From the NCBI GenBank assembly GCA_030272155.1, contig CP126193.1:4402001-4466000 (forward strand): 64,000 bases of DNA, in the 5' to 3' direction. Shown piece after piece: positions 1-64,000 of this stretch. The DNA is from Tetradesmus obliquus. Its lineage: Eukaryota > Chlorophyta > Chlorophyceae > Sphaeropleales > Scenedesmaceae. The notes under the pieces are model-generated. The model had not been told where the DNA came from and ran no database searches. It saw nothing but the letters and a program-made list of their open reading frames with translations. Position 1 is the stretch's first letter. Every line of letters begins with the position of its first letter. The translations under genes and the position numbers were made by a program.

Positions 1-64
1 AGGTGATGCCGCAGCTGCTGTCGCTGATGGAGTTGGACGCTGAGGACCCTCATGCGCCTGACTG
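1..64 (+). CDS. 3' end of an internal exon of an unidentified gene (partial)
   Basis: An open frame starting at base 3 reads V-M-P-Q-L-L-S-L-M-E-L-D and runs to a good donor, GTGAGT, at 65-70, where it leaves a codon split after two bases. The other two plus frames hit stops. The Leu-rich, acidic composition would suit a helical-repeat protein such as a karyopherin, but about 20 residues are too few to name it. I could not find the next exon downstream. Only the coding character and the donor are supported. Confidence 0.4.
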
Positions 65-1574
65 GTGAGTGCGGGGCTGCACAGCATGCAACTGCATATT
101 GACGCAGCAGCTTGCGTGCTAGGCTGGATCTCATCAGTAAATCTTGAGATGAGGCAGTTGTCACGATGACAAGCGTAATGTGATTGCTGTAGGCAATGTC
201 AGCACTTATGGGTACTTGTTTTTCTGGCCAGTGCCCCAGCTGCCTGCGATGCTGCACGTACCGGCACATGGTACGCGCCCCCACAAGTGTGCTGTGGTTG
301 CTGCTGCAGGGGCACGATTGCGGTGTACACCTGCCCAAGCAGCTGCTCACCCCCCCCAGTGCAAGGCGCAGGCGGGCACTCGGCTTACGTAGAAGAGTTT
401 GTGTGGGTGCAGCCCAGCTGAGACGCTGCCGCTGCTGCTGTCATCTATTGATGGGTCAGGGCTGGCCGCCCCATCAGCACAACAGCTGAAACAATGCTGG
501 ACGGGTTTGAAGAACTGCTCATTGAATGTGGGTGCATCACAACAGCATATGTGTGGCGGTCAACAAGACAGGGCAACTTTCAAAGCGGTGTGGAATTCTG
601 TCAGCGCTGGTCAGCAGGGTGGTCAGCAGGCGAGGGTGGCAAACATTGCCACTGGAAGTAAGGTGGCAAACGCTGGCGGCACCACCAGCTGTGCATCATG
701 ACAGGTGAGGCGTGCAAAGATATGGCAGTGAAAGAAGTAGTGTTTGAAGCTGCCTTTGTAAGCGTGTGCGTGCCGGCATTGCACCTGCAGTGACTTAGTG
801 ACTGCATTGTACATGCTGCATCCGTTCATCATGCATATGCTGCACTCATGTGGATACTGTCAGCAGCAGCACTTGCATAAAGGCCTGCGCATGCATGAAG
901 TCGTGACCCCTCTCTCTCTCTCTCTCATGAAGTCGTGGATCAGCAGTCGCAAACAGTTGTTCTTGCATCAGCAGCAGCTGCATGCTTGTTGTGCGCTGTG
1001 TGGCACGCCAGCATGAGTGTGTGGGTGACCCTGTACCACTGTCCGAGTGCAGTACGCAGCTCTGCTGGCCTTTCACCTGGGCACTGCCTCATGATATTGT
1101 AGGACGACAAACTCTGCTGCTGCCTGGCTGCTCTTTTGCAGGTTACCCATCGTCAGCTGCCATAGTATCTGGAGATATGTGAGAAGAATTGGCGGGATCA
1201 GATTTGGTGCCTGCCGGCGCCTTGTTGTTCAGTCAACGAAATTTTGTTGTGTTGGAGAGAAGTGCCCAAAATTAGTGCTGCGGGCACCGTGGCGCACTTG
1301 CGCAGTTGTCGAGCACTGGAGTAGCGCCTCTTGCTTGACCTGGTGCTGGCAAGCATGCATGCATGCAGCTCATTGAGTTGAAATGGTGTAACAGAACATG
1401 ATAAACACTATATACAAGACCCTTACTGCGATCAAACTGGCTGTTGGTGCTGAGCCCTGCGCCCGAGGTGAACCAGAGCGCTGCATTCATTGTCTTGTCG
1501 TCTTAACCTGCTTGCGAGGCATCCCAAGTAGTAGTTTGATCTCAGTTTGACACATTACACTAGCTGAAATTACA
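65..1574. other. Intron/UTR of the left-edge gene and CP12 upstream region
   Basis: No exon can be supported here. The stretch has many short acceptor-like CTGCAG strings and a (CT)n microsatellite at about 910-926. The last few hundred bases should contain the CP12 promoter and 5' UTR. No clear core promoter motif was seen. Confidence 0.4.
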
Positions 1575-2937
1575 ATGGCTCTCCTCGCACGCTCCACCGT
1601 GGCTCGCCCCGTGGCCAGGGCCCCTGTGTCCACTCGTGTGGTCAGCGTCCGCCGTGTGGTGGTCAGGTCTACCCCTGTGAGTGCCTGCTGGCGTCAATTA
1701 GGGGCTGCAGCACGCCCGGTGACACTCTCGGTGCTACCTATGGCCTTGCCCAATTGCCGGCATCAGTCGCTGCGCCTGGCCTGCAAAATGGCACCATTTG
1801 CACTTCTAGTTGCTTTGGAGGCTCAGTCTTGGCGCTGCTGGCTGACACTTGCAGGAGCCTGCAGCTGTGGAGACTGCCATCAAGGAGGCAGAGGACAAGT
1901 GCGCATCCGGCACCTCCGGCGAGTGCGCTGCCGCATGGGACAACGTAAGTGATCGCAGCTGCTAGCCAGGCGAACGCAGGAACCGTCTCTGACCTGGGGT
2001 TGCTCGGTTGCAGGTTGAGGAGATCTCCGCAGCCATCAGCCACAAGAAGGTCGCTGACGTGAGTATTGGCTGGTATAAGAGATGTAAACAGCATCGAGAT
2101 TATGTGGCCACGCCCCTGCGGCTGTCAGGGGTGCTGGATGCAGGTTGGCACAGCTGTAGCAGCTGCAGCAAGCTGGTCAAAGCACCATGGATTGCCGCAG
2201 TGAACCCAAGTATGCTTGCAGATGCACCAGCATGCAGCACGTTCAGTCGCTGCAGTGATGTTTTTTGCAATTATAGCAGCTGCTCGGGCAGCTGCTTTGG
2301 TCAACAGCACGTTGTCCTGCTGCTGTGCTCATCCGTGTCTGGTGTTTTTGCTGCTGCAGGCTGCCAACAGCGACCCTCTGGAGCAGTTCTGCGACGACAA
2401 CCCAGATGCTGATGAGTGCCGGTGAGCAGGCTTGTCAGGGGGAACGCGCCCAGGGGGGCGGGGGGGAGGGCAGGCTGGAAAGATAGGCACAGGGCGTGCT
2501 GGGCGTGGTACACACAGCAGCAGCAGATACTGCAAGCCTGGACCACAGCAGCAGATGTGTCAGCTGCAGCGCGAAACTGTGTGATGAGGGAAACACGTAT
2601 GGCGCTGTGCTGGCATGCAGCATTGGTCGAGCAGTACGCAACCCTCACACGCAGCGATTGCTGCTGTTTCTGCATTTTGAGTTGGTTGGGACGCAGAGCT
2701 GTTGGTGAAAAGCATGTGCTGTCGTTGCATCACATTGGTCAAACAATGATGCCATAGTTGATCAGCAACGTCCATTGGAAACAGCCGCTAAGATTTGCAA
2801 GTACTATGGCTGCTGCAATTGAAATCAACGCTCCACTGCAGACCTGACTCATATGTGGCTACATTCTGATCCGCTGTCTGCTCTTGTCCCGCTCCTGCCG
2901 TCTGTTGTGGTGCTGCTGCAGCGTGTACGACGACTAA
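1575..2937 (+). CDS. CP12: CP12, chloroplast redox regulator of the Calvin cycle
   Basis: CP12 is a small disordered stromal protein. In the dark it forms disulfides and ties GAPDH and phosphoribulokinase into an inactive complex. Five exons: 1575-1676, 1855-1944, 2014-2058, 2360-2421, 2922-2937; all introns are GT-AG and phases agree, giving about 104 residues. The first exon (34 aa) is Arg/Val/Ser-rich with no acidic residue, as in a transit peptide. The mature part shows an N-terminal Cys pair (C-x7-C, around DKCASGTSGEC), the family core AWDNVEEISAAISH, and a C-terminal pair in FCDDNPDADEC followed by the terminal VYDD. Both redox Cys pairs are intact. The ATG at 1575 gives the only frame joining the exons. 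A TGTAA lies about 360 bases past the stop. Family and function are well established; the window shows nothing specific on regulation. Confidence 0.97.
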
Positions 2938-3295
2938 GCGTTCTGCCAGCTCTGGGAGATTGCTCTGTCGTGTAGTGTGACCTGATCAGCGCTGGGCGCA
3001 TGGCTGCAGCTGCAAGCCTGCCTGCAGCAGCCAGCCAGACGCAACAGCACTAGCATGGGCGAGGAAAAGCACAGGCAACGTGCCGAGCGGCAGTACAGTT
3101 GCCGCCGGCACTTGCACCCTTGTGGGTTTGTTGAGAGACAGGCAGGCGGCCCTGCAGCTGCTGCCGGCAGCTTCAACGTAGGCTGGGCTGGCAGAGCCGA
3201 CGGGCAGGCCTGGGTTTTGTTGTCACCTTGTGCTGAAGCGTTAGATGGACGTTTTGTTGAACGTTTGATGTGAGCGCGAGTGGCCAATGCTGCTG

Positions 3296-3300
3296 TGTAA
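3296..3300 (+). terminator. Probable TGTAA polyadenylation signal of CP12
   Basis: TGTAA is the usual poly(A) signal of chlorophycean algae. This one lies about 360 bases beyond the CP12 stop codon, a normal 3' UTR length for the group. Confidence 0.45.
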
Positions 3301-3697
3301 CCTACTGTACATTTCTTCTGTGGCAGAGCACCGCAAGCAGCACTGATTAGCCGCACAATCGAGGTGTTAGGACGTCAGCAGTAATCAGCGTGTTGCAGCC
3401 TGTGCACATGGGTAAGAAGCAGCGGTCGCCGATGATGCACTGTTTGACAGGCCCTGTGCCGGGCACTTGCTGTGCCAGACATATCTGCCTTGATGCAGTT
3501 CACAGAGAGTTTGCATATGGCATCTAGACATCCTGAGCACTCTCGATCGAAATGTGCATCGACTTGCTAGGATTGGAAAAGACAAAACGATTCATGAGAC
3601 GCCTGAGCAAACACCCTGCGTGTTAACGAGCACAAGTCATCAAGTGTGTTGAGCTGCTGAGTGAACCTCTGAGGTCAGCGCATGTTCAGGCAATCCG

Positions 3698-3702
3698 TTA
3701 CA
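3698..3702 (-). terminator. Possible TGTAA polyadenylation signal of NUO9
   Basis: TTACA on the plus strand, that is TGTAA on the NUO9 strand, about 810 bases downstream of its stop. Spacing is long but not unusual for algal 3' UTRs. Confidence 0.3.
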
Positions 3703-4509
3703 AGTAAACGCTGCTTGCAGCACACCACACCTTTCACACACCTGCTGAAGTTCAGCAACCACCGCAAACGTAACATGCATGCTGTGCCGTACGGCAAGGC
3801 AGTGCAAACCACACAGCAGCACTCATGTCTGGCACAGCAACATTGCGTGCCAACCATCTGCTGCTGGTTGTAGTGCCACATCTCAACACTCAAGGCGTCA
3901 ACCGCACCACCCAACTTGCTCATGTTAACTCAGGTTGTCAAGCTGCTGGAACCTCATCCACAATCAACTTCTGTGATCCTTTCTATATGTAGTGTAGCAT
4001 ACTACACTAAGCGACCCAAATGGAACCTCACCCACAGGCCACACTGCAAAGCCATCGCACCACATGCCCTGCACAACCCACATGCCCCAGTGGCAATGCA
4101 CAACAGCACGCCTCACTTGCAGCCACCAGCACACCCCGCTGGTGCTGCAGCAGCTGCCCTCACACTCCGCAACCTACCATGCTGCACCCATTCATCAGCC
4201 ACACGCATGCTGCCCGCTACCTGCGCAGCATTCCGCGCGTGCAGCTGTCAAGCTGCTTGGTGTGGGCACATGCTCGGCCGAGCTGCCGCGCCGCAGCCCC
4301 CAGCAACCGCAGGAGTGGCTGCAGCGGGCAGCACGGCTCAGCGCTGCATACGCAAGCCGAGCACTGCAGCCGCCGCAGCGCTGCAGCAGCCAGAGCCACG
4401 GCTTCAGCGCCGCATCTGCCAGCTCAGTGCTGTGCAGCAACCACCTCAGCGCTGCGCCTGTCGCCTCCACACTCAGCTCCGCGCTGCAGCAGCCGCCTGC
4501 GCCCTGCGC

Positions 4510-7071
4510 TCAGCGCTGCATCTCCCAGGGGCTCTCCAGGCTGAAGAGCCGGAACTCCTGGCTCAGCTCCAGCGGCTCGCTCACCACGCGCTTCTTGCCG
4601 TAGTCGTAGCGCACCTGGACGCAGCAGCAGGGTAAACAGCAACGGCAGCAGCAAAAGAAAGCAGCAGAAAACAGCGTCGCAGCACAGTGGAGGTGGTCAG
4701 TGCAAGTGCCCCTGCAATACCGCACAACATGGCATGCGCAACCACTGTGTGCGCGTCTTAGTGAGCACGAGGACGCAAGTGACTTTCCTGCAAGCCACCC
4801 AGCTCGCTGCCGCACCGCTGTGTACCCAGTCAGCACGACCTCCTTGCGCAGGGGGTGGGCCTGGAAGCCGACAGCGTGCTGTGCAGCAGCTCGCTCTAGC
4901 CAGACAGCATTGCATGCGCAACCATTCTGTGCGAGCCCTGATAAGCACGAGCCCTAGTCACCACGTAGATAACTTTCCTGCAACAAGCTGTACACAACAA
5001 CCAGCTCGCAGCCGCACCTCTGTGTAGCCAGTCAGCGGGAAGTCCTTGCGCAGCGGGTGGCCCTGGAAGCCGTAGTCAGTCAGGATGCGGCGCAGGTCAG
5101 GGTGGCCGGAGAAGAACACGCCAAACATGTCCCACGTCTCGCGCTCAAACCAGTCGGCAGCGGGGTAGATGGTGGTGATGCTGGGCACGGCAGTCACCTC
5201 GTCCACACACACCTGCAGCCCAAGGGTTGTTTTTTTGCAGCAGCAGTAGTGCAGAAGATGCCAGTTGGATGTTGAATGTAAGGTGCATGCCAAGGGTGAA
5301 GGGAGTGAGGCACGGGTGCAGCGCTGCTGTGCCTTGACAGCACAGTCCACAGCACAGTCCACAACAATCGGGCAGCGCAAGCCCAGCACACAACGCCTGC
5401 TTGTTCGGTGTGTGTACCACTGCTGAAGCATCAGCCTTTGCCTGTGCAGCAGTGCAGCTCCACCACCCTATCCATTCTAGCTGACGCCACCCATGCTGCT
5501 TCTTGTGTCTCAGCTCGGCTGCTACAACAATGACCCTGCAGCGGCCGATATGACTGCAGCAAACAACAAGATATCAAATTCCCACTCCTGCTTCCTCGCT
5601 CGCACCTTGATGCGGATCCGGTTGTTCCAGCGGGGGCTCAGCAGGTGGTACACCACCTCAAAGCGCGCAGCACGCTCCGGGAAGTCGACTGCGGTGATGT
5701 CGATGAGGCACTTGAACTGCGTGTTGATGTGGTCGCGCAGGAACCTGCGGCGATTGTGCGCAAGAGGATGGTTATGCAGGGGGTTCAGCAAGGGGTGGGG
5801 GGAGGGGCGGCGCAGGGAGTGCAGAGGATGAGTTGTGCAGGAAGAGGCACGGAGCTGTGGCGAGGAGTTGCAAACAGGTTATTGCAAAGAAGTGTACAGC
5901 AGGTGTCTGACAAAGCACGACAGCTGTCAAATTGAAGTGTAAGCAGCCGCGGCAAGCAATGCAACGCTCCTGCACAGTCAGGGCACCCTCTGCAGCTGCG
6001 CATGACAGCGCTTCCAGTTGAACGCAGCACAGTACAACTTGCTGGCGCCACTGCGCACCTGATCAGCGGCATCAGGTGCTCCGGTGACGTGTACAGCGTC
6101 TGCTCATTGTATACGTTGGTGGACTGGCCGGGGCCAGCCACCGCAAACTTGATCCAGCTGGGCACCACCTTGATCAGGTAGTCGGACAGCGAGCCCTGCA
6201 GCGCCACCACGTCGTTCCTGCAAGCATGGATGCAACATACGCGAAACAAACAGAAAGCATATAAGCTGGGGACTTAGTACAGCAGGTTTGCTGCATGTCC
6301 AGCATGGCTAGGTGCAGCATAGGGCACCTGGCAGCAGCACGCATGGCGATGCGCACTGCTGCTGCTCCACCAGCTGCGGCCGCTGCCGTGCCACAACTGC
6401 CTGCAGTGGTGCAGCTGCTGTGCCGTCAACAACACACACAGCTCGATCTCTGCCTGCAAGCCTGCAATGCCAGCAGCTGCCGGCAGCAGCTTTGCCAGCA
6501 CAAGCACTGGGTGCACCCCACTGCCGTACTGTAGCTGGCTTGCGAAAGCGCCCAGCCACACAACTGCATATCGCACCTGTTTGCGTACTGCGCCGTCTGC
6601 CTGTCCAGCTTGCGCGCGTAGCGCAGTGACATCTCACGGCGCTGCTCCAAGCCGGCAGCGGGTGTCTCTGCCAAGCTAGTGCTGCTGCTGGCCTGTGCTG
6701 CTGCTGCTGAGACTGCGCCGTTGCTGCGCTCTCCGGGCCTGCACACACCAGCAGGACAGAACATTGCATGCCATTGCAGAGTTGGCAGACATCACAGACA
6801 AGCTGACACAGGTAGTGCAAACTCACAGGCGTTCACCACATGTGTGGCATCAGCAAGTGCTGTGCTGCTGCTGACATTGGTGGAAGTGCTACAGAATCCT
6901 GATGGCTCCAAGGCCACTAGCTGCGGGATCTCACCGGTCTGCCAACGTGCCAAACTCCTGGGCAAGACTGCGGAGGTTGCTCTGCAGTGTGTCTGCTACG
7001 CAGGAGAGTGCTCCATAGTGCTGGGCACCTTGCTGCAGCTTGGCCAGCTGCAGCGCTGCCTGCCGGAGCAT
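4510..7071 (-). CDS. NUO9: NUO9/NAD9, 30-kDa (NDUFS3) subunit of mitochondrial complex I
   Basis: This is the subunit of the matrix (Q-module) arm of NADH:ubiquinone oxidoreductase that helps form the ubiquinone-reducing site. Six exons on the minus strand: 6935-7071, 6577-6738, 6059-6217, 5606-5744, 5018-5212, 4510-4614; phases agree and give 298 residues. The ATG at 7071 opens a region rich in Ala, Gln and Leu of about 95 residues, presumably carrying a mitochondrial targeting sequence. The family domain starts near [16 protein letters not shown]. Hallmarks follow: [35 protein letters not shown], the signature [19 protein letters not shown], then [24 protein letters not shown], and the C-terminal LESPWEMQR. 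Land plants keep nad9 in the mitochondrial genome; a nuclear copy with introns is typical of chlorophycean algae. Intron 5 carries a decayed copy of the end of exon 5 (see repeat at 4733-5074). Confidence 0.96.
4733..5074 (-). repeat. Tandem duplication in NUO9 intron 5 including the exon 5 end and donor
   Basis: Bases 4733-4874 (inside the intron) align with 4913-5074, which ends in true exon 5 sequence from 5018 upwards. The intronic copy of the coding part (about 4813-4874) has many substitutions but keeps a GTGCGGC donor at the equivalent position. Alignment was by eye. Confidence 0.8.
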
Positions 7072-8320
7072 TGTTGAACTGGCTATACAGCGACAAGCAC
7101 GGTTTCCTTAAACACAGTTTACGCACAGAGTGCGAGGCAACACGAGCTCCAGCGGAGTCCCTCACACGCCTGTGTCAAGACACCTGTGCCTTGCTGATCT
7201 ACTTCAGGAAAACACTTCAACAACATCATCGTCCCTGTCGTTGGCCGATCTGGGGAATGGGCTTTACTGCCAGACCCTAGGGTGCGAAGTGACTGAAAGC
7301 CATTGCCCACGGCAGTAGCGTTTCTCGTCCGTTCGTGTGGCTGAAAAGGCATCATTCACGTAAAGAGTGCTCTCTTGCTGCTGCAAGGGTGAATTGCAGA
7401 CGACGATACATGGGATGCAGTTGACTGGTGGAACCGCCCTTGTCATCGCGCACACACACAAGGTCCAGTATAAAATTGGTACAACGTGCAAGCAGGTCAA
7501 TCATTACAGGTCAATCATTGCATGCAACATAATGCTTACTCACATAGCAAGAAGGGGCCCCCCAGGACCAGCATGGCTACTTCAACTTCAATGTTGTGGT
7601 GCTGCTGCTCCTCCTACTTGTTCTAGTATTACCTGCATTCAAAAGAAAACCTGGTCAGTGCCGCCCTCAGTAGCCACGATGGCCTGGGGGGCAACGGCAC
7701 TGACGGTCTTCTGCTCCTTTGTAGTCAGAGGTAGCCCTGGTGCTGCGTTGTCAGTAACGGGTCCAGTGCTGCAAGCAATATGAAACATCAGTAAGTGCGC
7801 GTTACAAGCAAAAAAAGCTACTGCAACATCAGAAGACCTGCTGGAGCTCCTTGTCTGCTGCTCCACGCGTAAAGATGCCTCACATCCTTGGACCTGCTGG
7901 TGAGCTACCTAGCCCTTTCTCATCCTGGAAGCAGTCCAGCTGAGACAACATGACAACTGACCACAGACAACAGCCCAGTAACTCAATCCCTCATACTATG
8001 CAAAACATGTAGACCACGTACTATGCAGACATGGCGACTCCAATGCCGTGCCTGCCCCAGTCGCACACAATATGACGACAGACAACCTGCTGCAGATGAT
8101 TTCATCTGTGGAGTTTGATACCAGACATGTGCACACCCAGGCATCCTGCTCAATCTGTCCTGTTCCATTGTAACAGCGCTCGCTGCTGCATCCTCGTCAG
8201 CAACACTCAAGGTGCACACGTCAGCGCTGAATGTGCGCTGCAACTCACCCCGCTTGCCCCACACACACCTGAACCCCCTGCCCACACCTCACCCCATCCA
8301 CTGCCTCGCCAGCAACACAT
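7072..8320. other. ALB3 3' UTR and NUO9 upstream region, with one possible exon
   Basis: The right part is 3' UTR of ALB3, with TGTAA on the minus strand at 7802-7806. On the minus strand, about 7770 down to 7639, there is a cleaner open frame (ending GGTDQVFF-stop) just after an acceptor-like TTGCAG. It could be an upstream exon of NUO9, using GTTTTC as donor, or a small independent gene. No family was recognised and no start exon found. Nothing else is supported. Confidence 0.35.
7802..7806 (-). terminator. Probable TGTAA polyadenylation signal of ALB3
   Basis: TTACA on the plus strand, about 515 bases past the ALB3 stop at 8321. This fits the usual algal signal and UTR length. Confidence 0.4.
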
Positions 8321-11300
8321 TTACTTTGAGGGCGGCGCATCTGGCACCTTCACGCTCTCAAGTTGGCTGGTGCTGGTCGCAGCAGACTGCCCCTGTGCCT
8401 CTGCCTGTGTGCCGTCAGTCGCCAGCGACGCTGCCTTGACTGCTGCCTCCTTTGACTTGCGCGCACTGAACTTGGAGCCGCGGCCACTCCTCTGCTGCTG
8501 CGGCGCTGCCCCGCTGGCTGCGCTGCTGCTGGGCAGGGCCTCATCGCGAGCCTTCTTGCGAGAGCCTAGCTCCTTGCCAGACACCTGCAGCAGCACACCA
8601 CACAGCCCAAATATCAGCGATCAGCCACAAACGATGATATGTTGCAGAATATGACCCGTGACCATCATGCATGCTTGCGTGTCCCCAGGTATTTGCCAGC
8701 CACAGCTCACACCCGAGACCACCTGTCAGCAGTCACCAGCCAGACATCATCAGCACCTTCCGTCACTGAGGCCAGAAAACATATAGCGGCAGAACTCAAA
8801 AGTGTCACCGCGCGCACCTTCTTTTCCCGGTCCTCCTTGGGCTTAATGACCTCGCCGGTGACATCAATGATAGCGTTGGCGTCACCCGCAGCAGCCAGCG
8901 GCGGCATGTCCACCTTGATGGTCTTCTTCATGTACATCTGCATGGCCGTGCTGATGATGTTGTTCACAAACCAGTACAGCGTGAGGCCGCTGGGCACGTT
9001 GAGAGAGAACCACCCTGCAGGCAGCACCAGACAGGGCAGCACATGAGGCAGAAAGGGTAAGCCAGCATGCAATGGCAATTAGCGTCAACGGGAGCTTGGC
9101 GCAGTTGCCCGCGCATTCACGACACCACTACTTTCACGATGCTGCTGGACGCCCTGTTATCTGCCTGCACCCCGACGAGACGGCATCCGTACAGATAGCC
9201 GCCTGTGAACGCTCTACATGTGAACGCTCTGCATGACACAAACTCCAAGTCTGCACACCATGCTGCAGGCTACTTCCTTTCGTCATCCCGCCGCTCAGCG
9301 CAGCCACCGCCGCAGCTGAAACCAACGACCATGCCAGCGGACTCAAGGCACACGCCCACAACATGTAATAACAACACAACCGTAACAAGCCGCCAGCCTC
9401 ACCGATCATGAATGGGATGAAGCCCAGGATGGCCTGGGTCTGCTGCTGCTGCGGGTCGGTGCTCTGCGGCGACACAATCTTCTGGCTGATGAACTGGCTG
9501 GCCACCAGCAGCACCGGCAGCACCAGGTACGCGCCAGCGTCGTGCCAGCCGATTGGCGGCTGGCCGTCAACGAAGGGGAACAGCCAGGTCAAGCCGGCGC
9601 CCTGCAGGAAACAGCAACACAAAAACAGCACGTTCAGAGATTGTTCAGCAGGGCGCGCGTTGCTGTTTGTTCATGACTAAGCTGAGTGAGCTGCAACAGG
9701 CAAAACCCCAAAGGCAACCACACGCAGGCCTACGACTGCTGACGGACACAAAACACGCATGCATGTGAATAGCTAATGTACGCACCGCTTTCTGCGCCGC
9801 CATGCTGGAGGGCCCGCCCAGGCTGGGGATCCAGAAGAAGCCGCTGGTCAGCAGGCCCTCATCGGCAGCCTTGGTCAGCGCCCTGCATGGGTTACATGTG
9901 AAAGTGTTTAGCACAGCACCAGGCTCACATATGACTTGTAAGCAATGACTCCATAAGAAGAGGTACGGCTGCAAGTAGGACAGCTCATGCTGCGGATTCC
10001 ACTGCAGGATGCATGCAGGTGATCAACGGCCAAGCCGCACTACTGCTGGAAGAATGCCTATGCAGCAGCCGCCGCAGCAGCAGGCGCACCTGTAGAGCCC
10101 GATGAACACGGGGATGGTGGCCAGCGTGGGCAGGCAGCCCGCCAGCGGGTTGATGCCGGCCGTCTTGTACATGCGCGCAGTCTCCAGCTGCAGCGTCTCG
10201 GGGTCGTTGGCGTACTTGGCCTGCAGCTCCTTCACACGGGGCGCCACAGCCTGCATGGCCAGCGTGGACTCCATCTGCAGCAGCAGTAGGGGCAGCCAGA
10301 AGAACGCGGCAGCAGGCAGCTGAGCGCAGGTGCACAGGGACGAAAAGTTCAATAGCATGTTCAAAGGGCTGTGTGGATGGGACGCTCGCGACAGAAAGCA
10401 GCCAGTACCGTTTGCTGTACGGCGGTCGCACTAATGAGTACTGTTTAACTAATTATTGTCAACGTGTGCACAGCACGCGCTGCGCTGCGCTGCACTGCGA
10501 GTGTGCCCCACTGCGCCGCTCACCGACTTCTTGCTGAGTGGGTATGTGGCTGCCTTGACCAGCAGTGTGAGCAGGATGATGGCAAAGCCATAGCTGTACG
10601 GCACGCCGGCAGCGCTCAGGCCGCCCTCCAGCACCTGCACCGTGCAGTTCAACAGCCACCGCAACAGCCATGGTCATTGTACGGAGGCTGAAGTTGCTCG
10701 TCCAGCACAACATATAAATAAGCCCCCACAACAGCCACAGTCATAGTACGGAGGCTGAAGTTTGCTCGTCCAGCACATCTATATGTTGAGGCGGCCGCCA
10801 GATGATCGTAGTGAGGCGCGCCATGCAGTGCGTGCCAGGTGGTGCAGACTGGCCTCTTGCATCCCTCTGCTGCAATAGGTGCTGGTCATCTGATGCAGTT
10901 GTAGCGCTGTTAGGCGAGTGTGAACTGCTTTGTGGTAGCAAAAGCACATCTAGTATCCCCTAGATTGGTGATCAGGTGGCTGGCGATGTCCGCCATGCAT
11001 GGCCCATCGCATGCAGAGCTATCTCTGCTGCTGAAAACACATACAAGCTTTGCAAGCTTATCTACACAGACTGCATGATGCTGCTGCCCGGCACCCTGAC
11101 TACAAGTGCTGTTGCCTGCTGAGGATTTGCCGCTGCTGCTGCTGCTGCTGCTGCTGTGCTGCAGGTCGCACCTTGAGGAACGCCTCAAAGCCATCTGCTA
11201 GGAAACCGAAAGCTCCGCCGCTTGAGCTGCTGGCTGCATCTGTAACGCTGTCATCTGACAGCACGTACAGAGCCTGAGTGACAGCTGCCGCGCTGTAGGG

Positions 11301-11801
11301 TGCATGAAAAGGGGGCAGCCAGCCAGGGAAAAACAGCAGGTGGATCAGGCTGCAGGAAGCCTTACACACCATACGGGAAAGCACGCGTGCGCATGCATGC
11401 AAGGGTGCACTGCAGATGTGCAGGCAAACATGCGGTTGACACAAAGTACTGATTCCATGCACATCATCTCAAGGCTGGTAGCAGCATCTGGCGACATCTG
11501 CCACTGCTGCTGGCTGCTACAGCCTGAGGCTGCTGCACTTGCTGATGGCCTGCCACGTGCCCAGCTCGCCTACCTTGATGCCTTGATGGCAAAATCTGTC
11601 AGTTGCTCGCTTCCAGGCAGCATGGCCCGGGTCACAACAGCTGGCCTGCGTCCCCAGGTCCGCACTACACCTGCACCACAGAGCACACACTACTGCATGA
11701 GTGCCCCAAACCACCAACTCAATGCCGCAAGCAACCTATGTGTATGACTTTGCTTACCGAGCTTTGTGCTGCATTGCCGCAGCGCAGGCAGGCCTGCGCA
11801 T
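8321..11801 (-). CDS. ALB3: ALB3, thylakoid YidC/Oxa1-family membrane insertase
   Basis: ALB3 inserts light-harvesting and other proteins into the thylakoid, receiving them from the chloroplast SRP pathway. Nine exons: 11758-11801, 11574-11645, 11172-11292, 10524-10634, 10090-10274, 9786-9882, 9403-9601, 8818-9014, 8321-8584; phases agree and the sum is 430 codons. After a short transit region and ALYVLSDDSVTD comes the insertase core: VPYSYGFAIILLTLLVKAA, ATYPLSKKSMESTLAMQ, INPLAGCLPTLATIPVFIG, SGFFWIPSLGGPSSMAAQ, LTWLFPFVDGQPPIGWHDAG, YLVLPVLLVASQFISQKIV and VPSGLTLYWFVNNIISTAMQ. These match the five membrane segments of the family. The last exon gives a long basic, Ser/Ala/Lys-rich stromal tail as used for cpSRP43 binding. 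The start is the least certain part: exon 1 is only 44 bases and was chosen because its phase alone fits exon 2. Intron 3 has a small tandem repeat (10671-10785). Confidence 0.95.
10671..10785. repeat. Two-copy direct repeat in ALB3 intron 3
   Basis: About 45 bases containing TACGGAGGCTGAAGT and GCTCGTCCAGCACA occur at about 10671-10712 and again at about 10740-10783 with few differences. The copies lie wholly within the intron. Confidence 0.75.
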
Positions 11802-12160
11802 GCCCTGGTGCACCTGTGTAGCACAGAGTTCCTCGCAGTGAGCGCCAAGTGCCACGACCACTCTGCATTGGCGCGTTGTAGCATCAACGTAGCTTTTACC
11901 TTCCCAACTGAGCAGTTGCCATGCTGATTGTGGCTAATCAAGCTGGTGATGTGGCACAGGTGGTGGGCGAGCAAGTGCCCAGCAATGCTACAACTGCTAA
12001 CCTGCTTGAAAAGAAAGTCTGCTGCAGTGACGAGCTGTCTTGTCACCGGCGGTTTCAGCAAGGTGTCATGTCAGGCCAACGTGTTAGGTCAGCACTCAAA
12101 AGTGCTGATCTCTTCTGTCCCCAAGGCTTTCCTGCCGGTGTTCAACAGCATCGCAAAAAC
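11802..12160. promoter_or_regulatory. 359-bp divergent promoter interval, ALB3 (-) / TFIIB-like (+)
   Basis: The two genes are head to head, so both 5' UTRs and promoters must fit here. The region is open in the frame of the TFIIB-like gene back to 11921, so that gene could start earlier. I see no clear TATA element. Confidence 0.5.
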
Positions 12161-14018
12161 ATGGCTGACCACCAAGCCCCAGACGTTTGTGCTGGATGTG
12201 GGGAGCAGCATACGTACGACCTGGAGGATATGCCATGGGGGAGCAGCAAGTATGTCTGCACCGTCTGTGGCCACGTGATTGACGAGGTGGTGCTGGTCAG
12301 CTATGGCGATTACAATGAAAACGGAAGGGAAGAGCAGTATGGGACGCACGTTGCTGCCGATGACGACGGCACACGTGCAGGTGAGTGTGCAGTAGTGTTC
12401 GCCAGCAGCAGCGGCAGCAGCAGCAGCAGCACTGCATCCGCAGCTGCGCAGGATGCATCAACAATAAGATGCAATAGTGCCCAGCCCCGGTGGTGGCCTG
12501 ACTTCACCTGTATCTGTAGGCGTCACTGTTTAGCTACCCTACGCTGTTGCCTGCTCGCAGCTGGCATGCTGAGCCACCAAGATGGCACTGCAAGGGGCAT
12601 GCAGGGCGCAAGCAGTATACCCAGCACTGCACGCATCCTCTCATCAAACTTGGAGCGCCTGCAAGCCGGACTGTCCTTCCTAGAGCTGCCCTTGCATGTG
12701 GCGAAAGCAGCCAAGCAGCTACTGCCGCTGGTAGTAGAGGCCAATGCCAGAGCTGAGCCAAGGCGCAACACCACAGCAGCCACCGTAGCAGCAACGATCT
12801 ACATGGCCGCACGTGAACTCAAACACGCGCTGCCGCTGGGCCGTGCTGGTGCTGCTTTGTCAGTGTATGGCATATACGTCGGCAAGGAGTACAGGTTAGC
12901 TGCTCGTAGTGCGGCAGCCATAGCACCTGCGAATCCTGCCTGGAAGAGCAGACAAACCTGGCTCCGCTTGACATGCCAGCTGTGCTGACAGTGCGCCATT
13001 GTGCGTGGCTGGCAAGCAAACACATACAGCAGCTTCAAGTTTAGACTGTGGCCAAAAGTGTGTTGCTCAGCGGCTTGTATCACAGCTGATGTAACAGCTG
13101 CCGCCCCGCTGTGCTGCCTTCTGCCGCTGCCCGTGCTGGCAGGCGGCTGATGGTGCTGATGCAGCGCGAGTATGTGCCACCAGCACTGGAGACGCTGGTG
13201 GTGGCAGCAGCAGCAGTGGTGCTGCCTCAGTATGAGCCAGGCATGAGCGGCAGCCTACGCTCGCAGCCTGTGGTGCGCAAGGCCTTGGAGGTTGCGGGCC
13301 TGCTGGGGCACGCTGAGGCAGCAGATGGCTACAGCCCGGCTGTGGCTGCAGGTGGGTGTTGTTGGCAGAGAGATTACAGCCAGTTGCATGCAAAGCAGGC
13401 TGTGGATACATCCTCCTAAGTTAGCATGAACACGCCGTTGCAGAGACGTTGTTGTGGAAGGAGGGTGAGGCATGTGCTCGAAGGGGTTTGCAGGCTGGCA
13501 AGGCACTCCATGCCCCTCCGGGATGCATTAGCTGCAAATATATTGTTTGTGTACTGGCTGTTTAATGTTGGCATAGCACCACTGCAGTCGCTAGCAGTAG
13601 AATGCGCCGCATCCGCATCCGCAGCCATGCGCATGCGATGCCTGTTGAGCGCTGCGTTGCTTGCTTGCTTGCTTGCCGCCGCTGCGCAGCCGCCATCCTG
13701 TGCATGTGCCTCTCCGAGCAGTACAAGGACGCCAAGCCCTCCATGTATGCGTACCAGGTGGCAGCGCTGCTGCAGCACGACCGCAACGCAGTGCAGCAGC
13801 ACATCCGCCGCTACGATGCTCTGCTGGCTGGCATGCTGGAGCTGCTGCCTTTCTCAACTGGCGGGGGTGGCGGTGGCGCTGGGGTGGAGGGTGTGCGGCA
13901 CGCTGGCGTGCTGCTGAAGCTGCATGAGCTTGCACGCAAAGCTGAGAAATCGCAGCAAGGGCAAGGGCAGATACCACAACTACAGGGATCAGGGCAGGCT
14001 GGTCAGCAGGGCCAGTAA
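12161..14018 (+). CDS. TFIIB-family transcription factor (zinc ribbon plus two cyclin folds)
   Basis: Four exons: 12161-12380, 12561-12894, 13143-13351, 13690-14018; phases fit and give 363 residues. The N-terminus has a TFIIB-type zinc ribbon: CAGC, then about 20 residues, then CTVCGHVIDEVVLV. A first cyclin-like repeat follows (LERLQAGLSFLELPLHVAKA ... TVAATIYMAARELKHALPLG) and a second (REYVPPALETLVVAAAAVVL ... LSEQYKDAKPSMYAYQVAAL). The tail is Gly- and Gln-rich. Proteins of this type bind TBP at promoters and recruit RNA polymerase II (TFIIB) or III (BRF). The length is near TFIIB; BRF1 is usually longer, and no BRF homology block was seen. It diverges enough that a plant-type TFIIB-related protein is equally possible. 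The ATG at 12161 is chosen because it directly precedes the zinc ribbon. The gene is divergent from ALB3. Confidence 0.8.
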
Positions 14019-14237
14019 CAGGCGGTGGTGCTGGAGGTTCTGTTGTGGTGTTTTGTTTGCTGTGGCGGCAGCGCGGCAGTGCTGGAGGTTCTGTTGTGGT
14101 GAGTAAATTCCATGTCTTCAACTGCACTGGGATTTGTGCAGCAGATGCTGCAACATTGCATCTGATGCGGTGTATCACAGCATGTTTCTTTACGTTTGCT
14201 TGAAATGTCACAATCAGCAGGCGCGTTGGATAGCCAG

Positions 14238-14322
14238 CTGTGAGTCTTCAGCCTGATGCCGGGCCCGCACCACAATGAGTGGCTGCAATGCACCGAGCTG
14301 TCATCAGGCTGAAGACTCACAG
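14238..14322. repeat. Perfect 21-bp inverted repeat (hairpin) with 43-nt loop
   Basis: 14238-14258 (CTGTGAGTCTTCAGCCTGAT plus G) is the exact reverse complement of 14302-14322. One more pair extends the stem outward, and after a mismatch two further pairs form. It lies about 220 bases past the TFIIB-like stop and before a TGTAA at 14883, so it may sit in that gene's 3' UTR. The size resembles a small-RNA precursor. Confidence 0.85.
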
Positions 14323-14882
14323 CAGGGGCCATGGCAAGCTTGCCAGGCAATGCCTTCGACTGGGCCAGACTTCTTCGTGTGCACGTCGCCTGGGGCTCAA
14401 CAGTGCTGGGGATGAAGGCCAGCTTGGTTATTCCCCTAAACCCTTTTGATGAAATCCAGCTTGGTTATTCAGGGTTTGAGTGTGCTGTTTTGGCTTTTAT
14501 TTCGCTCCCAACATCTTTTGCACGTCTCCTTCTTGTGGCTGTGGGACACTGTGATCGCACGTGCGCTCAAGCTGCATGGTGGCGTTGCGCTTTGTTCTAG
14601 CCAAGTGTCAGCCAAGCACGGCAGCCCGTCAGGGATGTTGCATACCTTGTCATGTACTGCGATCTAAGTGGTTACATGTCTTTATGCGTGAACTCGGTGG
14701 CTGCTGACGGGCAAAGATGGGCTGGCAATCTCGCGCAGCAAGTGGTGAACGATGGTCCAGCGGGTCCAAGGTCTGCTGCACGTAATCACGCACATGCTAC
14801 TAATATAAAGTTTACATATGAGTCGGATGCTTACAATAAAGCACAACGCCTTCGCTGCTGACCAAGCGCGCTTGTGTTATGA

Positions 14883-14887
14883 TGTAA
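14883..14887 (+). terminator. Possible TGTAA polyadenylation signal of the TFIIB-like gene
   Basis: TGTAA about 865 bases downstream of the stop at 14018; no earlier plus-strand TGTAA was noticed after the stop. Confidence 0.3.
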
Positions 14888-15782
14888 ACAATATGGCGCC
14901 AGAGGGTACCCGCCTGCTGGCATGGTTGCCGATGCATTGGAGGGTTCCCTTTATTTTGTTCTGACATTATGCTACTTGAATTCATTTTGCAATATTTGCT
15001 TGCTACAACAAGACCCGTGAAGTACACCGCAGTAGAAGCCGTGCAAGAGCGTGTTGGCGTAGCGGTGTGTACCTGTACGAATTTGAAACCTTCCACCAAC
15101 TGTCGAAAGCCCACTTTACTACCGCGTACCAGCACTGCGCACAGTTTCAGCACTTGCCACAGGACCCTTGCTATTCCCGTCAGCAAAGTTGTAGAGTCGC
15201 AGCTGACCTAGATTCGCCAGGCCAGATAGCATTGAAGATTTATTCTTGTCATGTCGCAATTCTAGCTGGCTCCAGCACGGTACTTTGACTGGCAGGTGGG
15301 TACTGGACAGTCACACTGCTGCAGTACATGCATGCACTACAGCAGACTGACTACAGGCAGCAGAGGATGCAGGTTCAGCTGCAAGGAGCTATTCTGATGT
15401 CCGGAAACACGTGTCTGCTGCAGGGTGAAACATTGACATGATGGGCATGCATCCGGGCGGCACCCAGGTGCGTACAGCAGCAGCTGCATCTGTGCGGTTT
15501 TCAGGCAGCCATGGCTGCCTATGCAGCCACCAGCAGTCAAGGCGCTAAGAGGAATGTTATGATGTTCATGTTGATTGTAGGTTGAGCCAGACATGCCGCA
15601 CGATGCAGCAAGCCCACTGCTGACCGCATGGGGCAGTCGAGAGCATACCAGGTGAGACTGATTGTTGACCACGATGCAGGTGCTGGTCAGCTGAATGTCT
15701 ACTGCTGCAAGCCTCACTGCAGTCTCTGTTTTCAATAGGCGGCCGTGAATAGCAATATTAGCATAATCAGAGCCAACCACCC

Positions 15783-18371
15783 GTGTCGACCATCCGCTGC
15801 CCTGACCCACATGCCATGCTTCGATGCTGTACTGTGCCGCTCAGCTGTCCATTGATGCTGGCGCCAGATGACATGGCACGCCTGCTGGGCAGCTCAAATG
15901 CGGCAGCAGCAACACAGCTTGGCGAGTACCTGCAGGCCGAGGCAAGTGCAGCTGCGCTGCACACAGCGCAGCTGCTGCAAGAGCAACAGCCAGTCAACCA
16001 GGTAGCAGCACAGCAGCAACATCAGCAGCAGCAGCATTACCAGATGCTCATGCAGCAGCAACTACAGCAGCAGCTGGATGACGCAGCCCTGGATTGCCAG
16101 CAGGACATTGACCGCCTGAACTGGAAGATACAACAACAACAACAGCAGCAGCAGCAGCAGCAGCAGCCAGCCAGCAGCCAACACCAGCAGCTTGAACAGC
16201 TGGCACAGCAGCCACCAGCAGGTCACCTACAGCAGCAGCAGCAGCAGCAGCCATCGCGGCAGCAGCAACTACAGCAGCAGTATGCTGAGTCTAGTCCCGG
16301 CAGCCCTGCAGTGCCAGCGCTGAACTTGTCACGTGTCAAGATGGGCAGCAGCTCGCCAGTCAGGAACCTGCCTGAGGGCGAGGCAGTGAGCGAGGAAGTG
16401 GCCACCAAGGACGCTGAGCTGTGCTTTGAGAGGGGCAGCATCCGGCAGCACCAGCTGCACCCTGCTGCACCACTGCAGGACAGCCGCTGCTACATCTACA
16501 GGGCAGTTGGCAGGAGGGTGAGCACAGGCCTGGCGGCCATTGAGCATCCCGACACACGCAGTTGTTTGCTGCTTATACACAAATCAGTGAATGAGGATGA
16601 GTTGATTTGACAAAAGCAGCTGCAACCCATATCAGAGTCCGCCTTTGGGAGCGCTGGCAGCTGCAGCCACCTGTTCTGCCGGTCCATCGACGTATCTGAT
16701 CAAGCTTGTGCTTCCTCTCTCTGCTGCTGCTGTTGCTCCCGCAGGAGCTGTCCAGCCTGCACGACCTGCTGAGCCGGCTGCCGCAGCGCGAGTGCAGCGA
16801 GGTGCTGGCGCTGTGGGACGCGCTCATGGTGGCGCGCCACGATTGCGAGGTCATGGCGGCGCGCGGCGTGCGCGTGAGCCGCGACATCAGCAGGGACTGG
16901 CAGGAGACGGTGTCCGACCTGATTGACAGGGTGGTGGCGCAGGACAATGAGCTGGGGCAGCTGCGGCAGCAGGTGCGTGGTTGTGTGCATCGTAGGCAGG
17001 CGATGCAGACAGCGTGGACGCTTCTGCTGAGTTGAATGCGATTACTGAGCTGTTCAGCGAAACAGCTGCCCTGCGAACCAGGGAAACTTCAAACTGCTAG
17101 CTGCTAGCTGCTAGCACCAGCGCAGTAGAGGGTGGAATGCATGCCGCTGAAGCAAACTGTGTCGTGCGTTGTTCCTGCAGCTGAAGGCCACGCAGGCAGC
17201 CGCCGCAGCCGCTGCAGCCAGCAGCCCTGCAGCCGGCAGTGCGGCAGGCATGGAGGAGCTGCACGCGCAGGTGGTGCGCCTGAAGCGCCAGCGCGACAAG
17301 CTCACGCGCGACCAGCAGGAGCTCAGCAGGGCGCTGGGCGAGGCGCAGGAGGCGGCAGCACTGGCACGACAGGAGGCGGCAGCAGCAAAGGTGCGCTGCG
17401 GCAGTGTGCGGCTGGCTGCTTGTGCTGGCTGCATGCCAGTGATGTGTCTGTGCTTGGCTTTTGTAAAGTGTAGACGTGTCGTTCAAGTCATGTTACGTGG
17501 CAGGTGTCCTGGACTAGTGCAAAGCTAGTCGCACCGATTGTCATTCAAATCAATGCTTGCTGTCAAATCAATGCTTGCTCTGCAGGACCAGTATGCGGCG
17601 CTGGGTGCCAATGCAAAGGCGCTGAAGGATCAGCACGCCAGCTTGCTGCGCCAGCACATTGAGCTGGTGGCATACGCGGAGAGCCTGGAGGCAGCAGCCA
17701 CGCCAGAGGCGCTGACGCCGTTTGCAGTGGCAGGCCTGGCAGCAGAGGCTGACCAGGACAAGCCTGACCAGGCCTGCAAGAGCCCTGGAGGCAGCTTCAT
17801 TGTAGTGGCTGCAAACAGCCGTCTGGGCAGCAGCGGCCGCAGGTCACCCTTTGCCGGGGCGCTGTCCTCTGGCTGCATGGATCAGCTGCTGCAGGATGGC
17901 GCTGTGCTGGCAGTGGCAGGAGATGCGACAGCAGAGGTGTCGCTGACGCCTGCTGCCAGCAGGCTGGGTCTCGCTGCTGTGCTGCCTAGCCGTGGCAGCA
18001 GCCCGATTGGAGGCCTGCCTGCAAAGGCAGCAGCAGCGGCAGCTAGTGAGGCGGCAGCAGCAGGAGGCGCTGCCAGCAGCAGGCCGCGCAGCAGCGACGA
18101 CACGCCTGACCGCGCAGACAACAGGATGGTCAGCGGCTCGCTGGCAGCATTGAGCAAGGAGGTGGAGCGGTACGACCAGCAGACACAGGCAGTGCACACG
18201 CTGCAGCTGAATGTGCTGGGCGCTGTGGCCAAGGCGCCTTCGCGGCTGATGCTGCAGCGGCCTGGCGTGCTTGCTGTTGCTGGGTGGGGCGAGGGGCGGC
18301 GGCCAGACCTGCGCGGCACGCTGGAGGCTGCACAGTTGCAGCTGGAGCTGCTGAATGGGCTGGCGCTGTGA
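15783..18371 (+). CDS. Gln-rich coiled-coil protein of unknown function
   Basis: Four exons: 15783-16517, 16745-16972, 17181-17390, 17586-18371. All junctions are phase 0 and together give 652 residues, or 628 from the in-frame ATG at 15855. Residues of about 70-170 are Gln-rich, with several poly-Gln runs from CAG/CAA codons. Exon 2 encodes a compact helical piece (SLHDLLSRLPQRECSEVLAL ... DISRDWQETVSDLIDRVVAQ). Exon 3 is a likely coiled coil (MEELHAQVVRLKRQRDKLTR ... SRALGEAQEAAALARQEAAA), and exon 4 continues it before a Ser/Ala/Pro-rich stretch. The C-terminus (LAALSKEVERYDQQTQAVHT ... GTLEAAQLQLELLNGLAL) is helical again. I do not recognise the family. A structural or cytoskeletal role is only a guess from the coiled coils. 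More exons may lie upstream. Confidence 0.65.
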
Positions 18372-21300
18372 TGCATCTGTGTGGTCTGGCACCTGCTGTA
18401 GCTTGAGCAGGCCGCCTGAGCTTGTGAATGTGGCTGCTTTGTACGGCAAGTAGGGAGATACGTTTGTGATGGTGCTGTAGTGAACGAGCTTGCATGCGCT
18501 TGCAGTGCAGGCACTGTTGGTTTGTGCAGGGCTGTTCCATGTGTGTTTGGTCTTATCTGTCCACAGCGCGGTATGCAGTCGCACGCGTTTCCTGAATGCT
18601 AAAAGAGTGCTGGCGGTGCATGCTTCAGCTGTGTGCACGGTTGCCTAGCGCCAGACAGTGCATTGCAGATGGGCTGTGCAGGAGGGGCCTGTGTGATGGC
18701 TCTGGCCGACACCGTGTTTCAAAAGAAATGACGTCAGGCATGGCAGAAACAATGTAGATGAACAATATCTGATAGGATTAGAGTGCTGGGCAACACACCC
18801 GGTGCCTTGGCATGTCAGGGGGAGGCCACGGCACAGCAGATGATGTGGCGGGTGTACACGGGCCTGCATTGGCAGGGTGTGTGTGGTTCTAAGGTCGTGG
18901 TGTAGGGTTGCTTGCGGATGCTGGGGATCTGGACATATCCTGTGGGCATGACAGCGAGAGCTGCTTGATTCACATGTTGCAGAACTTAGGATGTTCAAGA
19001 TAATGGAGCGGGCCCCGTAATAGCAAGTTGCTATTACCAGCAAGGTTGCAGGCATGCCTTCATGCTCATCCTGGTCACAGCTTTCCGCAAGCGCGTTGGC
19101 ATGTTGGGGATGTACATCCCTTGCTCTCAGGCAGGATGCGTGCACAATAGAGCGTGTTGTGCTGTGGCTGTAGCTTTGCTGCAGCTGTGGTGCAGCAGCA
19201 GCCAGTGTGGCACAGTTGGAGGGAGCCGCTGCTGTTGGCAAATTGGCTTTTTACGTTGCCTAAGCCTGTTACTTCATGCCGACCAAATGGCAACCACAGG
19301 ATCCTGTTGTGAACGTGGCTTCTTTGCATACTGTTACAGCTATGTGTGCTCCTCAGTAGCATTGCAGCACTGCCAGTACACATGTTGTCAGCGCTCAGTG
19401 CAGCGTCTGAATGGTGCTCCTGAGTGTGTTCAGGCTGTGTGGCCATGCTGAACCCCGTTGGCTTGCAGCAAAGCGCCGGCTGTGGCAGTGGATTGACAGC
19501 TCCTGCAGCTCTTGGCTGCTTGTCATCCACACATGCGCAGCTCCAGATGCTTGCAGAACGCATGCTACTGTTGCTGGGCTGTGCTATTAGCGCCTAGGCT
19601 AGGCTCATCTGCGTGGTGATTTATCCCTGGTGTGAGCTGTGGGGTGCGGGGAGACTGGGGCATGTGCTTAGGCACCCACAGGCAGTCGTTGCAAATGCGA
19701 TCCACATATACACTTGCTATTGTGTTTTTGTGGTGCTCTGCTCCGGTAGGGACTGTGGGGCCCCAGTAGAAGTGCACTTAGAGAACATGGATGTCTGTCT
19801 GTCTGATGCTCATGGTGATCATTCCTGTTCATGCACTGTGTGGGGGTGGGACCTTGGTTCGAGCCTTGGAGCCCGTCTAGTGCCTGATGGTGCTGGCTTG
19901 AGGCAGACTTTGCAGGCTGTTGCCCATTACCTTGTGTAGTGGGGAACATTGCACAGCCTTATGATTGCACCCTGGATTCCAGGATTCCAGGGTGTCGTTA
20001 CAACCGTGGTGTGGCGGGTGTTTGTCAAGATACTACGTCAAGTAGATGCATGCGGTTTACACTGTTATCTACGCACACTGAGCACTGCTGCCGGCGCCTA
20101 GCTCAGTGGACGCTGTGTTTGCTGTGAGAGGTTTATGTTCAGCTGCCAGCTGCAGCACCAGACTGGTTCGAGTCTTGCAAATGGTTGGCCTCAACTGGGC
20201 TGGCTAATGCTGGGCTCTTTGAACCCTGATGCCGTCAGGGAATCCTCCTACTAGTCGTGACTCACCCGCATCACTTTACCCTGCACCTGGGCGGCTCTTG
20301 AGCTGTATGCACCCAGCTGCTGCTTGGTGGTTTCACGAGCACGTTGCTGCACCCTACCGACGCCAGGCTGTGTTTATCCCACAGGATAATCGATTATTTG
20401 GTGAATATCTCAAGGATAAACTGAATATCCCTCATGGCATGGCGGATATCCGGCAATATGTGTTTATCCTGTAATTGCGCTGGATAATCATCTGGATATC
20501 CTGACAGCATGGAGATTATCCACAGCGTAGTACAGGATCTCATACAGGGCATTGTGCAACGCTGCTGTTGGAGTTGGGTTGGCAGGAACTTCTGAGCAGG
20601 GTCCCTGGCAGTAATTGCTGCCATGCCAAGGCTGGCAGCAGGCCTGCCGCACAGGTTCTGACCGGGTAGTACGTACAAACATATCCAGGACTCTTCTAAT
20701 TGCTTTGGAAACGTCTTATTGCCCAGATTCTTAAACACCTATGAGCAATTGTCTTTCCCACCTATCATTGGCAAGCATTGCGGAGCTTTTAAGTGCAGCA
20801 GTGGTGTGTGAGTGGTGCCTGTATCATTCCTTTTCCAAGCAGAGCACAAAAGACGCCATGTCTCATATACTCGCAGTAAGCGAGCAGTGCACATAGGATC
20901 ACGGGAATACGCTTGGGGGGCACTTGCTTGTCACTGTGTTACAGCACAAAATGCCACCGACAGCTATTCGCAGCTTCATCTCACAGCATGCTCTGAAACC
21001 GAAGATAGTACATACAATGTTTAATACGTTCAGCTTACCGATATCATAGCCTGGCTAGATGCGTGCAATATGGACACGCGAGCGCAGCAGCTGTTCGGCC
21101 GTTACCCTGCTTGATCCTGACCGTGCGCTGCCGGTCATAGTGCGTCTGATGACGCGTTCCTTGTATGAGCGAAGCATAGGTCTAGATCAGGGCTAGCCAT
21201 GCAGTGTGGGGGTTGCAGGAGCTGCCAACAGTTGAGGTCGCTGGCAGCGACTTGCTGCTGCTCGGCACAAGAGCCAATGCATTGAACTGCGCAGGTTTCC

Positions 21301-21994
21301 CACGGCTCCTTCCACGGCTGCACTCCTTTACCACAGAACTGAACATTTTGTGCGTTAATAGAGTCAACGTGTGCCACTAGGCAGCACAACACCTTGTTGG
21401 TGGGAATGGCCATCTGTTACATGGCATCGATTGTGTGCCTGCCCTGGTAACCGATGCCGCCACTGTGCCAACATGTTGTGCCAACTGTACAGTGCATTGC
21501 ACCTCGTGAAAGCTGGGCGGTTACTGCTGGTTCTCCACCATCCAGTCAATTTGACAGTCTTCTGCCTGCGAGGGCTCCATGCTGCTGGCAACAATGCGCG
21601 TCAACACATCATAGTAAACACCAGGCTGCCGCAGCCAGCGGGTGGCTGAACAGCAGAACCCCAAGCATCATTGTTTAGGTTTGTCGGTGCACGTGTAGTG
21701 TACACGCACCATGGTTGCAAGCAATCGTTGCGATCTGTGCTGTGCTGAACATGCGTGCACGCATGCACAGTAGCGGCAGCCGCTGCATGCTACTGCAGCC
21801 ACTGCAGCGCAGGTAACAGCTGCCACAGAGCAATGGCATAGCCCTATACGACATATCGACCTTCCAAAATGTGCCAGCACAGAAGCATACAGCTGGCATC
21901 TGCAAGACAATCACGACGCCGCAATGACGCTCAACATCAACCCAGTTGCATCAGCCAGCCACACACAGCATGCAAATGCACATGCCGAAAACGC
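18372..21994. other. 3.6-kb convergent region with no supported gene
   Basis: It lies between the 3' ends of the coiled-coil gene (+) and ABCI12 (-). It holds two Pol III B-box-like motifs at 19855-19866 and 20165-20175 with an A-box-like TAGCTCAGTGG at 20099-20109. There is also an AT-rich cluster of GGATA/TATCC motifs at 20378-20525. A TTACA at 20939-20943 could be the ABCI12 poly(A) signal on the minus strand. Open frames are short and unconvincing. Confidence 0.4.
20378..20525. repeat. AT-rich cluster of GGATA/TATCC motifs bounded by inverted GGATAATC/GATTATCC
   Basis: Within about 150 bases there are nine or more GGATA or TATCC words on the two strands. The left edge reads CACAGGATAATC and the right edge GATTATCCACAG, a near-perfect inverted pair of about 12 bases. 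It could be a small non-autonomous DNA transposon (MITE) or a cluster of GATA/MYB-type sites. No target-site duplication was confirmed. Confidence 0.4.
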
Positions 21995-23933
21995 TCATCG
22001 CACATACGCCACTGCCGCGCACAGCGCCACCAGCAGCGCCAGCGCGCCCACATTGCCCAGGAGCGTCGTCTCATTACTGCGCATCAAGTACAGGTGATGC
22101 TGCTGCGGCCCTAGGAACCCTCTCACCACCATGGCCTGACTAATCTTCTCACTGCGCGCAAACAAGTTGCCAAACAGCCGCACCACAAGCCGCCCCAGAA
22201 TCTCCAAGCTGCCGCGGCCGCCTTGCGCCCGCCAGTCCACGCCGCGCGCTGCGAGGCCCAGGCACAAGTTGCGCACCTCCTCGAAAACCAGCGACATGAA
22301 GCGCAGGGATAGCAGCAGCGTGAATGCAATGCGCTGCGTGGGCACGCCCAGCGGCCGCAGCGGCGCCAGCCATCGGCCCAGCGCCAGCGCCATTTCCTCG
22401 CCGGGTGTGGTGACGAGGCAGAGGCTGGCGGACTGCAGCGCGCAGAAGGTGAGCGCGGCTGCGGTGATGGCTAGGTTCACAGACCTGCACATGCAGCAGG
22501 GGAGGCAGGCAACAGGGAGGCAGGCAGGCAGGGAGAGAGTGGATCACTGTGTGCAAGATGCTTCAGCTGCACAGTAGTAATAGTGCACTGGCAGCCGCAC
22601 ACAAGAGCCACGCAGTACTTCCCCACCTGCTGACGCAGGTATGACGCTCACCTGCGCGTGACAGTGACGAAGCCGCCCAGGTCCAGCAGCACATATGAAT
22701 AAGGCGTGTCAGGTGCCAGCCGCATGTTCAGGCCCTCCATCGAGCCAGGCAGCGAGTGCTGCTGCAGCAGCGGCGGCACGCTGTCTGAGCCGATTGCCGT
22801 GAACAGCAGGATGAGGCCGCAGATGAAGCCGAGGCGCTGCAGCTGGCTGACCCACAGCCGGCGCGGCAGGCATAGGATGCTGAGGCCAGCCACTGCTGCT
22901 GCGATGCCCACTCGCAGCGCTGGCGTGGCGCGCGCGATGATGATGTACAGCACCAGCAGCCACAGCTGCAGGGGCGAGAGCAGGGGCAGCAAGAGCAGGC
23001 AGCTAGCGTTGTGGGCGGGTGCGGGAATGTGGTGATTATGCTGGTGCTGGTTGTGGTCCATGCTTGCACTTAAGGCATCGGCCCATGCATGCCAGCAGGT
23101 GTGGCAAGCACGCAAGCAAGCAGCAAGCCAGCATACCATTGGGTGACCGCGTTTGGGGTTCAATAATTGTTGGTGGCAAAGCAGTCCAGCGGTTGCAGGG
23201 TCGTCCTGTTCAAAGCGCATGCAAGAGGCTGTTAACAGGAACACGGTACAGTGCGCAGAATGTGGAGCGTACCTGCTTTATCTGTGCATCCACCTTGTGC
23301 AACGGGGTGATGGGGTGCGGGACAAAAGAGCTGCAACAAACATGTGGCAGCAGCAGCCTCAGTGGGATATGAACTACAACAGGCGTTGCGCGCAGCTGCA
23401 GCAGCAGCAGCATGCCTGTCCTGCAGCCATAGCAGAATTGCACCGTCAAGGTGCAATACTGTGCACGCCCCTGCTGTTACTGATGGTGCCTGTGTGTGTT
23501 TACACGACTGACTCACCTGTAGGGGACGTTTGACACATTGAGAATGCCATTGAGTACTCGCTGCTGCAGTGGGAGCTTCTCAGATTCCTTCCCTGCTTTG
23601 CCTGCTGGATGGGCACAAACCACATGTCAAACCAGACAGGTTCCACACAGTTTCGTGCAGAGCTCTTGAATAGCATACAACTGTGTCTGCTGGCAGTTCA
23701 CCTGCTCGCGCTGCTGCTGCCGCTGGTGGTGGTGCTGCTGCCCCGCCTCCTCCATCAGCAGCAGCTGCTGCTGCTGCTCTGCAGAGGCAGCGATGCCGGG
23801 GTCTGCTGCTGTGTCCTGCTACTCGAAGCAAATATTGATTCGGTCTAGTACGTAGTTGTGACAGCCACGGGTTGCCAGCATGCTGCATGGATCTACGGGC
23901 AGGGTTGAGCGGGCGCCTGCAGTATGTTCTCAA
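21995..23933 (-). CDS. ABCI12: Chloroplast EcfT/CbiQ-like transporter protein ABCI12
   Basis: This is the plant and algal plastid relative of the transmembrane T component of bacterial energy-coupling-factor transporters. Its substrate in plastids is not established. Five exons: 23702-23933, 23517-23601, 23273-23330, 22652-22965, 21995-22484; phases agree and give 392 residues, about the length of the Arabidopsis protein. A basic, Ala-rich transit region of about 75 residues precedes the domain, which starts near PLHKVDAQIKQLWLLVLYII. Further landmarks are the TM-rich ARATPALRVGIAAAVAGLSI, FICGLILLFTAIGSDSVPP, YSYVLLDLGGFVTVTRRS, ALQSASLCLVTTPGEEMALA and LLLSLRFMSLVFEEVRNLCL. The two cytosolic coupling motifs typical of EcfT are present as A-A-R-G and V-V-R-G (in SQAMVVRGF). 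In bacteria these contact the ATPase pair; the matching plastid ATPases are not in this window. Confidence 0.95.
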
Positions 23934-24233
23934 GGGTTTTCATACACATTGCCTTGGGGGGGAAAGGATGTGCGTTGCACCAAATCTTCACTCGACGTCA
24001 ACAATATTGCTGAAACCATTGGATCAGCGTGGTGACCAGGCAGTACTAACATGACATCGCATGCTGTACAAGTGTCGCCAAAAGCGCCGCTCAGCGGGTG
24101 CCGGATTGTTCGTTCAACTCATCGACGAAAGCAAAGAGTCACACAGTATTTGGTGTAAGTTTTTTGGAACGGCGGTGGATGACAGCTGCAAAGTCAACCA
24201 AAAGACAGCAATCTGCAGCTCAAGGTTGGCAGC
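23934..24233. promoter_or_regulatory. 300-bp divergent promoter interval, ABCI12 (-) / LRRC46-like (+)
   Basis: The start codons of the two genes face away from each other across exactly this interval, so both promoters must lie in it or in the 5' exons. No known motif was recognised. Confidence 0.5.
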
Positions 24234-27200
24234 ATGCATGAAGAGGTTCAGCCAGCTGGCATGCTGGATGAATCAGATGAAGCACTTTCTATTGATGTGG
24301 TAGCCGTATCTAACTTGCCGGACCACCAGCTGGTTGATTCATCACCCCAGTCCAGGTGCGCATCTGCTGCATGCATGCTGAGCTGTGTCAATAATGTTTG
24401 TACGACGTTGTACTGCGTGGAACAGCTGAGTGCAACATCATGATGTCAAAAACTCGTACGCCTCTGGGTGTGTTGCAGGGCTGCTGCATGCAGCAAGCTC
24501 ATGACAGTTCGGCTGGACAGCCTGGGCCTTAGTTCCCTGACAGCCAGCGTGCTGGGGCAGTTGTCAGCTTGCAGGAGCTTGCACCTGCAGCACAACCACC
24601 TCACAAGCTGCAGCGCCCTAGCAGTGCTGCCATGCTTATCGTTCCTGGCATTGGCACACAACCAACTGCAACGGGTAGGAGTTGTTGCTGTTTCCAGTGG
24701 ACGTGAAATGGCGCGGCAAACTTGCATCTAATATATCACGCATGCACATTGAGCCATGTACGGCAGCTGCTACATGTAGCATCCTGATCGTGAAGCAACC
24801 TGCAGCTAGTCGCCACTCATTGTACAGCAGCAACCAGCAGGCGATCTGTGGCGTTCAACGCAGCTACTTGTGCACAGCACGTAGCTGTGATGGCATCAAG
24901 GAGTATGGCAGCAAGCTGAGATAGAGCTCAGCAGTATCCGCTTGTACATCTGCTTCCTGCAGGTTGAAGGCTTGCAGGAGCTGACTGGCCTGCTGTTTCT
25001 TGACATCAGCCACAACATGGTGCAGCAGCTGGATGCACAGCAGCTGCCTGGCAGCATCAAGTACTTCAAGGTGAGCCTGTGGACGCGTTGGCCTGCACTT
25101 GGACATGGTAGCAACACCATACAGTGTTGAGATGCTTGCAGGATAGCAACGCAGTGGCCTGGATGGGTGTAGTATGTTGACATACAGTCACACCTGTGGT
25201 GCCTGCTCCCTGCAGGCAGCTGGCAACCCCTGCATGGGCCAACAAGGGCTTGCGCAGCAGCTGGCTCAGCATCTGCCTAGGCTCAGGGAACTGGATGGGC
25301 AAGATGTCAGCCGCAGCACAGCAGTAACAGGAGGTGATGGTCTGCATTTGCCGGCTGATGAAGAGCAGGATGCAAGCAGTGCAGGCAGCAGTGGAACCTC
25401 CGATGCTGAAGACGCAGGCGACAGCTGCGCCATCAGCAGGCATCTAGCTGGGCTGCAGCAGCTGGAGCAAACTTGCAGATCAAGACAGCTGGCCAGTGCA
25501 ATTCGAAGGAGCAGTGGCTGCAGCACCAGCCAATGTGCAGGGCATGTGACAGCTGCATGCGACATAATTGAGCATGGAGAACCAGTCCTGCAATCAGAGC
25601 CTAGCAGCGGCTGGGTAGCAGATGTGCGGTGCTCACAGCAGCTACTACAACGCATCAACAAGAGTTGCAGCAATGCCAGCGGCAACGCACAGCGTGCAGA
25701 AGGGACCCAGCCCAGCTATGACGGGCAGCAAGAGCCCAGCCTGGGACCTGCTGCGATTTTGCGAAAGTCAATCAGTCTTCCAGGTTGCAGGCACAGCAGC
25801 AGCGGCAGCAGCAGTAGCATAGCAGGCACTGCAGCAGGCACCAGTATGTCTGCTAGCCAGCTCACCGCCAGAACCTTGCAAGGTGGCACAAGCAGTGTCA
25901 CCAGAAGTAGCAGAGGTAATACTGGTAACAGCACTGGCGAACACAGCAGCAGCAGCAGCAGCAGCAACACCAAGTTGGCTGGCAGCCAGTGTGTGCAGGC
26001 ACCTAGGCTGCTGTCTAGACCGCAGTCAGCTGGTGGCTACCTGCCAACAAAGCCACGGCTCTGTCCTGCGGCAAGCGCCATTGAGGCAGCAACAGCTGCA
26101 AACCTCGGCCGCAACAGCGCCAGTCCAGCTCTTGTTGATAGAGCTGACAAGGCTGCAGTAGCAGCAGCAGCTGCCAAGCAGCCAGCACCTGGCAAAAGGC
26201 TGCAGCGGCAGCAGCAGCAGCAGCAGCAGCAGCAGGCTGCTGTGCAGCAGCACATGACAGGCAAGCCTGGTGCGCATCTGACCAGCTTCACAAGCAGCAA
26301 GCCGATCACCAACACTGGCCAAGCGCGCAGGCAGGTAGCAAGTACCAGCAGCATTGACAGCCAGGCAGCTGGCAAGATGAGCACTCACCAGGGTGGCACC
26401 AGCAGTAGCATCAGTAGCACAAGCAAGCTTGTCCCCCGCAGTCAAAGCCAGTCACATAATAGTAGCAGAACCAGCACCCAGACAGGCAAGGCGAAGCCTC
26501 ACGTCACTGGCACGCAAGGCAGCACACCCAAATCTGGGCACGCTGGCAGCAAACCCACAAACAGCAGCAAAGGTGTAGCAGCAACAGCAGCAGCAACAGC
26601 AGCTGTCAGCGCTCTGTCTGGCCAGCACCAAGGCAGTGCAGCACCACGGCGCCTGCCCTCTCTTCAAAAGACTATCATCAAGCATGAGCAGCAACCCAGC
26701 CAAGAGCACTCTGCAAAGCGCGAGGCTGGACAATCCAGCAGCAGCTGCTCTGCAAGGCCAGCCAGCGCTGGGCTGCGACTGGCACCTGTGCAGCACCCCG
26801 CGCTGTCGGCAGCATACGTGCAGCGCAGCAGCTGTAGCCGTGGCAGCAGCAGCAGCAGTGGTGGCAGCAGTACAAGGCCGAGCACATCGGCAAGCAGTGC
26901 ATCTGCAGACGTCCAGCATGCAACCCGTGCCCTGAACAGCAAGGAGAGTCAGCCCAGCACAACAGCAGAGGAGATGCTGAGTGGGAGTGAGCTGGCACAG
27001 TGTGCGGCCAGTGACACGCTGCCAGCGGCTGCTGACAGTGTGGCAGTGCAACTTCCTGCAGCTGAGGATCGATGCCAGCTTCTGCAGGGCTGCGTTGCAG
27101 CAGCCACTCCAGCAGCTGGAGCCATGCCTTTTGATGCAGACATGCTGAACGCTGTAGCTGCAAACGGTGTCTTGGCTATCAGCAGCACTGCCGCTGCCAT

Positions 27201-27939
27201 ACAGCAGCGATCAAAGCAGCGAGCAGCAGAAGCACGGCAGCAGCAGGCGCAGGAGCAGCAGCAGCAGCGGCAGCATCTCGAGCAGGGCATCAAGCAACTC
27301 AAGGAGAGGGGTGCGTTGCTGATGCGCGCTGGGCTTCCAGGTGGCAGCAGCAAGGGGCAACTGGCTGCAGCAGCAGGGCCGCGGCCAGGTTGCCTGCTAC
27401 CCGCATCAGCTGACACTGTTGCAGCAGAGGTTGCCAGCAGGGCTGAAAGGCTGAGGGCCCGCCTGGCTGCTGCAGGCTTGCAAGTGCAGGAGGCAGCGGA
27501 GGCAGCAACGGCTGGCCCAGAGGCACCAGATGGTGCTGTTGCAGCAATGACAGGGTGCTATGAACAGGAGGACACCGCGGTCAGCAGCAGTGGCGCCAAC
27601 AACATGTTCAGCAGCGACGACGAGGCGGTCTGTGCATCACCTGCGCAGCAGGCCCAGGCAAGCCCTGCAGGGTCAGTGCCTGAGCTGCACGCCGACATCA
27701 ACGAGGATGCACTAGAAAATTCAGCGTCGGCAGGCAGTGACAGCAGCAGTGACTCGGAACTGGAGAGTCTGGTGGCGCGCATGTTCAAGCCAGCTGCGCT
27801 GCCAGACTGGACCAGCAGCGGTGAGGCAGCAAGCTTCAGTCAAGCTGGCGCAAGCAGGGCAAGCAGCGAAGCCGCGACAGATAGCGATGATGAGACTTTC
27901 CGCCACATGTTTGCGGTGTCGCTGCCACCTGGCTTGTGA
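24234..27939 (+). CDS. LRRC46-like leucine-rich-repeat protein with a very long low-complexity tail
   Basis: Four exons: 24234-24355, 24479-24674, 24963-25070, 25216-27939; phases fit and give 1049 residues. After an acidic N-terminus come SDS22-type leucine-rich repeats: LDSLGLSSLTASVLGQLSAC, RSLHLQHNHLTSC, LSFLALAHNQLQRVEGL, GLLFLDISHNMVQQLDAQQL. An LRR cap follows (AAGNPCMGQQGLA ... LPRLRELDGQDV). The order and the exon layout resemble animal LRRC46, a sperm-flagellar protein, and related axonemal LRR proteins. The remaining roughly 850 residues are Ser, Ala, Gln and Gly-rich, encoded by one 2.7-kb exon full of CAG/AGC codons. A more normal acidic C-terminus (SDSELESLVARMFKPAALPD) ends the protein. 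A ciliary role is inferred from the family only. Confidence 0.75.
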
Positions 27940-30022
27940 TGCATTGAGTGTGACTGGCCAGTTTACTATGTGTGTCGCTTTGGTGATGTAGCTATAGCTG
28001 CCCGTTCAACAAGCCGATGATTGGCAGGTACCGTGATGCTGTCACTTGTTGCCGACACCATGCTGTGTAGGGTACACGCAAGCACCGTGGCAGCTGTGAG
28101 GGCCACCATGCATGTTCCTGTGTACATATGTTTGCAGGGTTCAGAAGGCCAGTGCATTGCGCTGACAGAAACAACAGTGCAGTTGTGTGACCATTGCTTT
28201 GGGTCTGTATTTTGCTGTCTCCAACGACACTCGGAGAGAGGGGCTGGGGTTCAGGTGGCTGCTGACCAAGGGTAATGGGCGGGAATGATCGTGCAAGCAC
28301 CATTGAGCAGTGCTCCTTCCACCTTTTGTCCAGTTGTGTGCCGCACACGGCTGAGCCGATGGCTATGTTACTGTGGCTCATGAAATACATTTGTCCATTC
28401 GTAATGTGCATGTTCAGGTCATGTTCTAGTGGACGTCGACATGCAGCAACTGCATGACATGCGCGTTGCCAGTGGGCTGTTACATGAACATTTCCCAGCA
28501 GTTACCTCAGGTGCATATGCATTCAGCGCTGCGTCCTTCTAAAAAGATCTGCATGGCATACTGCCATCACCAACTGGTGAGAGCGCATGCTGCCAGGCGC
28601 AAGCTTGGGCACATTGAGGTGCACGATGTGCGCTTGTATGGCATACAGCAAAACTGTTCAAAGCAGGATTTAGTTTCTGCCTACATGCAAGGTGACACTC
28701 ATCTGCTGCAGCTGCTGAAGTACAGGTATAGCAGCCCGACATCACACGCCTGCACAGGCACACACCAACTCCCTCCATCTACAGTGTTGGTCAAGCTTGC
28801 ACCCAACTGCAAGGCACACAGCCAACAACAGCAGTGCCAACACAGACACAGCGTGCTCCAAAGTGCCTGCGGGCCGAGCCCCAGTGTACACACGTCTCTC
28901 TGCTAGCAGCCTCACTCTGTGCTACTTCTATCAAGACCTGGGCCGACTGCCGCAAGTCACACCAACCAACTGCAGCACGCGTGCCCTTGATGTTGCACGC
29001 ACAGTGGCAGCAGCAGCCAATCATGTGTGTCTTCATGAATGTCAACACACCAGCTGCAAGCACCTGGACAAATTGCATGCCAAAGACGGTCACTACGGCA
29101 GCACAGCTAGCGCTTGGCTCAGCTGATCTGCGCCCGCCACTATGCCGCATGTTTTGTGCAATGGCACCCACAGCAACATAGCGCCGAACCACTTGCGTAG
29201 TGGGCACAATTCGGCGCAATTACAACATACTGTCACTCCCATCTTGGGCTACTACGCTTCAGCTGCAGCAGCTGCCCTGCTGCCTGCAGCTAGTGCAAAA
29301 GGTCAAAACAACAAAGGAATACCAACAACCGCAGTGGTGAAGGTTGCAGTATCTGATACTTGGCAATCAAATGCAAAAGACGCGTGGCGCTGACCCCCTG
29401 CCAGCTGCTGCTCAGAATATATAAGGCATATGAACACGTCACAACCCAGCAGGCCATCACCCTGTAGTGTTAGCGTTCCTGTGTCCAGAGAGCACACAGC
29501 ATCTGAACAACTGGTCAAGGACAGCACGGCTGGCAGCGAGGCATGCGTCATGCCCAAAGTGCAGCATGTCCACAGCCTGTAACTCAGCCATCTAGCACCT
29601 AACAACCACAGCGACAAAGAGGGCACACAGCTGTTGAACCCCCTGCTGGGTTCACGGATCAGCTAGCCACCTGCAGCCACACACAACTCTGCACATCAAC
29701 ACCTGCTGCAGATATAAGCTCACAACAAGCTAGCACACACACACAGCCTCACACTGCGGAACAGCTGTGCATGCAAGCTGCGCAAGTGTCAGGCACATCC
29801 AAGCCTGCCTAGTACTCAACTCCTGCACACAACAAGCCCCAAACCCTCCCTGCATCAGCACCCTGATGTGTGCTGTGCCAGCTGCAGCCCGCAGCGCACA
29901 ACGCTGATGCCCAAGAGCGCAGCACACACAACAGCTGACAGACTGAGCCAGCAGCTGATGCTGATGCTGCCGAGCCCCTGTTGATCCCACCCCTGCAAGC
30001 TGACGCCGCCCGCAAGCCTGCC
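27940..30022. other. Convergent 3' region between LRRC46-like gene and pyruvate carboxylase
   Basis: No gene is firmly supported. On the plus strand, about 28540-28726, one stretch looks more coding than its surroundings (HIEVHDVRLYGIQQNCSK, then a GTATAG donor), but no start, acceptor or family was identified. TTACA at 29220-29224 may be the poly(A) signal of pyruvate carboxylase on the minus strand. Confidence 0.35.
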
Positions 30023-33000
30023 TCATCGCTGCGCAGCAGCTGACTGCGGCTGCTTGGCTGCGTCGCCTGTGCCTGCGCTGCCGTTGCTGCTGGGTGTGTT
30101 GGGCCGAGTAGCTTCCCCGTCAGACACAGCCAGCGGATCGCCATCAATCGTGGTCAGCGGCGGCGCGGACGGCGACGCTGCATCAATGTACACGATCAGA
30201 TCGCCTGCATCCAGGTTATCCGCCTTCACGACCGCCACCTGCGTCACCACGCCTGCAATAGGCGCGCACACAGCTGTCTCCATCTTCATGGCAGACAGCA
30301 CTGCCAGCTGCTGCCCTGCGTGCACTGGCTGCCCTGCCTTGACTGACACCTCAATAACAGACCCTGCCATGGGTGCTCCCACGCTGCCCAGCACTCCCAC
30401 ATCTGCCTTCTCGCGGATGGCCTTCTTGCCGAGTGCCTCAAGGCTGCGCTTGTCAACCACTTCGACAACACGCGGCACGCCGTTGGCCTCAAAGTAGACC
30501 TCCCGCTTGCCGCTGTCCTGCAGCTCGCCCGCTGCCTTGAGCTTGATGTGCGTGCTCACACCCTGCGCAGGCAGGCGGCAGGTGCGGCGCAGCAGATGCA
30601 CAGGTGGGTTGGCAGCAGGGGACGCCATGCATACAGCAAGCAGCAGCAGAAGACCAGGCCGTGGGCTGCAGAGCCCCCCCCCCCCCCCCCCGTTCATTCA
30701 TCCAGGTCTGATAACAAGCGCCTGGGTTGCTGCTGCACGTACACGCTTCTGTGCACTTCAGCTTTGCCATTTGCTGGTAAAAGGGGACTGACAGTGACGT
30801 TCACTGCGTGCTGCTGAGTGTGCCCTTGCCGCACCTTGCTGAGCTCAATCTCAACCTCCTCATCCTCCCGCAGGGGCACCAGGAAAGCCCTTGTGGGCAG
30901 CTTCTCAATCAGGTCACTGTAGCGCAGCACGTGCGCCTGGTACTCCTCAAAGACCTTGGGGTACAGCGCAGCGCTCAGCACGTCGCGCGGGCTGACGTTG
31001 GCCTTGCCGTAGCGCTCCACCAGGCGCGCCTCCAGGTTGTCCAGCTCCATGGGGGGCATGCTGGCGCCCGGCCGGCCCTCAATGGTGGGCTTGCCCTGTA
31101 AGTAAGGAAAATGGGAGATGGCAGCAGACGGGATGGAGTTACAGTCATTGGAAGACAAGCATATAGTGATCCAGCTCCCCCCTGGGGAGCATGCTGCGTC
31201 TGGCCGGCCCTTGACAGTGGGCTTGCCCTGTAAATGAGGTAGGTTTGTGAGGCAGGCAGTGAAAATAATAGCAGTTGAGAGATCAGAAGCACCTCATTCA
31301 CTGTGCGCAAGCTTGCGACGCCTGGGATAGACTGCTGGCAGCACAGCCGTTCCGCCTCCAGCCAAGATAGATCTTGTTTCCTTTTCCTGCAAGCATGTCC
31401 TGCAAGCGTTTCCTGCAAGCGGCGCGCCGCACCTTGAGGATCTTGCTGCGCAGCGGCTCCGGGAAGCCGAAGCTGGGCTGCCCGATGTATCCCTGCATGA
31501 ACTCCACCACGCTGCCGGGGAAGGACAGCGTGTCTGCCTTCTCAACAAGACTGTGCTCGTCCAGGTCGTTCTGCACCATGAACTGCGCGAGGTCGCCCAC
31601 CACCTTGCTGCTGGGCGTGACCTGCAGGAGGCACAGCAGGGATGCAGCAGGGAAGCAGCAAAGCAGCAGAATGTCATCAAACGCACAAGACAGCAAGTTA
31701 CACCTTGCAGCACAGGCACAGCTATGATTCAGCACAACTCCAGGATGGCCTTTGGCAGTGTTTCTCAGCTGCCATGCATCCCATGCCAAGCATGTGACCT
31801 ATGAATAGCTGATAGCGCTGTCCTGCAAGCTGCATGCACCTGCTGCTGCAAACACTCCTTTCGTCCTTGCTGCCGTTGCATGCTGGGGCTGCATGCTGGT
31901 GCTGCGTGCTCCCGCGCACCTTGACGATATCGCCCAGCGCCCTGTTGGCTGCCGCGTAGCTCTGCTGCACCTTGCCCCAGCTGTCACCCAGGCCCAGGCT
32001 AGCTGCCTGGAACTTGAGGTTGGTGTACTGGCCGCCAGGCATCTCGTGCTGGTACACGTCGCTGCTGCAGTAGCGCATGTTGGACTCAAAGGGCGCATAC
32101 AGGTCACGCGTGGACTCCCTGCAGGACGACAGTTGGCAGGCAGCAGCACAAGGGATGCATTGTGATATCGGCGCTGCAGCTGCATCTACCTGGCGATATT
32201 AACACAGCACAGCACCAACCAAGATGACTTGCAGAGTCTGTTGCAGACGTTATAAAGCAGCAAAAGCATGCAGCAAGCTCGCAGCAAGCTGCGCAGCGCA
32301 GCGACGCACCAGTAGTTGCTCAGCAGCAGCATGTGGCGTGGTTTGATGCCGGTGTCCAGCTTGGTGCCTGCCAGCGAATTCACGATGGCTCCCATGCTGG
32401 GCTGGCTGGTGAGGCCGCTCATGCTGTCAATGGCACAGTCCACGATGTCTGCGCCAGCCTCAGCAGCAGCGATCTGCGTTGCCACGGCAGTGCCTGCAAG
32501 GCAGCAGAGCACACAGCATGCGACGGTCAGCCGCAGTTGTTGGTATCCATTGCTTGCTCCGCAATGTTTCGTCCTGACCGCAACACATCACAACATCGTC
32601 ACCCCAGCCGCACGGCGTCATTGCTCCCTTGCCAGCCCGCCTGCCGCACCTGCGCTGTCGTGAGTGTGCACGTGGATCACGAGGTCGGGGTAGCGCGCGC
32701 GCAGCGCCCCCACCAGCTCTGTGGCTGCCTTGGGCTTCAGCAGGCCTGCCATGTCCTTGATGCCCAGGGAGTGGATGCCGTGGTCCACCATCTGCTCCGC
32801 AAGGTCCATGTAGTAGTCCAGCGTGTACTGCAGCAATACAACAAAGCAGTGCGGCAGCATGATGCAGGATATTGTGATTTCGCGTAAGGGCTCCATGTAG
32901 TAGTCCAGCGTGTACTGCCTAAGATAAGAAACAACAGCAGTGCAGCAGCATGATAACGGGATGTGTAAGGCAGGGTAGGAGCGAAGGCATCAACAAGCAC

Positions 33001-35140
33001 TCTAGCCACCAGCCAGCTGGATGTCCAGCGCGTGGAGCCGGTGTGTAGCAAAAAGCACACGGCAGCAGACCAGGCACTGGCGAGATGATAGACCTGCTCC
33101 TGCTGTTGAATGCTCAGGTGTTTTCAGTCCATCACGCCGCTGTGCAGCGTGGGGTTTGCCGACTCACCCGTGTCCTGCTGGGGTCTGACAGGTCGCCTGT
33201 GTAGCAGATGGTGCCCTCTGCAATGCCCCCGGCTGCTGCCACAGAGTCGATTCCAAACTTGAGGTTGTCGATGTAGTTGAGGGAGTCAAACACGCGGAAG
33301 ATGTCAATACCAGACACGCGCGCCTGGCGGCAGAAGTCATCGACCACATTGTCAGGGTAGCTGGTGTACCCCACAGCGTTGGCGCCGCGCAGCAGCATCT
33401 GCGGCAGCAGCAGCAGCAGCAAGAGGGTTAGGCAGGGTTGGGCTGGTGTCAGCAGAAGGGTGAGAAGAAGCAGCAGGAGGTGTGGAGAGGAAAGCAACCT
33501 TCCGGCATGCGGGTGCTGCCAGCACTCCTGCGCCTACTGCTCTCGCTGGAGTCGCAACTGCTGCACACTTCTTCAGGCTGCATCTGCTGCTTCTGCAGCT
33601 TGTGCATGCGGTTGTTTGAACCAACACATCTCAACACCCAGCTGCTGCTGCCTGGCCACCCACCTGGAAGGGGATGTTGGGGATCTGCTCCCTCAGCTGC
33701 TCTAGGCGCCGCCAGGGGCACTCATGCAGGAAGCGCAGCGCCACATCAAAGGTGGCACCACCCCACATCTCAAGGCTGCCTGCGCCAGCCAGGATGTGTG
33801 CTGTGGCTGGCGCTGCCTTGAGCATGTCGTGCGTGCGCATGCGCGTGGCCAGCAGCGACTGGTGCGCATCACGCCTGTTGTTGTATGTTGTTGGTGGCGG
33901 GGGCAGCAGCAGCGGGTGCACACGGCAGTCAGTCAGCATATGCGTGGCAGCGGCAAACGGCGTGGCTATTGTGGAAGGCGCAGCAACACTGGGATGGCAT
34001 GCGGCGCCGTGCCGGCCAGGGCCCTCGCACACAGCCACTGCCACACCCCGCACCACCCAAACTAGCAGCATCTGCTCCTCGCAAGGCTTGCGGTGCACCT
34101 CAGCATATGCCAGCCTGCTTCAAGCCTAACACTCTGCTCATCGCATGCTGTTCCTCTGCGCTCACATGGTGGTGTCTGTCAGCAGCAGCCCCTGGTGCGC
34201 GCGCACCGCCTTGGCCCAGCCCTCAGGCCCCTCCCTCAGGTACACCTCGCGCCAGCCGTGCAGCGGCTGCCCAGCCAGGTCAGCAGGCAGGCTTGGGGGC
34301 GGCGGCGCATACTTGCTGGGTGGGGCGCCGATTGCGCCGGGGTGGTCGGGGCCGTTCACCACCTGCAGCACGACGCACCAAGTAGTCCGTGTTACAATCT
34401 GTTGTTATTGTATAAGGGCGTAAGCTGGCGACGCTGATGTGCAGCTGCTATGCGGTGCTGGTGTGCTGCTTTTGGACTGGCGCTTCTCTGTGGTAAGCAG
34501 GCCGCGCCATATTGCTCCCCTCTGCGCCTGTTGCCAGCAACGCAGCTGCCGCTTTGTTTCCTGCAAGAGGAGAGTTTCTTATCTTATTTATCCGGCCCCT
34601 CTTTCTGCTACCAATGCAGTATGTTTTGGCTGTCGCAGGCCTGCCAGCTCACCATGTCTGCCAGGTACAGCAGCAGCTTGTTGGCGCGGATGTTGGAGTG
34701 GCCCTCAAACTTGAACAGCTCCTTGGAGTGCGTCTCAATGAAGCCAGTGGTGGCAGCGCCAGCCAGGAACACCGGGTGGCGCAGCACATTCTCCATGAAG
34801 GGGATGTTGGTCTTGATGCCGCGGATCTGTTGACAGCACAGATGGCAGCAAGCAGCACACATCACCACATTAGGGAAGGGACCACAGCATAGGGCACCCG
34901 CACGCTTTCTTAACCGCTGCAGTGATTGGTGTAGCAACCGGCGCCGAGCATGCACAGCCAAACAGCAGGCGCACAGTTGCTTGCACCAGGTGCAGACTTA
35001 AGCCTCACGTGCTGTGGCCTCTTTTACAGGTAACAAGCACTGCACACACATAGGCAACACTATGCCGAGTCAACGCAGCTCTTCAAAACCCAAATGCTGT
35101 GCGTCTGCTGCAGCAACCCTCTCAATCACAGCCAAAGCAC

Positions 35141-35186
<46 letters not shown>

Positions 35187-38100
35187 CCCACCTGGAACTC
35201 CTGCAGCGCGCGTGCCATGCGCTGCACCGCCTTGTCAAAGGTGGGCGCGGTGGAGATGACCTTGGACAGCAGCGAGTCATAGTAGCGGCTGATGACGTTG
35301 CCAGCTGTCACCGCGCTGTCCAGGCGGATACCTGGGCCGCCGGGCGGGCGGTACGCCTCCAGGCGGCCGCTGTCCGGCTGCAGCAGCAGCACACGCCGGC
35401 CATGGCACAAGTCAGCACACCAGGACATATAAGGTGCACGCAGTGCACTACCAAGACCCGAAATTTGTCACATGTTGTATGCACATGTAGGCACAGCAAA
35501 AATGCCCCTTCTTGCAGCTGCAACTGGTCACTTGGTCAAACATGGTCAAACTCAACATGATGATAGACGTAACGTACCTGGAAGTTCTGCTCGGGGTCCT
35601 CGCTGGTCACGCGGCACTGGATGGCGTAGCCCTTGGGGGCAGGCACTGCCGCCTGGCTGGGCAGGCCCAGCTCAGCCAGCGAGGCGCCACCAGCAATCTT
35701 GATCTGCGTCTGCACGATGTCGATGCCTGTGATCTCCTCCGTGACGGTGTGCTCCACCTGCAGCGCAGAGAAACACAGGTTTAATGATAAAGTTCACATC
35801 AAGAGCAGTGGCAGCTTGGACGCGAGAAGTGCAGCCATGTTGTGCGCGAGACACAGGAGGCGTCCACACTAGCAAGTGATCCGCTGCGATAAAGTAACAC
35901 GTGTGATACACGCAGCAAACACACTGATCACGGGACAGGTGAGAGCAGCACATGTCCAGAGTTGACTGTTGCAAGGCGCCGTCCTGCTGTGGAACAGAGC
36001 AGCCAGAAGGGCCGCGCATATGACAGCAGGCTGCGCTGCGCATTCGGCGCATGTCGCTGCTGCTTCTGCCCTGCCGAACGTTTGCAGATGTCTGCTGCTG
36101 CTGCCGCTGCTGTGCCGTCGCACCTGCACGCGCGGGTTGACCTCCAGGAAGTAGTGCTTGCCGTGCTTGTCCACCATGAACTCAACAGTGCCTGCAGCAG
36201 CAGCAGCAGCAGGAGCAGCACACAACACAACCAGCAAGACACACAGCAGCAGTCAGCACCACTCAAAACAGTAGCCCATCCAAGAGCCCCAGGCCGACTT
36301 GCCGCTGCATGCCTCTGCACCATCCCCCAGCGTCCATTGCTGCCGCAAGTGCTGGTGCAAGTTCAGCTGCGCCGCTGCTCTGTCCAGCTGCGTCTTTGTA
36401 CTGCAAGTGCCTAGCCTGCTGCTGTGTGCTGGTGCGCAGTGTGCTGCCGCCTGGCTGCTGACCTGCGTTCCTGTAGCCCACGTGCTTGGCCAGCTTCACT
36501 GCATCAGCATACAGCGCATCTTTGATGCCCTGGGCCAGGGAAGGCGCCGGCGCAATCTCCACCACCTGGGTTGAAGCAGAATGCAGGGGAGGCACACGCA
36601 AGCAGAGCATGGTCAGTGGCAGTGAGCAGCAACGCAGGCGGGACCCAGCGCTCAGGCGTCTACTGCATAGCGCACATGCGCACAAACGTGCAACAAACAT
36701 GGGATATGATGCCTTAGGGCAGCGCTGGCCCGTGCTGCCCTGCCACTGCTGTGTGTGTCCATGTGCAGGTGCAGCGCAAAGTTCGCTGCCCCGCCTTGCG
36801 TACGCTGCTGCCCCTGACGCTGTCTGCTGCTGCCGCTGCGCTGCTCTCCCCTCTACACATTCTGCTGCTGCTGCTTGCTGTTCACACCTTCTGGTGGTGG
36901 CGCTGCACGCTGCAGTCGCCCTCATGTCGGTTCACCACTACTACTACTACTGTTACTGCGCCCTGCTGCCCTCCACCCTTGAATGTATGCACATGCAAAA
37001 TTGGAGAGCACCGGCCGGCGCTGCAGAATCAGCAGCCTGGCAAGCTGGCGCCCCTGGTGCTGCACACCGCTGCCGCTGCACTGCTCTTGCCACTACGCAG
37101 TTGCAGCTGTCTCCTGGCTGCTGCCGCCGTGCCGCACCTTCTGGTGGCGGCGCTGCACGCTGCAGTCGCGCTCGTAGAGGTGCACCACGTTGCCGTATGA
37201 GTCAGCGATGATCTGGATCTCGATGTGGCGCGGCTCCTCCACATACTTCTCCACAAACATGCTGCCATCGCCAAAGGCGGCCTTGGCCTCGTTGCTGGCG
37301 CGGTTGAACAGGTCAACCATCTCAAAGTCTGCACACAGAGGGGCGCAAAGGTCAAAAAAGAGATATGAGCATATCGTATGATGACAGGCACAGTGTTTGG
37401 CACGTCCAGGCTGCTGAACAGGCCCACCATCTCATAGTCTGCACGCGCAGGCCCGCAAAAACAGACAGACATGTAAGCATAGAACTAGCGATGTGAGCAT
37501 AGCAGTAGATGACAGGCACTCTTAAGCTGCACCCCCTCATTCAATTGCTGCAGCCACCCGCATGCCCTGCTACTACGCTTCATCTACATGCTGTCACCTG
37601 TCATACTTGCTGCACTCTGCCGCCTGCCGTTGCTGCTGCTCACCGTTGCGCACCACCCGCATGCCCCTGCCTCCACCACCCATGGAGGCCTTGAGGATGA
37701 CAGGGTACCCAGCCTCCTCAGCAAAAGCCAGCGCCTCCTCTGCTGACTCAAGCGCCTGGTTGGTGCCCGGCACAATCGGCACGCCGCATGCAGTGGCTGC
37801 GCGCCTGGCAGCAGTCTTATCACCCATGGCCTGTGCGGACACACATACAGCAGCAGCAGCAGCAGCAGCAGCAGCACACGCTGAGTGGCTGTGGCAATTA
37901 TGCTATGGCACGTGGGCTTTGCGCCAGCTGCTACTGCGGCCGTGCGACTGCTGCTTGCCTTTGCCAAAAGCTGCGGCGGCAGCATCCGCTGGCTGTGGCA
38001 GCTGCCGTGCGTGCTGCGTGTCACTGGCGCCAGCACTCCAGCCTGCTCAAGCCTGCAACACTTGCTGCCGCCTGGTTGGAGGGCAGCTGAGGGCCCCCGG

Positions 38101-39140
38101 CAGCTTCGATGGAACATGCAGTAGGTGTACCTTGCAATCCGCATCTCCACAAAGCTGTCAGAAAACGCCACATTCTTGGTGCAAGCAAAGTGCCGGGGAT
38201 ACAGACGGCAGGCGTGCAAGGAAAAAGCTGCAGGCACTGCTGCTGCTGCTGCTGCTGCACACCTCGATGGTCTCCGCCTTGGGCCCGATGAACACAATGC
38301 CCTCCTCCTCGCAGCGCCGTGCAAAGGTGGTGTTCTCAGACAGGAAGCCGTACCCCGGGTGGATTGCATCCACCTCAGCCTCCTTTGCCACCTTGATGAT
38401 CGCCTCAATGTCGAGGTAGCAAGAGACCGGCTGCATGTCTGAGTTGCCCACTTGGTACGACTCGTCTGCATTGTACCTGTGGGACTGCAGGCGGTCTGCG
38501 GGGCTGTACACGGCCACCTGCAAGGGGATAGCAGCAGCAGTCGTTCAGCCACGTCGCGGTCAGCCACGTCAGCCCTGCTGCTGCCACTGCTGCTGCTGCT
38601 GCTGGTGGCTAGCTGAGAGAGCCCGAGTGTGGCTGCTGGACTGCCACTTATAGGTTCAGGGAACGCAAATGTGGACGCCTAGACGCATAATCTGCATCCA
38701 CTGTGAAGAGGGTTTCTGATGCTCACCGTGCGCAGGCCCAGCTCAGTGCCTGCCCTGAACACGCGGATGGCTATCTCTCCGCGGTTGGCGCACAGGATCT
38801 TTTGAAAGGGTACCTCACCCGTGTGGAACGTCTGCAGGAAGAACTGAATTAGAGTGCCTGAACACTTCCACCGTTTTGAGCGTTGGTGCCGTGCACGCAC
38901 CTCCAGGCCATCGTTGTGCGACACATGCGCTGAGACATCTAGGATTGGAGTTTTAACTGTGCTCGACACTGAAGGGCCTGGCACTGAGAGCCCTGGCTGG
39001 TGCTGTGGGCTGTTCGCAATACTGTGCCTGCGGCGCACTCCAGCGGACACATGGCGTGCTGGCACTGGCTTTACTGCTGTCTGCTGAGCCTGTCGCAGCC
39101 CAGACAGTCGAGAGGTGTGGCGTGCAGTCGGCAGCTGCAT
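30023..39140 (-). CDS. PYC: Pyruvate carboxylase (biotin-dependent)
   Basis: PYC makes oxaloacetate from pyruvate, bicarbonate and ATP, refilling the TCA cycle. Nineteen exons (5' to 3'): 38901-39140, 38727-38831, 38263-38517, 37644-37830, 37138-37328, 36463-36565, 36124-36191, 35578-35757, 35192-35377, 34653-34826, 34166-34362, 33664-33874, 33168-33398, 32650-32827, 32310-32493, 31920-32118, 31433-31621, 30835-31095, 30023-30562. Every phase fits; the product has 1292 residues. An 80-residue basic, Ser/Arg-rich leader suggests organelle import. Biotin carboxylase follows ([35 protein letters not shown], the Gly-rich ATP loop [31 protein letters not shown]). The carboxyltransferase has [28 protein letters not shown] with the usual carbamylated Lys, and metal ligands in HVHTHDSAG. 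The C-terminal biotin site is SAMKMET. Two oddities: DTTM where the family has DTTF, and an extra low-complexity tail of about 50 residues after the biotin domain. Several introns hold decayed exon-edge copies. Confidence 0.98.
30674..30691. repeat. Run of 18 C in the last intron of PYC
   Basis: An uninterrupted C18 (G18 on the transcribed sense strand) lies between PYC exons 30835-31095 and 30023-30562. Homopolymers this long are error-prone in sequencing, so the exact length is uncertain. Confidence 0.85.
31041..31240 (-). repeat. PYC intronic copy of an exon 5' edge with acceptor
   Basis: 31171-31240 in the intron resembles 31041-31107, which covers the start of exon 30835-31095 plus its acceptor. 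The copy keeps an acceptor of the form TTTACAG before GGCAAGCCCAC, while its coding part has diverged and includes small length changes. Confidence 0.8.
32800..33040 (-). repeat. PYC tandem copies of an exon 5' edge with acceptor
   Basis: The block 32800-32885, which holds the start of exon 32650-32827 and its acceptor, is repeated at 32886-32975, with the exon-derived words CCATGTAGTAGTCCAGCGTG kept exactly. A third, shorter trace is at about 33013-33040. The second copy still ends in an AG acceptor. Confidence 0.85.
35144..35185. repeat. (CAG)14 run beside a PYC donor site
   Basis: About fourteen CAG units on the plus strand, that is CTG on the transcribed strand, begin six bases after the donor of PYC exon 35192-35377. 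Confidence 0.9.
36802..37192 (-). repeat. PYC intronic copy of an exon 3' edge with donor
   Basis: 36802-36940 in the intron resembles 37042-37192, which covers the end of exon 37138-37328 and the intron start. The copied coding part (CGCTGCACGCTGCAGTCGC on the plus strand) is nearly identical, and the GT donor after it is intact. Confidence 0.8.
37302..37520 (-). repeat. PYC intronic copy of an exon 5' edge with acceptor
   Basis: A unit at about 37305-37397, with the start of exon 37138-37328 and its acceptor, is repeated at about 37417-37520. The copy still reads, in the same phase, Y-E-M-V-G-L-F where the true exon reads F-E-M-V-D-L-F, after an intact GCAG acceptor. Confidence 0.8.
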
Positions 39141-40264
39141 CCTGGGCAGATTAGTGGGGCATGCCCGAGTTAGGTACCCCCGCCCACAACCAGGTTGGCA
39201 GGTATATCAGGTAGGAAGTGCTCGAGGGTGCAGTGGGACGATCCTAGCCTGGTGACCCGCCGAAGTACCATGTTAGCCATGTGCAAGGGCTTTGGATGGG
39301 AAAGCCGCAGCGCTTCTTCCGCCCATTGGTGCTGGTTTCGCTTTTATTTAGCTACAAGATCGCATTTATGGGACTCGGGAAGACTTCGCTGCCGCAGCGA
39401 CGGGTGACAACTGACTCCTGCTGGCAGCAACCTCCAGCACGATACACAACCACAGCAGGCTCGTTCGCATCGTCCTCCATGTATGGTGGTCTCTGTTCAA
39501 TACCAGTCTTGGGGTTTGCAAGTTTCAAAGACGCTGAAGAACTGCAGCATTGGCCTAGGAATGTTCTCAGCCCTGACAGAAGCCTGCAGTCAGGAGCTGC
39601 AATGATCAGCAAACATCCTCGTGTGGTGGTGCAGATTAGCGCACACAGTGTACCACCAAAGAGGTGTAGAATGCTGAATTCTGACCGACTGCAGCATACG
39701 TGATGAACTTTGACAGCCAGCAGCGGGCTGTGGGACTCAGCAAACTTTGGGCGGCCCAAGCAGCAGCCACCAAGCAGCAATGCCTGATATCAAAAGGGGT
39801 TCGGCCCGCATCAACTGCTGCCTCATGCCTCCTTATCAGCGCATTGCCAGCCCCAATTGCCACCTGACCGCTGCCACATGCAGCTGCTGCACACCACACT
39901 ATGCACCTGCCTTGTCTATGAACCCATCACTGATGTGGCACATCCCAGCAACACAGCCTGCTGCTGATGCAGGCTGTCAGAGTCTGGTGCCAAACCATGA
40001 CAAAGCCATGTTCCACCCCACAACACACCACGCGCATACAGAACAGGCGAACCCATCTGCATGAGGATGGCTGTGTCGCCAGCAGCTGCTGCTATGCAGA
40101 CACCAGCAGTTATCCACCTGCGCTCGCTACTTGACGCAACCAAACCCTACACATGCAGCTCCCTCACATGTGCAGCCTTTGACCAGCACTCTCCCTCCTC
40201 TTGCAACCAGCACGCACCATCACTCCCAGGACCCTCCCACCACTACATGACATGATAGCACCAC
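39141..40264. other. Upstream of PYC and downstream of IGPS
   Basis: PYC and IGPS are on the same strand, so this 1.1-kb stretch should hold the PYC promoter and 5' UTR and the IGPS 3' UTR. No other exon, repeat or RNA gene was recognised. Confidence 0.5.
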
Positions 40265-40488
40265 TCACGCAAGCGACAGCAGCTTCTTCACGCCTGCCGT
40301 GGGGTCGCCCTGCTTCACCAGTGCCTCACCCACCAGGATGGCCCCCACCCCCGCAGCCTGGCAGAAGGCCACGTCATCAGGGGTGAAGATGCCTGACTCG
40401 CCCACCATGAGGATGCCGCGCCGCTGCACCTCCTGGCCTGCCGGGCTCTCCATGATGCGCTGAGTCAGCGCCAGGTCAACCTGACGCA

Positions 40489-40521
<33 letters not shown>

Positions 40522-40859
40522 GCAGCAGCGGGAGGAGGTTGTCACGTAAAGCGCGATAAGCTTGCCCGCACCTAAAGGTGCCCAGGTCCTATGGTTGATT
40601 TCCAGCAGGTCCTCTTGAAGGCTGCCACACCAGCACAGGACTAGCACAGCACCAGCACAGCACTATCATCAACAATGCTTTTGAACGCATCGCAAGGAAT
40701 CCACCTTAAATGTGCCCAGGTCCCTGTTGTTGATGCCCAGCAGGTGGTGCTCCAGCCCCTCCAGCTGCAGCACACGCGCCAGCTCAGCCTCAGTGTGCAC
40801 CTCAATCAGGCAGCACATGCCCAGCGCCTTGCACGCCTTCATAAAGTATGCCAGGTCCT

Positions 40860-40891
<32 letters not shown>

Positions 40892-43699
40892 GGCAGCAGC
40901 AGCAGCGGCAGCACCAGCGACTCAACAAGCAGGTTTGGCTATGGCCCATGCCGTGATGAGTTGCTGCTTGCATGTGTGCAAGCGTAGCAGTGGCCAGTGC
41001 GGTCATCCCTGCTGCGCCATCTTGTTCAAGTAGCCTTGTGCCCAACAGCTGACTGGTCTAGACAAGCCAGATAGCAACCGGGCCATATGCAGTACAAGCA
41101 GCAGCCAGCGCTGCGCCCGGCTGCTGCGCAAGGCAGGTTCAGCGACACTGGGCTGCACTGCACCACCTGCGTTCAGGCGCGATGCTGGCAACAGCTGAAC
41201 ATCGCATGCCTGCAGCTGCTGACCCCACCACCACACGCCCCACACTCCCCGCCCACACACCTGGTTTGGCAGCACAGCAGCCGGACCCTCTCAACCCACA
41301 GCACCGCCTGCCGCAAGGATGACAGATTATGTTCGCCTCAATCCCCACCCACGCACCTGGTTTGGCAGCACTGCCGCAATCAGCAGCACCGCGTCCGCGC
41401 CGCTCACGCGCGCCTTGAATATCTGGTACGCCTCCACAATGAACTCCTTGCACAGCAGCGGGCAGCTGACCCCAGCCGCCTTGATCTTCGCCAGGTTGTC
41501 GAAACTGCCCTGGAAGAACTTCTCATCAGTGAGCACGGAGAGGCAGGCTGCACCGCCTGCCTCGTAGGCTGCTGCGATGCGCACTGGGTCAAAGTTGGGC
41601 TGGATGACACCCTTGCTGGGGGAGGCCTTCTTGACCTCCGCGATGAGCCCCGGCTTGCCTGCAGGCAGGGAGCGGCGTGAAGAATGTTACTAGAGTCAAC
41701 ACTGAAGTGTGCGTCCTGGCACCATCTGATTTGGTGTGTGCAAAGCATGTAGGCAAGCTCAGCTGCAGGAGTGGCTAGACAGATGTCTGCAACTGCAATT
41801 GGGTATTGAAAGGCATGGGCGGCACAGCAGACTGCTGCACAGCTGCAGGCATCCAGTACTACTGCAGAGGGCTGATAGCCCAGCGGTAGGCTGCCAGACT
41901 GAAGCGTCTGCCAGCAGCAGCAGCTGTAATGACGCCACAGCAACGTCTAACTGGCCGCACCTGTCTCCTTTGCCTTTGCTAGGATGGCTGCCTTGAAGTC
42001 CCTGGCAGGCGGTGCCTGGCGGGCCAGCGCCTGCAGGGCAAAGCACAGGAGCGCAGCGCAAGCATCAGCCGCAGCACACCAGCACATCACGCACACCAAG
42101 CATGCTCGCTGGTGACACAACGGTGCAAGCCTACAATATTGCATAGCGCAGCTGCACCGGCAAGCGCACTCTCAATCCACCGGCTGCATGCTGTGTTCTG
42201 CACAGCTTTGATTTCCTATGTGCTGTTTGTCAAGCGGCCTGAACCAGCACTGCAGCACCACTGAGACACTGCTGCGCTGGCTGCACTTTGCCAAAAGCAC
42301 TGTATAGCCGCCCCATCCTGGAGCCTGCTGCTGCATGTGCCTGCAAGCTGCCTCTGCAGCCAGGCTGGCCCACCTGCGGCATGGGCAGCGGCTGTGCTGC
42401 TGCCCATTGTGCTGCCGCAAACCAACCCAACGCGCCTGCTGCACACACCAGACATCAGACTGGCTGCGCCACCTGCAGCATGGGCAGAGGCTGTGCTGCC
42501 GCCCATTGTGCTGCCCCAACCCAACCCAATGCTGCAGCTGCAGCCTGCTGCACACACCAGACACCAGCCTGGCTGCCCCACCTGCAGCTGTGGCAGCGGC
42601 TGTGCTGCTGCCCACTGCTGTCCCCCACAATCACACCGGTGGTTGCAGCTGCAGCCTTCTGCATTCGCCAATCATCTCAGCCTGTCACTTGTCGCACCGC
42701 GTACCTACAGCATGGCCAGCTGCTGCTTCTCCCTGAAAGACTCGATCTCTGCACTGCTGCTCCACACTATTGCATATGCCTGCAAGCTTCACCTCTGCAG
42801 CCTATCTCTGCAGCCTAGCCCCACCTGCAGCATGGGCAGCGGCTGCTTCTCCCGGAAGGACTCGATCTCCTTAGCCTTGTACCACACGATCTCCTCCAGG
42901 ATGTTGATTGGCTGGTTGATGTCTGGCAGGTTGCCCACCTTGTAGCCCATGGCAGGGCCACACCTGCAGCAGCAGCACAGCAGGTGTGTTCAGCAGCCAG
43001 CAGCATGCAGCTTGCAGATGCGACGATGACTCAACTGGTGTGGCAGCTGCGTCATGGGCATGTAGCCGCAGCCAGTAGGTGGCCAGCAGCATGCAGCATG
43101 TTGACTAGCTAGACTTGGCAGCTGCATCATGGCCACAGGGTCAGCAGCCTGCTGACATTTCCACATTTGCTTGCTCAAAGGCAGACGCTTTCTGCTGCAC
43201 GCTGCTGCAGTTCAGGCAAAAGGTGCTGCTGTGCCGAGCCGTTCCTGCTGAGAGCCCAACTGCACGATGGCGCCTGTAGCAAGCAGCTGTTGGCCGTGCA
43301 TGGCAGCACAAAGCTATGCAGCGTGCTGTGCATGTCGCCAGCTGCTGCTGCTGGTGCTGGTGCTGGTGCTGCTGCAGCTGCTGCTCTACAGGGAGCACCA
43401 GCTGCTTACGGCTGTGTGTCCTTGCCAAGGGGCGGCCTCCTGCGGATAGACACCTCTCCAGACGCCTGCACACCAATGTATCAATTGGCCACATCAGGCA
43501 CACTGAATCTCTCAAGTGCTGCTGCTGCAGCAGCACCTGCTGATGCAACACTTCAATCCTGGCCCAAACCCATTACCTCTGCTGCCTCCACGGTTGCTCG
43601 CACTGTCACCGTTTGCCGGGAAACGGGCCTTGCTGCAGACTGTGCACGCTTGCACCGGGTGACTGGCAGCTGGCACCCCAGCTGGCTTGAGAGCTGCAT
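40265..43699 (-). CDS. Indole-3-glycerol-phosphate synthase (tryptophan pathway, plastid)
   Basis: IGPS closes the indole ring in tryptophan synthesis, turning carboxyphenylamino-deoxyribulose phosphate into indole-3-glycerol phosphate. Seven exons: 43577-43699, 43410-43465, 42825-42963, 41961-42030, 41357-41658, 40705-40857, 40265-40480; phases agree and give 352 residues. A 41-residue transit region (ATG 43699; an in-frame ATG at 43738 is possible) is followed by the plant-type N-terminal segment with [10 protein letters not shown] and then [20 protein letters not shown]. The TIM barrel shows the catalytic motifs [15 protein letters not shown] and [15 protein letters not shown]. Phosphate and substrate loops are [13 protein letters not shown] and [16 protein letters not shown], then [13 protein letters not shown]. 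No fusion to PRAI or anthranilate synthase is present. Three introns carry copies of the preceding exon end. Confidence 0.97.
40487..40530. repeat. Interrupted (CAG)n run beside the IGPS last-exon acceptor
   Basis: A CAG-rich run, CTG on the sense strand, starts about six bases upstream of the acceptor of exon 40265-40480 and forms part of its tract. Confidence 0.8.
40568..40750 (-). repeat. IGPS intronic copy of exon 6 end with donor
   Basis: 40568-40615 resembles 40699-40750, the end of exon 40705-40857 with its donor. The copy keeps GTGCG after the coding-derived part, and phrases such as GTGCCCAGGTCC and CCAGCAGGT are shared. Confidence 0.8.
40860..40916. repeat. (CAG)n run beside the IGPS exon 6 acceptor
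   Basis: About eleven CAG units, then mixed CAG/CGG, start at the acceptor of exon 40705-40857. On the sense strand this is (CTG)n running directly into CTGCAG. Confidence 0.85.
41250..41400 (-). repeat. IGPS intronic copy of exon 5 end with donor
   Basis: 41250-41320 resembles 41343-41400, the end of exon 41357-41658. ACCTGGTTTGGCAGCAC is identical in both, so the copy keeps CAG then GT as a donor. Confidence 0.85.
42367..42873 (-). repeat. IGPS intron 3: four tandem decayed copies of the exon 3 end with donor
   Basis: The true exon end and donor (about 42818-42873) is echoed at about 42369, 42469, 42577 and 42705, in units near 100-120 bases. Three copies keep CACCTGCRGC (donor on the minus strand). 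The copy at 42705 keeps the longest coding part (CTGCTTCTCCCTGAAAGACT versus CTGCTTCTCCCGGAAGGACT). Confidence 0.85.
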
Positions 43700-44605
43700 G
43701 CTGCTGTAGCACGGGCAATGACACCACCAATTGTGCAATTAGACGCCCGATGCGACCCTTACAACGACAATTTAACGACAAACACTGCTAACACGGGTTG
43801 TCCGTCCTGCAGGAAAGCAAGGACGCTCAGCAAGTGTGGTGGGCGTCCTGTCGAATGGAGGAAGCAACCAAACACGAAACGCAAGGTCGGGGGTAATGTT
43901 TTGAACCCGTTCTCTGTTGTAACCATTCGTCACACTTGTTACAGGAGTTTCGTGGGTCGGATCAAAAGTTGCAACTTGCTGTGAACAGGAGGAGAGCTTC
44001 AGATGTACACCAACCAGGACAGATAACCAAGTTTGGCATCTGTTGAACGCCGAGTTAGCGGCAACTACTGCAGTCTTGCTGCTGCCAGTGTGCTGCTGCT
44101 GCCACTGCTGCCGCAGCGTGCTGCTGCCACCCTCATCCTTCTGCAGCTGGTGGAGAGGCCAGGTACAAAATGCAATAGACAGTTGCTAACGGTTGTTTGG
44201 TTGTACGGAACGTTCTTTACCTGGACAGCCTGTCCAGCCGCAGTATGCTTGCTGCAGCAGCCAGCATGAACTCTGGCCTGAAGCTGCCGCCGTGGCCATC
44301 TTTGCTGCAGACTCAGGCCACTGCTGCCCGAAATGAAGTATTCACGCCGGAAGGATGGATCTGGAAGGGGTCTAGGCCACCTTGGCAAAGCAGCTGACAA
44401 CAGTGCCGAGGTGAGCAGGCATGCTGCGGCCACAGCAGCCGTGTCCCTGGCATGCAAGGCTGCTTACGCAGCTGGTTCATGTACGGCAGCATGTTGGAGC
44501 TGAGCAGGAGTTTCCAACCTTCAGCTGCATAGAATTGCCATCCTCTACGTGACAGCAGCGTGTGATGCTTGACTGAACATCAGCAAATTAGCTGGGTTGC
44601 TGATC
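43700..44605. promoter_or_regulatory. Divergent interval between IGPS (-) and NSUN methyltransferase (+)
   Basis: Both genes start at its edges, so two promoters should be here. A plus-strand frame near 44245-44400 (MNSGLKLPPWPSLLQTQ) could be an alternative first exon of the NSUN gene, but it stops before its donor-like GTGAGC. Nothing else is supported. Confidence 0.4.
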
Positions 44606-46359
44606 ATGCGTAGAATCCTTTCTGCCTGCTGCCTCACAGTCACCTTGCAAGGCTTTCTTCATCTAGTACTTGTGCTTTTGCTGCAGTTCCACGGGCTCTT
44701 CTCAGCGCAGTTCCTGCAGCGCTACGCGGAGCTGTTTGAGGCGCTGGCGCAGCCTGTGCAGCATGTGGCGCTGCTGAACAGCCTCACGGATGTGAACGAC
44801 TGCGATGAGATGGGCCTGGAAAGCTTCTACAGGCACGGAACCATCAGCTGCCTCAGGTGCGGCTTTTGATAGTTGTAACTGGTAACTTCGATCATTTGAA
44901 TGGTTTCCAAGGGTTGCTGCTCAGCTTGCTTACACGTCAAGCCTCAGCCGTTCCAGAGTATTACAGCAGTTTTCCATCAAATGATCTGCCTGCTGTGTGT
45001 GTGCAGGCATCCGCAGCCACCAGATTCATACCCGCCCCCGCCAGACTGCCCCTACACGCAGCTGCTGCAGTTCTACTGGATGGACTTCGCGTCAGTGCTG
45101 CCGCCGCTGCTGCTGGCGCCCCAGCCGCACCATGCTGTGCTTGAGATGTGCGCCGCACCTGGCGGCATGTCTCTGGTATTAGCACAGCAGCTGCTGAAAG
45201 GCGTGCCGGCGCAGCAGCCCCAGCAGAGCAGTGCTGGGGCGGTAGGCCTCAGCACCGGCTTGCTGGAGCAGCTAGCATTGCAAGAGCAGCAGCAGCAGCA
45301 ACCCCTGCAGGACCAGGATCACGAACAGCCAGAGCAGCAGCCGGAGCTGGAGCAGGAGCGACTGGCAGAGGCACCGCAGCTTGACAGCGTACAGCAACCA
45401 ACTGAGGTGCATGTAGCTGGTAGCTCCACAAGTGAGCAGCAGCAGCAGCAGCAGGCGCCAGCTGCAGATGCAGAAGACAGACCCAGCAGCAGTGATGCAG
45501 GAAGCGACGGCGAGGATGACGCAGCAACAGGCAGCACGCCAAGCTCTGCTGGCTATGCCAGCGGCGCGCAGCAGCCGGGCAGGCTCGTGTGCAATGAGAT
45601 GGACCCCAACCGCAGGCAGCGGCTATCTGCTGTGCTGGCTGCATACCTGCCAGGCAGCTTGCGGCGCAGGGTGCGTTGCACAGGGCAGGATGCAGCCAGG
45701 CACTGGGCCACATTTGAGGCGGGCATGTATGACAGGGTGCTGCTGGACGCGCCTTGCTCTTCGGAGCGGCATGTGGTGCAGCAGGCGGTGCAGGCTGGTG
45801 GGGTTGTGCCGGCCAGCAGCTGGAGCAAGGAGCGCTGCCAGCAGCTGGCAGCGCAGCAGCTCAAGGTGAGCATCTAGCTGTGCAACGATGCTTAGCATCG
45901 CTGGCCGCTGCTGTTGACAGAGAGCTGACATGAGTTTGCAGTGTACGTGTAAGCAGTGGACCTAAGCTGGCGTGTTGTGTTTGCATGCTGGCTGTGGGCA
46001 TGTGCAGTTATGTGAGACTCCTCGTCTGCTGCTGTGCTGCATGCCAGCATGCTGTGCTGCCAGAGCATGGTCCTTCAAGTCGAAACGCAGCGTGCCGCTG
46101 TACAAATCCTGCAAGTGCCTACCATGCATAATCAGCATCCAGCTTGTGTCAACTGCCAGCTTCATGCTTTCACTTCACAGCCAGAAGTCGCTGATCCGGC
46201 TAGCACCACCCCTTGTACTGATGCCTGCTCTTTGCGCTGTGCTGCATGCCTGCAGATGCTGCTGGGCGGGCTGCGTGCTCTGAAGCCTGGAGGCAGGCTG
46301 GTATACTGCACCAGCAGCTTAGCAGAGGTGGAGAACGATGCAGTGGTGCATAAGGCGCT

Positions 46360-46397
<38 letters not shown>

Positions 46398-46555
46398 GTG
46401 GCGAGGTGCGGGTGGTGGCAGTGGATGAGTGGGGCCTAGAGGGGGTAGAGGAGCTGTCAGGAGGGCAGCGCACAAAGTACGGTCTGCTGTGCCTGCCTGA
46501 TAAGCAGGGCTGGGGCCCGCTGTACGTTGCGCTGCTGGAGAAGACCAGTGGTTGA
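44606..46555 (+). CDS. NSUN3/4-type RNA (cytosine-5) methyltransferase
   Basis: NOL1/NOP2/Sun enzymes methylate C5 of cytosine in RNA; the NSUN3/4 branch acts on mitochondrial tRNA or rRNA. Exons: 44606-44856, 45007-45865, 46256-46555; phases fit and give 469 residues. The first ATG is uncertain: 44606 gives a hydrophobic leader directly before FHGLFSAQFLQRY. Domain landmarks are QFYWMDFASVLPPLLL, the AdoMet motif LEMCAAPGGMSL, CNEMDPNRRQRL, and YDRVLLDAPCSSERH with the motif IV Pro-Cys, then LRALKPGGRLVYCTSSLAEV. In the family this last motif is normally Y-S-T-C-S-L, whose Cys is the nucleophile. Here the Cys sits two residues earlier and the usual position is Ser. A Gln/Glu-rich insert of about 125 residues separates motif I from the next strand, and a Q12 run (CAG) follows the odd motif. 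Confidence 0.87.
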
Positions 46556-47710
46556 GCAGCAATAATGGTTGGGCTCTTCCTGTAACAAGCATTACAACGT
46601 GCAAGTCATATGTTTCAGTGGAACTACTTCACTTGAAGTGGCTGCAATGAGCTTGCGGCTGCTCCTTTTGTGCCAAGTCCTCCTGCATGCAGCCATTGTG
46701 CTGGACCAGCAGTGCCTGGGCACGTGCCCTATCAGGCAGTGCAGGCCTGCTAGAAGTTTACATACACAGTCCCTGCTCATGATCGACTTGATGGTGGTTA
46801 CCATAGTGCCAACATGATAGTAGGCAACCACGCGGGTACCACATTTGAGCCAGAAAGAGCGCTGTCACAGAGCGCTGGCAACGCTGAGCACGCCAGAGAT
46901 GATAACAGTTGCCAGCCTGTGGTGGCATGCATGCATGTGGCGCGCACCTTTGTATCCAACTGCTTTGCCATGTATACGTGGCACATGTATGTGTGCAACA
47001 CACGTCGAGACCTTGTGATTGCGTGTTGCCAAGCTAGCTGCAGCAAATCCCCCGGCCACGCATGCGTGGCATGCGCATGCACGGCGTCACCTAGTCTATC
47101 AGCAGCGCCACACCCACACGCCACCCTGCTTGCATGCTTCCGAATGTAACCGCTGTCATATTACTGTATTATCACCCACGCATAATGACAAGTGATGCTG
47201 ACCACCTGACAGCAGGCCCGGTTGCTGTTGATGCTTTTGAAAACATATCATATGCATGCATCGATGCTGAAGGATGTGACTAATCAACACGACATGCATG
47301 TCAGTCATATGACTCATCAAACGTCTACCGCTGCGGCAGCAGGGGCTGCTCAAAGCCATTCGCGCCCCTCTTCTTGCAGAGGGATGGCTGCCGCGCACAG
47401 GAATCTCAGTGCAGTTGCAAGACTACAAGCGCCGCATGAAAGTATGCAGGCTCCAGTCCCATGGTGTTGCATCAGCGGCGCAGCAGGCCTGCCAGCTTCT
47501 ACCCTTGGCAGTCGGCTCTACATCGGCCCTCCTGTGCTAGCCATCCTCCATCTGTTGAACCCTGTGCTGAGCACATCATATGCAGAAAGATCTCTTCAAG
47601 TCACGCTGAGCACTTCAGATGTGCATGCCATGTGCCATAACAGTTCCTATCCTGACCAGCCTGAGTTCACCTTGCTCCTAGCTAGTACCTGCAAGCCTCA
47701 GGCTGACGCC
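46556..47710. other. Convergent 3' region between NSUN gene and FkbM-like gene
   Basis: It should contain the 3' UTRs of both genes. TGTAA words on the plus strand lie at 46581 and about 47146. No exon or repeat was recognised. Confidence 0.45.
46581..46585 (+). terminator. Possible TGTAA polyadenylation signal of the NSUN gene
   Basis: TGTAA only 26 bases past the stop codon. This would give a very short 3' UTR, so the later TGTAA near 47146 is an alternative. Confidence 0.3.
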
Positions 47711-49166
47711 CTATACTGCCACTGACGGGAAGGGAATCGCCTTGCTGTTGAGGAATGTCTCATCGTCCAGGTCCTGCACCTGCACTCGGCAGGGTGGGTT
47801 TGCCTTGCGCATCGTGGCAAAGGCCTGCTGCATGTGCGGCATAGTCATGTTCACGCCGTCTGCGTTTCTGAAAGACTCGCCGTGCACCTCCAGGAACAGC
47901 ACACTGATGTCGCACAGGCCCCCTGACAGCAGCAGCGCAGGGAACAGCGCATACTCCTCCCCTTCCACATCCAGCTTCATCACCACTGGCGGCAGGCGGC
48001 CTGGCAGCAGCAGCAGCCAGCAGCAGGAGCAAGTCACATGAGCCATGCAGCAGCATGCCACCAAGCAAGCCAAAGCAGGAGCATTTCACCTGAGCCATGC
48101 AATAAGCTGAGCTATGAACACGCACTGTGCAATGCTGCTACCTGTATTGCTGGTGACAAATAACACGCCATATCACTGCCGGGAGCTGCTTGCAGGATGA
48201 AGAGTCTTTTACATATGTACGACTGTGATCGGTCCCTGGCACCGCACCAGCAGGGCAGCTGAAGTTGTGGCATGACTCTTGATGCTGTCTGACGCACGGC
48301 AGCAGCAACAGCAACACTATCACGTGTGCTAAGGGCGAAGTCAATCCTCAAATCAACTGGTACATCGCTAAGGCTGTGCACATGTGCAGGCACACGCATG
48401 CTGTGCAGGGCACATGCACACAACACCCACCTGTGGCCGCAAGCTCCTGCTGCAGGATGGGCCGTACAATGCCTGCCGCAAACGCAGGCAGGTTGAGCAA
48501 CTGTACATGTGCCTCCACCTTGGCCCCGCTGCTGCCGTTGTTCTTCTGCCAGCCGCCCTTGGTGAGTGATGCTCCCCACTCCACTGGGCTGCCAGAGTCT
48601 AGGAAGAAGCTGGCTGTACCGTTGCGGATGGAAGCTGCAACTTCAGTTAGGATCAAAGCCTGGTAGCCGCGCTGCTGGAAGAAGCCATTGACTGTGTTCA
48701 AGTACGGTGTGTGGTGGGGGTTGGCTTCTACGCCAAGGGCGCACACACCGGATCGCTGCTTGCTGAATGCCTTGTCAAAAATTGGCAGGACAGGGGCGCC
48801 TGGGAATTGCTCCGGGTTGTAGAGCTTGCGCAGCTGCACTCCTAAGTTTGTGCCAACGTCGAGGTAGATGCCTTGAGAGCAGTTCCTCCATATGGTCGGC
48901 AGCTCACACAGCTGCCTCCTGCTTCCTGCTTCACTGCCAGCCGCAACACGGCGGGGCAGCCCTGCACTGCATGGCTGCGCCCAGGGTGACCTGGACCAAG
49001 CAGCACGGCTGAGTACTGTGTAGTTACTGCCTGCTGAGCGGAATATTTTGAGTCTGGCAATGATGGTGTGGGAATCGTGGCTGACCATCTGCTGTGCCAC
49101 GCCCAGGGTGTATCCTGCAAGCAGGGCTGCTGCTGCCACCAGTGTCAGAAGGACCCAAACCGACAC
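47711..49166 (-). CDS. Membrane-anchored FkbM-type SAM-dependent methyltransferase
   Basis: Two exons: 48431-49166 and 47711-48000, joined in phase, give 341 residues. The N-terminus is a signal anchor (WVLLTLVAAAALLAGYTLGV, residues about 4-23), which predicts a type II protein facing the secretory lumen. The methyltransferase fold shows motif I as IYLDVGTNLGVQLRKLYN, then ALGVEANPHHTPYLNTVNGF, EVAASIRNGTASFFLDSGSP and, in exon 2, VVMKLDVEGEEYALFPALL. This is the FkbM (methyltransferase 21) pattern, a family whose known members O-methylate sugars, lipids or antibiotics. The substrate here is unknown. It is convergent with the NSUN gene and shares no obvious pathway with it. Confidence 0.85.
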
Positions 49167-50391
49167 AGGCCTCCCTGCAGCGCATAGATAACACGTTTAA
49201 TGAAAAGAGATACGCGTCGGAATCCCCGAGCTGTTACTGGGTTGGCATGCAGGTGGAAGGTTCAGTTCCAGGACGTGCTGATGCCAGTTGCTACACGCGC
49301 ACCTGACGCTGTCTTCGTACGTTCAATTTTTGAGGTGCCATCTGCAACAGGCTGATAGCCCATCATGAACTCGGGGGAACGTGGAAAAGATATGATGTTT
49401 GAACGACAGCAGCAACTGACAGCATTCGGCAGCGTACAGGGACGGCACCGCCTTGTTCACATGATGTACAGCTGTGTAGATGGAGTCTCACATCGAGTGC
49501 GTAAATGCTTCGGTCTGTCGGCCCCAAATTTGTAACAAACGTTACATTGGACTTTTGAATATGTCACGCCTCTTGACTGAAAGAAGGTTCCAACAACAAG
49601 GCGAAAGCAACGTATGCCACATCCATACGTCTGATCAAACTACTGGCAATTCTATCTCACCGCAGATCTAGGTAATATTCAATGTATCAAGCCGACGCTC
49701 CTGCGTAAGGCTCAACAGGATGTACGGAAATAATCTGCAACTTAAAAATATTGTACTGGCTACACGCTCTTAGTCTATTAGATGAACGGCTATGCAAGGC
49801 TTTGCGTCTCAGGAGCATGGGCTGCAGGCACATTTTTGTTACACGACAGGCACACTCACGGCGGTTTCGTGCATGTAGTGCATGCACATACTATGATAGC
49901 ACAAAAACATGCAACATGGTATGTGTGGTGTCACTCCCAAGTAGAGTCACACGCTGCCAATCCCTCTTGCTTGACCATAAGCGACCACGTCACACGCCTG
50001 GTCGGCAACACACAAACCAGTGGTATGGCTGCATTGGCTAGCCACCGCCGCCAGCACCAACAATGATGGACCTGCTCCTCACACGGGTGAGCATCATGCG
50101 ATGAATGGCCAGCACCGTCCCATGGCGAGCCTTCAATCAACAGCATGCTCTGCTGCTGGGCTGTTTCCTGCCTTCAAGTGCGTCTCTCAGCACCCATTAC
50201 TGCATGGGGAGTGGTGGCACTGGCATGCCATCTTGCAGCATACACCGCTGATGATTCTCACAATGTGCCAGCAGTTGCACGCTCAACAGACAGCTCATTG
50301 TGTATGACTAGCCAGTAAGAAGTCACTCCCCCTGCTAACAAAAACCACGACAGGTGTCCAAGCTCAACGTGGTATCGCAAGCGAATCTGCT
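49167..50391. other. Upstream of FkbM-like gene and 3' region of RAD18
   Basis: It should hold the promoter of the FkbM-like gene and the RAD18 3' UTR. TTACA at 49542-49546 could be the RAD18 poly(A) signal on the minus strand. No other gene was supported. Confidence 0.45.
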
Positions 50392-53353
50392 TCACAGCTC
50401 CTCCTCTGACTCTGGTACCACCACAACACCTGGGTAGATCTGCTGCTGCTGTTGCTGCTGACGCAACTGCAACTCTGCCACCTTGCACTGTTGTGACGCT
50501 GGCTGCTTACCGCTGACTGCGGCGTCTGCAGGTGCAACCTGGCTGCCACTGCCTTGCCGCTGCACCCCACACACAGCCTGTGCCTGTGCAGCTACGTCTG
50601 GCTCGGCACTAGCGCCGCACAACTCCTGCTGGTGTAAAGCCTCCAGCAACTTGGGCTGCTGCTGCTGCTGCTCCTGAGACGGCTGGTGTGGCTGCAGCGG
50701 CAGCCGCTGCCCGTCAGCTACCTGCTCTCCCGGCTCCTGCTCCTGTTGCTGCTGCTGGTCATCCTGTTGTGACTCCTGCTGCTGCTGCTGGCGCTGCTGC
50801 TGCATGCGCTGCTTGGTTTGGTGTATCAGCGCCGCATAGCTGTTGTCAACGCCTTCCAGCTCCCGCGCCCAGCCGTCTGATGGCTGCTGCTGCTGCCCTG
50901 CCCTGGCACCTGCTGAGCCAGCAGAACCAGCCCCAGGTGCTGCAGCAGCTGCTGTAATTGTGCCCAGGCCGCCACCGCGTGCTGCTGCACGCGCATAGCG
51001 CTTCTGCTGCTTGGTGAAGTCTGCTGCTGCTGCTGCCAGGCTGACGTCAGTGGCGCCGCTGTCCTTGAGGGCCAGCACGTAGTTGCGGAACGCTGTGTAG
51101 CGGTCAACGCAGTTCTGCAGGAACAGCGCAAATGTAAAGCAGGCATAACAACCTGTGGTCAATGAACGTCTGACGCAGGTGTTATGTGTGTATAGCAGCA
51201 CAAGCTGTGCTGGTGTTGCCTGCAGCCCATGACATGTGGCAGTCGCTTGGCACCCTTCCACGCACCGTATGCCAACAGCTGCAAGCAGGCCACATTACGA
51301 AGCACACAACCAAGTACAGGCAGCTCAGCACACCCACAACCAACCACATGGCCAACACATCATGCATGTAACACCTACATGTGCAAGGCCTGTAGACCAC
51401 CCCCGGCTCACCTTCTTGCTGCCCTCATTGCTGAGCCCCAAGCCAGAGAGCTTGGCCTTGAGGTCCCGCTCCTTCAGCAGCTCAAAGCACAGCTTGGGTG
51501 GGGCCTCCAGCGCAGCACCGCGCCTGCCCCTGCTGCTGCTAGTGCTGCCGTTGCTGCTGGCCCTAGCTGGCCGGCTCAGTGCAGATGCAGCAACGCCGCG
51601 CGCAGTGCTGTTTGAGGCAGCAGCTGTGGCAGACACTGCTGCTGCTTGCTGAGGTGGTCGACCCGCTGCTGCTGCCTTCTGCGGCTGCTGCTGCTGCTTG
51701 AGCGGCTTGCCCTGTGCTGCCGACGGTCCGCTGTCTGCTGCTGGAGGCGGCGACTGGGCCGGGGTGTGCTGCTGCTGCCCACCACCCCGTGTTAGGCACG
51801 TATCAACATGCGAGTTGATGAATGCCTCCCGCACACACAAGCTGCAAATGGGGCAAGCCACATAGCCAGGTGGAAGCTGCGCCTGCTTGCTTGGCTGCTG
51901 TTGCTGCTGCTTGGGTGCTGCATCAGACTGCTGCTGCACATCCTGCTGCCTGCCTGCATGGGCAGTCAGCACATGACAGGCATCAAGCCCGTAAGAGCGT
52001 GGCGAGTTGCATCGACGTTGTAAGGATGCGCCATGGCTACAAGGCAGATTAGACTAGCTAGGAAGGCCGCTGATGCTGCTATAACATGTCGAGCATGCAT
52101 TACCTCCATGCAAGCCCAGCCGTTTGCACACTAAGAAAAAACACCCTGACTAGCTCAACCAACAACTGGCAGAACGGGTGCATGCACAGCCATCATCACC
52201 CTCCTCCACAAAGGTCCCCATATACAGCAGCGTACCTTGGTGCTGGCTGCTCCTGGGCCGCTTTGCTGGCTGCTGCTGCAGCTCAAAGTCGTCCTCGCTG
52301 GAAGTGCCTGGCACAGCTGCAGCATCTGCTGCAGCGTCCACAACTGCATCTGCTCCAGCTGCATCCTGCAGGCTGCTTGGAAGTGCAGCCTTGGCCGCAC
52401 CCCCTCTGCTGCTGCTGTGCTCCAGCCTGCGTTTGGCAGCAGCTGCTGCAGCTGGCTGGCTGCGAGCACGGCTGTTCCGTGCGCGGCCCCGCTGCTGCTG
52501 CTGCTGCTGCTGCTGCCACTCCTCCTGCTCCTCAACCTCCCAGTCTGGATCATCCACAGCATCTGCTACCTCGCCAGCTGCTGCCCCTCCATCATCGCCA
52601 TCAGACCCAGCACTCATGCATGCATCCTCGTCATGCGAATCAGCTTCTTCGCCGTTGCTGCTGATGGTGATGGCAGCGCCATCATCGCTGTACGGCTTGC
52701 TGCTGCTGCGCCGCAGCCTGCCGCCGCTGCTGCCAGGTGCTGCATTTCGCGGCACCTGCTGCCTCCTGCAAGATGCAGCAGCAACTGCAGCTGCACGCCT
52801 CGTGCGGCCTGCATCTGGCGCAGCCTGCTGCGGCTCAGTGGCCCGCTGCGGCTGCTGGTACTGCTGCTGCTGCTGCTGAAGAGGTAAGCTAGGTGACTCC
52901 TGCCGTGGCTGCTGCAGCTGCGTGTGTGCATGCAGCAGCAGCTGCCGCACTGCGCGCCAAGCATTGCAGGCCTCCCGCAGGTATGTCACAGGACGCAGAT
53001 CAGCCTGGTCGCAGCCTGTGCGGCATGAAGGGCAGACTGGGGTCTGTCCCTCTTTGATGCGAACGTTGAAGGAGTCCCTGATGCAGCGGGAGCAGACTGC
53101 ACGCAGCATGCACCACACAGCAGCAACAGCAGCAGCACCAGGTGGGATCTCAGGAAACGACCTGGATGCATGGTATGAAAGACATCATATGCTTTGATAC
53201 GAGCAACTTTAACAAAATGAACTTACAGGAGTGGCCGCATGCAAGAGCCACGGGTCCGGTGTATATATCCCCACAAATTTGGCACCGCAAGCTGCGGTCC
53301 AGCTGCCTCAAATGCTGAGGGTCCGCAGGCCAATCCTCTGGATCGCCATCCAT
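50392..53353 (-). CDS. RAD18: RAD18-type E3 ubiquitin ligase (translesion DNA synthesis)
   Basis: RAD18 works with the E2 RAD6 to mono-ubiquitinate PCNA at stalled forks and so recruit translesion polymerases. Four exons: 53227-53353, 52236-53096, 51412-51953, 50392-51114; phases agree and give 750 residues. The RING finger is split by intron 1: LRCQICGDIYTGPVALACGH then SFCSRCIRDSFNVRIKEG and PVCPSCRTGCDQADLRPV, followed by the family's YLREACNAWRAVRQLLLHA. A UBZ4-type zinc finger lies at about residues 361-387 (CPICSLCVREAFINSHVDTC). A SAP DNA-binding motif is at about 483-510 (LCFELLKERDLKAKLSGLGL). This RING-UBZ-SAP order is diagnostic. Long Gln- and acidic linkers make it longer than yeast or human RAD18. 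The start at 53353 is preferred; an in-frame ATG at 53434 is possible. Confidence 0.93.
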
Positions 53354-54069
53354 TGCTGTTGCTTCGCTGCTGCGGAAAGGATGCTGCGGTGCAGCAACCG
53401 TGGGAGCCAGGCACAGGCTCACACCAACATTCAACGTGCTAAGGCAGTCATCGGAGTAAACATGAGGCGTATTACAAGGCGTGTTACGTCGATACTCAGC
53501 CGATCAACGAGCGTTGGAAGCATGTCATGTGACATAATTTGAATTTGCCTGACCTGCCCCCGCCTGTCAGGCCTTCAGAAGGGGCCCGGGCAGGAGGAGC
53601 CTGCCATGCAGGTCCTACAGCCAGTATGATCAGAAAAAAACGCACCATATTCATTGGTTCCCAAAGGTGCCGCCATGCACAGTGCACCTCCTTCCTACAT
53701 TCAAACATTTGTGCCTGATCTGTGGGACAGATGAACACATTCAAACACAAGCCTCAACAAGCCCCAACCTGCATACATCTTCATAGCCTCAACACCATGC
53801 TGAAAACGTTCCTGGAGACTCTCAAACCATAAAGGCCTTTTAAGGATTATAGAATGCAAATACTGAACGTTGTGTGACACGACCAGCACTGCCGTTCTAT
53901 TATATTTCAGAGTTTATTCCAGCCACATCCTAATGAGGCACGCGCCTATGGGCGTAGCTACATCAAGTGGCGAGATGTGACGTTGCACGCTGAGAGCTGG
54001 CTGCTGGCATAGCTGCTGCTGCGTGAGGCTTTCAGAGAGACGGCTGTCACCATTGCCTCGCTAGGTGAG
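53354..54069. other. RAD18 upstream region and 3' region of GT61 gene A
   Basis: The interval should carry the RAD18 promoter and 5' UTR at its left and the 3' UTR of GT61 gene A at its right. TTACA at 53472-53476 is a possible poly(A) signal for gene A. No further gene seen. Confidence 0.4.
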
Positions 54070-57000
54070 TCATACGTTCTCGTCAAAGCTGTAGCGCATC
54101 ATAGCTGCTTGTTGCACATGCAGCATGGCCTTGACCAGCTTCAACACAGCGTCAACGTCCACCACCAGGTTCGCGTAATGGTTGAGGTTTTTGCTCTGCT
54201 GAACACCAGGCGTCTGCCTGGTGTCGTTGTTGTTGACGTACCTGCAAGCAGAGATGGGTGGACGGCACATGGGGTCGGTGCTGATGACTCAAAGTCCCAC
54301 TATCATTAGTACGTGCATGGCAAATCGTATACTATCACTAGTACATGCATGGCAAATCGTATAGTCCTGGTTAAGTGGTTGGTGTGCAGGGCGCTTGTCA
54401 TACACATGAGCACATCATCAAGTGTGGCAGTTGTAGGGCAACAGTGAACATGCTGCTGCCATATGCACGTGCAATTCGAGCATGCCAGCATGATGTGTGT
54501 GTTTCCCGTTGCAAAGTACAGTGCTTCAACCTCACCTTGCAAATGTTTTGCCAGTGCGGTGCGCCAACGAGGGATAGAGTGGGCCATGCTCTGTGCCCTT
54601 TGGCAGTATTTCTAACACAGCAGCTCCGCGTGGCAGAAACACCTGCAGCAAGTTATGATGAAACACACCTCATGAACGTGCCCTGCAAATCCGCGCATCC
54701 GCGCCTCACAGCTGTACGTGGATCTCACATGCTTATTTCTCGACCATTGCACTGCGCAGTGACAGCGGCTTGTACTGCATGAACACGTGCATCTCTGTGA
54801 CGCACTTGCACGTTACATGCATCTGCAGCTGAGTCCGAAGTGCGGGAATAAAAAATGGGCTTGTGAGTCCAGAAGCAGCAGACTGAAGAACAAGCTGCCA
54901 GCAGCCAGTCTACAACCCAAGAATGGTTTGTTTACTGAGCAAGCTCTGGCATGACTGGAGCAGTCACCTACCAGGTTGTCAAAACCAGCACCATGGTACC
55001 TGCGGCAAGATTAAATGAAACAGGTGCTCTCTCTTCATCAAAGAAGGACGTACATCTGACCAATGATGCACTGGCACAGCATGGACCATGCAACACTCTA
55101 TGTGTATGTATAACTGTACCGGGATTTGCCGGCTGTCAAGGTGGGCAGCAGCATAGGAGAATCTTCTGCTCGCAGCGATATGCAGCACTGCAGGACAACA
55201 GGTATGCACACCACTGTTTGCAGGACAACAGCTATGCACACCACGATTTGCTGGAGGGCTGGCTGGCTGGCTGGCAACAGCAAACACTGGCGGGCATGGC
55301 TGTTGTTCTGCAACCAGTAACATTGCTGTGGCAGGAGCCAAGGTAGTGAGCAGCCTGCAAGCTCTGCAAGCTGCCTACCCAAGGAACAGAGAAGTCTTCT
55401 CCAGCAGCAGCACGACCTCTTTCATAGGCACGGTGCCCAATTCCACCTGCATGCAGCGCAGCGTGCGTTCAATGCACAGTTTGCATGGTGCTGCGGTCAA
55501 TCATCCGTGCTGTATAAACAGCCGTAGCTAATCAATCAAGTTTGCGCTCTGTTTCCGCGGCATGTTCACAAGCCTGCAGTTGGCTGGAAATTCCGTGGTG
55601 GACCTCACCTGATGTACGTGGATGTCAGGGATGGTGCGCAGTGCGGCAAGCAGCTCTGCTTCATTCAACAGAAGCCTTGATGCCCTGAAGCCAGCCCTGC
55701 AAGCAGCAGAGCACTGCAGCATGAGCTGCCCGTCCCAAGAATCGTGCTCAGTACGCACTGCGCACTACTGGCACTGTCTGCAATGATGCACTGCCCCTGA
55801 TACGCAAGCTAAACTGTCCATGTTTGTTTATAAAGGAGGCATGGCATGCTCCGTCCTTGCATGCTACAAGCCGCACGGCAAGCACCGATATGAACATCCA
55901 CAGACACCTGAACAAAGTCATCTGCTGCCAGCTTTGCATGAGCAAGCCATAATGTGCACGCGCAGCGCCTGTCACCAGTGAGTACACACTTGCTGTAAAG
56001 CTTGCATGCATAACCATGCTAGAAAGAAGGCCGACCTGCATCTTCTTCCAACGCATGAAGAGAGGTTACATGGTCAGCAGCTCAGCATGCACCACAGCCA
56101 TGGTGCACCAGCAGCTGCATGCGCCTCACTTCTTTCTGATCTCGGGGTCGCGTGAGGCGAGCACAACTGTGCGGTTAGTTGCTGGGGCCCAAGGGATCCT
56201 GGCAGGCAGGCCAAAGCCATGCTCCCTGATGTTCATCAGCAGCCTGATGTGGTGTTCGTTTGTGTCATACAGCATCTCTGCACACAGAAGACGAGCATGC
56301 AGGACAGATGGAAGTCACACCAGCTCAGCATTCGCATAAATGCGGACTATGTAGTCCAAACTATGAGTCAGCGCTTGCAGGACAGCTAGGGAGTGCTAGC
56401 TGTTCTTTTGGTGGCTTGCAATGCGACGCATGCTGGGCATCGCTATAATCAAACAGGCGCAGATACAACAGGCACTTGAGAGCTGGCCAGCCACCTGCTA
56501 AACACAGCACGCCTGCAGCAGAGCTCACCTGGCGCTTGAAACACTTGGAGGAGTTTGTCTGAGCCTGGGGGCCGATACCATTTAGGGGAGTAGATGTGAG
56601 GCATCATTATCACTTCCTCAAAGCAGAGCATGGGCCCCACTGCATGGCAACAAGCAACATGGCCCTGGGGCTGGTTAGGCACAACAAAGGGCGGATGCTA
56701 CAGTGTGTTTGGCGCAATGTTGTACAGATTGCTTGCTTGCAGGACAGGCACAGCAGGATGCTCTGCCACAGCAGCAGCTGCACTAACGGGAGCGACGTGC
56801 AGAACACAGGAGGATATCTTTGATGAGTATTATTGCCGAACAGTGCAGACAAGCAGCACACTGGCCTCACCACGCGGCTCATAGGATTTGAAACCCAGCG
56901 ATTCCAGGATAGGCTGGAAGTTATCAGGCCCCCAGGCAGGCTGCCCCATGTTGTCTGCGTGAGCACAGGTGCCATGACAGGACAAGCACAACCACCGCAG

Positions 57001-58528
57001 CGGATGTTTGTCTGCCCCACGCTGTACCGCGCTGCTGTGGCAGCCACAGCCTGCCTAACGAGCAGGAACCTCAACAATGCTCAAAGCACTGTTTATAAGC
57101 TAATCAGCAGGGCTGCAAGCGCATCAGCAGCTGAGCGTGCATAGCAAAACAAAGAAAGCACGGTGCATGCACAGCTTCCGCATGAAGCGTGCTGTACATA
57201 CATCCAGGAAAGCAGCATCAGCACCCACGGCACAAAGCGACAAGCACGGGAGAGCAGTTTGGCAAAGCTTTAGGTGCTTGCAGTGGTGCCCACCTGTGTA
57301 CACAACGTGCACGTGACTGGTGTCCACCCCATTGTCAGACAGCCAAACCTTTGCAGTCCATACAGCAGCCAGATCAGTGAGCATCCTGCATCCAGACAGG
57401 CAGGCCGATCAGCAGCAGCAGAGGACGCTTCATTCTTTTGCTCACACAGGCTGGCGGCTGACAGCATGCTGCCAAGCTATAGCTATGGCCAGAAAGGTGT
57501 TGTAATGAAACAGGCAAGCCTTGCTCCTTGCAGGGCAGCTAGGCATGCATGGGCAACCATGGTTGTGGCCACATCTATCACACTCCGCTCCATGCCAGGC
57601 AGTTCAAAGAGGTTGCAATGCCAGTATATGCACTCAGCTTGCAACCATCTACTGCGCACTGCTAACATCTTCTTCTGGTGCTGTGCATGCTGTCAGCAGC
57701 AGCTCAAATAGCAGCTAAAGCCAGGGGGTGAAACACATGCTCACAGGCTGGGCGTACTGCACAGTCCTGCAAGGAAAAAAATTGTTGCACGCTGCACAGT
57801 CTGGCAACATGTTACAAGTGACCAGGCTGCATGACAGAAGGGTTGCAACATCACAACTGCCGGCTGCTGTGCTACAGCTGCGTGCCATGCACAACCTGTG
57901 CCGCAGCGTCGTTGCGCCTCACCCTCACCTGTGACCAAAGTGCTTCAGTGGTGCGCCACGTGCCATTGCTACTGACAGCCCCTGGTAAGTGTGGTTGCAC
58001 GTCTGCTGAGCCTGCTGCCAAGAGGAAGCATTGGTTGCCTTAAATTGCAGCCATGCACCGGTGTAAGCCAGTGGCCAACGGATTTGGTGTCGCTGCGCTT
58101 GGCCTCCTTGGCAGCTCATGTGGTACACCGTGTTGCTTTGTAGGTCAAGCCGAGCTTGGGTAAGCAGGACTGCTTCTATCTCGCTGCTAATACTGGGTAT
58201 GCTGGCCTTCATAGCGTGACAGCAGATTCGCAGAGGAAGAAGAGCAGTGACTGATTTGTGCTTGCAAGCACGCAGTTGCGCAACTGGCAGCTGCTTGAGG
58301 CACATGATCACATCCCGCAACCACGGTGCTATGAGTTGATCATCCCACCTCCAGTGGCAGCTTGTCATTATAGCATGTCTTGAGGGGCATGGCTCGCAGC
58401 CCGCGGCCCTGGCCTGAGCTGCTGTCGCTGCTTACACTGCTGCTGCCTAGAGCACGCCAATTGGCAGCAGCTGGCTGCCATGATACCAGGAAGATTGCAG
58501 CTGCCACCAGCGCTTTGTATATCTGCAT
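54070..58528 (-). CDS. GT61-family (DUF563) glycosyltransferase, gene A
   Basis: GT61 enzymes are Golgi/ER glycosyltransferases (plant xylosyl- and arabinosyltransferases, animal EOGT). Nine exons are phase-consistent: 57294-57385, 56871-56954, 56529-56639, 56130-56277, 55609-55696, 55379-55446, 54972-54999, 54536-54642, 54070-54241 (299 codons with stop). They encode VWTAKVWLSDNGVDTSHVHV, LCFEEVIMMPHIYSPKWYRP, PATNRTVVLASRDPEIRKKA, LLLNEAELLAALRTIPDIHV, the active-site block YHGAGFDNL, and VFLPRGAAVLEILPKGTEHG. The YHGAGFDNL block is a 28-base micro-exon. Upstream, a likely first exon (58349-58528) gives a signal-peptide-like start, MQIYKALVAAAIFLVSWQP. Candidate exons at 57929-58206 and 57745-57766 fit its phase. 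The piece joining them to 57385 was not resolved, so the 5' half is provisional. Confidence 0.82.
54308..54364. repeat. Direct repeat in GT61 gene A intron
   Basis: A phrase of about 22 bases containing TGCATGGCAAATCGTATA occurs twice, at about 54310-54331 and 54341-54362, in tandem within the last intron. Confidence 0.8.
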
Positions 58529-59403
58529 GGGTACGTGATACGGTAAGGCAACAACAGTTCGCAGCGACAACAGCAGACACGAGCTTGCGTGAACGCTTCA
58601 GCCGGATCAGTTTTGCTGCCTTGATGAAAGACGACAGATACGCGGAGCTGTTTTTACTCGTTTAATTCAAATTGAATGAACGAATGATCAAACTCTAATA
58701 GCTCGATATACAAACGTTACTGCTGACAGCAGATGTTACATTTAATCCTTGGAGTTTTGAATTCAAACCTTGGACCCTGTAACGTGTGCAAGCACACCTT
58801 GTGCGTGAGCAGGCACAACTCAAATGGTTTGAGACCTATCGCATGACTGCTGTTGAGCAGGCACAACTGCAGTGTATCTTGTTGTTATGGGAGTCTTTGC
58901 AGCAATCCAGCCGCAGGAAATACTGGCACACAGCAAAGAACGTCACTAAAACGTACAATGAATTGGGTGCACATGCAGTAAGTGTGGTATGGACAACAGA
59001 ACTGCAATTTGCTAGCGCCTGACGAGGCATGCTTGAAATGCAAAAAAGGGACTGAGGGCCGCCACACTGTACAGCTCGCACGCCTGTGTGCCGTGTGAAG
59101 CCAAAGACAGTGATATTCAGTCTGCAAGTGCCACACCACCCATCTGCAACCAAACATTGCTGATCCACGCCTGTTTGGCGGTGCTGTGGCACTGGCTGCT
59201 GCCCTCCTGGGAACCGCCGGGGTACACAGTGTTCGCACTGCTTCGTTGCCTTGCAGGTAAGCCACACTAAAGTAGAACTTGTCCACTTGTCCTTGGTGCG
59301 CACCCAGCTGTCAAAGGAGTACCTGGCCATGGCTGCCTGCTGCGTATCAGAATAGAGCGCACCAGCTGCATCACTGGCTGCTGGGTGGCACACCCAGAAT
59401 CGA
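58529..59403 (-). pseudogene. GT61 gene A promoter and relic of a GT61 last exon
   Basis: The left part is the promoter of gene A, with a block at 58721-58781 shared with 60581-60616. At about 59290-59370 on the minus strand there is a decayed copy of the last exon of gene C: it keeps VMQLVRSI and QQAAMARYSFD, but a one-base deletion breaks the frame between them. The stop that ends gene C is also altered (SWVRTKDK follows). No other exons of this copy were found. Confidence 0.65.
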
Positions 59404-60200
59404 TCATACATTGTCGTCAAAGCTGTAGCGCATCATGGCTGCTGCTTGCACTCGCAGCATGGCCTTCACCAGCTTCAGCACAGCGTCAACATCCACTACC
59501 AGTTTTGCGTAGTGGCCCAGGCTGTCCTACCTTGTGTCGTTGTCGTTGACATACCTGCATGTTTATGTGATGCAGCCACAGGTGGAACTTAGTGCTGACA
59601 ATCAAGCAGTAGGCGGCACTGCTGGCATGGAATGCTGCCTTATGAAAGGGGTGTATTGCACTGTTTCCAAGGTTACAGCTGGCCAGAGCCCCCCACACAG
59701 GCATGCGCATCAACTTGCTTGCGGCGGTTATGGTGCAACAGTGAACATGCGGCCACATGCTTGCACATTCGAAGCATGCCGGCATGGTGTGCTATTCAGC
59801 AGAGCGTGCTTACATCTTACGTTGTGAATGTCGTGCCTGTGCGGTGTGCTAGCGACGGATAAAGTGGGCTGTGATCTGTGCCCTTTGGAAGTATCTCCAG
59901 CACAGCAGCTCCACGCGGCAAAAACACCTGCAGCACAGATGCAGCAAAATACCTTGGCTAATTGTGCAATGACAGCTGCTCATACTTTGCATAACAGCTC
60001 GACATGCCCATACGCTGCGCTGGTGGAGACTGCTGCACAGCACGCAGTGGCTGGTGCTGCATGCAATGCTGTAACAAGATTCATCAGGTTCAACAGCAAG
60101 CTGCCAGCAGCCAGTCAGCACACAGCGTGTCTGCCGAGTAAGGTGAGCAGCACTCAAGCAGCCACCTACCATGTTGTCAAATCCAGCACCATGGTACCTA
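59404..60200 (-). pseudogene. Truncated GT61 copy B, closest to gene A
   Basis: Three exons match the 3' end of gene A: the HGAG micro-exon at about 60170-60197 (YHGAGFDNM), an exon at about 59818-59925 (VFLPRGAAVLEILPKGTDHS), and a last exon 59404-59554 ending MMRYSFDDNV. The last exon is 21 bases shorter than in A and has an in-frame TAG soon after YVNDNDTR. The intron upstream of the micro-exon still resembles gene A to about 60300. The middle and 5' exons of A are missing, replaced by a simple repeat. A promoter block like that of A survives at 60581-60616. This looks like a copy with a large internal deletion. Confidence 0.75.
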
Positions 60201-61408
60201 TGGCAGTGTTGGGAATTACAGCTGCTGGTCAGTACACTTCAGAATGCGACTGGTGCACTGCTGCAGCATGGACCATGTTCAATGCATTCTGCAAGCTGTT
60301 GAGGTTGACGAGTGGCACATGGAACCCTTGAGGCATTGACAATGCGCAGTAACACGAATCAGCTGATGTGCGTGGCCAATGGCACGCAACCAGTGACGCA
60401 CGCACGCACGCACGCACGCACGCAGGCAGGCACGCCCGCCCGCACGCCCGCCCGCCCGCCCCCGCCCCCGCCCCGGCCTCGCCGCTTCAGATGATGAATA
60501 CAATTGCTTAGCAAAACCGTAAACTGCGTGGAGCTTTGAATTGGAACACAAAACACGCGTGGCTGCTGGCAGCAAAATCCTGCTGACAGCAGATGTTATA
60601 TCCGAACCTTGGACCCAGTAGACCCTAGTTGCTTGTGTAACATGTAGCAGCGTTGGCATGCACGGAGTGTTGGGTCCTTCTACGTAACTGTATACAGTTA
60701 GGTACAATATTTGCATGTAGAGACACTTACGTTGGGTGCAATAAACTCGGTGAGGCCAGGTCGTTGGCAAGCATCAAAACCTGACAGCCGCTTGTACAGC
60801 CTGCCATGGCATGCTGGCCCATGGCATGCCAGGTGATGAGGTGGCCAGCCTTATTGGAACCCCAACATCCAGAAAAAGTTGACAAGTTCTGCAGCGACGC
60901 TGAACAACTGCTGCATGTGCGCTGCATGCAGCACATGCTGCCCTGATGGTTGATAAGCGAAGCCATAAAACGACACTTGTCGCAGTGTCAATGATGCATG
61001 TGTGAACCACCAAAGCCTATCCAGGCTGCTTGATGCTTGACGCACTGTGCAGGCCGACCAATACACTGAGCTGTTGCAAACATGTGCTTCTGCCAGCTGC
61101 ACGGTCCTTATTCACTGAAAGAGCTACACTGCCCGTTCACAACCAGCAGACTCGTCTTGTTCCGCCACGCCTGCCTGGCAATGCTTCATGACGCTGCTGG
61201 CCCCAAATCTGCCAGGCTCAGCAGCATTCGCAGTGCTTGGCCATTGCTTCTCCGGCCGACTACACTGCAGGCACCTGGTTGCAATGCTTTGGTGGACAGA
61301 ACCTCCGCACCCAACAAGTGCTGATCCCGTCGACGTCCACGGGCCTACTTGAGTGTGCAAGCCATGGCGGCCTCCCTGTTGCGCCTGCCTCAATGGTGTG
61401 CCATGCGC
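60201..61408. other. Region between truncated copy B and gene C
   Basis: It holds the gene-A-like intron remnant (to about 60300), the simple repeat, the promoter-like block at 60581-60616 and the 3' flank of gene C. A minus-strand frame near 60725-60800 ending before a GTAAGT (FIAPN at its end) might be an exon remnant, but nothing recognisable precedes it. Confidence 0.4.
60397..60478. repeat. GCAC/GCCC simple repeat
   Basis: (CGCA)n grading into (CGCC)n and C-rich sequence. It lies where copy B loses similarity to gene A, so it may mark the deletion point. Confidence 0.9.
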
Positions 61409-64000
61409 TCAGCCGTCAAAGGAGTACCTGGCCATGGCTGCCTGCTGCATGTCAAGGATGGAGCGCACCAGCTGCATCACCTCATCAACCTTGACCTGGG
61501 GCACACCGCGGAACACGAAACGACAATGTGTGATGCGCTGTGAGTTGCGCAGAGGCTATGTGGAAGCCCTTGCCAGGGATGCTGATGCCATGCTGTACTA
61601 TGCTGCATGCGGCCTGCAATTGCAGCAACGCACCGCTACAGCACGCAACAAATTCAGGAAAAACACAGAAGCTCAGGAGAGACAGCAAAGAGGGGAGCGA
61701 GGCGTGCCCAGAGGTCAGGTTTGCCACAGCAACTGTAACCGCCAACTATGGGCAAGAATGCTGACACCCGCGAGGCAAGGCCACCAGCTAAATATGCGTG
61801 TATTCACCTGCAACTCAGTGTATCGACCTTCACAGTGCTCGCCCACAACAGCATCCCCTGTGTGCGGGTGCCGGCAATGCTGCAGTGACGGGTCATCATT
61901 CACATATCTAGCAAACTCCTTGCCAGTCCTGGCGGCCAGTGATGGATACAGTGGGCTGTGCTGCGTGCCCAGTGGCAGAATCTCAAGGATGTACGCGCCA
62001 CGAGGCAAGAAGACCAAGCTCCCAAACGACGCACCTGCAGCATAAACAGATGCCTGAGTAGAGCAGTCTGTGTACGACTGATGGAGTGAGACCGCAGCAG
62101 CCATGTTGCAGTCAAAGAGCTTCAGCCCTGCTGCTTTGGTGGTGAGCAGGAAAGGCCCCTCAAGGAGAGCTGTGTATTGACTGCTGCAGATGCCAGTAAG
62201 CAGTGGCTAGCTAGTAGCAGCACTGCCACCTCAGCCCTGCCAGGTCGTCAAGCCCTGAGCACGCACAGGCCTTCCATTGAGGCCAGCCTATGGCCTGAGC
62301 AATAGTACTACCGTAGCGCTACTGGCAATGCCAATAGGATTGACAGACAGATTAGGGTTGTGACTTCTCACCACGGTATCCCATCAGCAGCGCAGTCTGG
62401 TTCAGCAGCTTGACAACTTCATCAGTTGGCAAGACACCCAGGTCCACCTGCGGACCGTTTTGGAAACAGCATGTCGACACAGGCTTGAGGCATAATGCCG
62501 ATGTGATACGCAGCATGCATACTGCTGCTTGCTCAAATGCTCTGCCGCGCACACTCTTCGTGCAGCCGCCAATCACAAGTGGTCGATTAAAAGGCAGACA
62601 TCCATCCGCCATCGTGTGCAGATGAGCATATGTGCTGTACAGCCGTCAGATCAATCTTCAGGCAGCTGTGCCTAGCATGGTGGCCCAGCACCGCTTGTGC
62701 ACAGCTCACACCTGCTTCACGGTAACATCTGGCAGTGCTGTCAGTGCCTTGAGCAGCTCGTCTTCATTTGTAAGGGTGCGGGGCGTGGCGATGCCAGCCC
62801 TGCATGCAAAGCAAGCTCGGACTTTCGGGCGCTGTGCTGCCGACAGCACTACACTATGGCAGCACACGTCGAAGAAGGCATACATATCCATTATGAGGTC
62901 TGCCCCCCCCCCCCCCCCCACACACACTCTAGAAGAAGATCTTGTGTGAAAATTCGCCCACAGCAGTGTTGTTGCAGCATGTGTGTTGCCAGCATAGACC
63001 CCACTTACTGCCGGCTGCGCTGCATTAGTGCGGCAGCCCATTTTAAAAAAAATACAGCAGGACAGCTGGAGCCTGCTCGATGTTGAAGGTGCGCGCACTC
63101 ACTGTTTCCTCGCAGCTGCATCTGCAAATGCCAGCACAATGGTCCTGTTGGTCGCGCTTGCAAATGGTAGCGAGGGGCTGAGGCCCATGGCTGCTCTGAT
63201 CTCGCCCACCATGCGCAAGTGGAATGGATCAGCATCAAATAGCTGCTGAGGCGCGGACCACATGTTGACTGGCCTACCAGACTGGGTGATCCTGCGACAC
63301 AAAACGCGGCGGTGTGAGGCCAGCAAGCGAAGCATCTGCTGATACATTGGAACTCGTTAGGGTAAAGCATTGCCTTGCGCATTGCAGAAGCGCAGCTGCT
63401 CTACATTGGCATTGGTACGTCACAGAACACATGCTACTGGGACACATGCAATTGTTGCTTGCGGTGTAGCCAGGCAGCTGTGGGCTGCTCGCACCGTCTG
63501 TTGGCACAGTACTGCATATGCATTAGCTTGGCACTTGGCATACACCCAGGCAGCTGTGGTAAAATCCTGTCATACCACAGGCTACTGCAGCACATGCTGC
63601 TGCCATTCTAACATGCCCTGAGTGTGGATGTGGCCATGTGTGCTGGCACACATTGTTTCTCACCATTTGGGGTAGAAGGTTGTGGGCATCAGAATCACCC
63701 TGTTGAAGCACATCGTGGTGTCAGGCGAGTCTGCAGTTGACAAGCACAGTTGGAAAGGCGGCGATGTGTCATTGGTGCTGTCACTTTGCAAAGGCAGCTG
63801 TGTGTAGCTGCATCTGAGAACAGTGCAGATGAGGTGCCAGCTGCTGGCAGAGTGGTGCGAGTGCAGATAGCTGCAGACAGCCCCAACGATCAAGACAATG
63901 CTGAGTACGTATACGGCTGCAGATGTTGTAGCACCCTCTTTGGTAGGCTTCCAGAAGTTAGCAGTCCTCCAGCATGCAATATTACTTGTCAAAAGCACCT
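61409..64000 (-). CDS. GT61-family glycosyltransferase, gene C (5' end outside window)
   Basis: Six exons: 63664-63730, 63103-63291, 62712-62799, 62372-62447, 61808-62034, 61409-61495. Phases fit and give about 244 codons including the stop; the 5' exons continue past 64000. Parts matching gene A are MCFNRVILMPTTFYPKWITQ, NMWSAPQQLFDADPFHLRMV, SATNRTIVLAFADAAARKQA, LTNEDELLKALTALPDVTVK, LPTDEVVKLLNQTALLMGYR and LVFLPRGAYILEILPLGTQH. The end is VMQLVRSILDMQQAAMARYS then FDG-stop. Where gene A has Y-H-G-A-G-F-D-N-L, gene C has Y-R-G-A-S-F-G-S-L, and the intron falls inside this block instead of flanking it. The change may alter activity. An intron contains C17 at 62903-62919. Confidence 0.85.
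62903..62919. repeat. Run of 17 C in an intron of GT61 gene C
   Basis: C17 (G17 on the sense strand) followed by a short CA repeat, between exons 62712-62799 and 63103-63291. Similar in kind to the C18 in PYC. Confidence 0.85.

Follow-up and report, generated by a model that had tools for sequence, protein, structure and literature searches.

Partly decayed copies of exon edges in introns of three Tetradesmus obliquus genes, probably left by tandem duplication across splice junctions

Genes of the window and the exon-edge copies in their introns

The DNA analysed here is a single window of 64 kb from the intron-rich nuclear genome of Tetradesmus obliquus (contig CP126193.1), in which eight genes with introns were modelled. 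The gene models were built with a small splice-aware predictor; those of NUO9, PYC and IGPS were then corrected by hand, and the remaining five intron-bearing genes (CP12, ALB3, KIN, CBIQ and NSUN) are represented by ab initio models only. Most tests use a set of 49 introns, from which two uncertain 5′ introns of IGPS were left out, and the intron-length test uses 51. The NUO9 protein matches the 30 kDa subunit of complex I, IGPS matches indole-3-glycerol phosphate synthase and PYC matches pyruvate carboxylase, and all three models are backed by homologues in the PDB. Among the matches listed for these three proteins, alignments cover all eight junctions discussed below, and the NUO9 intron copy, when read as exon, corresponds to a 15-residue gap in both homologues.

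All three genes carry, inside their introns, copies ('ghosts') of the neighbouring exon edge, and all copies described here lie on the minus strand. Intron 5 of NUO9 (4615–5017), defined by protein homology and the corrected model, bears one donor ghost: positions 4724–4870 repeat the end of the exon and the start of the intron, with a ghost donor at 4815 and the real donor after 5018. PYC has four such edges. Its donor edge at 37138 is copied at 36804–36938 (ghost donor at 36887) in intron 5 (36566–37137), an intron likewise defined by protein homology and the corrected model. Its three acceptor edges are copied in intron 4 (37329–37643; edge 37328, ghost at 37415–37519, recovered by BLAST and by the gene-blind scan described below), in intron 13 (32828–33167; edge 32827, ghost at 32892–32954) and in intron 17 (31096–31432; edge 31095, ghost at 31170–31239). 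A weak candidate copy of the donor edge of PYC intron 4 lies at 37545–37570 and lacks a GT at the corresponding position; it scores 16.5, and shuffled sequences give 1.6 matches at a score of at least 16 and 0.6 at a score of at least 17. In IGPS, three donor edges are copied: 40705 in intron 6 (40481–40704; ghost at 40569–40610, ghost donor at 40571), 41357 in intron 5 (40858–41356; ghost at 41240–41281, ghost donor at 41260) and 42825 in intron 3 (42031–42824), where an array of four ghosts occupies 42341–42749, with donor copies near 42704, 42581, 42472 and 42373.

The anatomy of the copies follows a common plan. At each of the eight loci a single edge, donor or acceptor, is duplicated, donor ghosts lying downstream of the real donor and acceptor ghosts upstream of the real acceptor, at offsets of about 87–250 bp. 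The exon part of the copies measures 21–55 nt when edges are drawn strictly and up to 83 nt when they are relaxed, and is joined to attached intron sequence; past the strict exonic edge there is little or no similarity, and p<0.05 is reached at IGPS intron 5 only.

The copies were detected without reference to the genes by comparing the whole window with itself for direct repeats at offsets of 12–700, with simple repeats masked, 60 dinucleotide shuffles as the control and a score of at least 19 as the threshold for a row; a scan with more lenient scoring was discarded because shuffles scored high too. At this threshold the real window gives 22 rows, compared with a mean of 0.03 per shuffle, and 13 of the 22 sit at eight exon edges with a copy in the adjacent intron. 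BLAST recovers the same eight loci and is the source of one IGPS pair (42703–42869) that is absent from the rows of the gene-blind scan. The preliminary description of this DNA, which had reported exon-edge copies in the introns of these genes, is thus confirmed for one edge in NUO9 (a donor), four in PYC (one donor and three acceptors) and three in IGPS (all donors, one of them with four copies).

Nine rows lie away from exon edges: an intron-only duplication in ALB3, two with units of 30–32 bp at 54.3 and 55.2 kb, one directly past a stop codon at 14.0 kb, a PYC intron row whose unit is 13 bp, an NSUN intron pair rich in CTG, and three rows of low complexity that lie within or close to coding sequence. 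The ALB3 case (10654–10784) is a 67 bp tandem duplication that lies some 20 nt away from the acceptor, which it does not include; the one at 14019–14101 is a 50 bp tandem duplication beginning right after the stop codon; and at 55189–55318 an imperfect self-complementary stretch (55213–55318) overlaps a 30 bp direct duplication.

A test centred on the junctions themselves reaches p<0.01 at 11 of 98 junctions, eight of which are the strong edges described above. The other three are a match in KIN that stops short of the junction, a CTG-rich and ambiguous match in NSUN, and one PYC donor; five further matches outside the p<0.01 set were dropped as low-complexity or away from the junction. In the same test none of 70 control windows in exon interiors reaches p<0.01, and 17 of 175 intron-interior windows do so, a count that includes pieces of the same duplications. 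Similarity arising by chance or from low complexity, in a genome rich in GC and CAG, fits some of the weak matches (NSUN, KIN and the acceptor of IGPS intron 6), but as a general account it is highly improbable, being already contradicted at the eight strong loci by the excess of rows over shuffles, the empty exon-interior control and the tandem registration seen at six of them.

The copies are unevenly distributed over the genes, with eight of 27 introns affected in NUO9, PYC and IGPS versus none of 22 in the other five (Fisher P=0.006); among the genes with less certain models, one of 60 junctions reaches p<0.01. All eight loci fall in three of the eight modelled genes, and a genome-wide habit is therefore not to be claimed from this window.

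Tandem structure and the length of the carrier introns

Tandem duplication predicts that the flank of a copy should resemble the sequence one unit further on. This resemblance is found at six of the eight loci, the exceptions being PYC intron 17 and IGPS intron 5; adjacent direct copies at a constant offset, the hallmark of tandem duplication, are present within these genes. The carrier introns are also long, with a median of 371.5 nt compared with 249 nt in the other 43 (P=0.002), and they exceed the other 21 introns of NUO9, PYC and IGPS as well (P=0.007). Once the extra units are subtracted, carriers average 253 nt, compared with 261 nt for the remaining introns. The flank comparison and the greater length of the carriers both bear out the earlier proposal that these introns grew through local tandem duplication across a splice site. 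The copies appear to lengthen existing introns: all of them sit within introns, and there is no sign that any intron is new. Within the 64-kb window each copy resembles its own exon edge. Introner elements consist of one element repeated at scattered positions in many genes. A search for relatives with one degenerate pattern from NUO9 gave 0 matches in the viral_contigs and genome_contigs collections.

The ghosts are thus probably partly decayed tandem duplications whose unit happened to include one splice junction, and no special mechanism seems to be involved beyond ordinary DNA duplication that splicing tolerates. A tandem duplication that spans one junction would leave the gene with two donors or two acceptors. 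As long as the outer site were still used, the mRNA would be unchanged, and the inner copy would join the longer intron and drift. Protein homology suggests that the outer site is indeed the one in use.

Fate of the duplicated splice sites

The sequence of the copies points to drift. Identity amounts to 319 of 391 positions in the exon parts, where one of the two copies is constrained, versus 264 of 364 in the intron parts, where both drift. In the five copies that were compared in frame, a hand count gives 15 codon differences that change an amino acid or create a stop versus seven that are silent, and indels are present in the copies of PYC intron 17 and IGPS intron 6. Judged by these differences, the copies behave as neutral sequence with no sign of coding constraint, and they are presumably close to neutral in effect. 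Neither of the marks of a functional alternative exon or site, namely coding constraint or a site that outlasts its neighbours, was found in the copies.

Use of the ghost is predicted to give an early stop or a frameshift at six of the eight junctions; in PYC introns 13 and 17, use of the ghost acceptor would instead produce an open, in-frame insert. Such stops and frameshifts would let quality control hide leaky use of the ghosts at most loci. This resembles the nonsense-mediated decay (NMD) shelter model outlined in PMC2809761, in which mis-spliced products with premature stops may escape selection. That model was proposed for new introns in Drosophila, and any role of NMD at the loci described here is hypothetical.

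The preliminary description had further stated that every copy examined keeps its GT or AG and had suggested, as a possibility, that selection or some mechanistic bias preserves the usability of the duplicated site. The first statement holds for all 11 strong copies and fails at the weak donor candidate in PYC intron 4; the suggestion itself is not borne out. With one copy counted per junction, the GT/AG positions are retained at 16 of 16, compared with 74 of 80 for the ten exon bases next to them. The real GT/AG is held by selection, and therefore only changes in the copy are visible; since the real dinucleotide cannot change, the fair yardstick is exon sequence, where it is mainly the copy that drifts. 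The chance of retaining 16 of 16 is 0.29 at the rate of the neighbouring exon bases, 0.04–0.06 if the identity of the whole exon part is used, and 0.006 if that of the intron part is used. The splice-site score of the nearest ghost is below that of the real site at six of the eight junctions. IGPS intron 6 shows the opposite of most loci, its real donor (GTGGAT) scoring under the ghost (GTGCGG).

If the copied site were kept functional, perhaps as an alternative or a decoy through which expression is tuned, its intact dinucleotides in the strong copies would be expected, the two lower retention chances would be explained, and the large share of ghosts among strong decoy donors (see below) would have a reason. 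We nevertheless regard this as unlikely, as the adjacent exon bases are kept too, the wider consensus is poorer in the nearest copy at most junctions, one weak candidate lacks its GT and the copies are free of coding constraint. Because the adjacent exon bases are retained as well, special preservation of GT/AG is not shown; with numbers this small it keeps a low probability.

Taking as strong any cryptic donor whose score is no lower than the 5th percentile of the real donors, the 49 introns contain 15, seven of them ghosts. The total of 15 is not clearly lower than in shuffled sequence (19.1, SD 3.9). Strong cryptic donors other than ghosts number eight on the sense strand of the 49 introns of the eight genes and 17 on the antisense strand. 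In short introns the splice site nearer its partner is described as preferred, a proximity preference that is reversed under exon definition (PMC9225289). Short introns would thus favour the inner site, here the ghost, and the survival of strong ghosts is therefore not obvious. These loci are well suited to tests of how splicing chooses between duplicated sites.

Placement of the duplications and relation to intron gain

Eight of the nine large non-repetitive duplications span a junction. This count leaves out four repetitive rows (16052, 17350, 4362 and NSUN 46018) and four rows with units of 13–50 bp; counting the four repetitive rows among the non-junction cases brings the tally to eight of 13. 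When the observed unit sizes are placed at random in the eight modelled genes, only protein-preserving placements being allowed to pass and detection being equal throughout, 4.4 of nine are expected to span a junction (P=0.014 for at least eight). However, a junction-spanning copy remains recognisable for a longer time, since the partner of its exon half is under constraint, and in a neutral simulation in which detection is modelled 66% are expected to span a junction, so that eight of nine gives P=0.13.

These figures bear on the idea that a mutational process targets splice junctions, with duplications starting there more often than elsewhere in genes. The equal-detection comparison speaks for it, as do the short exonic overhangs, which place one breakpoint close to the junction; the loss of significance when the model lets exon-bearing copies stay visible for longer, and the lower tally with the repetitive rows, speak against it. 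We consider such targeting improbable, and under these models a junction preference beyond geometry and detection is not shown.

In a post hoc comparison with uniform breakpoints under the same detection model, the exon pieces fall short of the lengths expected at random, both with strict edges (mean percentile 0.17, KS P=0.0001) and with relaxed edges (mean percentile 0.27, KS P=0.03, one-sided P=0.012). With relaxed edges the overhang at IGPS intron 6 is 83 nt, and that at IGPS intron 5 is taken as 45 nt (21 by the base table). A splicing sieve is one explanation for this post hoc pattern, and small numbers are another. It is conceivable, if rather doubtful, that tandem duplication across junctions is the main way in which introns of this alga grow, with competition between splice sites acting as the sieve; only duplications with a short exon part would then persist, as the inner site would prevail if more of the exon were copied. 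Were this so, the ghosts would be a natural record of duplicated splice sites that the spliceosome ignores.

Returning to tandem duplication tolerated by splicing, the mutation type is a known one, here falling on an existing junction and lengthening its intron. Tandem duplication is well described as a source of new introns (PMC3443670, PMC2891723, PMC2809761, PMC4974935). In the intron gain outlined in PMC3443670 and PMC2891723, as in the present case, an intragenic tandem duplication supplies the splice sites and the protein is unchanged if the extra sequence is spliced out; there, however, the duplicated element is an exonic AGGT and the outcome a new intron, whereas here an existing junction is spanned and an existing intron grows. 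The intron gain reported for the potato RdRp gene (PMC4974935) is similar in that an intron–exon structure is tandemly duplicated and the splicing signals are inherited from the parent, and differs in that it yields a new intron and an altered exon structure, whereas the exon structure is unchanged here; the same paper also mentions, as a separate event, a duplication of 83 bp inside an intron. A search by title and abstract opening, in a collection that covers a minority of subscription journals, found no description of intron growth by junction-spanning duplication. If common, the process would offer a simple neutral route to longer introns with the protein unaltered, and would load introns with near-intact decoy sites, a natural experiment on splice-site choice. 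The copies can also be dated roughly, since coding constraint acts on one of the two sides.

At the end of the window, the minus strand of 54040–64000 holds related genes, the first of which matches glycosyltransferase family 61; exon ends of a similar kind reappear around 59.4 and 61.4 kb, which suggests a tandem gene array in this region.
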